From Hexactinellida sp. DTS-2022 (Eukaryota; Porifera; Hexactinellida): a stretch of DNA of 64,000 bases. Positions 1 to 64,000 of this stretch are shown in pieces; the first letter of the stretch is position 1; each line of letters opens with the position of its first letter. The notes beneath the pieces were generated by a model. That model searched no databases and was not told the DNA's origin. It saw nothing but the letters and a program-made list of their open reading frames with translations. Both the position numbers and the translations under genes were made by a program. The stretch is from contig JAPNXP010000009.1 in assembly GCA_028753945.1 (NCBI GenBank), positions 5,208,001-5,272,000 of the forward strand, in the 5' to 3' direction.

Positions 1-693
1 TTTCTGGGGAGCCCGCGCCCCCCTAACTTTAACCTCATACTTGTAAAACTTTGCGCCAATGATCTCATTGGGTGGTCCTTTTATTTATATTTTTTTATTC
101 TCAGACACCCGTTCACCTATAATAGAAATTTTGAGCACAAAATGCTCGCAATACCCGACTTCCTATCAGTCGACCCTAACTCAACTTCCTATCAGATGAC
201 CCTAACTCACACCGTTTTCAAAATGACAATATATGGGCATTGGATGGTGCCACTTTTTGATGATTTAGAGAATTTATAACTCCTGAAATATTTACTCTAG
301 AGCTTAGCACTAAATTTCCAATCACATCCATGTACTATTGCAAACCCATTAGAAGAACAATTGAAACCATTACCCAAAAGTTTGCTATCCTATAAATTCA
401 CCGGATTACGCTCATAATAGTGTGAAAAATTAGACTTAGTTTCGACCAATTTGGACCAAATTTGCAATAGTTGTACCATAGCCTACTAAAGACAGGCCTC
501 ACAGTAGAATGGTGTTTTTGGACCAGGGATGCGGTCGAAGCCGGGATATATTATTCAACCACAATCTATTATGACCAAAAACTATTTAGATACACCCATA
601 TAGTTTATATTTTATCATGATATTATAAGCTTATTCAAAAACAATCTATACTGTTTATGTGTATTTCTTCTAGTCCTACTTAGTTGTCCATTA
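1..693. other. Non-coding AT-rich sequence
   Basis: No convincing reading frame, repeat or RNA gene was recognised. It may include the lost 5' part of the decayed P-type element that starts at 694, since the zinc-finger portion of that family is missing there. Confidence 0.4.
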
Positions 694-2808
694 ATGCGTC
701 CTAGTTTAAATAATTATTGTGTTATTATCGATTCTTACTTGCTAGTAAAATTTGATCTATCCGTTCGAGCGTTTTGTAAGGGTGAGATTTCTCCACTTTC
801 GATAACTTCTCTAAGTGATATTCGACAACTTGAATCAATTCTGAATGAAATATCTATAAAGCCACTCCCCTGTGAATCCTCGAAGAAAAATGATTCCACT
901 ATTGCGTCCCATATTTCATTAGCAAAAATTCACATCCAAAAAGCGATCGACAGTCTGAATACTTCTTCTACCGACTTAGAATCAGACGAGTGTCCAGAAC
1001 TTAGTAGACTTCATTTCATTCAATGCCAGTTAGAAAATAGCCTTGCTCCAAAAAACAGGCGTAGATACAACATCCTAACACAGATACTGTCTCTTAAAAC
1101 ACACCTGATCTCTCCAGCTTGCTATAAGTATCTACAGCATATGTCTTGTTTATCCCTTCCTCACTTCAATACTTTGTAAAAGCTGTATTCTTCTTTTGGA
1201 CTTGAAAGCGATTTTTTCCCCTTTCTGAAACAAGCAACGCATTCTTTTTCTAATGAGCAAAAGAATGTTATTCTTCAAATGGACGAAATATATGTAAAGC
1301 CCGATATATCCTACAAAGGTGTCAAAATAATTGGTCCTAATATCTGTCCGGATGATCCTACAAAAACAGTATTCGCAATCATGTTTTCTAGTCTTTATAA
1401 AAAATGGTCCTGTGTTGTTCGTCTCTTGCCTTGTGCGTCTTTATCTGCAGAGAAAATATTTGCCATAGTTGAGTCATGTATTCGAGATGTTGAGGCTTGT
1501 GGCTTGTCGTTCAGATAATCTCGACAGACAACTATCCTCTCAATGAAACTTTTCAAGCTGTTCTCTCCTAATGTTGAACTGGAATGTCGAGTTCCTCATC
1601 TTTGTGATATTCATAGAGTGTTGTTTCTTACCTAAGTTACCTTTGATTTTGTACACATATTAAAAACAATTCGAAACAATTGGTTGAATCTGAAGTCTCA
1701 AAGTAAAAATTTCATTTATCCTAATTTAATGGACATCCAAATTTATTATTGTTCATACCATCTAAGGTTGTGTTGTGCTTCTTTTAACGATATTCGTACA
1801 CTATAATTCTGAGAAAGCAAGTTTGGCGAAACTAGCTCCACGCTTGACTTTGAAATCTTGTTATCCTTCTAGTTTAGAACGACAGAATGTCAAGTTAGTT
1901 TTGAAAGTCATTCACGAGTCTACAGTTGCTGCACTAGCTATTCAAAACGATCAACGTTGTTCATCATTTAATAGTAACAATGCAGAATTTGTTGACATTC
2001 TACTCTCTTTATGGAAAAATTTCAATGTAAATGTGCCATTTAAGCATGTTCGTTTAAATGACCCATTATCTCGACCATTTACATTCAATGATGAGCGCTT
2101 CTCTTTTTTGACTAGAATAGTCTATTGGCTAGAAGCTTGGCAATCACTCCCGGGGAAAGATGGGAAATTAAGTAAGCAAACCTTCACTAGCCTTAGACAC
2201 GCTTGCCTTGTGTTACCTCAGATAACAAATCATCTACAGAAAAGTGTGGCTATTCTTACCTCTTAACATCTTTCTTGCAAACAGACCCTTTAGAACATCA
2301 TTTTGGACTTTATCGCATGATATCAGGTTCTAATTTTCATGTTACCTATCTTCAAATCTTAGAAAGCGAGCGGCGACTGAAACGTTCTAACGTATTAAAA
2401 CTATTTTCCAACCTGCCTGATTCTGATAATTATTCTCTACAAGAATTTATTCAGTCCTTTTCATCTAAAGAGGGTTCCTTTTCCGAAAGTTGTGTTAACC
2501 TTGAGCCTTTCTTTGATGAAATATCAGACCTTTCAATTATTGATTGCGATACACCAACTCTCCAATCGTTAGCTTTCATTGCAGGATACTCTACTCACCA
2601 GTACGTTAAACAAAATCCAGCATGTCGCTTATGTCTTGATATATTAACCATCGATAAAGATTTACTAGTTGATGAATCCTTAGACTCTCAGCATAAGCTT
2701 TTAGAACTCTCTGATCGTGGGAACCTTAAATATCCATCGGTCGTTGTTTGGGAATCAATAGTCAATCTCTGGAAGATATTCTCTATCATCCATAAAATGG
2801 CGAATTGA
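694..2808 (+). pseudogene. Decayed P-element/THAP9-type transposase
   Basis: Four open segments (694-1179, 1279-1518, 1775-2266, 2203-2808) align in order with the P-type transposase at 7858-10794. Shared landmarks are QLEN near 1030, a run ending in SLPH near 1165, MDEIYV at 1279 (the first catalytic Asp in DEI), the GGL/SKQTFTSL-like block near 2170, DPLEHHFG near 2285 (matching NDSLEKHFG, which holds the catalytic Glu) and QSLAFIAGYS near 2570. The same frame is broken by stops at about 1177 and 1516 and shifts frame at least twice more, so it is dead. The THAP finger is absent at the 5' side. Divergence from the second copy is large, so this is a separate, older P lineage. Terminal repeats were not found. 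Confidence 0.88.
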
Positions 2809-3163
2809 TGTCTGCATTAGTCGAAGGTCCAGCGAGGAAAATGCTAGTTGATCTGGCTCTAAGTCCTTCTTGCGATGTTTTTAGAGTTTCAATTCTGCGT
2901 AGGCTGTTATTCGTTCCTGGGAATTGCTTATTAGCAAATCAAGTAAAAAATTATAATTCAATTGTTGTAAGAGCAGATTAGCTGCTTCCTGAGGGATAAC
3001 TTATACGTTGTGTAGCGAATAGCATATGGTTGTGGTGATTCCATAATTTTAAGTTCCGAAATGACATTTCCTTATATACTGGATACAAGTAGGTACGTAT
3101 TTGTAAAATTTTATCGATGTGTTAAAGTATATGAATCAATCACAATACATATATACAATAAAA
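2809..3163. other. Non-coding, possible 3' remnant of the P-type element
   Basis: AT-rich sequence directly after the decayed transposase. No gene or clear repeat end was recognised. Confidence 0.35.
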
Positions 3164-3270
3164 TCAATGTGTTAAAATATACAAATATATCAAATAGACA
3201 TGTAAGTCAATGTGTTAAAAGTATACAAATATATCAAATAGACATGTAAGTCAAATGTGTTAAAAGCATA
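3164..3270. repeat. Short tandem repeat, ~44-bp unit, about 2.5 copies
   Basis: The unit contains TGTGTTAAAA, TATACAAATATATCAAATAG and CATGTAAGTC and repeats head to tail, followed by a partial third copy. It is translated by chance into a 62-aa open frame, which is not a gene. Confidence 0.75.
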
Positions 3271-3365
3271 CAAATCTTAGTACGTACTACGTATATGAAT
3301 GTGATGAACTTTTAAAAGTATACAAACGCAAATTTATCACAATATTATTTTGTAATTAAACTCTC

Positions 3366-3437
3366 AATCGTTCCGTTCCGTTCCGTAAATTAGGCATCAA
3401 CAAATTACGGAACTGTTCCGTTCCGTAAATTAGGTAT
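3366..3437. repeat. TTCCGTTCCGT / AAATTACGGAAC palindromic repeat
   Basis: Alternating TTCCGTTCCGTAAATTAGG and AAATTACGGAAC blocks form a dyad repeat. The same composite repeat is found at 39440-39580 beside the ULP1/PHD MULE, so both probably derive from the ends of one element family. Confidence 0.65.
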
Positions 3438-3442
3438 GTCCT

Positions 3443-3594
3443 TCTTGTACATGACCACCTTTATAAAAAACAATTACATAAGTAGAAGCACCCTGGATTA
3501 CTTATTTCGAAGAATAATTGAATTGCATCTATTTAGTTGACTATACTAATCATTCCATGGTCCAGAAATTTGAGTCTATGTATAGAATGCTATG
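3443..3594 (+). repeat. Dispersed ~150-bp repeat, copy 1
   Basis: This stretch, beginning CTTGTACATGACCACC, recurs in direct orientation at about 6499-6650 with few differences. It has no coding content. It is probably a fragment of a non-autonomous element. Confidence 0.7.
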
Positions 3595-3632
3595 CCTCAG
3601 AGTTCACAATAAGCAATTGCAATGTATACAGG

Positions 3633-3802
3633 TGTAAGCGCGCTTTAGGGACCCCAGCGTTCTAGGGCCCTTGTCCCTAAAGCCCTAGCGTTCACGGACC
3701 CCGTCCCCCATATCGCTAGTGTTTTAAACCCAGGGGGGCCAAAGCGCTAGCGATTTAGGGACAAGGGCTCTAAAACGCTGGGGGCACCATAACGCGCTTA
3801 CA
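3633..3802. mobile_element. GC-rich foldback MITE upstream of the MORN5-like gene
   Basis: The termini TGTAAGCGCG and CGCGCTTACA are perfect inverted repeats. Much of the 170 bp pairs arm to arm (TTTAGGGACAAGGGC against GCCCTTGTCCCTAAA). It is far richer in GC than its surroundings. It ends only ~57 bp before the start codon of the MORN5-like gene, so it lies in the gene's probable promoter or 5' leader. Confidence 0.8.
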
Positions 3803-3858
3803 TCGGAATAAGATTAATCTAGCCAGAAAGTATAGATAGGATAGTTATAACCAGGTAC

Positions 3859-4380
3859 ATGGAATTTACTGGGAGTGCTTATGATGGTGAATCAAGCCAG
3901 AAGAGAATGGAAGGACAGGGAGAGTACACATTCTCGTCAGGTACCAGATACCAGGGCGGTATGAAGGATGGAATGTTTGAAGGAGAGGGGACTCTTTACT
4001 TCCCTAACGGGGGTAAGGTAACATGTGTCTGGAAGAAGGGAAGAGCAGTAGGAGAGGGGTCCGGGGGCGAATACACGTTTAGTGATGGACTAGGGTATAA
4101 AGAGGAGGGATGGGAATATTGCAATGCTTTCTCAGAGCGTAGATTCTACACTGAAATGTGTAAGGGCTTGAAGCCAGCCGGTAGGTCCCAGCTAGTAGAC
4201 TCCGAGACTCAGCCTCTTGACATTCCATTGTGTTGGTTTGATGTTGGGGATGGTTTATACAACCCCGAGACTAGACGTGTGGAGTCTTACACTGGAGGGT
4301 TTATACGTAACGCAGATGATGAAGAACATTTGTGGATAATTACACATTGTAGGAAGGGAGTAAGTGATTATTCTCAATAG
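3859..4380 (+). CDS. MORN5: MORN repeat-containing protein 5
   Basis: An intact, intronless 173-aa reading frame. MORN motifs lie at residues ~8-25 (YDG...MEGQGEYTF), ~31-52 (YQGGMKDGMFEGEGTLYF) and ~57-80. The C-terminal half carries blocks that match vertebrate MORN5 as I remember it: YTFSDGL (72-78), RRFYTE (94-99), GLKPAG (103-108), GDGLYNP (130-136) and FIRNADDEEH (148-157) before a final CRKG. Human MORN5 is about 161 aa, so the length fits. MORN5 is a small cilium/sperm-flagellum-associated protein in animals; its exact biochemical role is not known to me. The start chosen is the first Met, whose MEFTG matches the family N-terminus. An ATTAAA at about 4492 could be a poly(A) signal. 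A GC-rich foldback MITE sits just upstream. The clean frame in a region of dead transposons argues that it is a working host gene. Confidence 0.93.
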   Translation: MEFTGSAYDGESSQKRMEGQGEYTFSSGTRYQGGMKDGMFEGEGTLYFPNGGKVTCVWKKGRAVGEGSGGEYTFSDGLGYKEEGWEYCNAFSERRFYTEMCKGLKPAGRSQLVDSETQPLDIPLCWFDVGDGLYNPETRRVESYTGGFIRNADDEEHLWIITHCRKGVSDYSQ

Positions 4381-4589
4381 ATAGTACTCTTGCTCTTGTA
4401 TAAGCACACGTCACTTGTATCAACTGTAATGAATCGGCTGGTACACTATTAATGTATATTATTATTCCACACTTGTATCCATCATCAATTAATTAAACTT
4501 ATATATAGTATTATAGCCTACATAGCCTAATTTTCAGTATTGGCGAGCCTTTCGGGCTTGGGCGCTTCATGACCAATTACTTCCTCACC
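4381..4589. other. 3' flank of the MORN5-like gene
   Basis: AT-rich sequence with a possible ATTAAA poly(A) signal near 4492. Nothing else was recognised. Confidence 0.4.
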
Positions 4590-4800
4590 ATGAAATGGCG
4601 CCTAAACAGCTTAATCACAAATCTCAGATTCTCAAAAGTGGTTCCATTCGACTCGCAATGGTTGATTACCCCATATACAATGCAAATAATAACAATAGGA
4701 GGCGTAGTTTAGCTTAGAATTAAATTTATAAACTGGTTTTCTATTTTTTGGCCTTCTCGATGACATACACGGCCGTATATTAAGTAGGCCATGCAGTAGC
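4590..4800 (+). repeat. Solo arm of a long-TIR MITE
   Basis: This ~210-bp segment, from ATGAAATGGCGCCTAAAC to TATTAAGTAGGCC, matches the right arm of the element at 35179-35962. Only one arm is present here, so the element is truncated. Confidence 0.75.
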
Positions 4801-5278
4801 GTAACTAGGTAGGGGCGAAGGGGGCATGTGCCCCAAGCGGCACGCTTTGGGGGCGGCATTTTGACATTTTGTTGACCATTTTTTCTCACAATTGAACGAA
4901 TTACATGCTAATAGAATCAATAGATATCTCTTTGAACCATTTCAAGTTAATTTTCCAGGTTTTTTCTTAACGATTGCAGTTGTCACTCGACAACTGGTTG
5001 CAATATATTAGCTGTGTACTTCATTTTTTAAATACACTGTCTCCTGGATGAGTATATTTAGTCTGTCGGGGGGGGGGGGGCGTTTTTGATGCTTGCCCCC
5101 AGCCTACTACATAATACGCGGAAAAATGTCCTTTATACTCATAGGTGTGGTAAACCACCTTAACAAATCCGTATTTGATTTAATTAATCAGCACTATACG
5201 GTCTACATTTATTTTTGCTATTCATTTATTCGATCGAGTTTATCAATTCTATTCGGTTTACATTTGAACGTATTTATA
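4801..5278. other. Probable hAT-like MITE remnant and flanking AT-rich DNA
   Basis: The stretch opens near 4793 with CAGTAGCGTAACTAGG and a G-rich subterminal region, the style of hAT termini, and contains a C-rich block (GCTTGCCCCCAGCC) near 5090-5105 that is partly complementary. No matching target duplication was seen. Confidence 0.35.
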
Positions 5279-5619
5279 TCTATACTATTAAAACACAAAC
5301 CTATGTGTATATATATATATCTTATAGTAAAAGTCCAGTGCGCATGCGCATTAATCCCAGTGCGCATGCGCATTAGGTTCAACACGCATCACACGTGTCT
5401 AATGCACATTCCATTTGGTTTAGAACGTACTAACCGCTATTAATAGGCAGGCTTGCCGTGGAGATGAAAAATCGCATATCCATCTCCATATCCAGACCAT
5501 TTTTTGTGGATATCCATTGAATATTGATATATTTCTAACACCTAATGTATCAACAAAATATCCAGAAGATTTAGGTCCTATAATTTATGTATATTTATTA
5601 TTTATCAACTGAATGTTGT
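5279..5619 (+). mobile_element. Helitron-like 5' end fragment with GCGCATGCGC palindromes
   Basis: It begins TCTATACTATTAAAACAC after an A/T site, the TC-start style of Helitrons, and carries two GTGCGCATGCGCATTA blocks near 5335-5375. A related block in reverse orientation lies at ~7560-7631 and another TC end at 26298 (reverse). No Rep/helicase gene is present, and the 3' end was not identified. Confidence 0.4.
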
Positions 5620-7427
5620 CCTGTCACTGGAAAATTGGTTCGGGGGACCAAAATTCCATGGAAAACTGGTCCTAGGACCATATTCCATGGAAATATGGTT
5701 CTAGCCTGAAATTTTTGGTCCCACCTTGGGACAAATATCCATGGAATTTTGGTCCGGGGAGCAATTTTCCCCTAAAAATTGGTCCGGGGGACCAAAATTC
5801 CTTGGAAAATGGTCCTAGGACCATATTTCCATGGAAATATGGTTATAGCCTGAAATTTTTGGTCCCACCTTGGGACCAATATTCCATGGAATTTTGGTCC
5901 GGGGAGCAATTTTCCCCAAAAATTGGTCCGGGGGGCCAAAATTCCTTGGAAAAATGGTCCTAGGACCAGTTTTCCATGGAATTTTGGTCCCGGATCAATT
6001 TTTCGGGGCCCAATTTTCCAGTGACAGGCTTATTCATAAAACCTTTTGGTCCCAATTAGACGAAAAATCGCCTAGGCTACTATTCTAGTAAATACGGCAA
6101 CTAAATAAACACAAACCTCAGAGGGACCAAAATTTCCGTGACAGTACTACTATACATAATCTAAGTTCGTCAATATCGAAATCAGCCTCAAAACATCTCT
6201 TTCTGTGTCATTATTAATGGCTTCTGCTAGATTATTGGGTTCGATAACAAATCCTAGCTTTTTGAAGAGTCCATCGCGACTAATTTTTTGGAATTTCATT
6301 GTCTCTTCTATGGTTAATTAATGAGCTAAAAGTATAGCAAGTAGGATACACGAAAAGTAATCCTAAATGGGTTAGTCACAGCGATTTGTTTTAAAAAGCG
6401 AAATTGAACATTTTACATGCGTTCAAAGTTCTGGCATATTTTGCCTATTAGATAATACGGTGACGTCATTTCGCCCAAGTGGCACCTCAAAAATATGCGT
6501 CTTGTACATGACTACCTTTATAAAAAACAATTACATAAGTAGAAGCACCCTTGATTAGTTATTTCGAAGAATAATTGAATTGCATCTATTTAGTTGACTA
6601 TACTAGTTAATCCCTGGTCCAGAAATTTGAGTGCGTACCATTGCCTTATGTATAGAATGCTATGGGCTAGTAAATAATTTTATTAATGAAATAAATTAGG
6701 TGTGTAAACCAATTGGGGTAGGACAAAAAAAACTTAGGCTACTTAATTTTCACACTCATTTTTTAGAACCCTGGTTTGAAATATTTTCGAAGTTAAATTT
6801 GAAATGGATATCCACAAATTTCCATGGATATGACAAAAACTCGATATCCATCCATGGATATCCATATCCGGCAAGCCTGTTAATAGGCCAACAATTTGCT
6901 AATATATTTCAGGATTAAGAGCATTTATGGATAAGTGACAATATATCTGAATTCTCGGGTTGGAGCATTTTTCTTTTCTTGGGATTTGAAATGAGTAAAT
7001 CACAGAACGTTAGCTTTTCAGACATTTTGTAACTTGGTAAGTTCGTTAGACCCAGAATTTGGAATAGTTTATTAAGTTAATATAAATATATACGTATATA
7101 CACACAAATTGTTGGCCTGTCACGGAAATTTTGGTCCCCTTGGAAAATTGGTCCGGGGGGACGAAAATTTTCATGGAAATTTGGTCCTTCTGTGCTGAGT
7201 TTTATGTTTATTTAGTTACCGTGTTTACTAGAATAGTAGCATAGGCGATTCTTCGCCTTATTGGGACCAAAGGTTTTTATGAATAAGCCTGTACTGGAAA
7301 ATTGGGCTCCGAAATATTGGTCCGGGTGACCATTTTTCCATGGAATATTGGTCCCCCGGACCAATTTTACCCGAAAAAAATGGTCCGGGGGACCAATATT
7401 TTCGGGGAGCAATTTTCCAGTGACAGG
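5620..7427. mobile_element. Foldback element built of GGTCC/GGACC palindromic blocks
   Basis: The ends are inverted copies of CCTGTCACTGGAAAATTG (5620 onward) and CAATTTTCCAGTGACAGG (to 7427). Both arms (about 5620-6145 and 7118-7427) hold many variants of GGTCCGGGGGACCAA, TTCCATGGAA and GGTCCTAGGACC, each itself palindromic. The centre is AT-rich and non-coding, and includes a copy of the dispersed repeat at ~6499-6650. Open frames inside simply translate these repeats. Confidence 0.7.
6499..6650 (+). repeat. Dispersed ~150-bp repeat, copy 2
   Basis: This is a direct repeat of 3443-3594, lying inside the foldback element between its two arms. Confidence 0.7.
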
Positions 7428-7431
7428 TGTA

Positions 7432-7631
7432 TTAAAAAGCATGCCTTGTGGTCAAAGGTATAAGTAGAAAACACCCATTTTAAGTTTCACTTTCACTTTC
7501 CTGCCAAACCGCATTTATTTATTACCAAAGCACACGGTGTTTATTACCAAATCTGTTTATTGCGCATTCCCACTGGGGTTAATGCGCATGCACACTGGGT
7601 CTGATGCGCATGCGCACTGGACTTTTTAATA
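7432..7631 (-). other. Helitron-like 5' domain in reverse orientation
   Basis: Read on the minus strand it has AAAGTCCAGTGCGCATGCGC and related blocks like those at 5335-5375. It lies directly left of the P-type transposon, so the P-type element appears to have inserted beside or within Helitron-derived sequence. Confidence 0.4.
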
Positions 7632-7640
7632 CCTCATATA

Positions 7641-10600
7641 CACAGCCTACTTAACTATAGCCTATTCACGGTATTTAACCATGGATTACTTCAAGTCTTA
7701 AGTGCAAAATACAAGCTGTATTGCATATCTATATTTTTAGCTGAAATTTAATGGAGTGTAATGAATATTAATACAATAGAGGTGGAAAATTGTGATAGTT
7801 CTCTCTCTTACTACAAACTAACATGTATAAGAATAAAAATACATACTAAAATGGATATTATTCAGATTGTAATTTTTGTAGTTTTCTCTTGGATCCACCG
7901 TGATATTTTTCTAAGCTCCTTTTAGAATTCATATTGCGGACCTTATTCTTTAGTAAACAGTTGCTAGCGGCAGAGAGTATTTTGTTTAGATAAAAAAGGA
8001 AAGGTGTGTGACAACTAGGGCAGTTAGATCTCCAGAAATCAAAACTCTCAAACTCTATCCTCGAAATTGAGAGTTGAATAAGAATAGTTTTGCTGGTACT
8101 AGCAACAAATTGTCTCATTAAGCAACTGTTCTGTTCAATTCTATAAAGGATCTTCCATAGTGCTGTGACTGCATTTAAAACTTCATCAGAAGGATATTTA
8201 AGTCCTCCTCAGTCTGCTAAGTGAATTAAGATCAAGTCAGATTCTTCACACTCCAGGGCAAATCTTTCATCGTGTGTGAGTAAAGACAAGCATTGGGAAC
8301 ATAATGAAGTGGTGGCATTTGAAAGAAATTTCTTTGAATATAACTTTGACTTGCAAATACCATGTATAGCATATCCAGCAATGAAAGCCAAGGATTGGCG
8401 AATTTCTGTCATTGGTGAAAAATCAAAGTTTTTGGTGAAGAAGTGAAGAGTAAGTGCTTAGGTCTGTTGGTAGAGTTGCAGCGTTATCAGGTTCCATGTC
8501 ACACGAGAAAGTTCCAACAAATTCCTTAAGCGAAGTCTCAAATTTGCTGTCTTGAGCTCGGTATATTTTTAAGATGTTAGAAAGTTTAATTCTACGTTCA
8601 CTCTCAAGAATTTGGCACACAGAAATGTTGTAATTACAACCGGACATTAATCTGTAAACACCAAAGTGTTTTTCTAGAGAATCGTTTTGTAGAAATCCTG
8701 TTAGAACATAAGAAAATCCACAGTCATCACTGGTTAAATAGTTGACAATTTTTGGTATAACTTGACAGGTGTGAATTAAGCTGGTAAAAGTTTGTGAGCT
8801 AAGTTTTCCTGCTCTACCGCTACAACTAAAGGTCTTCCAATCCTGAAGCCAAGAAACAAACTTGGAAAAAAACACAAAACGGTCATCTTGAAGCTTGAAA
8901 ACCTTTAAATCAGGATCACGTAAGCGAATATCTTTGCCTGGACTATGTATGTTACACATCTTCCAAAATCTGGTTATGAGAGAAATGAATTGATAGGTTT
9001 GGTTGGAAATACAATTCTTTTCATTATACAACAATACTGCATTGTATGTTGACTGATCCCAAACCGCAAGAGCCAAAGGTACACTTTGTCTTTCAAGAAC
9101 TGATGGCCAAACAACTTTGGATGTTAATTTATGAGCGATCTTAGCGTTTGAATATTGTTCGGACTTGTAAATATTTCTGAGATCCTTGAATGAAGCGTTT
9201 GAAAGGTGATATGGAAAAGTTTCACTAAAGTAATGATCAATTGATGGAAAGGTAAATGTTGTATTGGTATCCTTTTGATTTATCCAATTATTTCGGATAC
9301 ACTTCACAATATGAACTGGATCAAACATCAAGAAAATAGATCTAGTAGGGTCTGATGGGTTTGGACAAGTTAGTTGTAAACTTGTACTACCAGCTAGAGA
9401 CTTGAATAAGCTCACGTTTAGTTGATAATCGTCTGTACAAATAACTATTACTTTAAGGTCACACTTCTCGATGTCAATAATAACTTGCCTTACTATTGGA
9501 AGCAAGTCAGAAGATTTAGCATTGCAACATGGAAGGAGTCTCACAATTTCTGACCACTTTGTGAAAAGGCTTGTAACTTGAAAAGCTAAAACAGTCTTAG
9601 CTGGATCAAATTCAGAAGAATTGTTGTTTTCTGGATTTGTTGAATCAGTTTTGACAAAAGAGGAACCAAAGATTTTACCTCCTTTATAAGTGTAGTCTGA
9701 CCTTACGTGAATTTCGTCCAACTGTAGGAGGACATGTTTCTTGAATTTGTTGAAGTCTTGGGATGCAACCTTCAGGTAATCAATAAAATTTGTGTCCAAG
9801 CCAATGTTCGAATACAGCCTCCGGAGAGTGGATGGATGAGGCAGAGAGAGGCATTCTAATGATTGCAAATAACGATAGCAACCTGAAGAGATTAGTTGGG
9901 CTTTGAGAGATAGAACCAAGGTTAAGACATTATATCGACGGTTATTCTTTGAAACCTTCAAATTTTCAAGTTGGCACAGGATAAACTGTAGCTGATTGAA
10001 GATGCCCTGGAATTTTTTTCCTTCTTCGCAAGCTGTCAACTTCTCTATGGTAGATCTAACCGAACAAATAGCCTTATTGATACCAATCTCAATATCATCT
10101 CGTTGATATGTATCAAGCTCTTGAGTTTTAACTGAGAAATTTGACGAATATCAGTTATAGAAGTGATTTTGGTTGGAATATCAACTTCATCTAGAAAACA
10201 TCTCACATGCAATGTATCGTTAATACAGATCTGGTGAGACATAATCAATAACGGGCCAGATTGAATCTTCTTGAATATATGCAAGGTAGTTTGGCTTGAG
10301 CGAATATAGATCCATTTTTCTGATAGATTTAGTGTCGAATACTTCAGCTCGATTTCATCAATATCAGAAACTGAAAAGCTGTCATTTTCCTTTTTATAAT
10401 CCGCATGACTCAACTCAAGAGCTTGATGAAAATGCCGGATATCAATTTCACCTCGGTTCAAACGTTCTGGGTGTTCAGAAGATCCTTGTAGATATGAAGG
10501 GCAATTAGGAAGATTGAAGGGCTTGGCATTTTTCCGAAGACCAGGTTTTCTGGAAACTTTCTTTACTGTACCGTCACCTTGGGGAATATCGAAGTGAAGT

Positions 10601-11036
10601 AGTATATCCTCGTCACAGAAATGTCTCGCACAGATGAAGACTCTCGCCAATTTCAATGCATCATCTCTATGGAGAAACCTTCGCCATTCATCTTGTATTT
10701 CTTTGGACCAATGATTCAACATTTCAAACACTGGAACGTAATCAGTGCCGTCGTAATTGGAGCAGCAGTTGGCTACACTACACCTATTTGGCATATTGCT
10801 AAGGAAAATGTACGTGTGGATGAATAAATTGGGAATTAGGAAGAAAATGTATGAAATATTGTAGGGATTCTAGGGAATACACTACAACAATGATGCTTAT
10901 CCTATATTATACATTGCATTTTATCGTAGTCAAATTAATTTCAAACATTATGGTTTATTTATAAAATAGACTTGAAGTAATCCATGGTGAGGTAAAATTC
11001 CTACCGTGAATAGGCTATAGTTACGTAGGCTGTGCC
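7641..11036 (-). mobile_element. P-element/THAP9-type DNA transposon with complete ends
   Basis: The 3,396-bp element begins CACAGCCTACTTAACTATAG and ends with its inverse. The two 33-bp inverted repeats differ at one position (T/G at base 11). A 9-bp sequence, CCTCATATA, flanks it on both sides (7632-7640 and 11037-11045), consistent with the 8-bp-class target duplication of P elements. A second inverted block, CCATGGATTACTTCAAGTCT, lies just inside both ends. It encodes a THAP finger and a P-type transposase on the minus strand, now broken. Confidence 0.9.
7858..10794 (-). pseudogene. THAP9/P-type transposase, broken
   Basis: The minus-strand order is: a 249-aa frame (10794-10045) starting with a THAP zinc finger (C5, C10, C55, H58; the C2CH pattern); a 538-aa frame (10039-8423) with the transposase core (Asp108 in LDEIHV, Asp203/204 in CTDDYQ, and the late Glu in NDSLEKHFG); then short C-terminal pieces (8412-8209, 8118-7858) with QSLAFIAGYA and Cys-rich motifs. 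Homology shows that the first two frames overlap in different frames near 10100-10140, so there is at least one frameshift there, with further breaks near 8415 and 8209. Family members bind terminal repeats through the THAP finger and cut with an RNase H-like catalytic core. Because the ends are intact, the element could still be moved in trans by a working relative. One or more of the breaks could instead be introns, which I cannot exclude. Confidence 0.88.
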
Positions 11037-11038
11037 TC

Positions 11039-11474
11039 ATATATATATTTGTTTGTATGTTCCGAGTTGATTGAAGAAACTGGACGGTTTCCAAATGTGA
11101 TCTTTGGCATATAGGGGTAACTTTTGGCATCCGCCAGCAAGTTGAGGTTTCCACTCAAAATTTCTCGCACCTCGACAAGTTATGACGTCATTATCACATT
11201 TCGAGAACCCTGAAAATTCACTTAATCGCACATAATTCGCGCCCTTTAAGAGATAAAAATCTGAAAATTTAATAGAACATGGACATTAATGATGCGGACA
11301 CGTTGGTCACACCAGATTGCCACCATGCTTACTCATTATCGCATGATGACGTAACACTAAATTTCACATTGTTAAATTCGACTATTTGAGGCCTATTTAC
11401 GCTTCACCAACCGCAAAGCGGTTGGTGTGTGGTTGTGTTTGCCGCGAAGCGACCTAGCAAGCGAAGCCCGCTAG
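11039..11474 (+). mobile_element. Non-autonomous Helitron-like element (copy H1)
   Basis: The 5' side reads TCATATATATATTTGTTTGT. The 3' side ends in CTAG followed by T, preceded by short inverted GC blocks (CCGCAAAGCGG; CGAAGCGAC). The body is ~85-90% alike by eye to the reverse-oriented copies at 18054-18526 and 20130-20602. No Rep/helicase coding is present. The first bases coincide with the target duplication of the P-type transposon, so the P element probably landed at this element's 5' edge. Confidence 0.6.
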
Positions 11475-11475
11475 T

Positions 11476-12360
11476 TAAAATTAAAGAGAGGACTGGCTTT
11501 CGTTAATAATCACCAATACAATAGTAATTACCACAGTTAATGGCTTTGGTCCTTGAACTTTTTGTTAGTTTTTGTTAATTAATTAATATTAAGTCTAATA
11601 TGGGCATTAGTGCGGAAATAAAGGGAAAGTTTTGCTGCTCATTTGTTTAATTTATTTAGCAATTTTTACGAAATACAGAATAATGATGTATCATCGTAGA
11701 GTGTTGGTAGATATAAAAATGAAATTTAATTGATTTTCTGAATAATATCAAAGGAAAGACACGTAAGGTTCATACATACACCCAAACCTCTGAGATTCTG
11801 AATTCTCAGATCCGGGCACCTCCCTCAACCGGGCACCCTTATTGGTTAATGCCAAACAATATATGTATTAATTTAGCCAATAATGGAGTTTAATGACAAA
11901 ATTTATTAACAAATACATATCTTAAATTATCCACAATTCGTTATTTTTTAATGAATCTAGAAAATATGGAATAGACACTCTGCGATTGAACATGTATGAA
12001 CCAATGCATTTCTGAGAACCGGGCAAATTTCCAGTTCCGGGCACCCTCCGGATGACTGTATCTACTTTCAAAGGAAATTGATATTGAAATTTAGCATATA
12101 CACTGTATAGGAATTCGAAGTGAATGAAAAACTAAACGAATTTTTTAATTCCCGATAATTAGTAAAATAGGCCTCTACTTCAAGGCTCCTTAGCACTAAT
12201 GTAAAACTCCCATTTAATAAAGACTTGTGCTCTGGATACATTTACTTATACTACAAGATTTTGTATTAACGAAATTATAATATTTGAATGTCAAAAATGG
12301 CTTACTGGAAGGTAGTAACCCACTGTGCACTAGCATAGAGGTGGGTTGTGTCATGCTATA
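11476..12360. other. Non-coding DNA with a decayed pogo/Tigger-like MITE
   Basis: Between ~11778 and 12065 there are CAAACCTCTGAG, CCGGGCACC and an inverted GGGCACCC-type pair, similar to another fragment at 17965-18050. The rest is AT-rich without recognised features. Confidence 0.4.
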
Positions 12361-12459
12361 CAGTAGAACCTCGTTATTACGAACACGGTTACTACGAACT
12401 CCGGATAAAACGAACAGATTTTTACCGTCCGTTGGTTTTCGTATTAACGAGGTTCTCTG
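12361..12459. mobile_element. 99-bp pogo/Tigger-like MITE
   Basis: The ends are CAGTAGAACCTCGTTA and TTAACGAGGTTCTCTG, flanked by TA on both sides (12359-12360, 12460-12461). TA target duplication and CAGTAGAACCTCG-type ends are characteristic of Tc1/mariner/pogo non-autonomous elements. Confidence 0.8.
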
Positions 12460-12629
12460 TATATGGTCACCTTACGGTTTGTCCGGCCGGACCATCCATG
12501 GCGCTATCTACGGTGTTGTGGATCGTACCCTTCCGTCATATAAGGTACCCCGGACCATCTATGGCGCCGTATATGGCCCTCCCGGAACCATTCGGGGTGC
12601 TCTGACTCTAATCTGCCGTTTATTGTATA
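12460..12629. other. Sequence with GGCCGGACCATC repeats
   Basis: Several near copies of CCGGACCATCTATGGCG-like blocks occur here and once more near 13128-13145. It is probably part of an undefined repeat; no gene is evident. Confidence 0.4.
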
Positions 12630-12631
12630 TA

Positions 12632-12890
12632 CCGTATTTACTCGAATAGTAGCCTAGGCGATTATTGTTTTTTACTCCATTTTTCGACCAATAATTTTGA
12701 GCAATTTTCTAGAATATCACATTTAATACAATTTAATTATGATAATCGGTTGATAATCGTATTGTGAGTTATATTAGATGTAAATGTTTACTCCGGGTAG
12801 CAGTAATAGATTTGTATTTGCTACTTTAGGGGGGCGATTATTGGAGGTAGGCGATTATTCGAATAGAGGCTACTATTCGAATAAATACGG
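12632..12890. mobile_element. 259-bp TA-flanked MITE
   Basis: The ends CCGTATTTACTCGAATAGTA and TACTATTCGAATAAATACGG form inverted repeats and are flanked by TA on both sides. Related end fragments occur within the foldback element near 6075-6100 and 7225-7245. Confidence 0.85.
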
Positions 12891-12892
12891 TA

Positions 12893-13571
12893 CCTCTGGA
12901 TTTTATGCGTCTTGCTACTACAAAGTGGTACTATTATAAAACATGGGCGGCACAAGTCAGGCTATTGACAGACTATTGAACCGACTACGCTGCCCTATAT
13001 TACTAACAAGACTAACACGAAGTGGTACTATTCTAAGAATTTTCAGGGGGTTGCTCCCAGGAAAATCTGAGTAAAGTTTTGTATTCAATATTAATAAGGG
13101 GGACATCCACGGATGCCATGGAAGTCCGGCCGGACCATCTACGGCGTGACAGGTCGAACTACTGCCCTTTATCAGTTTTTCATTGATTTGGAGGCCCGAA
13201 TGGGGATGTCGAAATTTAATTGATGCATCAAATGTGATAAATGCATAATTATTTCATTTTATTAGTTGATGGTTTCTAATGTGTGGTGAAATAAAATTAA
13301 TAAATTTGTCTACTTGAGTGAATGTAGATATAGATTTCATATAAGTTAATTAAAGACTATCAAGATATTGGATTTCTAGTACATCTTAAATTCCTGAAAT
13401 GTATCATTTGCTACAATAGGATCTAAATCAGAAATATGATAGTGATAGTATGCCTCATAAAAGCCAAATGTGAATAGAAACAAGTGTGCAGTAGTTATCT
13501 CAGAACGATCTCTATAAATTTGGAAGTTTGTAGAACAAATCTAATTACCCAATACACTGAGTATTAATAAG
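12893..13571. other. Upstream region of the NHL gene
   Basis: Mostly AT-rich DNA with a short GGCCGGACCATC block near 13128. The last ~300 bp should hold the promoter of the NHL-repeat gene, but no clear TATA box or initiator could be assigned. Confidence 0.4.
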
Positions 13572-14465
13572 ATGGTTGAATACTTAACGAATGAACGCAC
13601 TAATCCAAATTCCATTTGTGAAGTGAAGAGTGTACCTGATTATGAAAATTTACAATACAATTTTTCATTTGGTGAACTAGGACTATTAGAGAACAGTCGA
13701 ATCCAGTTTCCCAAAACGATATTTTTTGATGAACAATCGTCAATAATATACATAACAGAAGGAAGACCAGTTGCTCGTATCTCAATTTATACTAACAATG
13801 GATATCTCATTACTTCTTTTAAGCATCATAAAATGATATATCCTTGGGGAATAACTAAGAATGAAGACAATATATATGTTACAGATACGCATGCAGATTC
13901 AGTGTTCCTCTTTATGCAGGATGGGAGGAGTTGTAGTATTATAAAGGTAGGTAAGGTCTATGGTAGAGGAGAGAATCAATTCTCATACCCTAAAAGCATT
14001 GCAATCTGCAAATTAGGAAATGTTTATATAGCGGATGAGTACAACCATAGAGTTCAAGTGATGGATAGTAATCTCAATTATATACGGACAATATCAGATA
14101 AATTTTTAAGAAGACCGATCCACTTGCAGATAAAGTCAAGTGAAATATATGTACTCTGCCGCGTGAATAGAGATTACATTCTTGTATTTTCTCTTGGAGG
14201 TGAGAAATTATATAACTGGAAAATAGAGGAAACAGCAAATCGAGTGCCAAAAACAGATTTCTTTTGCATGGACTCACGGAATAATATATTAATGAATGAC
14301 AGAAATTACTTGCATATTTATACTAGAGAAGGTAAGCATCTTCAGTGCCAGATCCTGTTTGATTCGACCCCAGATGAGCCAGTACACTCTCAAGGAATAA
14401 CTCTTTCAAACGACTTGAGGTTAATGTTAATCTCTCCATCTAAAAAAGTTAATGTTCTTTTATAA
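13572..14465 (+). CDS. NHL-repeat beta-propeller protein
   Basis: An intact intronless frame of 297 aa. NHL-like blades are visible at about residues 46-85 (FPKTIFFD...IYITEG), 88-125 (YPWGITKNEDNIYVTD), 137-175 (QFSYPKSIAICKLGNVYIAD, then EYNHRVQV), 181-215 (RPIHLQI...IYVLCR) and a diverged pair to the C-terminus. GRGENQF at 131-137 is the typical linker before a blade. There is no RING, B-box or coiled coil in front, and no signal peptide or membrane segment, so this is a stand-alone propeller, likely a protein- or RNA-binding scaffold. From memory it resembles the abundant NHL proteins of glass sponges. An upstream exon carrying a TRIM-type module cannot be excluded, but none was found nearby. 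The clean frame suggests a functional or recently duplicated gene. Confidence 0.85.
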   Translation: MVEYLTNERTNPNSICEVKSVPDYENLQYNFSFGELGLLENSRIQFPKTIFFDEQSSIIYITEGRPVARISIYTNNGYLITSFKHHKMIYPWGITKNEDNIYVTDTHADSVFLFMQDGRSCSIIKVGKVYGRGENQFSYPKSIAICKLGNVYIADEYNHRVQVMDSNLNYIRTISDKFLRRPIHLQIKSSEIYVLCRVNRDYILVFSLGGEKLYNWKIEETANRVPKTDFFCMDSRNNILMNDRNYLHIYTREGKHLQCQILFDSTPDEPVHSQGITLSNDLRLMLISPSKKVNVLL

Positions 14466-14642
14466 ACTTTGTTATTTGTAAAACATTCCAAACTAGTGTA
14501 TTTATTTATGTGTGAATAGATATCTGAATCCAAATATACCACTATTTTTAATTTTGAGTAATAGTTCAGAGATATTTAGTCTATACAGTATTTTGAAATT
14601 CTTGTCTTGATACCAACATTTTACCACACGGACGCGGACCAT
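14466..14642. other. 3' flank of the NHL gene
   Basis: AT-rich, with no recognised element. A canonical AATAAA was not seen within the first ~100 bp. Confidence 0.4.
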
Positions 14643-14988
14643 TGTGAACCTCCTATATGCAACACCATACAGGGTGTGATACAGAGGGGGGGGGGGCTGG
14701 GATCCCCCCCCCAACAAAAGTTCCCCCCCAGGAAAGATGCCCCCATCCCAGGAATTGCTTAACTTTGCCTCATAGTTATTAAATTAAGGATAAGTAATTG
14801 CTAATATAAACAGGATTAAAGCATAGAATGATTATGCCAACTAAAAATACATTAATTTTGGCCTATACATGTAGTATATGCTGCTCCTTTATCCAAGGGA
14901 ATAGTCTGTTTCTAGGAAAGTTTCCCCCCCCAGGAAAAATTTCTGTATCAATCCCTGCCATATGTTACGGTGTTGTATATAGGAGGTT
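14643..14988. mobile_element. Nested inverted-repeat element with G/C homopolymer runs
   Basis: The outer inverted pair is AACCTCCTATATGCAACACC (near 14647) and GGTGTTGTATATAGGAGGTT (near 14969-14988). Inside it, CAGGGTGTGATACAGA and TCTGTATCAATCCCTG form another inverted pair around runs of 8-10 G and 9 C. This looks like a small TIR element sitting within an older one; the family was not assigned. Confidence 0.5.
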
Positions 14989-15000
14989 AACAATATACTA

Positions 15001-15134
15001 CACACTGTTCTCTCTAATAGTCCACCAGTGGGCAAATGGCCCAAAGTGGACTATTATAGAATATGGACTATTACAGATATATAAATAGTTGATTTGGACA
15101 AGTAAATGAGTGGACTATTAGAGAGAACAGACTG
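15001..15134. mobile_element. 134-bp TA-flanked MITE
   Basis: Left CTGTTCTCTCTAATAGTCCA and right TGGACTATTAGAGAGAACAG are inverted repeats. TA occurs at 14999-15000 and 15135-15136. A Tc1/mariner/pogo-type non-autonomous element is likely. Confidence 0.78.
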
Positions 15135-15136
15135 TA

Positions 15137-15737
15137 TTTGCATGAATTCCGTTCTATATTTACTTGGTAATAGTGTTCCTCAGGGAGTATTCAAATTTAT
15201 TTGAATTAATAGTATTTGCAAAACGTTAGTGTCCGGGGACACATGCATAAAAATGATTAATGCATAAAATGATCCTGCTCACAACCAAACTGCAACACAA
15301 CCGTTTGCTCTAAGGATCATTAACTCATCACTACGCGGTCACATCACGGCATATGAAATATTAGCGATGAAGTGCCCCACTCAACGACACTTAAAGCGGA
15401 CCTGTTTTAATAACTGAAACCACCTCGGGGACATGTGTCTAGTATCAAATAACCACAGTACTAAGTATTTAAAACAAACCATGATTCTAGATTAAATAGT
15501 CTAAATTTAAGTAAAACCAAGTGAAAATAATTGTCCCTGTGATGCAAACTGAACTCTTGATCCAATTACTCTTTTGTATCAAACAGAAGAGTTTGGTGTG
15601 ATAGAAAGAAGATTATGAGAGCTGAGGGACACAGATCGTACACAGTTTAGCCCCTCAGGGGTCCGATTCGAATGGGGGGATTTACTATTCGAGAAGATTC
15701 GGTATATTCGAACTACCATCTGGGACACACATCGTAC
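15137..15737. other. Non-coding
   Basis: No convincing feature was seen. A mixture of AT-rich and moderate-GC sequence between two transposons. Confidence 0.4.
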
Positions 15738-15746
15738 TGTATATAG

Positions 15747-17700
15747 GGGATACGGACAGTTCGGTACTTGGACATTTCGGTACAGACAATTCGGTACGAA
15801 TTTTTCTTTTGATATGTAATTAACGAGGGATAATCCAGTTTAATTAATGAAATATTGAGTAATAATATGAAGAATTATATATAATGGTATAGATAATTAT
15901 ATGTCGTTCATTCCAATCCTATGAGCCACACCCTGTAGAAACTCTATAGGTTGCCTATGAAAGTAACTCCGTATTAAATTTTTAAGCCCCTTCATTGGCG
16001 TTGTCTTTCGACGTTTAGTTGGCTTATCTCCAGCGATAAATTTCGCCTGTTTGACTTCCTCAAGCCCTTGCTCACGTTTGAGTGCATCGATAAACCGCAA
16101 GATGTTAGGGTGATAACATCCTATAGTTGCATTAAATGATCTATGCCAAGCTTCCACTGCATTAGTCGTCCTTGGAATTTCCTGAGATATTTCATGATTG
16201 GTTCCACATCTGGATAAGAAACAGTGGTTCTTGATGGAAACCACCTGCAATTGTGCGCCCGATGTACATGTATGTTTGTTCAAAATATAGGACGAGGCCT
16301 TGTAACCCAGGATTGGGAGGGTGCTCGATCGCAGTCTCAAAGTAATCCCGCACGTCGAAGGGTGAGACAAACGCAAGAGCTGGCAAATGACGGATTTTAG
16401 AGCAACTTCTTAGTCGTTATTATAATCTGATTGTGGACCTTCGGCTTGGACTTTACGTCATATGTTTTGAGTGAGGTGAAAAAGCAGCCTTTAACGTTAG
16501 TGTTATACCAGATGAGTCGGAGACTATTGATGGCGGCTTTCTCGAAATCAATAATTAGATGTGTCGGCTGAGCATCCGGATAAAGAGTCTGTATCTGCTC
16601 CCACATTCTTGAGTATATAGCCTGTCTTAATTGGAAGTAAGATAAACAAGCAAGGTCTCAAATGACCATCCTCATAAGCATTTGGTCCGCCACGGAGTGA
16701 ATGGATGACATACACTTGTGCAAAGAGCACCGGGGCTGATTTGAATATGCCATCAGCTAGCCAAATTTGAGAATTCCGTAGCATCTCAATATTTTGAATA
16801 GTCCCAAAAATCAAAAACCGTTGTGACTATTCCTGACCAGAGTCATAAGAAGAAACTGATCTTCTTTAGTAGTTTGCTGATATTCCATAGGTAACACGAG
16901 ATCACCAAGACTTGTAGGTTGTGGATGCACATTGTTCGCTATGTGTCGTTGACGCCGTATTGTACGCTTGATGCTAACAATTTTTGGTAGTTTAGTAGCC
17001 GACCCTTGAGTAACAGTCATTTAATGTTCACCGATGATGTGATGTGTGGTATCCTGAGTTTCATGTGCTTTCCGTTTAATCCCTGTTTTAGTTTCGAGAC
17101 AACTCACTGAGATCATATCCGGTCCATGGAGGTGCTCGTTTGTTCTCTTCACTATAATCATACCCTTAGTGTGCAATCTTGCTTTGCACTCACCTTTTTT
17201 CTCACATTGTCAATGAGAAACATCACTACAGATTCTTTGTTTGTCGAACACAAAACCTCCTTCAATTAGTTTTTGCCCTCCTCTGTTTGACTTGATAAGC
17301 TTAAATTTAACAATATCCTGATTTGTTGTCATTGGTTAAATTTGCTTATATGTAAGTACAAACCACAAAGCTACAGAATATTTACTATTTATGCATTTCT
17401 CATAGAACTATCATAACATTTACTATAACTTGTTGTTGTTAGAAGACCGGGAATCTAAAACATAATTCCAGTGTACTGAAGGTGTTATAACATGCAAATA
17501 TCAATTCACACCTCCGGGTAAGTCGACTTTACAATAACAACTCATTTACTTCAAGCAGCAGTCTTCAAATTTGTACAGAGGATATTCTTTCCTCTGTGCA
17601 TAATCTGAAGACAAATACATTTACGTATACTTGTACCGAATTGTCCGTGTACAGAACTGTCCTGTACCGAATTGTCCATGTACCGAACTGTCCGTATCCC
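15747..17700 (-). mobile_element. FLYWCH-MULE transposon (MULE1) with repeated-unit TIRs
   Basis: The ends are GGGATACGGACAGTTCGGTA and its inverse, inside a perfect 9-bp duplication TGTATATAG (15738-15746 and 17701-17709). A 9-bp duplication is the signature of Mutator-like elements. Each TIR is made of three to five ~15-bp repeats of the form GGACARTTCGGTAC. The 1,954-bp body encodes a broken FLYWCH-MULE transposase on the minus strand. Confidence 0.92.
15897..17337 (-). pseudogene. Broken FLYWCH zinc finger-MULE transposase
   Basis: Reading the minus strand from 17337: an N-terminal FLYWCH-like region (GGQKLIEGGFVFDK, then CEKKGECKARLHTKG and a later NEHLHG that supplies His residues), then LADGIFKSAP (first Asp), LIIDFEKAAINSL (second Asp), KGCFF (the Cys of the Mutator CxxH motif; the His side is lost) and TTNAVEAWHRSFN (the Glu). 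An in-frame stop lies in the FLYWCH region, and at least three frame changes separate the pieces 17020-16811, 16814-16548, 16606-16397 and 16376-15897. The protein is close in layout to the whole one at 28742-30097, whose TTNNSVEGWHRAF block matches. It is non-functional, but its target duplication is still perfect, so the insertion is not very old. Confidence 0.85.
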
Positions 17701-17709
17701 TGTATATAG

Positions 17710-18052
17710 TATTTGATTTCGCAAATTTTAACTTCATCCGATGGCCAATTTGGATCCTATCCAATATTATCTACTTAACTTATTATCAAGGAAGCCTTCT
17801 ACATTATCAGAATCTTCATTGCAAATTTTGCTTAACTAACTTCTACGATAAATAGTTAAATCAATTTCACCATCCAAGGATGGGGTTGGTTAATCGATTT
17901 GGGGCAACAGTTAGGACTGGTCTTCACACTACGGTTAACCGCTACTGAAACTCAACACATAATACACTCAAACCTCCGATATCCGAACCTCTCAGATACG
18001 GGCACCTCCTTCAATCGGGCACCCTTGTTGTAAAACCAAACTAAATAATAAA
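17710..18052. other. Non-coding with a pogo/Tigger-like fragment
   Basis: Near 17965-18030 the sequence CAAACCTCCGATATCCGAAC and CGGGCACC blocks match the fragment at 11778-12065. No gene is present. Confidence 0.45.
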
Positions 18053-18053
18053 T

Positions 18054-18526
18054 ACTAGCACGCTTCGCTTGCTAGGTCGCTTCGCGGCAGAACACAACCA
18101 CACACCAACCGCTTCGCGGTTGATGTGTGGTTTATATACTTCTAAACATTGATTATAAAGCGTAAATAGGCCTAAAATAGTCAAATTTAACAATGTGAAA
18201 TTTTAGTGATTACGTCATCATGTGATGAGTTAGCATATTGGCAATCTGGTGTGACCAACGTGTCCGCATCATTAATGTGCATATTCTATTAAATTTTCAG
18301 ATTTTTATCTCTTAGAGGGCGCGAATTATGTGTGAATAAGTGAATTTTCAGGGTTCCCCAAATGTGACAATGAGTCAATGATATCATAACTTGTCGAGGT
18401 GTGAGAAATTTCGATTGGAAACGTCAACTTGTTGGCGGGGGCCAAAAGTTACCCCTATATGCCAAATTTGGAAACCGTCCAGTTTCTTCAATCAACTCGG
18501 AACATACAAACTAATATATACACATA
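18054..18526 (-). mobile_element. Helitron-like element in reverse orientation (copy A)
   Basis: Minus strand: the 3' end is CTAG followed by T at 18058-18054, with GC hairpin blocks (GCTTCGCGG; ACCGCTTCGCGGT). The body matches H1 at 11039-11474. Its 5' end is obscured by a TA-flanked MITE inserted at 18529. Confidence 0.6.
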
Positions 18527-18528
18527 TA

Positions 18529-18712
18529 CAGGTAAACCTCCCAAAGCGGCACCTCCGAGTAGCGGCAACCTCCGAGAAGCGGCACAAAATCATGCTCCCG
18601 ATGGGTGCCGCTTTGGGAGTTTTACCTTACGAGCAACCTCCCAAAGCGGCAACCTCCGAGAAGCGGCACAAAATTATTCTCCCGATGGGCGCCGCTTTGG
18701 GAGGTTTACCTG
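18529..18712. mobile_element. 184-bp TA-flanked MITE (copy A)
   Basis: The ends CAGGTAAACCTCCCAAAGCG and CGCTTTGGGAGGTTTACCTG are perfect inverses, flanked by TA on both sides. The interior repeats CTCCGAGAAGCGGCACAAAA twice, so the element carries an internal duplication. The 103- and 140-aa open frames across it are not genes. Confidence 0.88.
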
Positions 18713-18716
18713 TATA

Positions 18717-18995
18717 TGTTATGTCGATTTTGTCAAATAGTCGATTTTACAAAATCAACATCCAAAATGTCGATTTTGTAAAATCAACATACAAACTTAA
18801 GTTTAATTTGTAAAATAGTTGATTTTATAAAATCAACATATTTTATTAGTTGATTTTGTAAAATCGACATTTCAGAATGACGATTTTACAAAATCAACTA
18901 ATTAGAAATGTTGATTTTACAAAATACACTAATAAAAAAATGGTGATTTTATAAAATCGACATATTTTATTCGTTGATTTTGCAAAATCACCCTG
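18717..18995. repeat. Array of TTGATTTTGTAAAATCAA palindromes (copy A)
   Basis: At least eight variants of GTTGATTTTGTAAAATCAAC occur in ~280 bp, each close to a perfect dyad, with a further one at ~19163-19200. Together they can fold many ways. They could be binding sites for a transposase or simply a degenerate foldback. Confidence 0.8.
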
Positions 18996-19213
18996 GTATA
19001 TTTTTTCATTCTAGTAAAAAGTTTCATTTTGGAAAAAATATTCTTCATACAAGTCGGTATATACTTGGATGAAGCGAATTCTGAACAAAAATGCAATAAA
19101 ACCTAGGCTTATCCGAGTAATATAGCCAAAGTCGAAAACTTGTTTTAGTTCCGCTGATTCATGTTGATTTTGTAAAATCAACATTTGACAAAATCGACAT
19201 AAAATATATACTA

Positions 19214-19698
19214 CAGTGTAACCTTGCTAACCGGGGCCTCGATAACCGGGGAATTTTTATTTTATTTCATCGTTTAATATACAAATGACTCTCTCTAAAC
19301 GGGGAATTGCCCTAAGCGGGGAATGGGGAATGTGATCTGGTTACGACTTCGTATATTACTTTAAATCCTAACCTCGCTAAACGGGGAATTTATAACATAA
19401 GTCGAGATGAATAGTATTATTACAGTGTCTTACTAATAGTACTTTACTTAATACAAACAATGCATTATACTAGTTTTTCTAAATCTGAAAGTTTCTAGAA
19501 CACAAATCAGCTACACGGCTAATTAGAATATCCGAAAAAGTCTGTAATGCTTGCCTGCTTAAGTGTGCTAAAATATAAGTTTCAATAGAAAGTCAAGACC
19601 ATAGGAAAATCAATAAATAGAGACACCCTCTAACCGGGGACTGGGGAATAACTTCAAAATCTGTAGTCCCAAATTCCCCGGTTAGCGAGGTTACACTG
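19214..19698. mobile_element. 485-bp pogo/Tigger-like MITE (copy A)
   Basis: Left CAGTGTAACCTTGCTAACCG and right CGGTTAGCGAGGTTACACTG are inverted, flanked by TA (19212-19213 and 19699-19700). Subterminal copies of CTAAACGGGGAAT occur inside both ends. There is no transposase frame. Confidence 0.88.
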
Positions 19699-20129
19699 TA
19701 TATCTATACGCTACCTTCGTTATATAAGGCCAAAATCTACTGAGTAAATTTTGCTGGACCATGGATTACTTAAAGGCCATTGATTATTAGCTGACATATC
19801 TTTATCTCAATAGCTAGTATTGACAGACCTGAGAAATACATTATAATTGTATAGGAAGTTAGGAACATGATATCAAGGCATACATGACACCCTTTAGAAT
19901 TGTGATATATCACCATTTGATTACGTAATCGCTATTTTTCGTGGGAATTATCTTGTTTTTATAGCCTGCTTTTAACGGGGGCGCTGCATTAGTGCGAATT
20001 TCTGGGGCTGTCACTAGTGCGAATTTCCCAAGTTGTCATTAGTTCTACTCTACTTTTGAGAGGGTTGTCATTAGTTTTACTCCACTTTTAAGAGAGTTGT
20101 CATTAGTTCTACTCTACTTTTGAGAGGGT

Positions 20130-20602
20130 ACTAGCACGCTTCGCTTGCTAGGTCGCTTCGCGGCAGAACACAACCACACACTAACCGCTTCGCGGTTGAT
20201 GTGTGGTTTATATACTTCTAAACATTGATTATAAAGCGTAAATAGGCCTAAAATAGTCAAATTTAACAATGTGAAATTTTAGTGATTACGTCATCATGTG
20301 ATGAGTTAGCATATTGGCAATCTGGTGTGACCAACGTGTCCGCATCATTAATGTGCATATTCTATTAAATTTTCAGATTTTTATCTCTTAGAGGGCGCGA
20401 ATTATGTGTGAATAAGTGAATTTTCAGGGTTCCCCAAATGTGACAATGAGTCAATGATATCATAACTTGTCGAGGTGTGAGAAATTTCGATTGGAAACGT
20501 CAACTTGTTGGCGGGGGCCAAAAGTTACCCCTATATGCCAAATTTGGAAACCGTCCAGTTTCTTCAATCAACTCGGAACATACAAACTAATATATACACA
20601 TA
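20130..20602 (-). mobile_element. Helitron-like element in reverse orientation (copy B)
   Basis: Duplicate of the element at 18054-18526; the terminal CTAG lies at 20131-20134. Confidence 0.6.
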
Positions 20603-20604
20603 TA

Positions 20605-20788
20605 CAGGTAAACCTCCCAAAGCGGCACCTCCGAGTAGCGGCAACCTCCGAGAAGCGGCACAAAATCATGCTCCCGATGGGTGCCGCTTTGGGAGTTTTA
20701 CCTTACGAGCAACCTCCCAAAGCGGCAACCTCCGAGAAGCGGCACAAAATTATTCTCCCGATGGGCGCCGCTTTGGGAGGTTTACCTG
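20605..20788. mobile_element. 184-bp TA-flanked MITE (copy B)
   Basis: Duplicate of 18529-18712, carried along by the 2,076-bp tandem duplication rather than by separate insertion. Confidence 0.88.
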
Positions 20789-20792
20789 TATA

Positions 20793-21071
20793 TGTTATGT
20801 CGATTTTGTCAAATAGTCGATTTTACAAAATCAACATCCAAAATGTCGATTTTGTAAAATCAACATACAAACTTAAGTTTAATTTGTAAAATAGTTGATT
20901 TTATAAAATCAACATATTTTATTAGTTGATTTTGTAAAATCGACATTTCAGAATGACGATTTTACAAAATCAACTAATTAGAAATGTTGATTTTACAAAA
21001 TACACTAATAAAAAAATGGTGATTTTATAAAATCGACATATTTTATTCGTTGATTTTGCAAAATCACCCTG
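20793..21071. repeat. Array of TTGATTTTGTAAAATCAA palindromes (copy B)
   Basis: Duplicate of 18717-18995. Confidence 0.8.
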
Positions 21072-21289
21072 GTATATTTTTTCATTCTAGTAAAAAGTTT
21101 CATTTTGGAAAAAATATTCTTCATACAAGTCGGTATATACTTGGATGAAGCGAATTCTGAACAAAAATGCAATAAAACCTAGGCTTATCCGAGTAATATA
21201 GCCAAAGTCGAAAACTTGTTTTAGTTCCGCTGATTCATGTTGATTTTGTAAAATCAACATTTGACAAAATCGACATAAAATATATACTA

Positions 21290-21774
21290 CAGTGTAACCT
21301 TGCTAACCGGGGCCTCGATAACCGGGGAATTTTTATTTTATTTCATCGTTTAATATACAAATGACTCTCTCTAAACGGGGAATTGCCCTAAGCGGGGAAT
21401 GGGGAATGTGATCTGGTTACGACTTCGTATATTACTTTAAATCCTAACCTCGCTAAACGGGGAATTTATAACATAAGTCGAGATGAATAGTATTATTACA
21501 GTGTCTTACTAATAGTACTTTACTTAATACAAACAATGCATTATACTAGTTTTTCTAAATCTGAAAGTTTCTAGAACACAAATCAGCTACACGGCTAATT
21601 AGAATATCCGAAAAAGTCTGTAATGCTTGCCTGCTTAAGTGTGCTAAAATATAAGTTTCAATAGAAAGTCAAGACCATAGGAAAATCAATAAATAGAGAC
21701 ACCCTCTAACCGGGGACTGGGGAATAACTTCAAAATCTGTAGTCCCAAATTCCCCGGTTAGCGAGGTTACACTG
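21290..21774. mobile_element. 485-bp pogo/Tigger-like MITE (copy B)
   Basis: Duplicate of 19214-19698. It interrupts the outer part of the left inverted repeat of the RING-MULE element. Confidence 0.88.
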
Positions 21775-22108
21775 TATATCTATACGCTACCTTCGTTATA
21801 TAAGGCCAAAATCTACTGAGTAAATTTTGCTGGACCATGGATTACTTAAAGGCCATTGATTATTAGCTGACATATCTTTATCTCAATAGCTAGTATTGAC
21901 AGACCTGAGAAATACATTATAATTGTATAGGAAGTTAGGAACATGATATCAAGGCATACATGACACCCTTTAGAATTGTGATATATCACCATTTGATTAC
22001 GTAATCGCTATTTTTCGTGGGAATTATCTTGTTTTTATAGCCTGCTTTTAACGGGGGCGCTGCATTAGTGCGAATTTCTGGGGCTGTCACTAGTGCGAAT
22101 TTCCCAAG

Positions 22109-22826
22109 TTGTCATTAGTTCTACTCTACTTTTGAGAGGGTTGTCATTAGTTTTACTCCACTTTTAAGAGAGTTGTCATTAGTTCTACTCTACTTTTGAG
22201 AGGGTTGTCTTTAGTTCTACTCTACTTTTGAGAGGGTTGTCATTAGTTCTACTCTACTTTTGAGAGAGTTGTCATTAGTTCTACTCTACTTTTGAGAGGG
22301 TTGTCATTAGTTTTACTCCACTTTTGAGAGAGTTGTCATTAGTTCTACTCTACTTTTAAGAGAGTTGTCATTAGTTCTACTCTACTTTTGAGAGGGTTGT
22401 CTTTAGTTCTACTCTACTTTTGAGAGGGTTGTCATTAGTTTACTCCACTTTTGAGAGGGTTGTCATTAGTTTTACTCCACTTTTGAGAGAGTTGTCATTA
22501 GTTCTACTCTACTTTTAAGAGAGTTGTCATTAGTTCTACTCTACTTTTGAGAGGGTTGTCTTTAGTTCTACTCTACTTTTGAGAGGGTTGTCATTAGTTT
22601 ACTCCACTTTTGAGAGGGTTGTCATTAGTTCTACTCTACTTTTGAGAGGGTTGTCACTAGTTCTACTCTACTTTTGAGAGAGTTTTCATTAGTTCTACTC
22701 TACTTTAGAGAGGGTTGTCATTAGTTCTACTCTACTTTTGAGAGAGTTGTCATTAGTTCTACTCTACTTTTGAGAGGGTTGTCACTAGTTCTACTCCACT
22801 TTTGAGAGGGTTGTCATTAGTTCTAC
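22109..22826. repeat. 32-bp tandem array, left TIR of MULE2
   Basis: About 22 head-to-tail copies of a 32-bp unit built of TTGTCATTAGTTCTACTC and TACTTTTGAGAGGG, with scattered single-base variants (CATTAG/CTTTAG/CACTAG; TACTCTA/TACTCCA). There are no spacers between units, so this is not CRISPR-like. Confidence 0.95.
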
Positions 22827-23040
22827 ATTCTACTCTATGGTTATACTAACTATTTATTAGTTATTAGTTGACAGTTTTTTGCTTTTTACAAACACCTGTC
22901 GCACTACTAATATACAAATGAATTTTAGAGGTCTTCTTTAATTTGTGGCTACAAAGTATACACAATGTTATACATACCACTGTTTTAAAATTCTTATAAA
23001 TTTGATTACCATACTATATCCACTAAGAAAATCGTAAAAT
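22827..23040. other. 5' leader of the MULE2 gene
   Basis: AT-rich sequence between the array and the first Met of the transposase. It would hold the promoter of the transposon gene; no specific box was identified. Confidence 0.4.
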
Positions 23041-24650
23041 GGAATACAAATTAGAGAGTTATAGACGTCACAATGGTCAGATCGTCATAGCAGCAGATGG
23101 TCATAAATATATATTATACGAAAATATACAGAAACTGCAGTCTATCTCAAATGTGCTCTCTTCAGAGATGGGTGTAAAGCTACGGCAAAATTGAATAGGG
23201 AAACAGATCTGATCACCCCGGGCAACGTTCATAACCACAATTTGATAAGGTACAATTCAGAAACTTTTCAACTCAAGTCAAAATGCAAAACCATTGCACT
23301 CACCTCACAAGATCCCCTCAGAAAAATCTTTAATGATGTCACGCGAGATGATCCTGTTGCAACTGAGGTATCGTTCAGTCAATGCGAATCTTCAATGTAT
23401 CGCTCAAGAAGGAGATCACAGCCCAAAATACCCTCAAATGTATACAATTATCTGATCTGTTACCGACAACTGCCTTTGGAAAGTTCCATAAAACAACAGT
23501 TTCATTGAATGAACAAACAGCTCTAATCTTCTTCTCGGATAAAATTTTCGATTTAATACCACAGATGAATGATATTCAGTTTGATGAAACTTTTTACTGT
23601 GTTCCGAGGCAATTGTATCAACTGTGGACAATTTTTGTAACAGTTGGCAGACACAGCTTACCTGCTATCCATTGTCTTATGACAGGAAAGGAACAAGGAT
23701 TATACAAATGTATTTTGGAGAGTATTCGCAATCTAATACCTCAATTCAAGCCTACAACCTGTATGTCAGACTGGGAAATAGCTCCACGCAATGCCTTTAA
23801 AGATATTTATCCAGATATTCATATAACAGGTTGCTGGTTTCATTCTACACAACGTATTTGGCATAAAACGCAAAAACTAGGACTTGTTCAGAGTTTCAAC
23901 ACCAATGAAGACTTATCAACATTCGTGAGAAATTTAATGGCCATTCCCTTCCTTCCAAGTACCCTAATTCGACCAACTTACAACCTTCTAAATCCTCCTA
24001 TGACACTTGGTTCTGCAGAAAAAGACAATTTAGATAAGCTTAAGAGATACTTTAATAAAAGATGGCTCTGCCAGGTTAGGCCAGAAGAATTATCTATCTT
24101 CGAAGCAAAGTCAACTACAAACAATGGGGCCGAGAGCTACCACGCAAAGCTCAAAGCAACAGTTCAGACTGGTCACCCTCGAATTTGGAACTTTTTGACT
24201 ATCTTGAACCAAATAATTATGGATACTGATCTCGAGTTTGCAAGATTGTCAAATGGATTAGAAATAAGTAGGCCAAGAAAACGTATGAATATTATCAAAG
24301 ATGAGTGCCGTGCAGCAATTAGAGATCACCTGCTAAATGGTAATTACACACCATGGGAATATATCAAGGAAATAAGTAAAACAATTGGAAAGATCGCGGA
24401 TCATTATATAGACACGGAACATTTTGATTATTCAGACAATTCGGAAACGGAAGATAATTCAGAAAGTACAAGTACAACAAGCAACAATTGTGCTATTTGT
24501 CTCAATCCTAGAATGTCCACATGGATCTTTTTACCATGCAGACATGCAAATTGCTGTGAAGAATGCAGTAACAGAATTGAAGAGCTTGGACACTCATGTC
24601 CTACATGCCGTTCTCCAATAGAGGAAAAATTCCAAATATTTACTAACTGA
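23041..24650 (+). pseudogene. FLYWCH-MULE transposase with C-terminal RING finger
   Basis: The N-terminal ~60 codons from 23041 hold a FLYWCH-like finger, split by a frameshift (KYILYEN..., then LKCALFRDGCKATAKLN and HNHN in the next frame, near 23110-23135). A second frame change falls near 23440, after which a long clean frame runs to 24650 (422 aa from 23382). That frame has QFDETF (Asp68), CMSDWE (Asp130), GCWFH (C151, H154, the Mutator CxxH) and NNGAESYH (Glu251). Residues 370-409 form a C3HC4 RING: C370, C373, C386, H388, C392, C395, C406, C409, with the LPCRH spacing seen in IAP/MGRN-type RINGs that act as E3 ubiquitin ligases. A RING fused to a MULE transposase is unusual. If active it could target host factors or the transposase itself for ubiquitylation (inference). 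The two N-terminal frame breaks suggest a dead copy, although introns are possible. Confidence 0.88.
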
Positions 24651-24771
24651 TGATCAACGCATACTTATTAGTTGTTCCATTCTAATCTCTCTTTCATATA
24701 TTTTTCATTTATTCCTAATAAATTTATCACTTCTTTGCACTAAAATAAGATACGCACTACTTGAATATAAC

Positions 24772-25065
24772 TAGTGACAACCCTCTCAAAAGTAGAGTAG
24801 AACTAATGACAACCCTCTCAAAAGTAGAGTAGAACTAGTGACAACCCTCTCAAAAGTAGAGTAGAACTAATGACAACCCTCTCAAAAGTGGAGTAAACTA
24901 ATGACAACCCTCTCAAAAGTAGAGTAGAACTAAAGACAACCCTCTCAAAAGTAGAGTAGAACTAATGACAACTCTCTTAAAAGTAGAGTAGAACTAATGA
25001 CAACTCTCTCAAAAGTGGAGTAAAACTAATGACAACCCTCTCAAAAGTAGAGTAGAACTAATGAC
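24772..25065. repeat. 32-bp tandem array, right TIR of MULE2
   Basis: About nine copies of the inverse of the left-hand unit (ACAACCCTCTCAAAAGTAGA...), starting ~120 bp after the transposase stop. The two arrays differ in copy number (about 22 against 9), so they expand or contract independently. Confidence 0.95.
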
Positions 25066-25355
25066 AACTTGGGAAATTCGCACTAGTGACAGCCCCAGAA
25101 ATTCGCACTAATGCAGCGCCCCCGTTAAAAGCAGGCTATAAAAACAAGATAATTCCCACGAAAAATAGCGATTACGTAATCAAATGGTGATATATCACAA
25201 TTCTAAAGGGTGTCATGTATGCCTTGATATCATGTTCCTAACTTCCTATACAATTATAATGCATTTCTCAGGTCTGTCATTACTAGCTACTGAGATAAAG
25301 ATATGTCAGCTAATAATCAATGGCCTTTAAGTAATCCATGGTTCGGAGTAGTAGT

Positions 25356-25918
25356 CAGGGTTGGGTTCAAGTACATTTGAAAGTACTTAAGTACAAGTAC
25401 TACTACTTTTCATATATTCAAGTACAATACAAGTACAAGTACAGGTAAACTTGAAGTACTTAAGTACAAGTACAAGTACAATGAAAAAATTAGGAAAATA
25501 CTTAAGTACAAGTACTTCCCAAGCTCTTATGATAAATCTCTCGTAATAATAGTAGAAATTGCTAAATAGTCTAAATACATAGTTTATATAGTATCATCCA
25601 AATCTATTTAATTGATTTAGCAGTAGTCCTTGACACGAACACAATTCCTAATATACTAAGTATTAAGTAACACTACTTTATTTGAGATGGGATTTGAGGA
25701 ACATCAATGATGTGTGTTGGAAATATATTGAATGATAAAAAAAGTCACGAGTAACAAGTACTCAAGTACAAGTGCAAGTACTTTAGAAAAATGAGGAAAG
25801 TAATTAAGTACAAGTACAACGGATAAATGGTGAAAGTACTTAAGTACAAGTACAAGTACTCAAAAAATGTACTTAATTACAGAAGTACTTAAGTAAATTG
25901 TACTTGAACCCAACCCTG
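25356..25918. mobile_element. 563-bp hAT-type MITE packed with AAGTAC repeats
   Basis: The ends CAGGGTTGGGTTCAAGTACA and TGTACTTGAACCCAACCCTG are perfect inverses. The 8-bp duplication GTAGTAGT flanks it (25348-25355 and 25919-25926), the length typical of hAT elements. The interior repeats AGTACTTAAGTACAAGTAC-like blocks near both ends. It interrupts the right arm of MULE2 and so is younger. Confidence 0.93.
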
Positions 25919-25952
25919 GTAGTAGTAAGGCCTTATATAACGAAGGTCACGA

Positions 25953-26251
25953 TCTATACTATTAATTAACCCTCGTCTGGCTAGGAATGTAAAATTGAAA
26001 CTGAAAGTTAATTGAATTTCAATTGAAAGTGAAAGTGGGTTTTTTCTATTTATACCTTTTACCCCAAGCCAGCCGAGGGTAATTATATAACTATTAAAAC
26101 ACAAGGCTGGGTATGTATGTGCTATTTTAGGCCTATTTACGCTTTATAATCAATGTTTAGAAGTATATAAACCACACATACCAACCGCAAAGCGGTTGGT
26201 GTGTGTGGTTGTGTTCTACCGCGAAGCGACCTAGCAGGCGAAGCGCGCTAG
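25953..26251 (+). mobile_element. 299-bp mini-Helitron
   Basis: It starts TCTATACTATTAATTAAC after A and ends GCGCGCTAG before T, the A-T insertion preference of Helitrons. Inverted GC blocks (CCGCAAAGCGG; CCGCGAAGCG) lie before the end. The last ~140 bp match the 3' ends of H1 and copies A and B. It has no coding capacity. It sits in the outer right arm of MULE2. Confidence 0.65.
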
Positions 26252-27124
26252 TATATATATATACACCCAGGTTTGTGTTTTAATAGTACGTATAGATGTA
26301 TATTAATTTAGGCTATAATGGATGACATAATTAATCAACAAATGACTTTTCTAAATTATCCACAGCACGTTAAAAAACCGTTCTTAATTTTTGAATGAAT
26401 TTAGAAAATACGGATTAGACGCTTTGGGATTTCAGATATACTTGCGATTGTATTTCTGAGTTCAGGGCAGTACAGTGAATGAATGACTTTCTTACTTCAG
26501 GTTAGTTGTAGTACATTCTGTTGTCACCAAAATATATCGTGTGACTACGGGTATTAGGGTGAAATCTTATAATATTCTGAACAAACTCAGTGTAATTTTA
26601 CAATTTTATACAAATTTATGCTTTTATAATGCTAATTTTAACACATCGCTAACTGAAATGATCAATATAATCTGTAACCGTTAACCGACGCTAGCAACCG
26701 AGTCCCGCCTTGCACCATCAAAGTATAATTTATATGTCCATTCCAACGAGCAAAAGCATTAGAAATAAGTCACAATTCAGGGGTCACGATTCATTGAATG
26801 AGTGGGTTTACCCATAGTATTTCTAGTATACTAAGCAATTCCACTCATGTTTTTTGTTGTTGAGTAAAGGTTTAATAATTGTAATAGAAGGAGATAGTTC
26901 AAATAGTAAAATTAAGTAATAACTTTCGTCTATTTATAGACTCTTCAGTTTGTTAAGGTGGTTAGTTTGAATGTAACTGTAGGTGCTTTTAGTTGGGTCT
27001 GTTACCGGAGTTGGTTTGGTATTCATTTGTTAATGTGTCTTGCTGTATTGCATTTGTATAGTACATACTTTTTCAGTATTGACTATACACTGTAGTCCAG
27101 CGTCATAGCCATAAATTTCACAAG
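26252..27124. other. Non-coding; reversed Helitron-like 5' end at the left edge
   Basis: Near 26263-26298 the minus strand reads TCTATACGTACTATTAAAAC, the same 5' end type as at 5279. The rest is AT-rich with no recognised gene. Near 26340-26440 there is weak similarity to the region at ~11880-11990 (ATTATCCACA...). Confidence 0.4.
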
Positions 27125-27971
27125 ATTGTTCATTTTTTTGATAAAAGCACCAAAATTTGTACACATGTACTTTGATGTAGTGCGAACATTTTTGGATATT
27201 GAGGCAATTGAAAGAATGTCTATATCGGCCATGACAGCTCGCCAAAGTAACCACGTCCGATAGTGTTCGCCGGACGTGTTTCCCATAAAAACTTGTTCAA
27301 ATTAGGTTATATCGTCTTTCTATTGTTGAATTCGGTTTCGAAGTGAAATTTGCGAAAATTTGATATATCACATGACCATATTTGGAAGAATTTTTTCCAT
27401 AGCAACGCTGGAATGTATCAGGAATGTGTCAAAAATTCCTTTCTCCAATTGTGTCCTTTTTGATAAATATGGTAAATCACGTTGAATATCGAATAATTTG
27501 ATAAAATTATTCGATATTCAACGTGATTTACCATAAATATCGAATAATTTTATCAAATCACGTTTTACAGGGTCGGTATGTGCATAAGTATACTCGGGTA
27601 GTTGAGCGGAGTCGAAAGAGGGGTCACTCGATTGGGTAAGGACACAATTGGAGAAAGGAATTTTTGACACATTCCTGATACATTCCAGCGTTGCTATGGA
27701 AAAAATTCTTCCAAATATGGTCATGTGATATATCAAATTTTCGCAAATTTCACTTCGAAACCGAATTCAACAATAGAAAGACGATATAACCTAATTTGAA
27801 CAAGTTTTTATGGGAAACACGTCCGGCGAACACTATCGGACGTGGTTACTTTGGCGAGCTGTCATGGCCGATATAGACATTCTTTCAATTGCCTCAATAT
27901 CCAAAAATGTTCGCACTACATCAAAGTATATGTGTACAAATTTTGGTGCTTTTATCAAAAAAATGAACAAT
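27125..27971. mobile_element. Near-perfect foldback: 332-bp arms, 183-bp loop
   Basis: 27125-27456 and 27640-27971 are inverse copies with, by eye, one mismatch (ACATGTGTAC against ATATGTGTAC). The loop contains a second dyad, AAATCACGTTGAATATCGAA with its inverse, and a shorter partial copy. The arms contain an open stretch on the outward-reading strand of each, which is a mirrored translation rather than two genes. The identity implies a very recent origin or ongoing gene conversion. Fragments related to the arm recur at ~61750-61850. Confidence 0.88.
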
Positions 27972-28520
27972 TATATGGTTGTGCCGCTGCACTACTGCTA
28001 CTTCGCTGCTATTTGATTGTAGTGTGTAGTAGTAGTTTTGCAATTTGTTGCATATGCTGTTGTTGCTGTACTATGTAGTAGCAGTATTGCAGTTTGCTGC
28101 AAATGCTGTTGTAGCTGTAGTAGCTGTATTGGAATAGGTTGTAGTTTGGATTTTCTTATTGTTGTTGGTTTGATGGTGTCGCTTTTAGGTGTTATTATTT
28201 TAGGTGGTATTGAGTTGGTTGGTTGTGTGTGTGTGTATTTAGTTGTAGCAGTCGTCTTTGTTGGTAGTGTTGTTGGTTGGAGGGTTTATGGGTTTATTAG
28301 GACCATAATGGTGTCTTTGCAACGCGCCGGCTTTTAGAGCAAAAAGATATTGCTGGCGCGCCCTTGAGTGGCAGTTGTTTTTTTCTCCATGTATAACTCG
28401 CGCTTCAGCGGCCCGGATTTTTTCAGTCGCTTGGGTGTATGTTGGTTCGTGTATATGGTTTTTTTTTCGATCGGTTGGGTGTATGTTGGTGTTTTTCAGG
28501 GGTGTGTTGTGCGTGACCAC
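27972..28520. other. TG-rich low-complexity region, flank of the RT element
   Basis: Internal repeats of GTAGTAG, TTGCAATTTGTTGC and GCTGTTGT occur at 28010-28140, followed by T/G-rich sequence. It probably belongs to the same retroelement as 30352-31900, from which it is separated by the MULE3 insertion. The open frames on both strands are of biased composition and not convincing genes. Confidence 0.45.
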
Positions 28521-30351
28521 CCATCTTGCCGAATGCCATCTTGCCGAATTCCATCTTGCCGAATTCCATCTTGCCGAATTCCATCTTGCCGAATGCCATC
28601 TTGCCGAATGTCATTTAAATGACAATTATGGAGTGCGCCATTTAAATTACGATTATGAATTTAATCACTTTAATGTATAATGAAAATGAAGACGGAAATA
28701 AATGAAAAATGAATTGTAAATAACTGAATTATATCATAGTATTAGAAAGATAAATTATTTGAAATGACTCGTAGGAACTCTAGATGAGGGATTGATCTAT
28801 ATTGATCTACTAGTTTCAATATTCTTGAATTGAGTTGAATATACTTTTTCTTTGGTTTAGCAAGTTCATGTCCACTTTTCAACTTTTCTAAAATTATCTC
28901 ATTGTCACTTTGTTCGAGAACTATCTTATGTATGAGCTTTGAGAACGAAGGGTGGGTAGTGTTTATTCTAAGATCAAAAGCTCTATGCCAACCTTCCACA
29001 GAATTGTTCGTTCTTGGCAATACTCGCTCTACTCTATCTCTTACATTCCACAGAGCTATTGGATATAATGGCCTTCGTCTTCGACCATGATGCTCAATTC
29101 CGACCCAAGTTTTCTCAAAATATAGAAGGAAATCGCTCAGATCATCGATGAGTTCATCACTTAGTGAATTCACATATTCTTCATATATGGGAATAACATC
29201 TTCTATAGGTAGAAATGCTAGAGCCCTGAATTGTTTCATACATATTGAAAATTCTTCTTCATTCTGGTAACGTTGTTGTAATCCAAGCGCTTGAATGTGT
29301 CGCCAAATTGCTTGCCCAAAGTGGAAGTAGCATCCTTGTAATTCTGTACAAGGAAAAGTTGTAGACAGAGCATTTATTGCCGCTTTTTCGTAATCAACCA
29401 TGATAGTATTGGGATCTAAATTGGAGTTGTGTTCTTTCAAAGTTGAGAATATTCTGGTATAGACTGTTTCAGTTTTATTTTTTGCAATGCAGAATATTAA
29501 TGGGATGGTGACAGATTCAGTTAGGAGCGCATGAATTGTATATAATTGATATCCGAGAGGTGCTGAATCAAATGTCCCATCGCAAAACCAATTAGGATAT
29601 CGGTCCAGCATTCGAATATTTTCCTCTGTACCAAGAATTATTAAATCCAAGTCTGTATCGTTAGAAATTAGAAATTGTTGTCCCCTTGTAGTATGTACAG
29701 ATTCTGAAAAGTCCTCTTCTGGGGCTTTACGTTTACGACGGACAATCTTTGCTAAATTTTGTTTTGAGGGAAGTTTAACTGCAGCTGCAATGGAGATCGA
29801 TTTGGTACAGTTTTGAATTACTGAAGACGTAGCTTCTTCTGTTAGAGTAGATCTCACTTTAATTTCCCCTATTGTTCTGGCAGTTTCCAGTGCAACATTA
29901 TCTGGAGGATGATTATGAATTGAAGGGGGCTTTTTCACGCTACCGTTCGACTTGTAAGTAGTTATACGGGCATTACACAAGCCCCTTTCAACGCACCGCC
30001 AATATGTGACATCGATCGAATCTTTATCCTTGACATACATATATCCATTATTCAGTAATTTTTGGCCTCCGAAAATAGTTGAAGTGTATTCCATCATGTT
30101 GTTTTTAAGGTTAATTAAGTAACCAGATATTTATAAGATTTTTATCTAAATTTTGATGAATGAGAAGCCCACTTTGTAGGGGTTGAAACCATTAATATCT
30201 GATTGTTATTGTTTTCTTCATGTATTTTCAAAACAACACCTCTAGTGTCACTATTAACAAAATTCGGCAAGATGGCATTCGGCATGATGGCATTCGGCAA
30301 GATGGCATTCGGCAAGATGGCATTCGGCAAGATGGCATTCGGCAAGATGGG
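28521..30351 (-). mobile_element. FLYWCH-MULE transposon (MULE3), apparently whole
   Basis: Each end is an array of exactly six copies of a 15-bp unit: CCATCTTGCCGAATG on the left (28521-28610) and its inverse on the right (30262-30351). Between them is one intact transposase gene. No 9-bp target duplication could be matched (GCGTGACCA left against CTAGCACCG right). The element lies within sequence that otherwise reads as a Penelope-like retroelement. Confidence 0.88.
28742..30097 (-). CDS. Intact FLYWCH zinc finger-MULE transposase
   Basis: 451 aa without interruption. A FLYWCH finger lies at residues ~8-63 (GGQKLLNNGYMYVK, YWRC with C35, C41, then HNH at 61-63). It is followed by a linker with a basic patch (RRKRK 120-124) that may be a nuclear signal. 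The MULE catalytic core has Asp173 (FCDGTF), Asp235 (MVDYEKAAINAL), the C256/H259 motif (GCYFH) and Glu368 (NNSVEGWHRAF). The FLYWCH finger probably recognises the terminal array, and the core cuts and pastes the element with 9-bp target duplications (family knowledge). The Met at 30097 is the first one, ~150 bp from the right-hand array, leaving room for a short promoter. All catalytic residues are present, so the enzyme could be active. Similarity to the broken MULE1 protein is clear at every motif. Confidence 0.93.
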   Translation of the reverse strand: MMEYTSTIFGGQKLLNNGYMYVKDKDSIDVTYWRCVERGLCNARITTYKSNGSVKKPPSIHNHPPDNVALETARTIGEIKVRSTLTEEATSSVIQNCTKSISIAAAVKLPSKQNLAKIVRRKRKAPEEDFSESVHTTRGQQFLISNDTDLDLIILGTEENIRMLDRYPNWFCDGTFDSAPLGYQLYTIHALLTESVTIPLIFCIAKNKTETVYTRIFSTLKEHNSNLDPNTIMVDYEKAAINALSTTFPCTELQGCYFHFGQAIWRHIQALGLQQRYQNEEEFSICMKQFRALAFLPIEDVIPIYEEYVNSLSDELIDDLSDFLLYFEKTWVGIEHHGRRRRPLYPIALWNVRDRVERVLPRTNNSVEGWHRAFDLRINTTHPSFSKLIHKIVLEQSDNEIILEKLKSGHELAKPKKKYIQLNSRILKLVDQYRSIPHLEFLRVISNNLSF

Positions 30352-31900
30352 CTAGCACCGTGTTGTGTTTGTTGCAGTGTTACTTTTGTTGTAGAAGTGT
30401 AGTAGGTGTTTTCGTTCGTAAATGATTGCATTTGGGAATTCTTTCTGGGCGATCTTTTGCCATTTTCCTATCTGTTTGTCTTCTGTTTTGTATTGTCGTT
30501 TGTGTGTGGCGGGGTATGTATATAAAATTTGCCATGCTAGGTTTCTTCCGTTTAGGATGCATTGTATGGTGTCGTTTGTGTTGGATAGTTTGAGTGTCGT
30601 GTTGCTGGTGTTCGCAGAAGTTATGAAGAGGTGTTTTCCGTCTGTGGTTTGCTCGTCTTTGTGATGCAAAATGTAGATGCAACGCCATCGCAGGCATGGA
30701 ATTGTGGGTGTGGCGGTTTTACGTTTTATAATTGGTAAATAACTGTTGCATTTTGTGCATTCATTGCTGTTACAAATGTGCCAGTGGTGTATGGTGTATT
30801 CGCTCGGCTTTTGGTAGCTAAGTATTCCTTTTAGTGGAGCTAATGGGACGTTGGGAATTAGGTGGCAGTCCTTTTTAGCTATGGGTTGTAGTTGGGTTTT
30901 TGTGGGTCGGGTGTCTGAAAAAGAGTACTTTATTATGGGTTTGTATTCCCAGGTTTGCTTGATAGAGTGTTTAGGGAAGTATGCTATGTTAGTTAATTTT
31001 TGTATTACATCTGTTGGTTTGTGACCGAGTCGTGTTAGTGCTGACACATATTTTCGTATCAGGTAATCTAAAGTGTTGGCTGGATTTGTGCCGATTCGTG
31101 TGGCTCTGAATGCTGAGCTGACATATGTGTTTGCACACATTTTCTTCGATGGATGGTGTGAGTGTGGTGGAGTAGCACTGGTTGTCGGTATTTTTGTTGG
31201 GTCGGTATGAATTCTTTAGTAGCCGGTAGGTATCTGCTGTCCTGTGTGGTGTGATTCTGTTGGGATAAGTTTGTAGGGTTGGAGTGGGAGTTCGTCAATT
31301 GGGTAGGTAGCGGCCACGTCGTCAAAGTAAATTGTGAGGGTTTGCCATGGTGGTACGCTGTAGTTGTTTAAGAGATGTGCTGTGCACATTCGTGCCAGTT
31401 CGGGTGCGAGGGGTAGACCCATTGGGATGCCCGTGTTTCCCAGATGGTGGATAAGTGATCCGTCGGTTGTGAAGTTGAAATTGAGTAAGTGTTTTAGTAT
31501 CCTTAGTTGGTTTGGAAGGTGGGGATTGAAAGATGTAAATGCGTCGATCACTAGGCTATGTGGGGTGTTGGGATAGAATGCTTCTATATCACCACAGAAG
31601 ATCTCCTATGGGGGGCCATGTCGATTCAGTTGGCTGATCGTCTCGAATATATCCTGCGTTAGATACGGGCAGTTATCGATTATAGGCGTGATATGTTCAC
31701 GAAGGAATTTGCTTGTACAAGCTGTGATCAAGTTTTTATGGTTGACGATGGCCCGGGATATTTTTGTTAGCTACTTTGGTCCTATTGTGGAGGTGTAGAT
31801 TTCGAGGTATCGTGTTTGGTTTGTAGTGAATGAGGGCTTGTGTGTTTTAATTTTGAAATACATGGTTGGGGGCCGAGCGTCGGTGTTGTGTAGGTTGGTG
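30352..31900 (-). pseudogene. Penelope-like reverse transcriptase element, broken
   Basis: On the minus strand, an RT palm is visible: a MYFKIKTHKP-like block near 31860, GDIEAFYPNTP near 31580, GIPMGLPLAPELARM and a YFDD box within 31216-31551, followed by a 262-aa Cys/His-containing region (31140-30352). The order fits a Penelope-like element better than a LINE, but a related RT class is possible. It carries several breaks and is not functional. MULE3 borders its 3' side, and the TG-rich sequence at 27972-28520 is probably its continuation. Confidence 0.65.
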
Positions 31901-31954
31901 TTGTATTCGATAATATAGCAAATACATTATGTATAATGCACTTTCCAGGTTTTT

Positions 31955-32019
31955 ACAGTGCCGAGTGCCGACTATACTATAGTATAGTGGCCCAGTATTG
32001 AAATCACTGCCTTTATTGT
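31955..32019 (+). repeat. Single 18-bp-palindrome unit
   Basis: Contains GCCGACTATACTATAGTATA then GTGGCCCAG, the same unit that forms arrays at 39.7, 42.4, 46.4 and 52.5 kb. Confidence 0.85.
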
Positions 32020-33080
32020 ATTTTTCTCCGTAGACGGTGCCCTGGGCACAGCTTGATGCATTATGGGCTGAAACTTGGCATGTAGGTGCGGAGTGACCGT
32101 CTAATTTGCACCTGGAGTTACGATTTCAGTATATATTTTCTTAACACCTATTTAATCTAATTATGGCTCATAACATGAAATAATAATTAGTGAGCTTGAT
32201 AAAATTTACATATTTGGATAGAGAATTAAATTCTAAACTTTTTGGTAAATCACAAATGTTCAATTTGGCCTAGGTTTGTGTCATAATTGGGGTACCAATC
32301 TCCTGTATTTCCTCAACACTTCAAACTAGGCAAACGAGGTTTTTCAGGCCGCATGCGGCCTGAAACAACCTTATGTGTGACCTGATAGCCCAATGGCTTT
32401 CAGGCCACACATAAGGACAAATCCACCCTTCTCAAGTTCTCATTAAATATTATTGTCATTACTTATATCATAACTGTATAACCTTTTGACTAGAATATTT
32501 TGTGCACTTTTTGCTTAGTAATTAGTATAGTTCTAGTATTACAACAACATAATAGTTTTGTTATAAATTTCTTAGAATTTGTCGATATTGTTTGCGGCCT
32601 GAGGAAAAATTCGTTAAGATTATGTGGCCTGATATAAATGAATGTTTGCTGAACCCTGGATTAAAGCAAATAAAATAAAATAAGGAATTTGTGAGCTTAA
32701 ATAAAACTCACCGTGGATAACATTGCTAAAATACATAATATTAATATAATTTATTATTAAAATTTACCTATCCACCGATCATCGTCGTTTGTATTAAATA
32801 ACCTCGCTACTTTCTACCGATGATGTTTTTTATAAACTTAAAAAATAAATCGGTAGAAAGTAGCGAGGTTTTTTAATACAAACGCCGATGATCGGTAATA
32901 CCGACGCGATGATCGGTGGATAAGCAAACTCTTATTAATAATACATAATGAATGAATGGCATTAAACTCAAGATGGTTTATGATAGAAACAAACTTCAAA
33001 TTTATCTACAGTTCCTTGTGACTGGGACCAATTAACAAATGGTTCTTGATACCATGAGGCGTTGATGACATGCGGAAAAA
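32020..33080 (+). repeat. F unit 1 (+), interrupted
   Basis: The unit starts CTCCGTAGACGGTGCCC and ends before hairpin 1. The left 300 bp are diverged. A GGCCTGA-rich insertion (~32330-32660, possibly hAT-like, right end reading CAGGGTTCAGCAAAC on the minus strand) and a TA-flanked MITE (32771-32920) interrupt it. Confidence 0.7.
32771..32920. mobile_element. 150-bp TA-flanked foldback MITE
   Basis: The ends TCCACCGATCATCG and CGATGATCGGTGGA are inverse, with TA on both sides. Inner arms ACCTCGCTACTTTCTACCGA and their inverse pair almost completely. Confidence 0.85.
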
Positions 33081-33196
33081 TTCCAATATTGCAGCTGTGC
33101 CCACAGCATGTTCCTTTGGAGGCACTGTCAATAAATCACCACCAAAATATAGTGCCACCAAAGGAACATGCGTCGGCACATACTGCAATTTTGGAT
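33081..33196 (+). repeat. Conserved ~117-nt hairpin, copy 1
   Basis: Arms read CAATATTGCAGCTGTGCCCA... and the inverse. It is more diverged than the others (second G-C pair of the GCCGAC block altered). Confidence 0.85.
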
Positions 33197-33242
33197 TATT
33201 TACCGTAGACGGTGCCCTGGCCAGAGCTTTATAGTTGATGGG

Positions 33243-33954
33243 CAGGGATGGAAACAGTCAACTGTTAACAGCCACTGGCTGTTAACAGCAAATGAAAATC
33301 GAAGATGTTAACAGCTAGATGCTGACTAATGCAATAATTGAAATACTATTATATAATCATTTAATTTCAAATTTCACTTTTATGTAAATACGATATGCAA
33401 TTCGAATTTAAACATTTTTTAGTATAAATTTCTTTGCTTGTCCCTTTTCCTTAATTTTTACTGATACAATTATTGAATTTGAACAGCTTGAATTGGCTGT
33501 TAATTAACAGCTTGAATCGGCTGTTAACAGCTAGAATTGGCTGTTAACAGCTCAAAATTGGCTCAGGCGCTGATCCAGGGTTTTTTGAAGGGGGGTGGTA
33601 ATCACTCAGCTGGGGCCTGGGGTGTACACTGTAAGCCCCCAGTGGGTTCCATTGCGAAATAATTGTTTATTTACATTTTTCTTAAATTTTTCTTTACTCG
33701 GATATTGTTAATGGAGAGTTAAGGGGGTGGCTAGTTCCCCATCCACCCTCCCTGGATCAGCGCCTGTGGCTGTTAGCAGTTCAAAATGGGCTGTTAACAG
33801 CTTAAATTGGCGTTAATTAACAACTTAAAGGCGACTTAAATGCAGTTAAGGTTTAATGCCAATTGGGGACGAATTCTTAGCTGTTAACAGCAAATAGTTA
33901 ACTATTAACAGCAAACAGCCAAAATGGGTGTTAACAGCAGATTCATAACCCCTG
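33243..33954. mobile_element. 712-bp hAT-type MITE rich in CTGTTAACAG palindromes
   Basis: The ends CAGGGATGG and ATAACCCCTG are imperfect inverses. The 8-bp duplication TTGATGGG (33235-33242, 33955-33962) is perfect. The interior repeats GGCTGTTAACAGC more than ten times; these are dyads and likely transposase-binding sites. A smaller element is nested at 33564-33766. Confidence 0.9.
33564..33766. mobile_element. 203-bp TIR element nested in the hAT-type MITE
   Basis: The ends CAGGCGCTGATCCAGGG and CCCTGGATCAGCGCCTG are perfect inverses, flanked by TGGCT on both sides (an apparent 5-bp repeat, possibly chance). The family was not assigned; the ends resemble hAT termini. Confidence 0.8.
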
Positions 33955-34428
33955 TTGATGGGCTGAAACTTGGCATGTAGGTGCGATCTAATTTGCACCT
34001 GGGGTTACGATTTTTTATTAACAAATTTTGGAAACATTTTAACACAATTCAAAATTTGTCTGGTCCATCACTCAAATAATGTTACTAAAGCGACAATTTC
34101 TATTTCACTATTGGATTCACGATAAAATTCTGCGTCTGATGGGAAAAGACAAATTATTATAAAATGAGTTTAATTAATGCCATAAACGGGGCTTGAAATC
34201 TCTTTGTTTACTCACACTTCAGTTCTGTAAAACTGTTAAATCTTATTCCATTGTATCAACATGTAATAAATATATTGATTTAATGTAATAAATATATTGA
34301 TTTAACTTGTTAAATCTTACTCTATTGTTTCAACTTGCGACAATTATATTGATTTAACTAATGAAATGGAGCTGGCTTCAATTAATTAGTATTACTATAC
34401 AATGAATTAAGGCAAATTAACTTAAAAA

Positions 34429-34548
34429 ATCCAAAATTGCAGCTGTGACGACGCATTTCTCTTTGGTGGCACTATTTTTGGTGGCTACTGGGTGGGTATT
34501 TAATAGAGCCTCCAAGGAAAATGCTGTCGGCACAGCTGCAATTTGGAT
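34429..34548. repeat. Conserved ~117-nt hairpin, copy 2
   Basis: Lies where unit orientation changes from + to -. It is the most decayed copy (GTGACGACGCATTTC arm). Confidence 0.85.
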
Positions 34549-35055
34549 TTTTTCGCCATGTCATCAGCACTATGAAGGTACTAAATGATTTCAGAAAGGT
34601 GTTTCAGAGGGCAACGACCCTTAGAGTGGTGGTTGTTCCCATTTAGCTCACTTCATTTAGTGATATTCAAGTTTCAGTAGAATATAATAGGTAATGAGTA
34701 AGAACTTTTATGTGCAATACCAACCAACCCATTCGAATTATATAATTCACAAAATTGTAAAACACATTTTTTTTGACGATGTCATCATTTGTTTCTATCT
34801 TGTTTCAACTCTGAGATTAATGAAATTTAGCTAATTAGTATAACTATCAATTAATTTATTAATAATTTAGCACCATTATTATGTACAGCAAATAAATTTA
34901 GTTCAATTATTTGCAATAATTATTAGTTTAAATTGAATTTCACTACATATTTGAATTCAGCGCACTCGATAAGCCCAATAATCTAATTGGAACCGTCTCT
35001 ATAAGTTAAACACAGAGCGAATTAATTATAATTAAATATGTCAGTGTATCTGTGC
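34549..35055 (-). repeat. F unit 3 (-), truncated
   Basis: Begins GCCATGTCATCAGCACTATG and follows the distal half of the long unit type to near GAATTAATTATAATTAAAT. The proximal half is missing. Confidence 0.7.
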
Positions 35056-35178
35056 AGTCCAAATGCGTTATCAGGCCAAACGCGTTTAGCCTAGGCCAAA
35101 TGCGTTTTCATTTTTATATAATCATCATGGGTGTCTATTATTAGATATTTTGTTTATCGTGTATAAAGTAATTCATGG
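35056..35178. other. Non-coding linker
   Basis: Short unassigned AT-rich stretch containing three AAATGCGTT/AAACGCGTT blocks. Confidence 0.35.
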
Positions 35179-35962
35179 CCTTCTTAATATACGGCTAAAT
35201 CTGTCACCGAGGAGGCCATGAAACGAGAAGGCCAGTTTCTAATTTTCATTCTAAGCTAAACTATGCTTCCTATTGTTTTTATTTGCATTGTATATGGGGT
35301 AATCAACTATCGCAGTCCAATGGAACCACTTTTGAGAATCTGAGATTTGTGGGTAAGCTGTTTAGGCGCAATTTAATGATGACACCACAAATATACAAAA
35401 TATACAATTCGAGTCTAAAGAACTACGAGAAAATGAAGATAATTTGCTAATATACATAGTATACATTTTCAGAATATAGAATGAGAATGAATATATATAA
35501 ACCAGCAATTATATACGTTTTATGGACGAGAATGGTAAGTTTCAACTCGGATAATACTTGTATTTTAGCATGTGGTTGCTTTATATTAAAAAAAAATTAC
35601 ATTGTCGCCATTTTGTGATTTAGTAGCCTTTGGGATATGAAATATATCCCTATTTAGTATTCCTGTTATAAAATTATTAGAAAGTAGCAAGAAAATGAAA
35701 TTTATGACAATTTAAATTTTTAAAATTTTACTATAGATTGTTACCGTCATCATGAAATGGCGCCTAAACACCTTAACCACAAATCTCAGATTCTTCCATT
35801 CCATTCGACTCGCAATGGTTGATTACCCCAATCAACCATTGCGACCCCACCATTCAAATAATAACAATAGGAGGCGTAGTTTAGCTTAGAATTAAAATTA
35901 GAAACTGGCCTTCTCGTTTCATTGCCTTCTCGGTGACATATTTACCCCTATATTAAGTAGGG
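35179..35962. mobile_element. Long-TIR MITE (~200-bp arms)
   Basis: The left arm starts CCTTCTTAATATACGG and the right arm ends with the near inverse (CCCTATATTAAGTAGG). Both arms share AATCTCAGATTC, GGTTGATTACCCC and GTAGTTTAGCTTAGAAT blocks. The AT-rich centre (about 35400-35740) is non-coding. A lone arm is present at 4590-4800. Confidence 0.78.
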
Positions 35963-36029
35963 TTAGTAGGTTATGGGTGAATCCAATGGTCTAAAAGAAA
36001 TAGGTCTTAGTATCTCTTTTTTTGTGTTA

Positions 36030-36207
36030 TGGCCCAGACAAAATTTCAAAGGTGTCAAAGTGGTATAAAAAATTAGTTTATCAAAAATTTGGCTCGAGAT
36101 GCACATCTGTAACATATGGGACATCGATGCTAAAAATTTGAGCTCCGGGGCAATCTAACTCTAGCCTGTAGAGCGGATACGGGCTAAAAAACCAAAAAAA
36201 TAAAATA
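36030..36207 (-). repeat. F unit 4 (-), fragment
   Basis: Carries the proximal end of a unit in reverse (CAGACAAAATTTCAAAGGTG, GAGATGCACATCTGTAAC) up to hairpin 3. Confidence 0.65.
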
Positions 36208-36324
36208 ATCCAAAATTGCAGGCTGTGCCGACGCATGCTCCTTTGGTGGCACTATATTTTGCTGGTGGTTTGTTGATAGTGCCTACAAAGGAACATGCTG
36301 TCGGCACAGGCTGCAATTTTGGAT
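36208..36324 (-). repeat. Conserved ~117-nt hairpin, copy 3
   Basis: A full hairpin in the minus orientation, with arms starting ATCCAAAATTGCAGGC and ending GCAATTTTGGAT. Confidence 0.9.
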
Positions 36325-36488
36325 TTTTTTTCGCCAAGTCATCAACGCCCAAGGTGTGAAGAACCATTTGTTAAGTGGTCGGAGTCACAAGGAACGATTG
36401 TTGAATTAGAAGTTTGTTTCTATCATAAACCATCTAGAGTTTAATGCCATTCATTCATTATGTATTGATAATAAATTATATTATTAGC
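36325..36488 (-). repeat. F unit 5 (-), left part, cut by MULE4
   Basis: Runs from GCCAAGTCATCAACGCCC to TATTATTAG. The reverse proximal end reappears at 39586-39650 beyond the MULE. Confidence 0.7.
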
Positions 36489-36732
36489 TTTCAAAACAAT
36501 TTTCTATGCTTTCAAAACAATTTTTTTTGTTAAAACTGAATAACGCATTATTAATAATAAGTGTATTTCTTAATAAGAGAACAATGACACTGAAATAATG
36601 TTCCTCGTTCATATTTTCCCGCGGATTCCGCCATTCGTAAATGGTAGCAGTGGGCCTATGTAGTATGAATTGGAACAAGTTGTAGATGTAGGCGATACGT
36701 AATTCAATTGTGTTCTAGGTGCGAAACATCAA

Positions 36733-39305
36733 GATGGCGATTAATCAACAGAGAAGAATTTCACATGACGCTTTATACAATCTACATGAGATAGCCTATG
36801 ATTTGCCAGATTTCATGTGGCGATTCAGACATTTCCAGATCTAACATGTGTTTGTGGGATGTATGACATTTTGGATCAATTGGATCGCCTCTTGCTAATA
36901 GAATCACAAGCAAAACAATTACTTTCATACGATACAACATTTAAACTTGGAGATTTCTATGTATCTCCGATAATTTTTCGCCACACTGTCTTTAAAGAAG
37001 CACCTGTAATTCCAGCTCTCTTTTTAATACACGAGCGAAAGTTCCAGATAACCCATGAAATGCTGTTTGAAATTGCCGCCATGAAAGTTTCAGCAATTAC
37101 CAAAAGTTCATTTTCAATAGTCACTGACGAAGAAAAAGGAATTGTGAATGCGATTAGGAAATATCTCCCCAATTCAACCCAACTTCGCTGCTGGAACCAC
37201 ATTTTTAGAAGTGCTAGATACTGGTGCCATAGTCATAAAATCAAGAATAATGAAATTCAGGTCTTTGTTTCTGATATGAAAGATTTGTTCCATAAGCCTT
37301 CAAGTGATGCCTACGAGGCAGAGCTTAATCAACGTACTGTCAACTGGAGCAATCAAATTCATCAATATTACTTCAAGAATATACACCCAGAGGTGTACAC
37401 ATCTATTGGTCGATGGATACTCGAAAAAGAAGGAGTCTACTGTCCTTCCTGAGGAGTTGTTACAAATCAATCAGAAAGCTTCAACATGGTCCTGAAAAGT
37501 TTACAATCTTGGAAAGAAGTTCCAGTGGATTGTATCGTACTATAATTTTACATCCTTCAATCATTTTTTATGAATGAAATAACAAGAGGTCTAGCTAACC
37601 AAGGGAATTACCACCTTCATACACAATTTCTCCCTATGATGGAAGAGGCCGTAATCTCGGAGGCTACATTCATATGTGTATCTCCTCAAGATATTGTCAA
37701 CCGTATCAAAGAAAAAATTACTATAGTTACTTCAGCCGATGACTTTCTATTGTCGGGGCAGCAAGAAGTGAAAGTAAAAATCATAAACCCCATTCCTCTC
37801 TCACCCAAATCGAACGAGCACGTATAATACTAGAATCAGGTAACATCTCTTTTGATCCTAAACTGCATTTATTCAATGTTATCGGTTCTGGTGACCGCCC
37901 ATATGTTGTACGCCTATTCCCACGGGAGATGTGTAGTTGCCCTTCGAGTGAGATGTGTTATCGCCTCATTGCTGTAAAAATTAGCATTGGTAGTGAGATA
38001 GATGTCACGAAGCATCGGAAATTTAATTTGACAATGCTTCGTAAAAGAACCCGTAATCGTAAAGATAAAACATCAGGGAGGAAGAGAGTACGCAAGATGG
38101 ACGTAGATGAGAGCCATTTAGAGAATGACATTCCAAGTTATTTTCTATCTGACCCAACCTCTGAAAATACAAGTTCGCATAACAGTACTACTCAAGTTAG
38201 AGATCGTCTGGTGGATTATAGTTCTGATAACTTTTCTCTATATTCTATTTCACCCGTAAACTCACAAGATTCCAAACAAAAAGAAGGCTCTTCCCCAAAC
38301 TCGCATTCTCTAATTTTGGATGATTTTATTACCGAGAACTCCTCAAATGGAAATAATAATAATGTAACCCTCAACCTAACTTCTAAACAGGGAACCGAGG
38401 TACAGGCATCCACTCTTCAATATGAGTGCAAGAAAAATGAACTTGCACGACATCTATTGTTTTTTCATAAACAGAAGAAAAGTTATATTCTGAACGATGC
38501 TACTGTCATTGAGATTGATGAGTCTAATGTAGAGCAAGATCCCTGTAGAGAGTAAGAATACTGGCTCAAACGATATACACTGTTACAGGATCACAAACAT
38601 ATTTTACTAAGCGGTGGGTGGCTAGTGTATCGTACCGATAAGTTGGTTGAGGCAAGTCAGAAAATTTTAGCCGAGCAATTTGAAAATAAATTCGTTGGTT
38701 CAGGTTTTCAAGATGCAGCTGTTGGGTTGTGCGGCAATTTCACGATAGAAACTGGCGAATTCATCCAAATTATTCATGGTGGATCCAACCATTGGTTAAC
38801 AATTTCTACAATTGGAACTAAACATCCTGAAGTACTCTTGTATGACAGCTTACACACAAATGTTGCAGAATACGTGAAGATGCAAATTTAAAGTATATGT
38901 ACGAAGGAGAAGTCGATTATTTTGAAATTTGTGAATATAGTCAAACAAGCTGGAGTGAATGATTGCGGGTTGTTTGCAATAGCATATGCAACGGCCCTAT
39001 GTTGGGGAAAAGTCCTGGTAAGTATCGCTTCAAACAAGAGCTATTTCGGAAACATTTGCATTAGTGCTTAGACCGTGAGCATTTTACAATGTTCCCTATA
39101 ATTATAGAGAGGAGAAAGGGCGATATAATAAGCATGGAAGAAATATCTGTGTATTTTGCTACTGTAGGATGCCACAGATCAATCCCATGATTCAGTGCTC
39201 CACTTGTACAGAATGGTTCCACATTGGACCATGCGTTTCTATAACAGATGCCCAAATGAAGGACAAAAACTTTAAATGGCATTGTAGAAGATGCACTACA
39301 GTTTG
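36733..39305 (+). pseudogene. Broken MULE transposase, SWIM-like motif, ULP1-like protease, PHD finger
   Basis: Pieces in order: an N-terminal stub from 36733; a MULE core (36817-37452) with SYDTTF (Asp39), IVTDEEKGIV (Asp103), RCWNH (C125, H128) and, just beyond the stop, TNQSESFN (the Glu); a short piece 37570-37827; RLFPREMCSCPSSEMCYRL near 37905-37970, a SWIM-like CxCx(n)C with Arg where His is expected; a Ser-rich basic linker to 38555; a C48/ULP1-like protease (38625-38891) with GSNHWLTI (His56) and LLYDS (Asp74), whose Cys block QAGVNDCGLFAIA lies past a frame change near 38950; then a PHD finger (39100-39300: CVFC, CSTC, EWFH, HCRRC). At least five stops or frame changes break it. ULP1 enzymes cut SUMO-like conjugates, and PHD fingers read histone tails. 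Whether this was one protein or two genes cannot be told here. Confidence 0.8.
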
Positions 39306-39439
39306 ATATTGATAGTCTACCTTTTCTTTCTCACATATTTATAATAGTATTTATTAAATCATTTATTCCTTTTATTATGCTAAACAAATAAAAATATTCT
39401 TAAGCTTCAAAGCCTTTCTTGATATTTAAAGGGTGAATC

Positions 39440-39580
39440 TGTTAAAAGTATGCGAACAGTTCCGTTCCGTAATTTAGGTATGAACAAATTACGGAACATT
39501 CCGTTCCGTTCCGTAATTTAGGTATGAACAAATTACGGAACGGTTCCGTTCCGTTCCGTAAATTAGGTATGTCCACTCCG
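39440..39580. repeat. Tandem TTCCGTTCCGT / AAATTACGGAAC block
   Basis: Three alternating copies of TTCCGTTCCGTAATTTAGG and AACAAATTACGGAAC, ~45-55 bp each. Position at the right border of MULE4 suggests a repeated-unit terminal repeat, like those of the other MULEs. Related block at 3366-3437. Confidence 0.75.
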
Positions 39581-39585
39581 CACCT

Positions 39586-39654
39586 ACATGCCAAGTTTCA
39601 GCACTCAATGTATAAAGGTGTGGCCAGGGCACCGTATACGGAGAAATAATATAA
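39586..39654 (-). repeat. F unit 5 (-), right part
   Basis: CACCTACATGCCAAGTTTCA and GGCCAGGGCACCG in reverse mark the proximal end of an F unit, matching the piece cut at 36488. Confidence 0.75.
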
Positions 39655-40145
39655 ATAATGATAAAGGCAGTGATTTCAATACTGGGCTACTATACTAAGT
39701 ATAGTCGGCACAGTAAAAAATAAAAATAATAAAGGCAGTGATTCCAATACTGGGCCACTATACTAAAGTATAGTCGGCACGGTAAAAGAAATATTAAAGG
39801 CAGTAAGATTAGAACTGGGTCACTATACTATAGTATAGTCGGCACAGTAACAAAGGCAGTGATTTCAATCCTGGGCCACTATATATAGTATAGCCGGCAC
39901 AGATAATATACAATAATCAAGGCAGTGATTTCAATACTGGGCCACTATAGTATAGTATAGTCGGCACAGTTATAAAGGCAGTGATTTCAATACTGGGCCA
40001 CTATACTATAGTATAGTCGGCACAGTAATAAAGGCAGTCAGTGATTTCAATGCTGGGACACTTCACTAATTTAAAGTATAGTAGGCACAGTAATAAAAAT
40101 ACTCAATAATAAAGGCATTGATTTCAATACTGGGCCACTATACAA
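39655..40145 (-). repeat. Array of 18-bp-palindrome units (~8 copies, -)
   Basis: Units of ~55-70 bp read AAAGGCAGTGATTTCAATAC then GGGCCACTATACTATAGTAT and GTCGGCACAG. Several copies are decayed. The opposite orientation array stands at 42424-43170, so the pair brackets a ~2.3-kb segment. Confidence 0.9.
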
Positions 40146-40425
40146 ACCATGTACACGTAAACTAATTTAATAATGAAACAGTAGAACTCGGTTATAACTT
40201 ATAATGTACCTGGGTTAGTACGTACTTCGGCTTAGTACATACTAATTTTTGCGACCAAGTTTATAAAGCAGTATGTATTCTATGTAGGGTATACTCGGTT
40301 AGTACGTGTAGGGTTTCGTTTTTTTTGGGGGGCGCTCCCCCAATACTTTTTTCCCCCAAATCTGTAAACAATAAAACTTATTTGGGGGTACTCCCCATTA
40401 ATTGGGGACCCCCCCCCATTTATAT
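40146..40425. other. Non-coding with GGGGG/CCCCC blocks
   Basis: Contains GTTAGTACGTAC-type repeats, then TTTGGGGGGCGC and GGGGACCCCCCCC blocks that have loose inverse counterparts at 42310-42420. Confidence 0.4.
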
Positions 40426-40684
40426 CAGGGTTGCCAATCTAATCGATGATATGATCTGACAATCCAATCCAATCGATAATCGATAAAAGTTATCGATTAT
40501 TTATCAATTATCCATCTATTGTGTTTAATTTATTTTAATTTGTAGAATATTAATTTAGTGTTCTTTATCTGGTCTGCATGATTAAGAAATATGTACACCA
40601 CCCGGCCAAAAGTATTGAACAACAATATTATGAATTTATACATCTAAGTTTATAGCAGCAATAATTTATTATTATCTATATAAA

Positions 40685-40760
40685 TCTATATATTAAAAGC
40701 GGAATTGTTGTCTGTGTGTTTGTGTGTTTGGATGTTTGTCCGTAATTAATTGGAAGACTA
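40685..40760 (+). mobile_element. Helitron-like 5' end
   Basis: Reads TCTATATATTAAAAGCGG and then TGTGTGTTTGTGTGTTTGGA, the start style of many animal Helitrons (compare 60833). A 3' partner ending in CTAG with a hairpin was not found with certainty. Confidence 0.45.
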
Positions 40761-41454
40761 CGAGTCCCAGAAAGCTGAAAATTGTATACAGGGGTAATTT
40801 TGTACTGCGACAACGATCTATTGGTTTTTGAAACAAAATAACGGGATTATGACGTCACAGTTGCGAAAAACAGATATTTTGTACTAGCTTCCCAATTTTG
40901 CTCCGATTTGTAGAAAATTCAAAGCATTAGACGTACACTAAATTTCTACACCTGATAGCAGTTCACGAATTCCCATCTTTTCTTCTGATTGTGACACAGT
41001 TAATTAATTAGTCCCTACACTAATCAACCATAAATAGTGTATCGTACCAACACAGGTATAGCAAAGTGCAAAATCGATTTTCGATTGTGTTCTATTGCAA
41101 ACAATTCAAGTAAGAGTGATTAACGAAAGTTATTAGTTCAAATGTATCATATTATTCTTAGCACTATGGGGTGATCTGATTTGTTTGGTTAACAAGAATG
41201 CACTCGAGTAGTTAACTTCTCTGATGCATTGTTTATTTATTACACCTATATTGGCTTCCTATTAATAAGACAATTAATGGAATTACGTAATTTCTAACCT
41301 ATACTGAAATTATGAAATTAATTAAGTAGTTGATTCATCAAGGATTTAGGATCTGTCTAATTATGAGATTGATATGTTTATTATTACTATCAATTAAATC
41401 AAATATTTTACAACCCTGGATTTAACCTCTGCATAATAATGGTTTAATGATGAG

Positions 41455-41990
41455 AATAAGACCGCGAAGCGGGCTTATTTTCATCTTTAAACCATTATTA
41501 TGCAGAGATTAAATCCAGGCTAAGTAAATTACTTTGCAATATAATATACTGAAATAAATAATTGCGTATAATTTATCAGCCACGGGTTTCAATTTATTTG
41601 AGCTAACAAGCTAACCTTTTAATGGAGCTGAAATGAGCTACCTTAATTAAGAATTATTGAGCCAATATCATATATTATTAACTAATAATTAATAACTAAT
41701 AAGTAATGAGAATAACATACATAACACATCATTTCCCAAACAGATTACATTAACGAATCACAACCCAGAATGAATTTAAGCGCGCGTTAATTAGTGTGTG
41801 TAATATACTAGCCACAGGTTAACTTATTTATTATTATTAATATTACTGTCTTTTAGAGGAGGGAAAGGCCGCGAAGCGGCCGTTAATTGCATCGCGTAGT
41901 GCCTAACACGAACGAACAAAGGTCGCGAAGCGACCTTTGTGAGAGAGTGATCCGTCGCGAAGCGACCGAGACCGAAGGGCTCGTTGCTTT
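41455..41990. repeat. Cluster of CGCGAAGCG hairpins
   Basis: ACCGCGAAGCGGG near 41461 and then GGCCGCGAAGCGGCC, GGTCGCGAAGCGACC and GTCGCGAAGCGAC between 41865 and 41970 form short perfect GC stems in an AT-rich setting. Such stems are typical just before Helitron 3' ends; here they are repeated. Confidence 0.65.
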
Positions 41991-42423
41991 AATATGGCTA
42001 TTTACATAAAACGATACCGTATGTAAAGTGTAAGCAAATAGCAAAACTTTAGAATTTACATTTTTATGGAGGTGTTTAACTCATTTGCTAATTTTGTCAT
42101 CTTTTTTCATAGTTAATCGTCCAAACAAACAAAGAATTTAATTCTATTCGCCTTACACGTATATCGAAAAAATCGATAATCGATATAAATCCGTCGTTAA
42201 TTATCCAATCGATTAAAACTTTGGCCAATCCAATCGATACCAAATTTAGCAATCGATAATCGATGAGTTCTCTCGATTGGATTGGATTGGAAACCCTGAT
42301 TTAAACAACTGAATATGTATTTGGGGGTGCCTCCCCACTTTTGGGGAGTCCGCTCCAAAATACCCACAAAAACTCACTTTGGGGAAATCCCCCCTATTTG
42401 GGGGATACTCCCTCAAATTCGTT

Positions 42424-43170
42424 TTTTACTGTGCCGACTATACTATAGTATAGTGGCCCAGTTCTAATCTTACTGCCTTTAATATTATTATTATTATTAC
42501 TGTGCCGACTATACTATAGTATAGTGGCCCAGTATTGGAATCACTGCCTTTATTATTATTATTACTGTGCCGACTATACTATAGTATAGTGGCCCAGTAT
42601 TGGAATCACTGCCTTTATTATTATTATTACTGTGCCGACTATACTATAGTATAGTGGCCCAGTTCTAATCTTACTGCCATTAATAATATTATTACTGTGC
42701 CGACTATACTATAGTATAGTGGCCCAGTATTGGTCTTAGTGCTTTGGTTAGTTATTATTATTATTTTTATTATTATTTTTACTGTGCCGACTATACTATA
42801 GTATAGTAGCCCAGTATTGGAATCACTGCCTTTATTATTATTATTATTATTATTACTGTGCCGACTATACTATAGTATAGTGGCCCAGTATTAGAATCAC
42901 TGCCTTTATTATTATTATTTTTATTTATTACTGTGCCGACTATACTATAGTATAGTGGCCCAGTATTAGAATCACTGCCTTTATTATTTTTATTATTATT
43001 ATTACTGTGCCGACTATACTATAGTATAGTGGCCCAGTATTGGTCTTAGTGCTTTGGTTAGTTATTACTGTGCCGACTATACTATAGTATAGTGGCCCAG
43101 TTCTAATCTTAGTGCTTTGGTTAGTTATTACTGTGCCGACTATACTATAGTATAGTGGCGGCTAAGTGGC
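42424..43170 (+). repeat. Array of 18-bp-palindrome units (11 copies, +)
   Basis: Eleven units contain CTGTGCCGACTATACTATAG, TATAGTGGCCCAGT and a tail (TTGGAATCACTGCCTTTA or TTCTAATCTTACTGCC), separated by variable (TTA)n tracts. The core ACTATACTATAGTATAGT is a perfect 18-bp palindrome. Two tail variants alternate irregularly, so local copying has shuffled them. Confidence 0.95.
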
Positions 43171-43204
43171 CCAGTATTGGAATCACTGCCTTTATTATTT
43201 TTAT

Positions 43205-45017
43205 TTTTTTTATTTTTTCTCCGTAGACGGTGCCCTGGCCTGAGCTTTATAGTTGATGGGCTGAAACTTGGCATGTAGGTGCGTATGGACCGTCTAATTT
43301 GCACCTGGGGTTACGATTTTTGATTAACGAATTTTTGACACATCTTTAACACCTTTCAAAATTTGTCTGGTCCATAACTCAAAATATGTTTTACTAAACC
43401 CCCAAATTTTATTTCACATTTGGATTCACCATAAAATTCTGCGTCTGATGGGAGAAGAAATCTTTCAATAAAGAGTTTTATTTCTGCCATAAATGGCGGT
43501 TAAAGTTTACTTGTTTACTCACACTTCAATTTCAGTAAAGTGTTAAATCTAATTCTATTGTTTCAACTTGTAATAATTATATTGATTTAACTTGTTAAAT
43601 CTTACTCTATTGTTTCAACTTGAGATAAATATATTGATTCAACTTATAAATTCCAGCTGGCTTCTATTTAATTGTAGTACAGTGCAACCTCTATAAGTGG
43701 GGTCTCTATAAATGGGGAACCTCCATAAGTGGGGAATTTTTTACCATATTCGTTTATATCCATACAAATGAACCTCTATAAGCGGGGAAGTGGGGAATGG
43801 GGGACCATAAATTTCAAGGAGTTTTTATCTCCATACAAAACAACCTCCATAAATGGGGGGAATGGACAAATCCTAAAATGATTCTTATAAAATTATTCAA
43901 TATTTCAAATAAATCGACTCAAAAGTTCTACAGAAAAAATATTTTCGATTGATCTACTCTGATGTTTTTAGAATAAATCACCTAGTGTAGATCAGCAGTT
44001 AACTAAATTGTCATAACATACAAATAAGAACTAGAACGTGCATTAATGTGTGTGTTATATGAATATTTTGTATAATATAGCATATATAATGTTTTTCCAA
44101 TTGAATTTTATAACCGGGGAATGGGGGGCAATTGAAATTTTCCCCGTCCCAGCTCCCCCACTTATAGAGGTTCCACTGTATTACTATACAATGGATTAAA
44201 TAAGATATAATGATATAAGGAATTTGTTGACTAAACTCAAATCACCGTGGATAACAATGCTAAAATAAATAACTAATAAATTAATTTATTATCAATAAGT
44301 AATGAATGAATGGCATTAAACTAAAGATGGTTTATGATAGAACCGTTAAGATTTACATACCACAACAACGACAGATTATGTGATTATATTTACTTCTGCG
44401 TTAATATTATTGCACTGTTAATATACTGACGTAATTAATTATATTTAATTCAGTCAGTATATGACTTATATAGATGCTTCCAATTTGTTTATTAGGGGTT
44501 ATCGAGTGTGCGGAATTGAAATTTGATGGACAAATTAATTTATTTATTATTTATGACAAAATAATTAAACTTAATAAATATAAGTTGACATTGAAATTGG
44601 TGTTAAATTATAAATAATATTAATAATTATATATACTAATTAATTAAATATCATAAATCTCAGAGATCATAGAAGATAGAAACAAACTTTCAATTTATCA
44701 ATTGGTCCTTATGGCACGTGCCACCTATACAAGTGGGTCTTGACACCTTGAGGTGATGATGACATCGTTAAAAAAATGTGTTTTTACAATTTTGTTAATT
44801 CGATATTAAAAATGGGTTAGTTAATGTTGGGTGATGACCCAACACTCACATAAAAAATGCTGAGTCATCAGTTGTTATATTCTACTCAAACTTGAATATC
44901 GCTAAAAGGAAGTGAACTAAAACGAAACTTCCACCACTCTAAGGGTCGATGCCTTCTGTAACACCTTTTTGAAATGATTTAACACCTTTATAGTGATGAT
45001 GACTTGGCGAAAAAAAA
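43205..45017 (+). repeat. F unit 6 (+), long type with MITE
   Basis: Begins CTCCGTAGACGGTGCCC, holds a 499-bp MITE (43680-44178), changes near 44340 from the short-type to the long-type distal part (GTTAAGATTTACATACCAC), and ends at hairpin 4. The change of type within one unit points to recombination between units. Confidence 0.85.
43680..44178. mobile_element. 499-bp pogo/Tigger-like MITE
   Basis: The ends CAGTGCAACCTCTATAAGTG and CACTTATAGAGGTTCCACTG are inverse with one mismatch, flanked by TA. Removing it restores the GTAGTATTACTATACAATGG of sister units, which confirms the insertion. Confidence 0.92.
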
Positions 45018-45134
45018 ATCCAAAATTGCATCCTGTGCCGACAGCATGTTCCATTGGAGGCACTATCAATAAACCACCAACAAAATATAGTGCCACCCAA
45101 GGAACATGCGTCGGCACAGGATGCAATTTTGGAT
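45018..45134 (+). repeat. Conserved ~117-nt hairpin, copy 4
   Basis: Plus orientation (GCCGACAGCATG first, GCATGCGTCGGC last). Confidence 0.92.
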
Positions 45135-46228
45135 TTTTTTATTATTATTATTCTTCCGTAGCCACTCCACAGAACAGAGTTTTATTAATTAAGAGCCAAA
45201 ATTTTTAGGATGGTTGTCTCATGGGTTACAGATGTGCACCTGGGGTTACGATTTTTGATTAACAAATTTTTGACACATCTTTAACACCTTTCAAAATTTG
45301 TCTGGTCCATAACTCAAAACATATTTTACTAAACCCCCAAATTTTATTTCACATTTGGATTCACCATAAAATTCTGCGTCTGATGGGAGAAGAAGACTTT
45401 TAATAAAGAGTTTTATTTCTGCCATAAATGGGAGTTGAAATTTCTTTGTTTACTCACACTTCAATTTCACTAAAACTGTGAAATCTAATTCCATTGTTTC
45501 AACTTGTAATAATTATATTGATTCAACTTGTGAGATCGAGTAGGCTTCTAATTTCTAATTGAAACCTAAGATTTTACATTCCACAACAACGACAGATTAA
45601 GTGATTATATTTATTTCTGCGAGAATATTCTTGCACTCTTAATAGGCTGACGTAATTAATTATAATTAATTCAGTCAGTATATGACTTATATAGATGCTT
45701 CCAATTTGTATATTAGGGGTTATCGAGTGTGCGGAATTGAAATTTGATAACCAAATTAATTAATTAATTATTTATGACAAAATAATTTAACTTAATAATT
45801 GTAAGTTGACATTGAAATTGGTGTTATATTATAAATAATATTAATAATTATTTATACTAATTAATTGAATATCATAAATCTCAGAATTCAAATAAGATAG
45901 AAACAAACTTCCAATTTATCAATTGATCCTTATGCCACGTAACACCTCTAAAATGGGTATTGACACCTTGAGGTGATGATGACATCGTCAAAAAAATGTG
46001 TTTTTACAATTTTGTTAATTCGATATTTAAAATGGGTTAGTTGAAGTTGGGTGATGACTCACATAAAAAATGCTGAGTCATCAGCTATTATATTCTACTC
46101 AAACTTGAATATCTCGAAAATTAAATGAACTAAATGGAAACTTCCACCACTCTAAGGGTCGATGCCTTCTGTAACACCTTTTTGAAATAATTTAACACCT
46201 TCATAGTTATGATGACATGTTAAAAAAA
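45135..46228 (+). repeat. F unit 7 (+), long type
   Basis: Starts with the variant proximal end CTTCCGTAGCCACTCCACAG and GGGTTACAGATGTGCACC, also seen reversed at 49.1 and 50.3 kb. It then follows the long type to hairpin 5. Confidence 0.82.
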
Positions 46229-46343
46229 ATCCAAAATTGCAGCTGTGCCGACAGCATGTTCCATTGGAGGCACTATCAATAAGCCACCACCAAAATATAG
46301 TGCCACCAAAGGAACATGCGTCGGCACAGCTGCAATTTTGGAT
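46229..46343 (+). repeat. Conserved ~117-nt hairpin, copy 5
   Basis: Plus orientation; joined directly to a palindrome-unit array. Confidence 0.92.
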
Positions 46344-46545
46344 TTTATTACTGTGCCGACTATACTATAGTATAGTGGCCCAGTTCTAATCTTACTGCCT
46401 TTAATAATATTATTATTTTTTTTACTGTGCCGACTATACTATAGTATAGTGGCCCAGTATTGGAATCACTGCCTTTATTATTTTTATTTTTACTGTGCCG
46501 ACTATACTATAGTATAGTGGCCCAGTATTAGAATCACTGCCTTTA
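46344..46545 (+). repeat. Array of 18-bp-palindrome units (3 copies, +)
   Basis: Three units between hairpin 5 and the next CTCCGTAG start. Confidence 0.93.
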
Positions 46546-47280
46546 TTTATATTATTATTATTTCTCCGTAGCAGGTGCCCTGGCCACACCTGTATACATA
46601 GAGGGCTGAAACTTGGCATGTAGATTCGGAGTCGACGTCTAATTTGCACCTGGGGTTACGATTTTGTATTAACAAATTATTGACACATCTTTAACACCTT
46701 TCAAAATTTGTCTGGTCCATAACTCAAAAAATGTTTTACTAAACCCCAAAATTTTATTTCATATTTGGATTCGCCATAAAATCCTGCGTCTGATGGGAGA
46801 AGAAATTTTTAAATAAAGGGGTCAATTTCTGCCATAAATGGGGGTTGAAATTTCTTTGTTTACTGACACTTCAATTTCAGTAAAGTGTTAAATCTAATTC
46901 TATTGTTTCAACTTGTAATAATTATATTGATTTAACTTGTTAAATCCTACTCTAGTGATTCAACTTGCGATAATTATATTGATTTAACTTATAAATTCCA
47001 GCTGGCTTCTATTTAATTTTAGTATTACTATACAATTGATTAAATTAAATAATATAATATAAGGAATTTGTTGACTCAACTCAACCAACCATGGATAACA
47101 TTGCTAAAATAAATAACTAATAATATAATTTATTATCAATACATAATGAATGAATGGCATTAAACACAAGATGGTTTATGATAGAAACGAACTTCAAATT
47201 TATCTACCTTTCCTTGTGACTCCGACCAATTAACAAATGGTTCTTGACGCCTTGAGGCGCTGATGACTGGGCAAAAAAAA
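46546..47280 (+). repeat. F unit 8 (+), short type
   Basis: CTCCGTAGCAGGTGCCC start, short-type distal part (AATGAATGGCATTAAACACA, GTGACTCCGACCAATTAAC), ends at hairpin 6. Confidence 0.85.
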
Positions 47281-47397
47281 ATCCAAAATTGCAGCCTGCG
47301 CCGAGAGCATGTTCCTTTGGAGGCACTATCAATAGACAACCAACAAAATATAGTGCCACCAAAGGAACATGCGTCGGCACAGGCTGCAATTTTGGAT
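47281..47397 (+). repeat. Conserved ~117-nt hairpin, copy 6
   Basis: Plus orientation. Confidence 0.92.
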
Positions 47398-47961
47398 TTT
47401 TTATTTTCTCCGTAGACGGTGCCCTGGCCAGAGCTTTATAGTTGATGGGCTAAAACTTGTCATGTAGGTGCGATGGGACCGTCTAATTTGCACCTGGGGT
47501 TACGATTTTTGATTAACAAATTTTGGACACATCTTTAACAACCTTCAAAATTTGTCTGGTCCATAACTCAAAATATGTTTTTATAAACCCCAAAATTTTA
47601 TTTCATATTTGGATTCACCATAAAATTCTGCGTCTGATGGGAGAAGAAAATTTTCAATAAAGGGTTTAATTTCTGCCATAATTAGGGGTTGAAATTTCTT
47701 TGTTTACTCACACTTCAATTACTGTAAAACTGTGAAATCTAATTCCATTGTTTCAACTTGTAATATTTATATTGATTTAACTTGTTAAATCTTTCACTAT
47801 TGTTTCAACTTGCAATAATTAAATTGATTTAACTTATAAATTCCAGCTGGCTTCTATTTAATTGTAGTATTACTATACAATGGATTAAATTAAATAATAT
47901 AATACAAGGAATTTGTTGACTCAACTCAACCAACTATGGATAACATTGCTAAAATAAAAAA
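47398..47961 (+). repeat. F unit 9 (+), truncated
   Basis: CTCCGTAGACGGTGCCC start; stops at TAACATTGCTAAAATAAA, where hairpin 7 in the opposite orientation begins. Confidence 0.85.
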
Positions 47962-48078
47962 ATCCAAAATTGCAGCCTGTGCCGACGCATGTTCCTTTGG
48001 TGGCACTATATTTTGGTGGTGGTTTATTGATAGTGCCTCCAAAGGAACATGCTGTCGGCACAGGCTGCAATTTTGGAT
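47962..48078 (-). repeat. Conserved ~117-nt hairpin, copy 7, at the inversion point
   Basis: Minus orientation. Units to the left run + and units to the right run -, so this hairpin marks the centre of an ~11-kb inverted domain (about 43.2-54.1 kb). Confidence 0.9.
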
Positions 48079-49159
48079 TTTTTTATCCGCCAAGTCATCA
48101 TCACTATGAAGGTGTTAAATTATTTCAGAAAGGTGTTTCAGAAGGCAACGACCCTTAGAGTGGTGGAAGTTTCCATTTAGCTCACTTAATTTGAGAGATA
48201 TTCAAGTTTCAGTAGAATATAATAAGTGATGAGTCAGCATTTTCTATGTGCGTGTTGGGTGATCACCCAACACCAACCAACCCATTCGAAACATAGAATT
48301 CACAAAATTGTAAAAACACATTTTTTTGACGATGTCATCATCACCTCAAGGTGTCAAGACCCACTTGTATAGGTGGTACGTGGCATAAGAATCAATTGAT
48401 AAATTGGAAGTTTTTCTCTATCTTGTATCATTTCTGAGATTTATGATATTTAATTAATTTGTATAAACAATTATTAATATTATTTATAATATAACACCAA
48501 TTTCAATGTCAACTTTCAATTATTAAGTTAAATTATTTTGTCATAAATAATTAATTAATTAATTTAGTCATCAAATTTCAATTCCGCACACTCGATGACC
48601 CCTAATATACAAATTGGAAGCATCTATATAAGGCATATACTGACTGAATTAATTATAATTAATTATGACAATATATTAATAGTGCAAGAATATTCTCGCA
48701 GATTTAAATATAATCACATAATCTGTAGTTGTTATGGAATGTAAAATCTTAGTTTTCAATTGGAAAATAGAATCCTACTCGATCTCACAAGTTGAATCAA
48801 TATAATTATTACAAGTTGAAACAATAGAATTTGATTTCACAGTTTTAGTGAAATTGAAGTGTGAGTAAACAAAGGAAATTTGCAACTCAATTGTGGCACA
48901 AACGAAGCGCAATTTGAAAATTCGTGCACTGTGAAAAGGTGTAGAATTTAATTCTCTATCAAATGTATATAAATTGAATATTCGGGTACTATTTATTGTT
49001 CCTGCTTTAATATTAAACAGGTGCAAAATTGTGTAAAAATTTTTTTATCAAAAATCGTGACCCCAGGTGCACATCTGTAACCCATGAGGCACATATCCTG
49101 AAAATTTCAGTTCTTAGTTAATTAAACTCTGTTCTGTGGACGATCTACGGACTAATATT
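48079..49159 (-). repeat. F unit 10 (-), long type
   Basis: Distal to proximal in reverse, ending with the variant proximal end (CACATCTGTAACCCATGAGG, CTCTGTTCTGTGGACGATC). Confidence 0.85.
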
Positions 49160-49274
49160 AAAAAATTGCAGCCTGTGCCGACGCATGTTCCTTTGGTGGC
49201 ACTATATTTTGGTGGTGGTTTATTGATAGTGCCTCCCAAGGAACATGCTATCGGCACAGGCTGCAATTTTGGAT
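49160..49274 (-). repeat. Conserved ~117-nt hairpin, copy 8
   Basis: Minus orientation; the outer ATCC of the left arm is replaced by AAAA. Confidence 0.9.
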
Positions 49275-50354
49275 TTTTTTTTCGCAAAGTCATCATCACT
49301 ATAAAGGTGTTAAATTATTTCAGAGAGGTGTTTCGGAAGGCAACGACCCTTAGAGTGGTGGAAGTTTCCATTTTACTCACTTCCTTTCAAACATATTCAA
49401 GTTTCAGTAGAATATAATAAGTGATGACTCAGCATTTTTTATGTGAGAGTTGGGTCATCACCCAACATCAAATAGCCCATTTTTAATATCGAATTAACAA
49501 AATTGTAAAAACACATTTTTTTGACGATGTCATCATCACCTCAAGGTGTCAACATCCACTTGTATAGGTGGCACGTGCCATAAGGACCAATTGATAAATT
49601 ATAAGTTTGTTTCTATCTTGTATCATTTCTGAGATTAATGAAATTTAAATAATTAGTATAAATATTTAATTAATCTAAGATAATTTAACACCAATATTAT
49701 TTACATCAAAATAAATTAAGTTCAATTATTTGCCATAATAATTAATTTAAATTTAATTTCACTATCATATTTGAATTCAGCGCACTCGATACCCCAATAA
49801 TTTAATTGGAACCGTTTCTCTAAGTTAAACACAGAGCGAATTAATTAGAATTAAATATCTCATGTATCCATTGTTCAAGAATATTCTGAGCAGAAATAAA
49901 TATAATCACATAATCTGTTGTTGTTATGGAATGTAAAATCTTAGTTTTCAATTAGAAAATAGAAGCCTACTCGATCTCACAAGTTGAATCAATGTAATTA
50001 TCACAAGTTGAAACAATAGAATTCGATTTAACACTTCAATTGAACTGAAGTGTTAGTAAACAAAGGAAACTTGCAACTCAATTGTGACACAAACGAAACT
50101 CAATTTAAAAATTCGTGCACTGTGAAAAGGTGTAGAATTTAATTCTCTATCGAATGCATATAAATTAAATATTTGTGCACTATTTATTGTTCTTTTTCTA
50201 ATATTAAACAGGTGCAAAAATGTGTCCAAAAAAATGTAGTAAGTAATCGTGACCCCAGGTGCACATCTGTAACCCATGAGACACATATCGTGAAAATTTG
50301 GGCTCTTAGTTTACAAAACTCTGTTCTGTGGACGATCTACGGACTAATAATAAA
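49275..50354 (-). repeat. F unit 11 (-), long type
   Basis: Near copy of unit 10, with the same variant proximal end; divergence by eye is ~10-15%. Confidence 0.85.
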
Positions 50355-50471
50355 ATCCAAAATTGCAGCCTGTGCCGACGCATGATCCTTTGGTGGCACT
50401 ATATTTTGTTGTTGGTTTATTGATAGTGCCTCCAAAGGAACATGCTGTCGGCACAGGCTGCAATTTTGGAT
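50355..50471 (-). repeat. Conserved ~117-nt hairpin, copy 9
   Basis: Minus orientation, with CATGATCC in place of CATGTTCC. Confidence 0.92.
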
Positions 50472-51628
50472 TTTTTTTTTCGCCATGTCATCATCACTAT
50501 GAAGGTGTTAAATTATTTCAGAAAGGTGTTTCAGAAGGCAACGAGCCTTTAGAGTGGTGGAAGTTTCCATTCAGCTCACTTCATTAAAGAGATATTCAAG
50601 TTTCAGTATAATATAATCTGTAATGACTCAGCATTTTTTAAGTGGGTGTTGGGTCATCAACCAACATTAACTAACCCATTTTAAATATCGAATTAACAAA
50701 ATTGTAAAAACACATTTTTTTAACGATGTCATCATCACCTCAAGGTGTCAAGACCCACTTGTATAGGTGGCACGTGTCATAAGGACCAATTGATATATTG
50801 AAAGTTTGTTTCTATCTTCTATGATCTCTGAGATTTATGATATTTAATTAATTAGTATAAATAATTATTAATATTATTTATAATATGACACCAATTTCAA
50901 TGTCAACATACAATTATTAAGTTCAATTATTTTGTCATAAATAATTAATTAATTAATTTATCTATCAAATTTCAATTCCGCACACTCGATAACCTCTAAT
51001 ATACAAATTGGAAGCTTCTATATAAGTTAAATACAAACTGAATTATTTATAATTAATTACGTCAGTATATTAACAGTGCAATTATATTCTCGCAGAAGTA
51101 AATATAATCACATAATATGTCGTTGTTATGAAATATATAATCTTAATTTTCAATTGCAAAATAGAAGCCAGCTTGAATTCACAAGTTAAATCAATATAAT
51201 TATAGCAAGTTGAATCACTAGAGTAGGATTTAACAAGTTAAATCAATATAATTATTACAAGTTGAAACAATGGAATTAGATTTAACACTTTACTAAAATT
51301 GAAGTGTGAGTAAACAAAGAAATTTCAACCCCCATTTATGGCAGAAATTGACCCCTTTATTGGAATGTTTATTCTCCCATCAGACGCAGAATTTTATGGC
51401 GAATCCAAATATGAAATAAAATTTTGGGGTTTAGTAAAACATATTTTGAGTTATGGACCAGACAAATTTTGAAAGGTGTTAAAGATGTGTCCAAAATTTG
51501 TTAATCAAAAATCGTAACCCCAGGTGCAAATTAGACGGTCCCATCGCACCTACATGCCAACTTTCAGCCCATCAACTATAAAGCTCAGGCCAGGGCACCG
51601 TCTACGGAGAAAAAAAAATAATAAAAAA
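50472..51628 (-). repeat. F unit 12 (-), long type
   Basis: Ends with the standard proximal end in reverse (GGCCAGGGCACCGTCTACGG). Confidence 0.85.
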
Positions 51629-51743
51629 TACAAAATTGCAGCCTGTGCCGACGCATGTTCCTTTGGTGGCACTATATTTTTGTGTTGTTTATTGATAGTG
51701 CCTCCAAAGGAACATGCTGTCGGCGCAGGCTGCAATTTTGTAT
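51629..51743 (-). repeat. Conserved ~117-nt hairpin, copy 10
   Basis: Minus orientation. Both outer arms carry the same compensating change (ATACAAAATTG and CAATTTTGTAT instead of ATCC/GGAT), so pairing is kept. Confidence 0.92.
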
Positions 51744-52465
51744 TTTTTTTCGCCAAGTCATCAACGCCCAAGGTGTGAAGAACCATTTGTTAATTGGTCG
51801 GAGTTACAAGGAACGGTAGATAAATTTGAAGTTAGTTTCTATCATAAACCATCAAGAGTTTAATGCCATTCATTCATTATGTATTGATAATAAATTATAT
51901 TATTAGTAATTTATTTTAGCAATGTTATCCACGGTTGTTTGAGTTGAGTCAACAAATTCCTTATATTATTATAATTTATTTAATCCTTTGTATAGTAATA
52001 CTAGAATTAAATAGAAGCCAGCTGGAATTTATAAGTTGAATCAATTTAATTATCGCAAGTTGAAACAATAGTGAAAGATTTAACAAGTTAAATCAATATA
52101 ATTATTACAAGTTGAAACAATGGAATTAGATTTCACAGTTTTATTGAAATTGAAGTGTCGAGTAAACAAAGGAATTTCAACCCCCATTTATGGCAGAAAT
52201 TAAACCAATTTTAACTAATTTTCTTCTCCCATGAGACGCAAAATTTTAAGATGAATCTAAATATGAAATAAAATTTTGGGGTTTATTAAAACATATTTTG
52301 AGTTATGGACCAGACAAATTTTGAAAGGTGTTAAAGATGTGTCAAAAATTTGTTAATCAAAAATCGTAACCCCAGGTGCAAATTAGACGGTCCCATCGCA
52401 CCTACATGCCAAGTTTCAGCCCATCAACAATTAAGCTCTTGCCAGGGCACCGTCTACGGAGAAAA
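51744..52465 (-). repeat. F unit 13 (-), short type
   Basis: GCCAAGTCATCAACGCCC start in reverse, standard proximal end near 52440. Confidence 0.85.
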
Positions 52466-52740
52466 AATAATAAAAATAATAATAATAAAGGCAGTGATTC
52501 CAATACTGGGCCACTATACTATGGTATAGTCGGCACAGTAATAATAATAAAGGCAGTGATTCTAATACTGGGCCACTATACTATAGTATAGTCGGCACAG
52601 TAATAATAATAACCAAGGCAGTAAGATTAGAACTGGGCCACTATACTATAGTATAGTCGGCACAGTAATAATATTCGGTAACCAAAGCACTAAGACCAAT
52701 ACTGGGCCACTATACTATAGTATAGTCGGCACAGTAATAA
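52466..52740 (-). repeat. Array of 18-bp-palindrome units (4 copies, -)
   Basis: Four units in (TAA)n context. The first core has ATGGTATAG, breaking the palindrome. Confidence 0.93.
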
Positions 52741-52774
52741 CTATTAATATAACCTATTATCAATATATAAAAAA

Positions 52775-52891
52775 ATCCAAAATTGCAGCCTGTGCCGACG
52801 CATGTTCCTTTGGTGGCACTATATTTTGAATGTGGTTTATTGATAGTGCCTCCAAAGTAACATGCTGTCGGCACAGGCTGCAATTTTGGAT
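52775..52891 (-). repeat. Conserved ~117-nt hairpin, copy 11
   Basis: Minus orientation, with a slightly changed loop (TTGAATGTGG). Confidence 0.92.
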
Positions 52892-54140
52892 TTTTTTCTG
52901 CCAAGTCATCATCACTATAAAGGTGTTAAATTCTTTCAGAAAGGTGTTTCAGTAGGCAACGACCCTTAGAGTGGTGCAAGTTTCCATTTAGCTCACTTCA
53001 TTTGAGAGATATTCAAGTTTCAGTAGAATATAATATGTGATGACTCAGCATTTTTAAAGTGCGTATTGGGTATTCACCCAACTCCAACCAACCCATGCCA
53101 ATTATTTAATTCACAAAATTGTAAAAATACATTTTTTTGACGATGTCACCATCACCTCAAGGTGTCAAGACTCACTTGTATAGGTGGTACGTGGCATAAG
53201 GACCAATTGATAAATTGAAAGTTTGTTTCTATCTTGTATCATCTCTGAGATTAATGAAATTTAGCTAATTAGTATAAATATTTAATTAATAAATTGATAA
53301 TTTAACACCATTTTTATGTATAGCAAAATAAATAAAGTTCAATTATTTGCACTTATTATTAATTTAAATCGAATTTCACTATCATATTTGAATTCAGCGC
53401 ACTCGATAACCCCAATAATCCAATTGGAACCGTCTATAAGTTAAATACAAAAGGAATTAATTATAATAAATTACGTCAGTACATTAATTGTGCAAGAATA
53501 TTCTCGCGAAATAAATATAATCACTTTATATGTCGTTGTTGTCAAATGTAAAATCTTAACGGTTCTATCATAAACCATCTTTAGTTTAATGCCATTCATT
53601 CATTACTTATTGATAATAAATTAAATTATTAGTTATTTATTTTAGCAATGTTATCCACGGTGAGTTGAGTAAAGTCAACAAATTCCTTATATAAATTAAT
53701 TTAATTTAATCCATTGTATAGTAATGCTACAATTAAATAGAAGCCAGCTGGAATTTATAAGTTGAATCAATATAATTATCGCAAGTTGAATCACTAGAGT
53801 AGGATTTAACAAGTTAAATCAATATAATTATTACAAGTTGAAACAATAGAATTAGATTTAACACTTTACTTAAATTGAAGTGTGAGTAAACAAAGAAATT
53901 TCAACCCCCATTATTGGCAGAAATTGACCCCTTTATTGGAAAATCTCTTCTCCCATCAGACGCAGAATTTTATGGCGAATCCAAATGTGAAATAAAATTT
54001 GGGGGTTTAGTAAAACAATTTTTGAGTTATGGACCAGACAAAATTTGAAAGGTGTTAAAGATGTGTCAAAAATTTCTTAATCAAAAATCGTAACCCCAGG
54101 TGCAAATTAGACGGTACCATCGCACCTACATGCCAAGTTT
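52892..54140 (-). repeat. F unit 14 (-), mosaic, cut by the hAT region
   Basis: The long-type distal part changes to the short type near 53560 (GTTCTATCATAAACCATC), the mirror of the change in unit 6. It ends abruptly in CACCTACATGCCAAGTTT, where the hAT-derived DNA begins. Confidence 0.82.
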
Positions 54141-54232
54141 AACTGTAATTCGCTATGACAATTTACAAACACTGTTACAATAGCAAGCATTATATTAATT
54201 AATCAAATTATTACTATTTGTAATTAGCTATA

Positions 54233-56391
54233 ATGGATACAGTTGAAGATAGCATATTTGACTCTTCTCAAGATATTCCTACAGATACAGAAATTATTAT
54301 TTCAGATTTGGATGGTAGGGGTTCTTATACAGATACGTTATCTACTTCGAATACTGATGCTGCTTCTGACTTTACTAATCCTTGCCCTAGCAGTATTATT
54401 TCTAATGCTGGATATCCCACTAATGCTGCTTGGTATAGAAAGTTTTTCAAACTAAAAACAGGGGAATCCACCCGACATGTATGTCTTAATTGTAATACAG
54501 TAGTGAGTGGAACCAAAAATAACCTAAGCAACCTAACAAGACACCTTAAGCATTCTGATAAATGTTTCAGACAATACAATCAATTTCTTAAAGATCAGAG
54601 TAAGTGTAAATACCGTACTCCCATCTCTATTTTTCCTGGGTTTACTTCCACAAGTCCGATTGACCCTATTGTCAAGAAAAATGTAGACAACGCTGTCAAA
54701 AGAATGATAATCATCGACGAATATCCAATTAATGCAGTTGAAAAACCTGGTCTTCAGCAGTTGATGAAAACTGCATTACCCGGATACCATCTGCCTTCGC
54801 GCAACACTATAATGAATCGGCTAGAGAAAGATATGTCTAACTATGAAGCAAGAATGACTAAGAGATTTTTGGAATTTAAATTTGTGAGTTTAGTCATTGA
54901 TGGGTGGTCTAATTGGAGAATGCTAAGTTTTATAGGAGTAGTAGCGCACGGAATTCATCAAGATGAGTTTAGACAAGAAACCTTCATAGTAGAGTGTGAG
55001 TACTTTAGTGGTAGGCACACACATGACAGACTTGCTGTATACATCGTAAAATTTATCGAAAAATACGGAATTGTTCATAAATTAGTTCGGATTGGGACTG
55101 ACTCTGCTGCAGTAATGCGCAAAGCATTTAAAACTCTCTTAATAGATGCAGATGAAACATATTCTTATGGAGAAGATACTATATCTGTAGAAAATGCTTC
55201 CATCTTATTAGATAATCTATTAGATGATATTGAGCCGATTGATGAAAAGTTAGTTGTCGAAGCTGTCAAGATAATATTTTCTCAAATGAATAATCAAATG
55301 GATGATAGTAATCCTTTAAACCTTCTTCGAAGATCAAAAGCATTTCATTTAAATTTACACTTTAGATGCAGTTGTCATTGGATCCAGAGAGCTATAGTTG
55401 ACTTCTTAAATGGAATGAGTAACGTAACCAACGAAAAAGACTAATATCAAAATCCAGGTGCTTTACTGCTTCAGTAAGAAAATCAACAATTGATTTTCCA
55501 ATGTTGGTCAGGAATGATTGCTTCATACCTTCCCCAAATGAGACTCGTTGGGGTAGTCTATACAAAATGTTGGGAGGAATTCTACAAGTCCATAATAAGG
55601 GCTTATTAGATCAGATCCATTCAGTAAAGAAGGCTAATTATTTTACATTGTCTGAACTCAGACACTTACAAGAATTATATCAGATTCTCGGATATGTTCA
55701 CAAACTAACTGTTAATCTTGAAAGTAACACTGCCTCACCAGGTATGCTTATCTCCGCTTTAGAATGGGTAGAAGAGTCCTTAAAAGAAGAAAAGTCTGAC
55801 GATGCTGACTGTCTCATTGCTGTTCTCAAAAAAAGGTTCGACAATGATGATTGGAAAGGTGACCCATTTATTCAGTTAGCTACATTGGTAGATCCAAGGT
55901 ACGCTCTTCAGTGTATCAACGAACGCTCTCAATTTAAGGAGTTATTACTGAGTGCTGTCACAGCACTAACTTGTGCTAATGTCGAAAAAGAAATCGATCT
56001 TATTCCTATAAATAGAATGGAAGCAATACCAATAAATCAAACTTCACCAACTACGAAAAGAAAGAGACTTGATACTTTTTGGTCAGGAGAGTCTCTACCT
56101 ATCAATACTGAATATAATTCTGACCCAGCTCTACAAATTGAATCATTCGTTAAAGAACTCAAGTCTAGCGACAGTGCGTATAATTTATCTGTTGACCCAT
56201 TTCAGTGGTATTCATCTCGAGGAGCTTCTAATTTTTCTTCGATTAAACTACTGGCACAAATTGTATTATGTTCTCCTAGTTCAACGAGCTCTGTTGAGAG
56301 ATTGTTTAGTATTTGTTCGAGAATAAATACTTCTGATAGGGCAAGAATGAGGCCAGAAGCTTTGAGGACGATTACATTACTCAAAGGTTAA
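54233..56391 (+). pseudogene. BED-finger hAT transposase with one frame break
   Basis: The first frame (54233-55444, 403 aa) has a BED zinc finger at ~67-112 (C84, C87, H104 or H107, C111) and an RNase H-like core with VIDGWSNW (Asp223) and RIGTDSAAVM (Asp290). The second (55501-56391, 296 aa) begins in the core (NETRWGS) and ends in the hAT dimerisation region with SSVERLFSICSRI, whose Glu is catalytic in the family. The two are joined by a one-base shift within AAAAAG near 55435: in the next frame the reading continues KRLISKSRCF into the second part without a stop. The break therefore looks like a single recent indel, or a sequencing error, in an otherwise whole ~716-aa gene. The acidic, Ser/Thr-rich N-terminus (1-60) is typical of this group. 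Confidence 0.9.
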
Positions 56392-56727
56392 TGGAGCAAT
56401 GGATCTGAATCTGATACAGACTCATTATAATATATTATATAATATATTTTTATATAGTACTAGTCTACTATATTATATTTATATACTACTAGTAAATTCA
56501 ATTTATCATCGATGGGGCGTTGATCAGCATTTCCCTGAATTTCTGCGATGCGCTCATAATTTGCTTGAGAGACGCTTTAAGGGCGAGATATCAATACTTA
56601 AGCGCGTCATTTTATGCAAAATATATTCCATTCTGAAATCACACCGCGTTAAATGGCATGGCGCGTTTAACGCGCTTTGTGGGAAAAGTGGCGTTGATAT
56701 ATCTGAAAAATTAAATACCTTTGATAG
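56392..56727. other. 3' part of the hAT element
   Basis: AT-rich and non-coding; contains GCGCGTT/AACGCGC blocks near 56600-56690. Confidence 0.45.
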
Positions 56728-57119
56728 ACTAGGTCAGGTCAGGTCAGGTCAAAAAAGTTTAGGTCAGGTCAGGTCAGGTAAGGTCAGGTCAGGTCAGGTC
56801 AAAAAAAGTTTAGGTCAGGTCAGGTCAGGTAAGGTCAGGTCAGGTCAGGTCAGGTCAGGTCAGGTCAGGTCAGGTCAGGTCAAAAAAGTTCAGGTCAGGT
56901 CAAAAAAAGTTCAGGTCAGGTCAGGTCAGGTCAGGTCAGGTCAGGTCAGGTCAGGTCAGGTCAGGTCAGGTCAAAAAAGGTCTGGTCAGGTCAGGTCAAA
57001 AAGGTTCAGGTCAGGTAGGTAAGGTCAAAAAAGTTCAGGTCAGGTCAGGTCAGGTCAAGGCGTTCAGAAAATAGGTTCAGGTCACTCAAAGGTCAGGTCA
57101 GGTCAGGTCATGACCTGAC
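56728..57119. repeat. AGGTC pentanucleotide array with A-tract spacers
   Basis: Dozens of AGGTC repeats in blocks of 2-11, separated by AAAAAAGTT-like tracts, directly inside the hAT right terminus. Subterminal repeats in hAT elements are transposase-binding sites (family knowledge). The 207-aa frame of SGQVRSGQ-type repeats is a translation of this array. Confidence 0.93.
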
Positions 57120-57134
57120 CTTTTGACAAGCCTG

Positions 57135-57202
57135 ATTGAGATACATATAAATTTACTAAATGGTTTAAAAAATTATTACCTACTAACCCAGTTACGTACT
57201 TG
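57135..57202. other. Short linker between the hAT and Ginger elements
   Basis: Includes TACTAACCCAGTTA, which has a near copy (TACTAACCGAGTTA) directly right of the Ginger element at ~60807. Confidence 0.4.
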
Positions 57203-60200
57203 TTTTGCAGAAATTGGTTCCCCCCATAAAATCGTTCCGGGGGGACCAATTTCTGCAAATTCAACTTTCAATGCAGAAATTAATCCCCTTGCAGAATTCG
57301 TTCCCCCCTTACATACATAATTTAGACAGTCATCCAAAGTGACTTTGCATATTTTCAGACTGAACATGACTATTATACTATACTTGAAAGTTTTCCTTTA
57401 GCAATCTTAATTAACTAGTTATTATTCCAACACGTTAAGCAATTATTTGAGGAACTAAGATAATACTGATAACAAGAATGATCATTAGTCATAAACTAAA
57501 TCTCTGTTAATGCATACAGAGCACAGTTAATGCGCCCTAGAGTTATGTCGCTAGACTTGTTTTCTTTACTAATTTTAGGAATATCCATTCCATCATACTT
57601 GTACCAAATACCATTATAATTTGTCCTCATGTTGAAGTGCAATCCAATATGAATTGTGTAGCCAATCAAATTATACCGTAGAAGAATATCTTTGTGCTTT
57701 AGGTTTAAAATATCATCGATTTGATTTGGGTGAATAGGTTGTTTCAAGTCTAGATGACCTACTTCAAGAATTAATATGGGTGGTATCCTAATAAACCCTT
57801 GTGAAATTGGCTCTACATTGGCACTTGGATCTCTGCATTTCAGGCAGTGATATCCTGAACAAATTTGAGTGTCAATACTATTCTGGCATCCGTTTATAAA
57901 ATTGTAGATTGAAGATATGTCAATTCGCCTTTCAGAAATACAACAACAGCTCCAGCACTGAAACTCAATTGCATATAAATTGGAACATAGATGTAGCTCT
58001 CCCAATAGCTTTGTCACATTTCCTTCGTAGCCAATAAAGTCTAAGCGAGTATCTATTAGCTTGATGCCGAGTCTGGGTGCAAACCAACATCGTAATTCGT
58101 TGAAGTTTCGCGCTTTAATCATTGCTATGATTGTTTGCAAATCTGCAGAAATGGATGTGCAGGATAACTCGATTGACCTAAGTATAGTTTTCAGTTGGAG
58201 GCTTAGGAGCGTGATAATGTTATCAAGGGGACAGGTGTTAACAAGTTTTGCTCCGTTGTACTCCCCTCCCCAATTAACACAGATATCTTCTATTGACGGT
58301 GAAGCCGAAGAGAATCTAGTTTCTAAGTGTGGTAGCGTTTCTGTTTCAATTGGTTTTGGAGAACGTGGAACGGTCAAGAGTTGTTGCATAACTGGGAGTA
58401 GTACTTTTGTCGAATAGTCTGTGCTTATATTACCCCATTGGGAAAATTCAAAATCTTCCTTTGTATACTGATAGTATGGAATTTGTATACCCTGACTTTG
58501 CAAATACCATTCTTTCACTATCATAGAAATCTCATAACTTGCACAAGCGACACTATTATTTTCGTTATGTACAGAGGGATAATGATCTAATCTCCAATCC
58601 AATAAATCGATATAATTCATATTACGCCTTTTGTCTAACTCTGCATGGAGTGGTGAAAGTGGAGTGTTTGTTCTTAAGCACTCTATAACCTCATCCTTCA
58701 TCAGCCCTAGTTGATCGATAATTTGTTCTTTTGATCGTGAATTAATAGGACTGAATTCGTCTGGGCTTAAGATAGGTGAATGTACGAGTTCTAAACTTCC
58801 ATCCTCACTAAGCTCTTTATCCTCTGATAAGATAGATTCTTCCAATTCTATATGTTTTCCCTGATATAAGTCCTTAATTTCTTGTGGCTCTTTCCAGAGT
58901 TTAACCTTAGATCTTTTAACTCGTTGAACTACCTTGTTTCTGCGAACTTGCACGCAACTATCTGAAACTTTAGTAATTGGATAAGGGCCTTTCCATTTGG
59001 CTTGCAACTTTCCACCCTTGCTTCTTTTCGTGGACATGTTCTCAATTAAGACCTTATCTGATACCTTATATGTGTTGGTAATTGGGTTGACCTTTTTATC
59101 ATATTGCTTTTTCATAATTTCTTTAGATTTAATGAGGAATTTACCAGCTTCTTGAAATGAATGTTCTTGTGCACTTTTCATGAACTGTACTAAGTCATTC
59201 TTCTGGCTATCATCACTATCGGATGCTAACTCGGCATCCAAGACGTCAGGATAGAGGAACTTGAGGTTTTCAATTTCGTTTGGAAGTCGCGGTTTACGAC
59301 AACCATTCATCAGCTCGAATGCTGAATAGTTGGTTGTGTTTCTCGGGCGAATATTAAGAGAAAATGTGACTTGTTCAAGATAATAAAACCAGTCTTCACT
59401 CTTCTCGCCAATCAATTTTACTAAGGATCTTTTTATGGCTTTATGAGCTGATTCAACAAGATCATTTGTTTGGGGGTGATAAGGTGTAGTGAAAATTAGT
59501 TTGCATTGATGAACATCTTGAAGGGATTTGCAAATCATGCTAGTAAATTCAGGTCCATTATCAGTAACTATCTGCACTGGGGCACCTTGCCGACAATATA
59601 TCGAGAAAATTCCTTTTGCAACCTCCTTTGCTTCTTTTGTTTTAAGCGGGCGAGTTTCAATCCATTTCGTAAAATGATCGATAAAAGTTAATATATATTT
59701 GTACCCCTCCGATTCAACTAGTGGACCTGTCAAATCCATCCCTACTCTATACCACACTTTAGTAATAACAGGAAGTGGTTGCAAAGGCGTGACGGGAGAT
59801 TTTAAACATGGCTGATTCTTCTGGCAAGGCCCACACTTAAGGATATAAGAGTGAATATTGTTGTACATTTTTGGCCAATAGAATCTTTCTTTAGCAATTT
59901 TGTAGGAATACCTAAAGCACTGATGCCCAGTATTGTCGTGTACTTCTTTTAGAATATCTGGAACTCGATCAGCGATTATAACTAATGGACAATTTTCTCC
60001 TGATGGCCTAACAAGATGTCCTGATTTTAAGGCATAAGCTGAGGCTTTCTTACGTAATGCTCTTTTGGTGTTTTTGGTGGAATCTTTGGGGTATTGTTGT
60101 AACTTAAGGTAGTTTTCAATTTCTTCATACTCAACTGAATTCATTGGCTTCGAAAGGAGGTCAAATCGGAAATAATAATTCGAAGTTAGTTATTAATTAT

Positions 60201-60804
60201 ATATATCTTCCCCTTTGGGATATATGAAAACTTTAAAAATATGATACTTATGTTCAGTGACTTCAGTCATTGCGATTACTATACTATTCGAGTAATTACA
60301 GGGTAACGATCTAAAAGGGACACCAACTCACAATGATTACCAGCACAATATAATATTGTGTCAATGGTTTAATTAATGAATTACAACTTTACTTATGTAG
60401 AGCTCAGCTCTAGTAGAGTTCAGTTTTTCACTATGTGTATTCAGGCACTGAGGAAGGTCAGTTTTTTCCAGAGTTTGAAATTGACCTTTAGAAAGTTAGC
60501 CTGGGCTTTTAGTATGGGAAAAAATCTGAACTCTACAAAGCTCAGCTCTATATAAGGATTCCCATTGCTTAACGTGTTGGAATAATAACTAGTTAATTAA
60601 GATTGCTAAAGGAAAACTTTCAAGTATAGTATAATAGTCATGTTCAGTCTGAAAATATGTAAAGTCACTTTGGATGACTGTCTAAATTATGTATGTAAGG
60701 GGGGAACGAATTCTGCAAGGGGAACAATTTCTGCATTGAAAGTTGAATTTGCAGAAATTGGTCCCCCCGGAACGATTTTATGGGGGGGACCAATTTCTGC
60801 AAAA
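57203..60804 (-). mobile_element. Ginger-type DNA transposon with ~240-bp TIRs, looks whole
   Basis: The left end TTTTGCAGAAATTGGTTCCC and right end inverse CCAATTTCTGCAAAA open inverted repeats that continue, with few differences, to about 57445 and 60565 (shared TAGACAGTCATCCAAAGTGA and CTTAATTAACTAGTTATTAT). Between them is one integrase-type gene and no reverse transcriptase or capsid gene, the layout of Ginger elements. A 4-bp target duplication could not be fixed. The 5' leader (60145-60565) is non-coding and has GAGCTCAGCTCTAGTAGAG-like short repeats. Confidence 0.88.
57496..60144 (-). CDS. Ginger-type integrase with C-terminal ubiquitin-hydrolase-like domain
   Basis: 882 aa, one uninterrupted frame. 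An HHCC zinc-binding region has H69, H74, C104 and C107. The DDE integrase core has Asp137 (GMDLTGP), Asp195 (TDNGPEF) and Glu231 (NDLVESAHK), with 35 residues between the last two. A GPY/F-like module follows at ~362-418 (VSDKVLIENM, AKWKGPYPI, VKLWK). After an acidic linker, residues ~620-882 look like a USP/C19 ubiquitin hydrolase: a Cys box at 635-643 (LVNTCPLDN, Cys638), paired zinc-binding CxxC motifs (C730/C733 and C767/C770), PPILILEVGHL, and a His box IHIGLHFNMR (His836) before WYKYDGM. The Cys box departs from the usual USP form, so activity is uncertain. Ginger integrases are cut-and-paste enzymes related to those of Gypsy elements (family knowledge). The tail could process ubiquitin on host or transposon proteins (inference). 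The frame and both ends look whole. Confidence 0.88.
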   Translation of the reverse strand: MNSVEYEEIENYLKLQQYPKDSTKNTKRALRKKASAYALKSGHLVRPSGENCPLVIIADRVPDILKEVHDNTGHQCFRYSYKIAKERFYWPKMYNNIHSYILKCGPCQKNQPCLKSPVTPLQPLPVITKVWYRVGMDLTGPLVESEGYKYILTFIDHFTKWIETRPLKTKEAKEVAKGIFSIYCRQGAPVQIVTDNGPEFTSMICKSLQDVHQCKLIFTTPYHPQTNDLVESAHKAIKRSLVKLIGEKSEDWFYYLEQVTFSLNIRPRNTTNYSAFELMNGCRKPRLPNEIENLKFLYPDVLDAELASDSDDSQKNDLVQFMKSAQEHSFQEAGKFLIKSKEIMKKQYDKKVNPITNTYKVSDKVLIENMSTKRSKGGKLQAKWKGPYPITKVSDSCVQVRRNKVVQRVKRSKVKLWKEPQEIKDLYQGKHIELEESILSEDKELSEDGSLELVHSPILSPDEFSPINSRSKEQIIDQLGLMKDEVIECLRTNTPLSPLHAELDKRRNMNYIDLLDWRLDHYPSVHNENNSVACASYEISMIVKEWYLQSQGIQIPYYQYTKEDFEFSQWGNISTDYSTKVLLPVMQQLLTVPRSPKPIETETLPHLETRFSSASPSIEDICVNWGGEYNGAKLVNTCPLDNIITLLSLQLKTILRSIELSCTSISADLQTIIAMIKARNFNELRCWFAPRLGIKLIDTRLDFIGYEGNVTKLLGELHLCSNLYAIEFQCWSCCCISERRIDISSIYNFINGCQNSIDTQICSGYHCLKCRDPSANVEPISQGFIRIPPILILEVGHLDLKQPIHPNQIDDILNLKHKDILLRYNLIGYTIHIGLHFNMRTNYNGIWYKYDGMDIPKISKENKSSDITLGRINCALYALTEI

Positions 60805-60832
60805 CATACTAACCGAGTTATAATGTAGTACA

Positions 60833-61569
60833 TCTATATATACAAAGTAGTTTGTTTGTCTGTCTGTCTGTCTGTCCTCACATCTCGAGAGTTCATAATA
60901 GATCTGAACCAAAATTTGTATGCCATCTAGGAGTTATCCCACGACCCTGAATGAGGAGTTTTAAGAGATATTTACATTCCTCGCGAAGTTAACTCAAAAT
61001 ATCTGATTTTTTGGCACCTTCCAATACATTTCAATGGGAATTATCAAAAGTTCACAGTGCTGCTTGAAAAACATTTCAAACGTGCAATCTAGGTTTTAGT
61101 GTACGAGGAATCCAAATATGATATTTTACAGTCAATAGAATGCATAATTTGCAATTTACCATATGCATAATATTTTCACACTTTGCGAGGGTACCGACCT
61201 TGACCTATCAGATTGCAGAGTTTTAAAGTTATTCTGACTCGAGTTTTTTGGTCTATAATTTAATGGATTGATTGTGTATGAAAGAAATAACAATTGAATG
61301 TCCCTTGCTATAGCTGACATGATTTAAGTTTAACCATTAAAATTCAGCCTGCATTGAGTTGTCAATAGTCTCATTCCTATGGTCCCCGTAATATTAATAC
61401 AACTGTTTACAATATTTTGAACTTCTGTCATATCCGTCATATTACACATCCGTCATATTTCACATTTCACATCCGTCATATTACATATCCGTCATATTTC
61501 AAATCATAAACTCATTATAAGACATCCCGTGAATTTGAATACCGCGGCGAAGCGCGGGCACCCGGCTAG
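60833..61569 (+). mobile_element. Non-autonomous Helitron
   Basis: Starts TCTATATATACAAAGTAG and then TTTGTTTGTCTGTCTGTCTG; ends ACCGCGGCGAAGCGCGGGCA followed by CCCGGCTAG and T. The GC stem ~10 bases before CTAG and the A-T target are textbook Helitron features. At 737 bp it has no Rep/helicase gene. Confidence 0.9.
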
Positions 61570-61900
61570 TATATGTATACAAAATCAAATTAACTCTGTC
61601 AATTGAAGTTTAATAAATGTTTAATGCTGATATTCGGGTACAACTATAGTATTGTACCGGAATATTATGTGCATATTGAAAGACTCGTGTGATCCGGTAC
61701 AATACTATAGTTGTACCGATATTTGTAATCAGCATAAGATTTCCAGTCATTATAGGGGTCACATGACCATGTTTGGAAGGGATGACATTCCTTGACAACA
61801 CTTGGAATGTGACACATTCCATTCTCAAATATTGTTTCTACCCTATCGAGTGACCCCTATTTCTTCACCGCACAGTCATTTGAGAATTACTATGAGCATA
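61570..61900. other. Inverted GTACAACTATAGTATTGTAC pair and foldback-related DNA
   Basis: Two copies of GGTACAACTATAGTATTGTA in opposite orientation occur near 61635-61720, forming a ~30-bp-arm hairpin. From ~61750 the sequence CACATGACCATGTTTGGAAG and later GGGGTCACTCGATAGGGTAG (minus strand: 61855 leftward) match the arms and loop edge of the foldback at 27125-27971. Confidence 0.55.
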
Positions 61901-61908
61901 TTATAAAC

Positions 61909-62282
61909 CAGTGGCGGCGCCAGGGCGCCGCCGCTGGGGGGGGCACCAGGTGGGAAAATCTGAACCCAGGGGGGGCACACCTTTTTAGAAAAAAACGCAG
62001 GAATTCATAGTTGCGGTCGAGACTCGAGAATCCACAATTTTCCCAGTAGAGTATAAAAAACTAATCCCAATTTGCCCAAAACTCCAAGAATCGCAAGCCG
62101 TTCGCATTTCAAACTGGTGGATCTTGTTGTTCATGTTCAATATTGTTCATATTTCGCTAAAAATATCTGAGAATATTTGTTATCCAAAGAATCTTTCAAA
62201 AGTGTGCCCCCCCTGGCGGGGGGGCACCATTTTCCCGTGGGGGGGCACGTGCCTCCCTGGCCCCCCCCTGGCGCCGCCACTA
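61909..62282. mobile_element. 374-bp hAT-type MITE, GC-rich ends
   Basis: The ends CAGTGGCGGCGCCAGGG and CCCTGGCGCCGCCACTA are inverse, followed by G-runs and GGGGGCACC blocks on both sides. The flanks TTATAAAC and ATATAAAC match at seven of eight positions. CAGTGGCGNNGCCAGGG ends are very common in animal hAT MITEs. Confidence 0.9.
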
Positions 62283-62290
62283 ATATAAAC

Positions 62291-62504
62291 ACTCTACGAG
62301 GTCATTTAACAAGTATTCGTGAGAGCGGGCTTTTGTCCGACACTTTCCGACAATTTTTGGCCGCCATCTTGAAAATAAAATTTTTTCGTGATTCCTCCAT
62401 ATCCATATCTTTTTATAATATATTTATCTATGTCTGTGCCAATTTTCATGCTTGACATTGCTTGTATCAAAAATTGAACAATTTTATTGCTATGCTGCCC
62501 CACT
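62291..62504. other. Non-coding
   Basis: No feature recognised. Confidence 0.35.
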
Positions 62505-62787
62505 AATAGTTGATGGGCTAAAACTTGGCATGTAGGTGCGATGGGACCGTCTAATTTGCACCTGGGGTTACGATTTTGTATTAAGAAATTTTTGACACAT
62601 CTTTAACACCTTTCAAATTTTGTCTGGTCCATTACTCAAAAAATGGTTTACTAAACCCCCAATTTTTATTTTATTATTGGATTCATCATAAAATTCTGCG
62701 TCTTATGGATTAAGAAAATTTTCAATAAAGGGTTTAATTTCTGCCATAAATGGGGGTTGAAATTTCTTTGTTTACTCGCACTTCAAT

Positions 62788-63235
62788 CAGAGTTGTGGAT
62801 TTGATTGATATTTCATTCAAATCCAAATCAAATCCATCCAAATCAAATCCAAAATTCCAAATACTACAGAGATAATTAATTGAGATGCGTACTTAGTTAG
62901 ATATAATATAATATAATATATACTACTGTATTATACAGATATTTATTCACGGTAATACGAACGCCAGCCAACAAAATCTGTTCGAATTACCCAAAATTCG
63001 GATTTACGAGTCTACTGTTAGTGTAATATCATCAATATCATATGTATTACATATTGTATAGTAAGTAAATAAAATTTTAAAAAGGATTTGACTCAAACAT
63101 TAAATCAAATCCAAATCAAATCAAATAATAGTCAATCAAATCCAAATCAAATCAAATCATTTTCGTTTTAAAATGCACCAAATCCATCCAAATCAAATCC
63201 AAATCAAATCAAATCAAATCAAATCCACAACTCTG
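62788..63235. mobile_element. 448-bp hAT-type MITE of AAATC repeats
   Basis: The ends CAGAGTTGTGGATTTGATT and AAATCAAATCCACAACTCTG are inverse, with subterminal AAATCCAAATC repeats at both ends. The 8-bp duplication ACTTCAAT (62780-62787, 63236-63243) is perfect and lies in the ACTTCAATTTC of F units. Confidence 0.94.
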
Positions 63236-63346
63236 ACTTCAATTTCTGTAAAACTGTTAAATCTAATTCTATTGTTTCAACTTGTTATAAATCCATTGAT
63301 TTAACTAGTTAAATCTTACACTATTGTTTCAACTTGCTATAAATTT

Positions 63347-63716
63347 CAGGCATGGGGCCAAGCCCCAAAGGGCTTAAGACCATTTTTGAGAGGGCTTAAA
63401 TCCGAACTTAAGTCCTCCTTTAATAAAAGGGCTTAAGTCCGGACATGGACTTAAGCCCTTTATAGATGAGCTTCAAGCCTTTTCAAGCCCTTTTTCAAGC
63501 TCTTTTCAAGGCACTTATTCAATAAAATACGGTATGGATTTCTAAATAATTAGAGTAAAAGACTTAAGTCCGGACTTAAGCCCTTTATTAAGGGCTTGAG
63601 CTTGGACTTAAGCCCTTTTTCAAAAAGGGCTTAGAAAAAGGGCTTGGGTTTAAGCCCTTCTGATTAGGGATGGGCTTGGACTTAAGCCCTTTTGAAAGGG
63701 CTTGACCCCATGTCTG
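63347..63716. mobile_element. 370-bp hAT-like MITE of GGGCTTAAG repeats
   Basis: The ends CAGGCATGGGGCCAAGCCC and GGGCTTGACCCCATGTCTG are inverse with few mismatches. The interior carries many AAGGGCTTAAGTCC blocks in both orientations. No clean 8-bp duplication was found. Confidence 0.8.
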
Positions 63717-64000
63717 AGCCTATAATTATATTGATTTAACTTGTGAATTCGAGCTGGCTTCTATTTTCCAATTGAAAACTAAGATTATATATTTCATAAC
63801 AACGACAGATTATGTTATTATATTTACTTCTGCGAGAATATTATTGAACTGTTATTATACTGACGTAATTAATTATAATTAATTCAGCCAGTATATGACT
63901 TATATAGATGCTTCCAAATTGTTTATTAGGGGTTATCGAGTGTGCGGAATTAAAATTTGATAGCCAAATTAATTAATTTATTATTTATGTCAAATAATTT

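Follow-up and report, generated by a model that had tools for sequence, protein, structure and literature searches.

In 64,000 nt of DNA from Hexactinellida sp. DTS-2022, three transposons each have a transposase fused to an enzyme predicted to attach or remove ubiquitin or SUMO. The whole stretch, referred to here as the window, spans positions 5,208,001-5,272,000 (forward strand) of contig JAPNXP010000009.1 in assembly GCA_028753945.1. Probably, two MULE lineages and one Ginger lineage, all cut-and-paste elements, each gained a C-terminal ubiquitin or SUMO enzyme that was then kept by selection for a benefit in cis. Two of the pairings look new: a RING ligase on a MULE, and a USP-type protease on a Ginger element. 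The original prediction named no earlier description of RING-MULE and USP-Ginger fusions as a set. Our literature search, which did not extend to Repbase, gave no paper on MULEs ending in a RING as a family, or on a USP-bearing Ginger.

Transposons in the window

The three transposases were initially described as unrelated. This must be corrected, since the Pfam family PF10551 (MULE) matches both MULE2 and MULE4; with Ginger, two superfamilies are represented. The MULE domain was also found by Pfam in a third window protein, MULE3, which is 27.7% identical to the MULE2 core. No RING was seen for MULE3 when the three downstream frames were read by eye. Only the Ginger element is intact among the three window copies. 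Positions are given in Table 1.

Table 1. Positions of transposon features in the window, with the evidence for each
Feature	Position	Strand	Evidence
MULE2 copy, bounded by inverted repeats including 32-bp tandem arrays	21834..25342	+	
MULE2 transposase ORF, 427 aa, core to RING	23367..24647	+	
RING finger (residues 375-414), linchpin Arg415 and C-terminal aromatic tail with Phe425	24489..24647	+	Pfam, alignment
MULE3, FLYWCH and MULE domains, 462 aa	28745..30130	-	Pfam; internal comparison
MULE4 core (MULE domain)	36802..37449	+	Pfam MULE 5.8e-8, Transposase_mut 2.8e-6
MULE4 SWIM-like cysteine motif and linker	37743..38552	+	SWIM by eye; no Pfam match
MULE4 ULP1-like domain, two open pieces (38556-38888, 38892-39065)	38556..39065	+	
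MULE4 PHD finger, different frame	39079..39303	+	Pfam PHD 3.8e-7
Ginger DNA transposon, 3606 bp, TGTTTTG...CAAAACA termini	57201..60806	-	TIRs, target duplication
Ginger target duplication TACT	57197-57200 and 60807-60810		
Intact single-frame ORF of the Ginger transposase, 897 aa stop to stop (residue 16 is the first Met)	57499..60189	-	
Predicted USP-fold domain, about residues 632-895	57505..58296	-	8-sequence alignment, AlphaFold, Foldseek
Putative catalytic Cys653	58231-58233	-	Role by analogy with USPs
Putative catalytic His851	57637-57639	-	Role by analogy with USPs
Putative catalytic Asp866	57592-57594	-	Role by analogy with USPs
Putative zinc cysteines 745, 748, 782 and 785 of the USP-fold domain			Role by analogy with USPs

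Pfam profiles were suggested originally as a check on all three modules. The RING of window MULE2 was matched (zf-C3HC4_3, 1.3e-11, residues 372-420). UCH matched two of eight Ginger members marginally, at best 0.0092, and the C-terminus of the window member had no Pfam match even at E 10. Peptidase_C48 was found in relatives of MULE4, scoring over the cut-off in L045 (1.3e-5) and at two MULE4-family places, below it in L037 and L044, and not at all in L047. The window's split ULP1 pieces had no C48 match.

The other suggested check, a search for further copies, was made in the window's own genome, the sole eukaryote genome covered. RING, USP and ULP1 folds each recur within their own transposase family. 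Since three different folds occupy the C-termini, and each recurs within its family, we conclude that the gains were separate, as had been proposed. Functional clustering within the window was considered and rejected; on a rough estimate, 0.04 to 0.9 64-kb windows with all three are expected by chance. Inputs to this estimate were 98 scored and 2157 unscored candidates for RING-MULE, with 60 and 119 for Ginger and 20 for MULE4 as rough readings of the genome search results. OTU matches also occur in this genome (150 scored among 440 candidates), counted irrespective of any link to transposons.

A Ginger transposase with a predicted USP fold

The Ginger element has TIRs of about 243 bp. The arms (57184-57443 and 60564-60820) are 96.5% identical and the termini match at 24 of 25 bp. 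Pfam identified Integrase_H2C2 (residues 76-127, 1.4e-14) and rve (residues 150-239, 3e-12) in the transposase, NCBIfam gave integrase-type matches below cut-off, and a GPY/F motif was read by eye as GPYPITKV. Duplications of 4 bp flank seven of eight copies and vary from copy to copy (TACT, ACGT, GGAC, CCCT, CCCC, TGGA and CCAT); none of the seven is CCGG or CCGT. Four copies with duplications are nearly identical in protein. Hence, the element has jumped recently, with its C-terminal domain intact. This organization resembles Ginger1, which combines an H2C2, DDE integrase and GPY core with TIRs, a 4-bp duplication and a C-terminal ubiquitin or SUMO protease (PMC2836005). Ginger1 elements, as that source describes them, have TIRs of about 40-270 bp. 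Unlike the window family, they target CCGG or CCGT and have OTU or Ulp1 (plus PHD) C-termini. Because a predicted USP fold replaces OTU or Ulp1, we file the window element as a variant close to Ginger1, rather than a member.

The original prediction placed a USP-like domain, with Cys638 and His836, at the end of this protein. In stop-to-stop numbering these residues are Cys653 and His851. Both are invariant in our alignment of eight Ginger members, two of which are distant lineages at 32-33% identity. The same is true of the Asp and the four zinc cysteines, arranged as CxxC pairs. In the AlphaFold model, residues 1-59 are disordered, residues 309-312 score under 50, and later block means are 70-95 except for one of 62. 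Foldseek returned 191 PDB matches to the model at E <= 1e-3, the best being USP12 (1.5e-9). The 50 matches listed are all USPs or USPL1 by title, with TM-scores of 0.36-0.49 (by query length) and rmsd of 6-13 A. A PDB profile search with the domain gave one chance match (E 0.77). The model thus predicts a USP fold for the C-terminal domain, the fold that structure prediction had been expected to give. In the genome, 22 of 65 Ginger matches reach residue 880 and 12 span integrase and C-terminus in one row.

The domain had been called a deubiquitinase, a label that is tentative: two features are USPL1-like and others are not. Phe directly follows the catalytic His in all eight members. In all eight, the gap from the HxG-His position to the catalytic His is three residues, so that the loop before the catalytic His is missing. 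USPL1, a SUMO isopeptidase, is described as having a USP fold, a four-Cys zinc finger, no blocking loops (including that just before the catalytic His) and, in place of the Tyr of ubiquitin USPs, Phe457 (PMC8983731). These two resemblances suggest that SUMO is perhaps the substrate. Conversely, the position of USPL1 Tyr451, if matched rightly, is His in six Ginger members, Val in one and Tyr in one; a His four residues before the catalytic His is a ubiquitin-USP trait. Foldseek also ranked ubiquitin USPs above USPL1 (1.5e-9 versus 1e-7), and C98, the USPL1 family, is absent from the 11 families listed for the eight members at E up to 10. Separately, a C98 search of the sponge's own genome gave no match anywhere, and the controls were silent too. 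We slightly prefer removal of SUMO, which we judge about an even call. Removal of ubiquitin is a substantial possibility, held with less confidence.

RING and ULP1 modules on two MULE families

Window MULE2 has a MULE domain (Pfam, 2.8e-9) and, as claimed, a RING finger at its end. The span originally given as C370-C409 was numbered from the first Met and corresponds to C375-C414 stop to stop. The N-terminal third of this copy lies upstream in other frames, unlike that of L015. MULEs characteristically have TIRs and target duplications of about 8-11 bp. No target duplication was found at the ends of window MULE2. For RING-MULE relatives, symmetric 8-10-bp duplications were present at 10 of 24 tested loci, and asymmetric ones at four more. 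RING-MULE copies, like those of Ginger, have recently been mobile.

The RING recurs in many relatives within the genome. It is reached (query residue 420 or further) by 77 of 100 genome matches. A strict RING lies within the longest ORF at 30 of 35 fetched loci, a set partly hand-picked from rows reaching the RING end and including near-identical pairs. Among 32 aligned ORFs, each C3HC4 zinc ligand is kept in 31-32, and the linchpin Arg, with Phe or Tyr at Arg+10, in every one. This Arg to aromatic spacing equals that of R606 and F616 in cIAP1, where mutants of these residues are reported to fail in ubiquitin discharge (PMC6349121). Sequence relatives in the PDB include the IAP, MDM2/MDM4 and MGRN1 E3s. 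From the conserved ligands, linchpin Arg and suitably spaced aromatic residue, we predict that the MULE2-family RING is a working, dimeric, IAP-type E3. The RING of L051 or L052, compared with L055, has dS of 1.8 and dN of 0.12. For diverged Ginger USP regions, dN is 0.31-0.49 and synonymous change is saturated; near-identical Ginger copies differ in this region by 0 synonymous and 1-3 amino-acid changes, too few to judge selection. At the sequence level, both RING and USP domains look constrained.

A RING is also fused to a DDE transposase, in one protein, in RAG1/Chapaev (PMC4411706, 2015). That is a different superfamily, where the RING follows an N-terminal Chapa domain; in RING-MULE it is C-terminal and IAP-like. 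The same paper states that RING and Chapa are not encoded by other known transposable elements. Among the elements of a 2019 MULE survey, an aphid Ghost element has a RING in a separate ORF, and the oomycete element 37_Pi has one of C3HC4 type; the available part of that survey, unlike our data, contains no family-wide C-terminal RING fusion (PMC6446971).

In window MULE4, stops and frame changes interrupt the reading frame. Its ULP1 pieces contain the His, Asp, Gln and Cys motifs of Ulp1/C48. Elsewhere in the family, a single 787-aa ORF carries the MULE core, SWIM-like motif, ULP1 and PHD. The ULP1 active site is incomplete in some copies, with His lost from L047 and Cys from L042, and the AlphaFold model of the ULP1 region has a pLDDT of 40. 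A 24-bp repeat (33962 and 39579) was rejected as a TIR. The motif occurs at three other window places and hence no TIR is known for this copy, for which no target duplication was found. The claimed ULP1-like protease and PHD finger are upheld by the window for PHD, and by relatives for C48. The statement that ULP1-bearing MULEs are known in plants was correct: Mutator transposases with Ulp1 are reported from hydra, lancelet and plants (PMC2836005). MULE, ULP1 and PHD are common to these, PHD-aligned in Fig. 1e of that paper, and to the MULE4 family; no essential difference was seen, and the window copy is broken. We conclude that window MULE4 is a broken copy of a family with a published architecture.

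Possible roles of the fused enzymes

We infer catalysis, substrates and benefit in cis as follows. In Ginger, the integrase part would bind and insert the element, and the isopeptidase would act on proteins of the transposition complex, namely its own transposase or factors involved in silencing or repair. In RING-MULE, the RING would dimerise with the transposase and work as an IAP-type E3, relying on its linchpin Arg and, in trans, on a C-terminal aromatic residue. The substrate may be the E3 itself or some host factor retained at the element ends, an arrangement comparable to RAG1 with its RING. In the MULE4 family, ULP1 would cleave SUMO while PHD reads chromatin.

A possible but less probable account is that the domains are tools for repair or assembly, remodelling ubiquitin or SUMO on the strand-transfer complex or break-repair proteins. 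Such a role was argued for OTU and Ulp1 by Bao et al. (2010, PMC2836005), and the modules are indeed located on the break-making protein. Note that this account overlaps with selection for a benefit in cis, and differs in substrate only. The original prediction invoked one shared pressure, under which all three modules would spare the transposase from turnover by the host or from silencing in chromatin, and this seems unlikely. In its favour, SUMO participates in small-RNA-guided silencing in C. elegans (PMC8131101, PMC8131105). Furthermore, Helitrons, of another transposon class, have independently come to bear deubiquitinases (VTD and OTU), with proteasome protection as their proposed role; these too are transposon-borne and deubiquitinase-type, with a different protease fold (PMC9741609). 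However, a RING adds ubiquitin, whereas USP and ULP1 folds remove ubiquitin or SUMO. Because these chemistries are opposed, and co-occurrence in the window fits chance, a single pressure is not supported. Window MULE3 also has no such domain.

Inactive USP-like proteins exist, and the USP oxyanion residue, five before the catalytic Cys, is usually Asn. In the Ginger alignment this position is not Asn, as might be expected of a pseudo-enzyme that merely binds ubiquitin or SUMO. We consider such a pseudo-enzyme improbable, as even members at 32% identity retain the Cys, His, Asp and zinc ligands without exception. Chance annexation of unused host domains at element ends is disfavoured, and very improbable: capture of host gene fragments by MULEs is known (PMC6446971), but the RING and USP modules stay in frame and retain their key residues in many diverged copies.

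A role for ubiquitin and SUMO in transposition was proposed by Bao, Kapitonov and Jurka in 2010 (PMC2836005). Transposases with built-in ubiquitin or SUMO enzymes offer a direct handle on this proposal. The question of SUMO versus ubiquitin is testable via Ginger, because within one superfamily OTU, Ulp1 and a USP fold apparently occupy the same place. With the RING-MULE clade, fused RINGs occur in two DDE superfamilies, RAG1/Chapaev being the other; from the IAP-type tail of this clade we predict an activity that single substitutions should eliminate. Tentatively, DNA transposons of this genome may carry a home-made ubiquitin/SUMO toolkit. The large RING-MULE clade would supply an IAP-type E3 that depends on dimerisation, and Ginger a USP-fold SUMO protease, converted independently by the USPL1 route (loss of a loop that grips ubiquitin, Tyr to Phe) and replacing the Ulp1 of other Ginger elements. 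If so, SUMO removal at the transposition complex would be a common Ginger need, met by two unrelated folds.

Three transposases with ubiquitin- or SUMO-pathway domains

The window is transposon-rich, with P-element-like and hAT-like elements, several MULEs and one Ginger element (see table). BED and DUF659 matches in the hAT-like ORFs fell below cut-off. An NHL gene (profile match) and a MORN-like ORF (by eye) are also present; taken with the transposons, they suggest an animal-like host. The original prediction was that three transposases each carry a ubiquitin- or SUMO-pathway domain: a RING in MULE2, a USP-like domain in Ginger, and ULP1 with a PHD finger in MULE4. This observation is right. 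The further proposal, that one shared pressure lies behind the three modules, is not supported.

The MULE4 fusion was already known: Bao et al. aligned Ulp1 and PHD domains from Ginger1 and Mutator transposases (PMC2836005). The RING-MULE and USP-Ginger fusions look undescribed. The same paper reports OTU or Ulp1 in all listed Ginger1 proteins but one, notes that a Trichomonas transposase carries peptidase C19, and suggests that the ubiquitin pathway serves transposition. Helitrons carry VTD deubiquitinases (PMC9741609). As of 2015, RING had been recorded for RAG1 and Chapaev, and other known elements lacked it (PMC4411706). Passages of a MULE paper (PMC6446971) have two isolated mentions of RING, with ubiquitin, Ulp1 and OTU absent as words, and term searches of PMC12863088 and PMC10045372 found none of the words ubiquitin, OTU, Ulp1, USP or protease. 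No description of a USP-Ginger, or of a MULE family ending in RING, was found in open PMC; Repbase Reports entries may exist.

Features of the window, with profile-match values where available
Feature	Position	Strand	Details
THAP-like and P-element-like transposase ORFs	8423-10869		TNP-like RNase H 3.1e-15; THAP by eye
MULE2 ORF	23367-24647		MULE 2.8e-9; zf-C3HC4_3 1.3e-11 (Pfam)
MULE3 flanks	28521-28614 / 30262-30350		Tandem arrays of one 15-bp unit, opposite orientations
MULE4 core	36802-37449
MULE4 ULP1-like pieces	38556-38888 and 38892-39065
MULE4 PHD	39079-39303		3.8e-7
Inverted 300-670-bp repeats, densely nested	43000-54200		With 24/52-bp and ~65-bp satellite-like arrays
AGGTC pentamer array	56731-57057		~65 units; close to Ginger element, downstream of hAT-like ORFs
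Ginger element	57201-60806		3606 bp; inverted repeats ~243 bp; TGTTTTG termini; TACT duplication
Ginger ORF	57499-60189	-	897 aa, no stops; Integrase_H2C2 1.4e-14; rve 3e-12

RING-MULE and MULE4 families

The genome of the same assembly (112 Mb, 18 contigs; the window lies at C18:5208001-5272000) was searched with each protein. MULE2 gave at least 100 matches (98 candidates scored of 2157). Residue 420 or more was reached by 77 of the 100, and 65 of those begin by residue 70. The RING was then examined at 35 loci, comprising the best 15 of the genome search and 20 chosen from matches reaching the RING end. Note that this set is not random and includes near-identical pairs. A strict RING lies in the longest ORF at 30 of the 35 loci. 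One ligand is altered in each of L060 and L066, the RINGs of L017 sit in shorter ORFs, and a RING pattern search of L010 and L011 found none. Excluding L010, L011 and L017, the 32 aligned ORFs conserve the zinc ligands, in order, in 32, 31, 31, 32, 32, 32, 32 and 32 cases. Pro412, Arg415, Ile418 and Phe/Tyr425 are each present in 32/32, the last followed by only one or two residues. The spacing from Arg415 to Phe/Tyr425 equals that from linchpin Arg606 to tail Phe616 in cIAP1. There, Phe616 works in trans, reaching over the RING dimer, and mutants of either residue are defective (PMC6349121). Sequence relatives in the PDB (n=39) include the E3s MGRN1, BIRC2/3/7, XIAP and MDM2/4.

Target duplications were symmetric (8-10 bp) at 10 of 24 RING-MULE loci tested, asymmetric at 4, and none was convincing at the other 10. 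Near-identical L019, L021 and L022 have different duplications. Hence, RING-bearing elements have moved recently. The window copy of MULE2 has a terminal inverted repeat; a target duplication was looked for and none was found. The N-terminal third of this copy is divided among frames, and two full-length relatives have weak N-terminal FLYWCH matches (9.1e-4 and 0.014, both below cut-off). A stretch duplicated in direct orientation at an offset of 2076 bp (18535-20129 / 20611-22205), deduced from repeat matches and one stretch compared by eye, takes in the MULE2 left inverted repeat.

For MULE4, the core had 37 genomic matches and the ULP1 piece 40. Since its frame is interrupted, the window copy is unlikely to make a full protein. 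On contig C13, a single 787-aa ORF contains the MULE core, a SWIM-like motif, ULP1 and PHD. The C48 profile scored above cut-off at two places in the family (C16:3626170 and C9:1230968, the latter inside L045). In L037 and L044 its score was under the cut-off, and L047 gave no match. An active-site residue is missing from some ULP1 copies: His from L047 and Cys from L042. OTU domains are also very numerous in the genome, with at least 150 (150 scored of 440 candidates; for example C1:885884, C9:445475, C18:2008865 and C10:116707). Four lie inside 1260-aa ORFs, which may be another transposon family.

A predicted USP fold at the Ginger C-terminus

GPY was seen in the Ginger translation. Matching termini and a 4-bp duplication were found in 7/8 Ginger copies tested, including that in the window; L008 had no such duplication, and L006 has a second possible pair. 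Copies L004-L007, on three contigs, encode almost identical proteins. Hence, the family has moved recently. The protein had at least 65 genomic matches, at least 22 reaching residue 880 or beyond and at least 12 covering integrase and C-terminus together, all lower bounds because scoring was limited to the best candidates.

Searched alone, the window C-terminal domain matched nothing in Pfam, even at an E threshold of 10. An alignment of eight members, six from Ginger plus L068 and L069 (32-33% identity), has invariant N-T-C, D-N, CxxC, CxxCR, G-x-H-F and Y-D motifs. UCH (Pfam) matched 2/8 (best 0.0092), and a PDB profile search returned one chance hit and no more. The AlphaFold model is good across this domain, with block means mostly of 80-95; its pTM is 0.74, and residues 1-59 are disordered. 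Foldseek returned 191 PDB matches at E <= 1e-3 (best 1.5e-9), and the 50 matches listed all have titles naming USPs or USPL1. Their TM-scores are 0.36-0.49 (by query length) and rmsd values 6-13 A, so the likeness to USPs is at fold level. At that level, the USP fold expected of this domain is recovered. In a viral structure library, viral USPs made up most of the named top matches.

The domain had at least 123 genomic matches (119 scored of 278 candidates). L068 (C1:752700-755700) encodes an integrase-like ORF of at least 940 aa with the same domain at its C-terminus; rve was below cut-off (8.5e-5), and CXC-like and PHD-like cysteine clusters were seen by eye. This is a second integrase lineage. 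C17:124917 scores the same as L068 in the domain search. In L069, a separate upstream ORF contains a GPY-like stretch. Since L068 and L069 carry the domain, it seems older than the window Ginger family.

Constraint and the candidate substrate

Between Ginger lineages, the integrase and USP regions are both saturated for synonymous change, and dN is 0.18-0.30 for integrase, 0.31-0.49 for the USP region and 0.47-0.66 for the linker. Near-identical copies differ in the USP region by 0 synonymous and 1-3 amino-acid changes, too few to judge. For RING, the sole informative comparison (L051 or L052 with L055) gave dS 1.8 and dN 0.12. From these sequence comparisons, the RING and USP domains look constrained, with linkers less so.

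According to PMC8983731, USPL1 is a SUMO-specific USP with both blocking loops missing. Its catalytic His456 is followed by Phe457, a position occupied by Tyr in ubiquitin USPs, and F457Y impairs SUMO2 binding and cleavage. Like USPL1, all 8 Ginger domain members have Phe directly after the catalytic His, and the HxGxHF stretch is too short for the adjacent blocking loop. Conversely, the C98 profile had no match in these members, and at about the Tyr451 position of USPL1 six of the eight have His, L069 has Tyr and L068 Val. The Foldseek ranking, with ubiquitin USPs first, also counts against a USPL1-like reading. On balance, SUMO is put slightly ahead of ubiquitin as the candidate substrate. 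The strongest new lead is that Ginger may carry a SUMO-cleaving enzyme with the fold of a USP.
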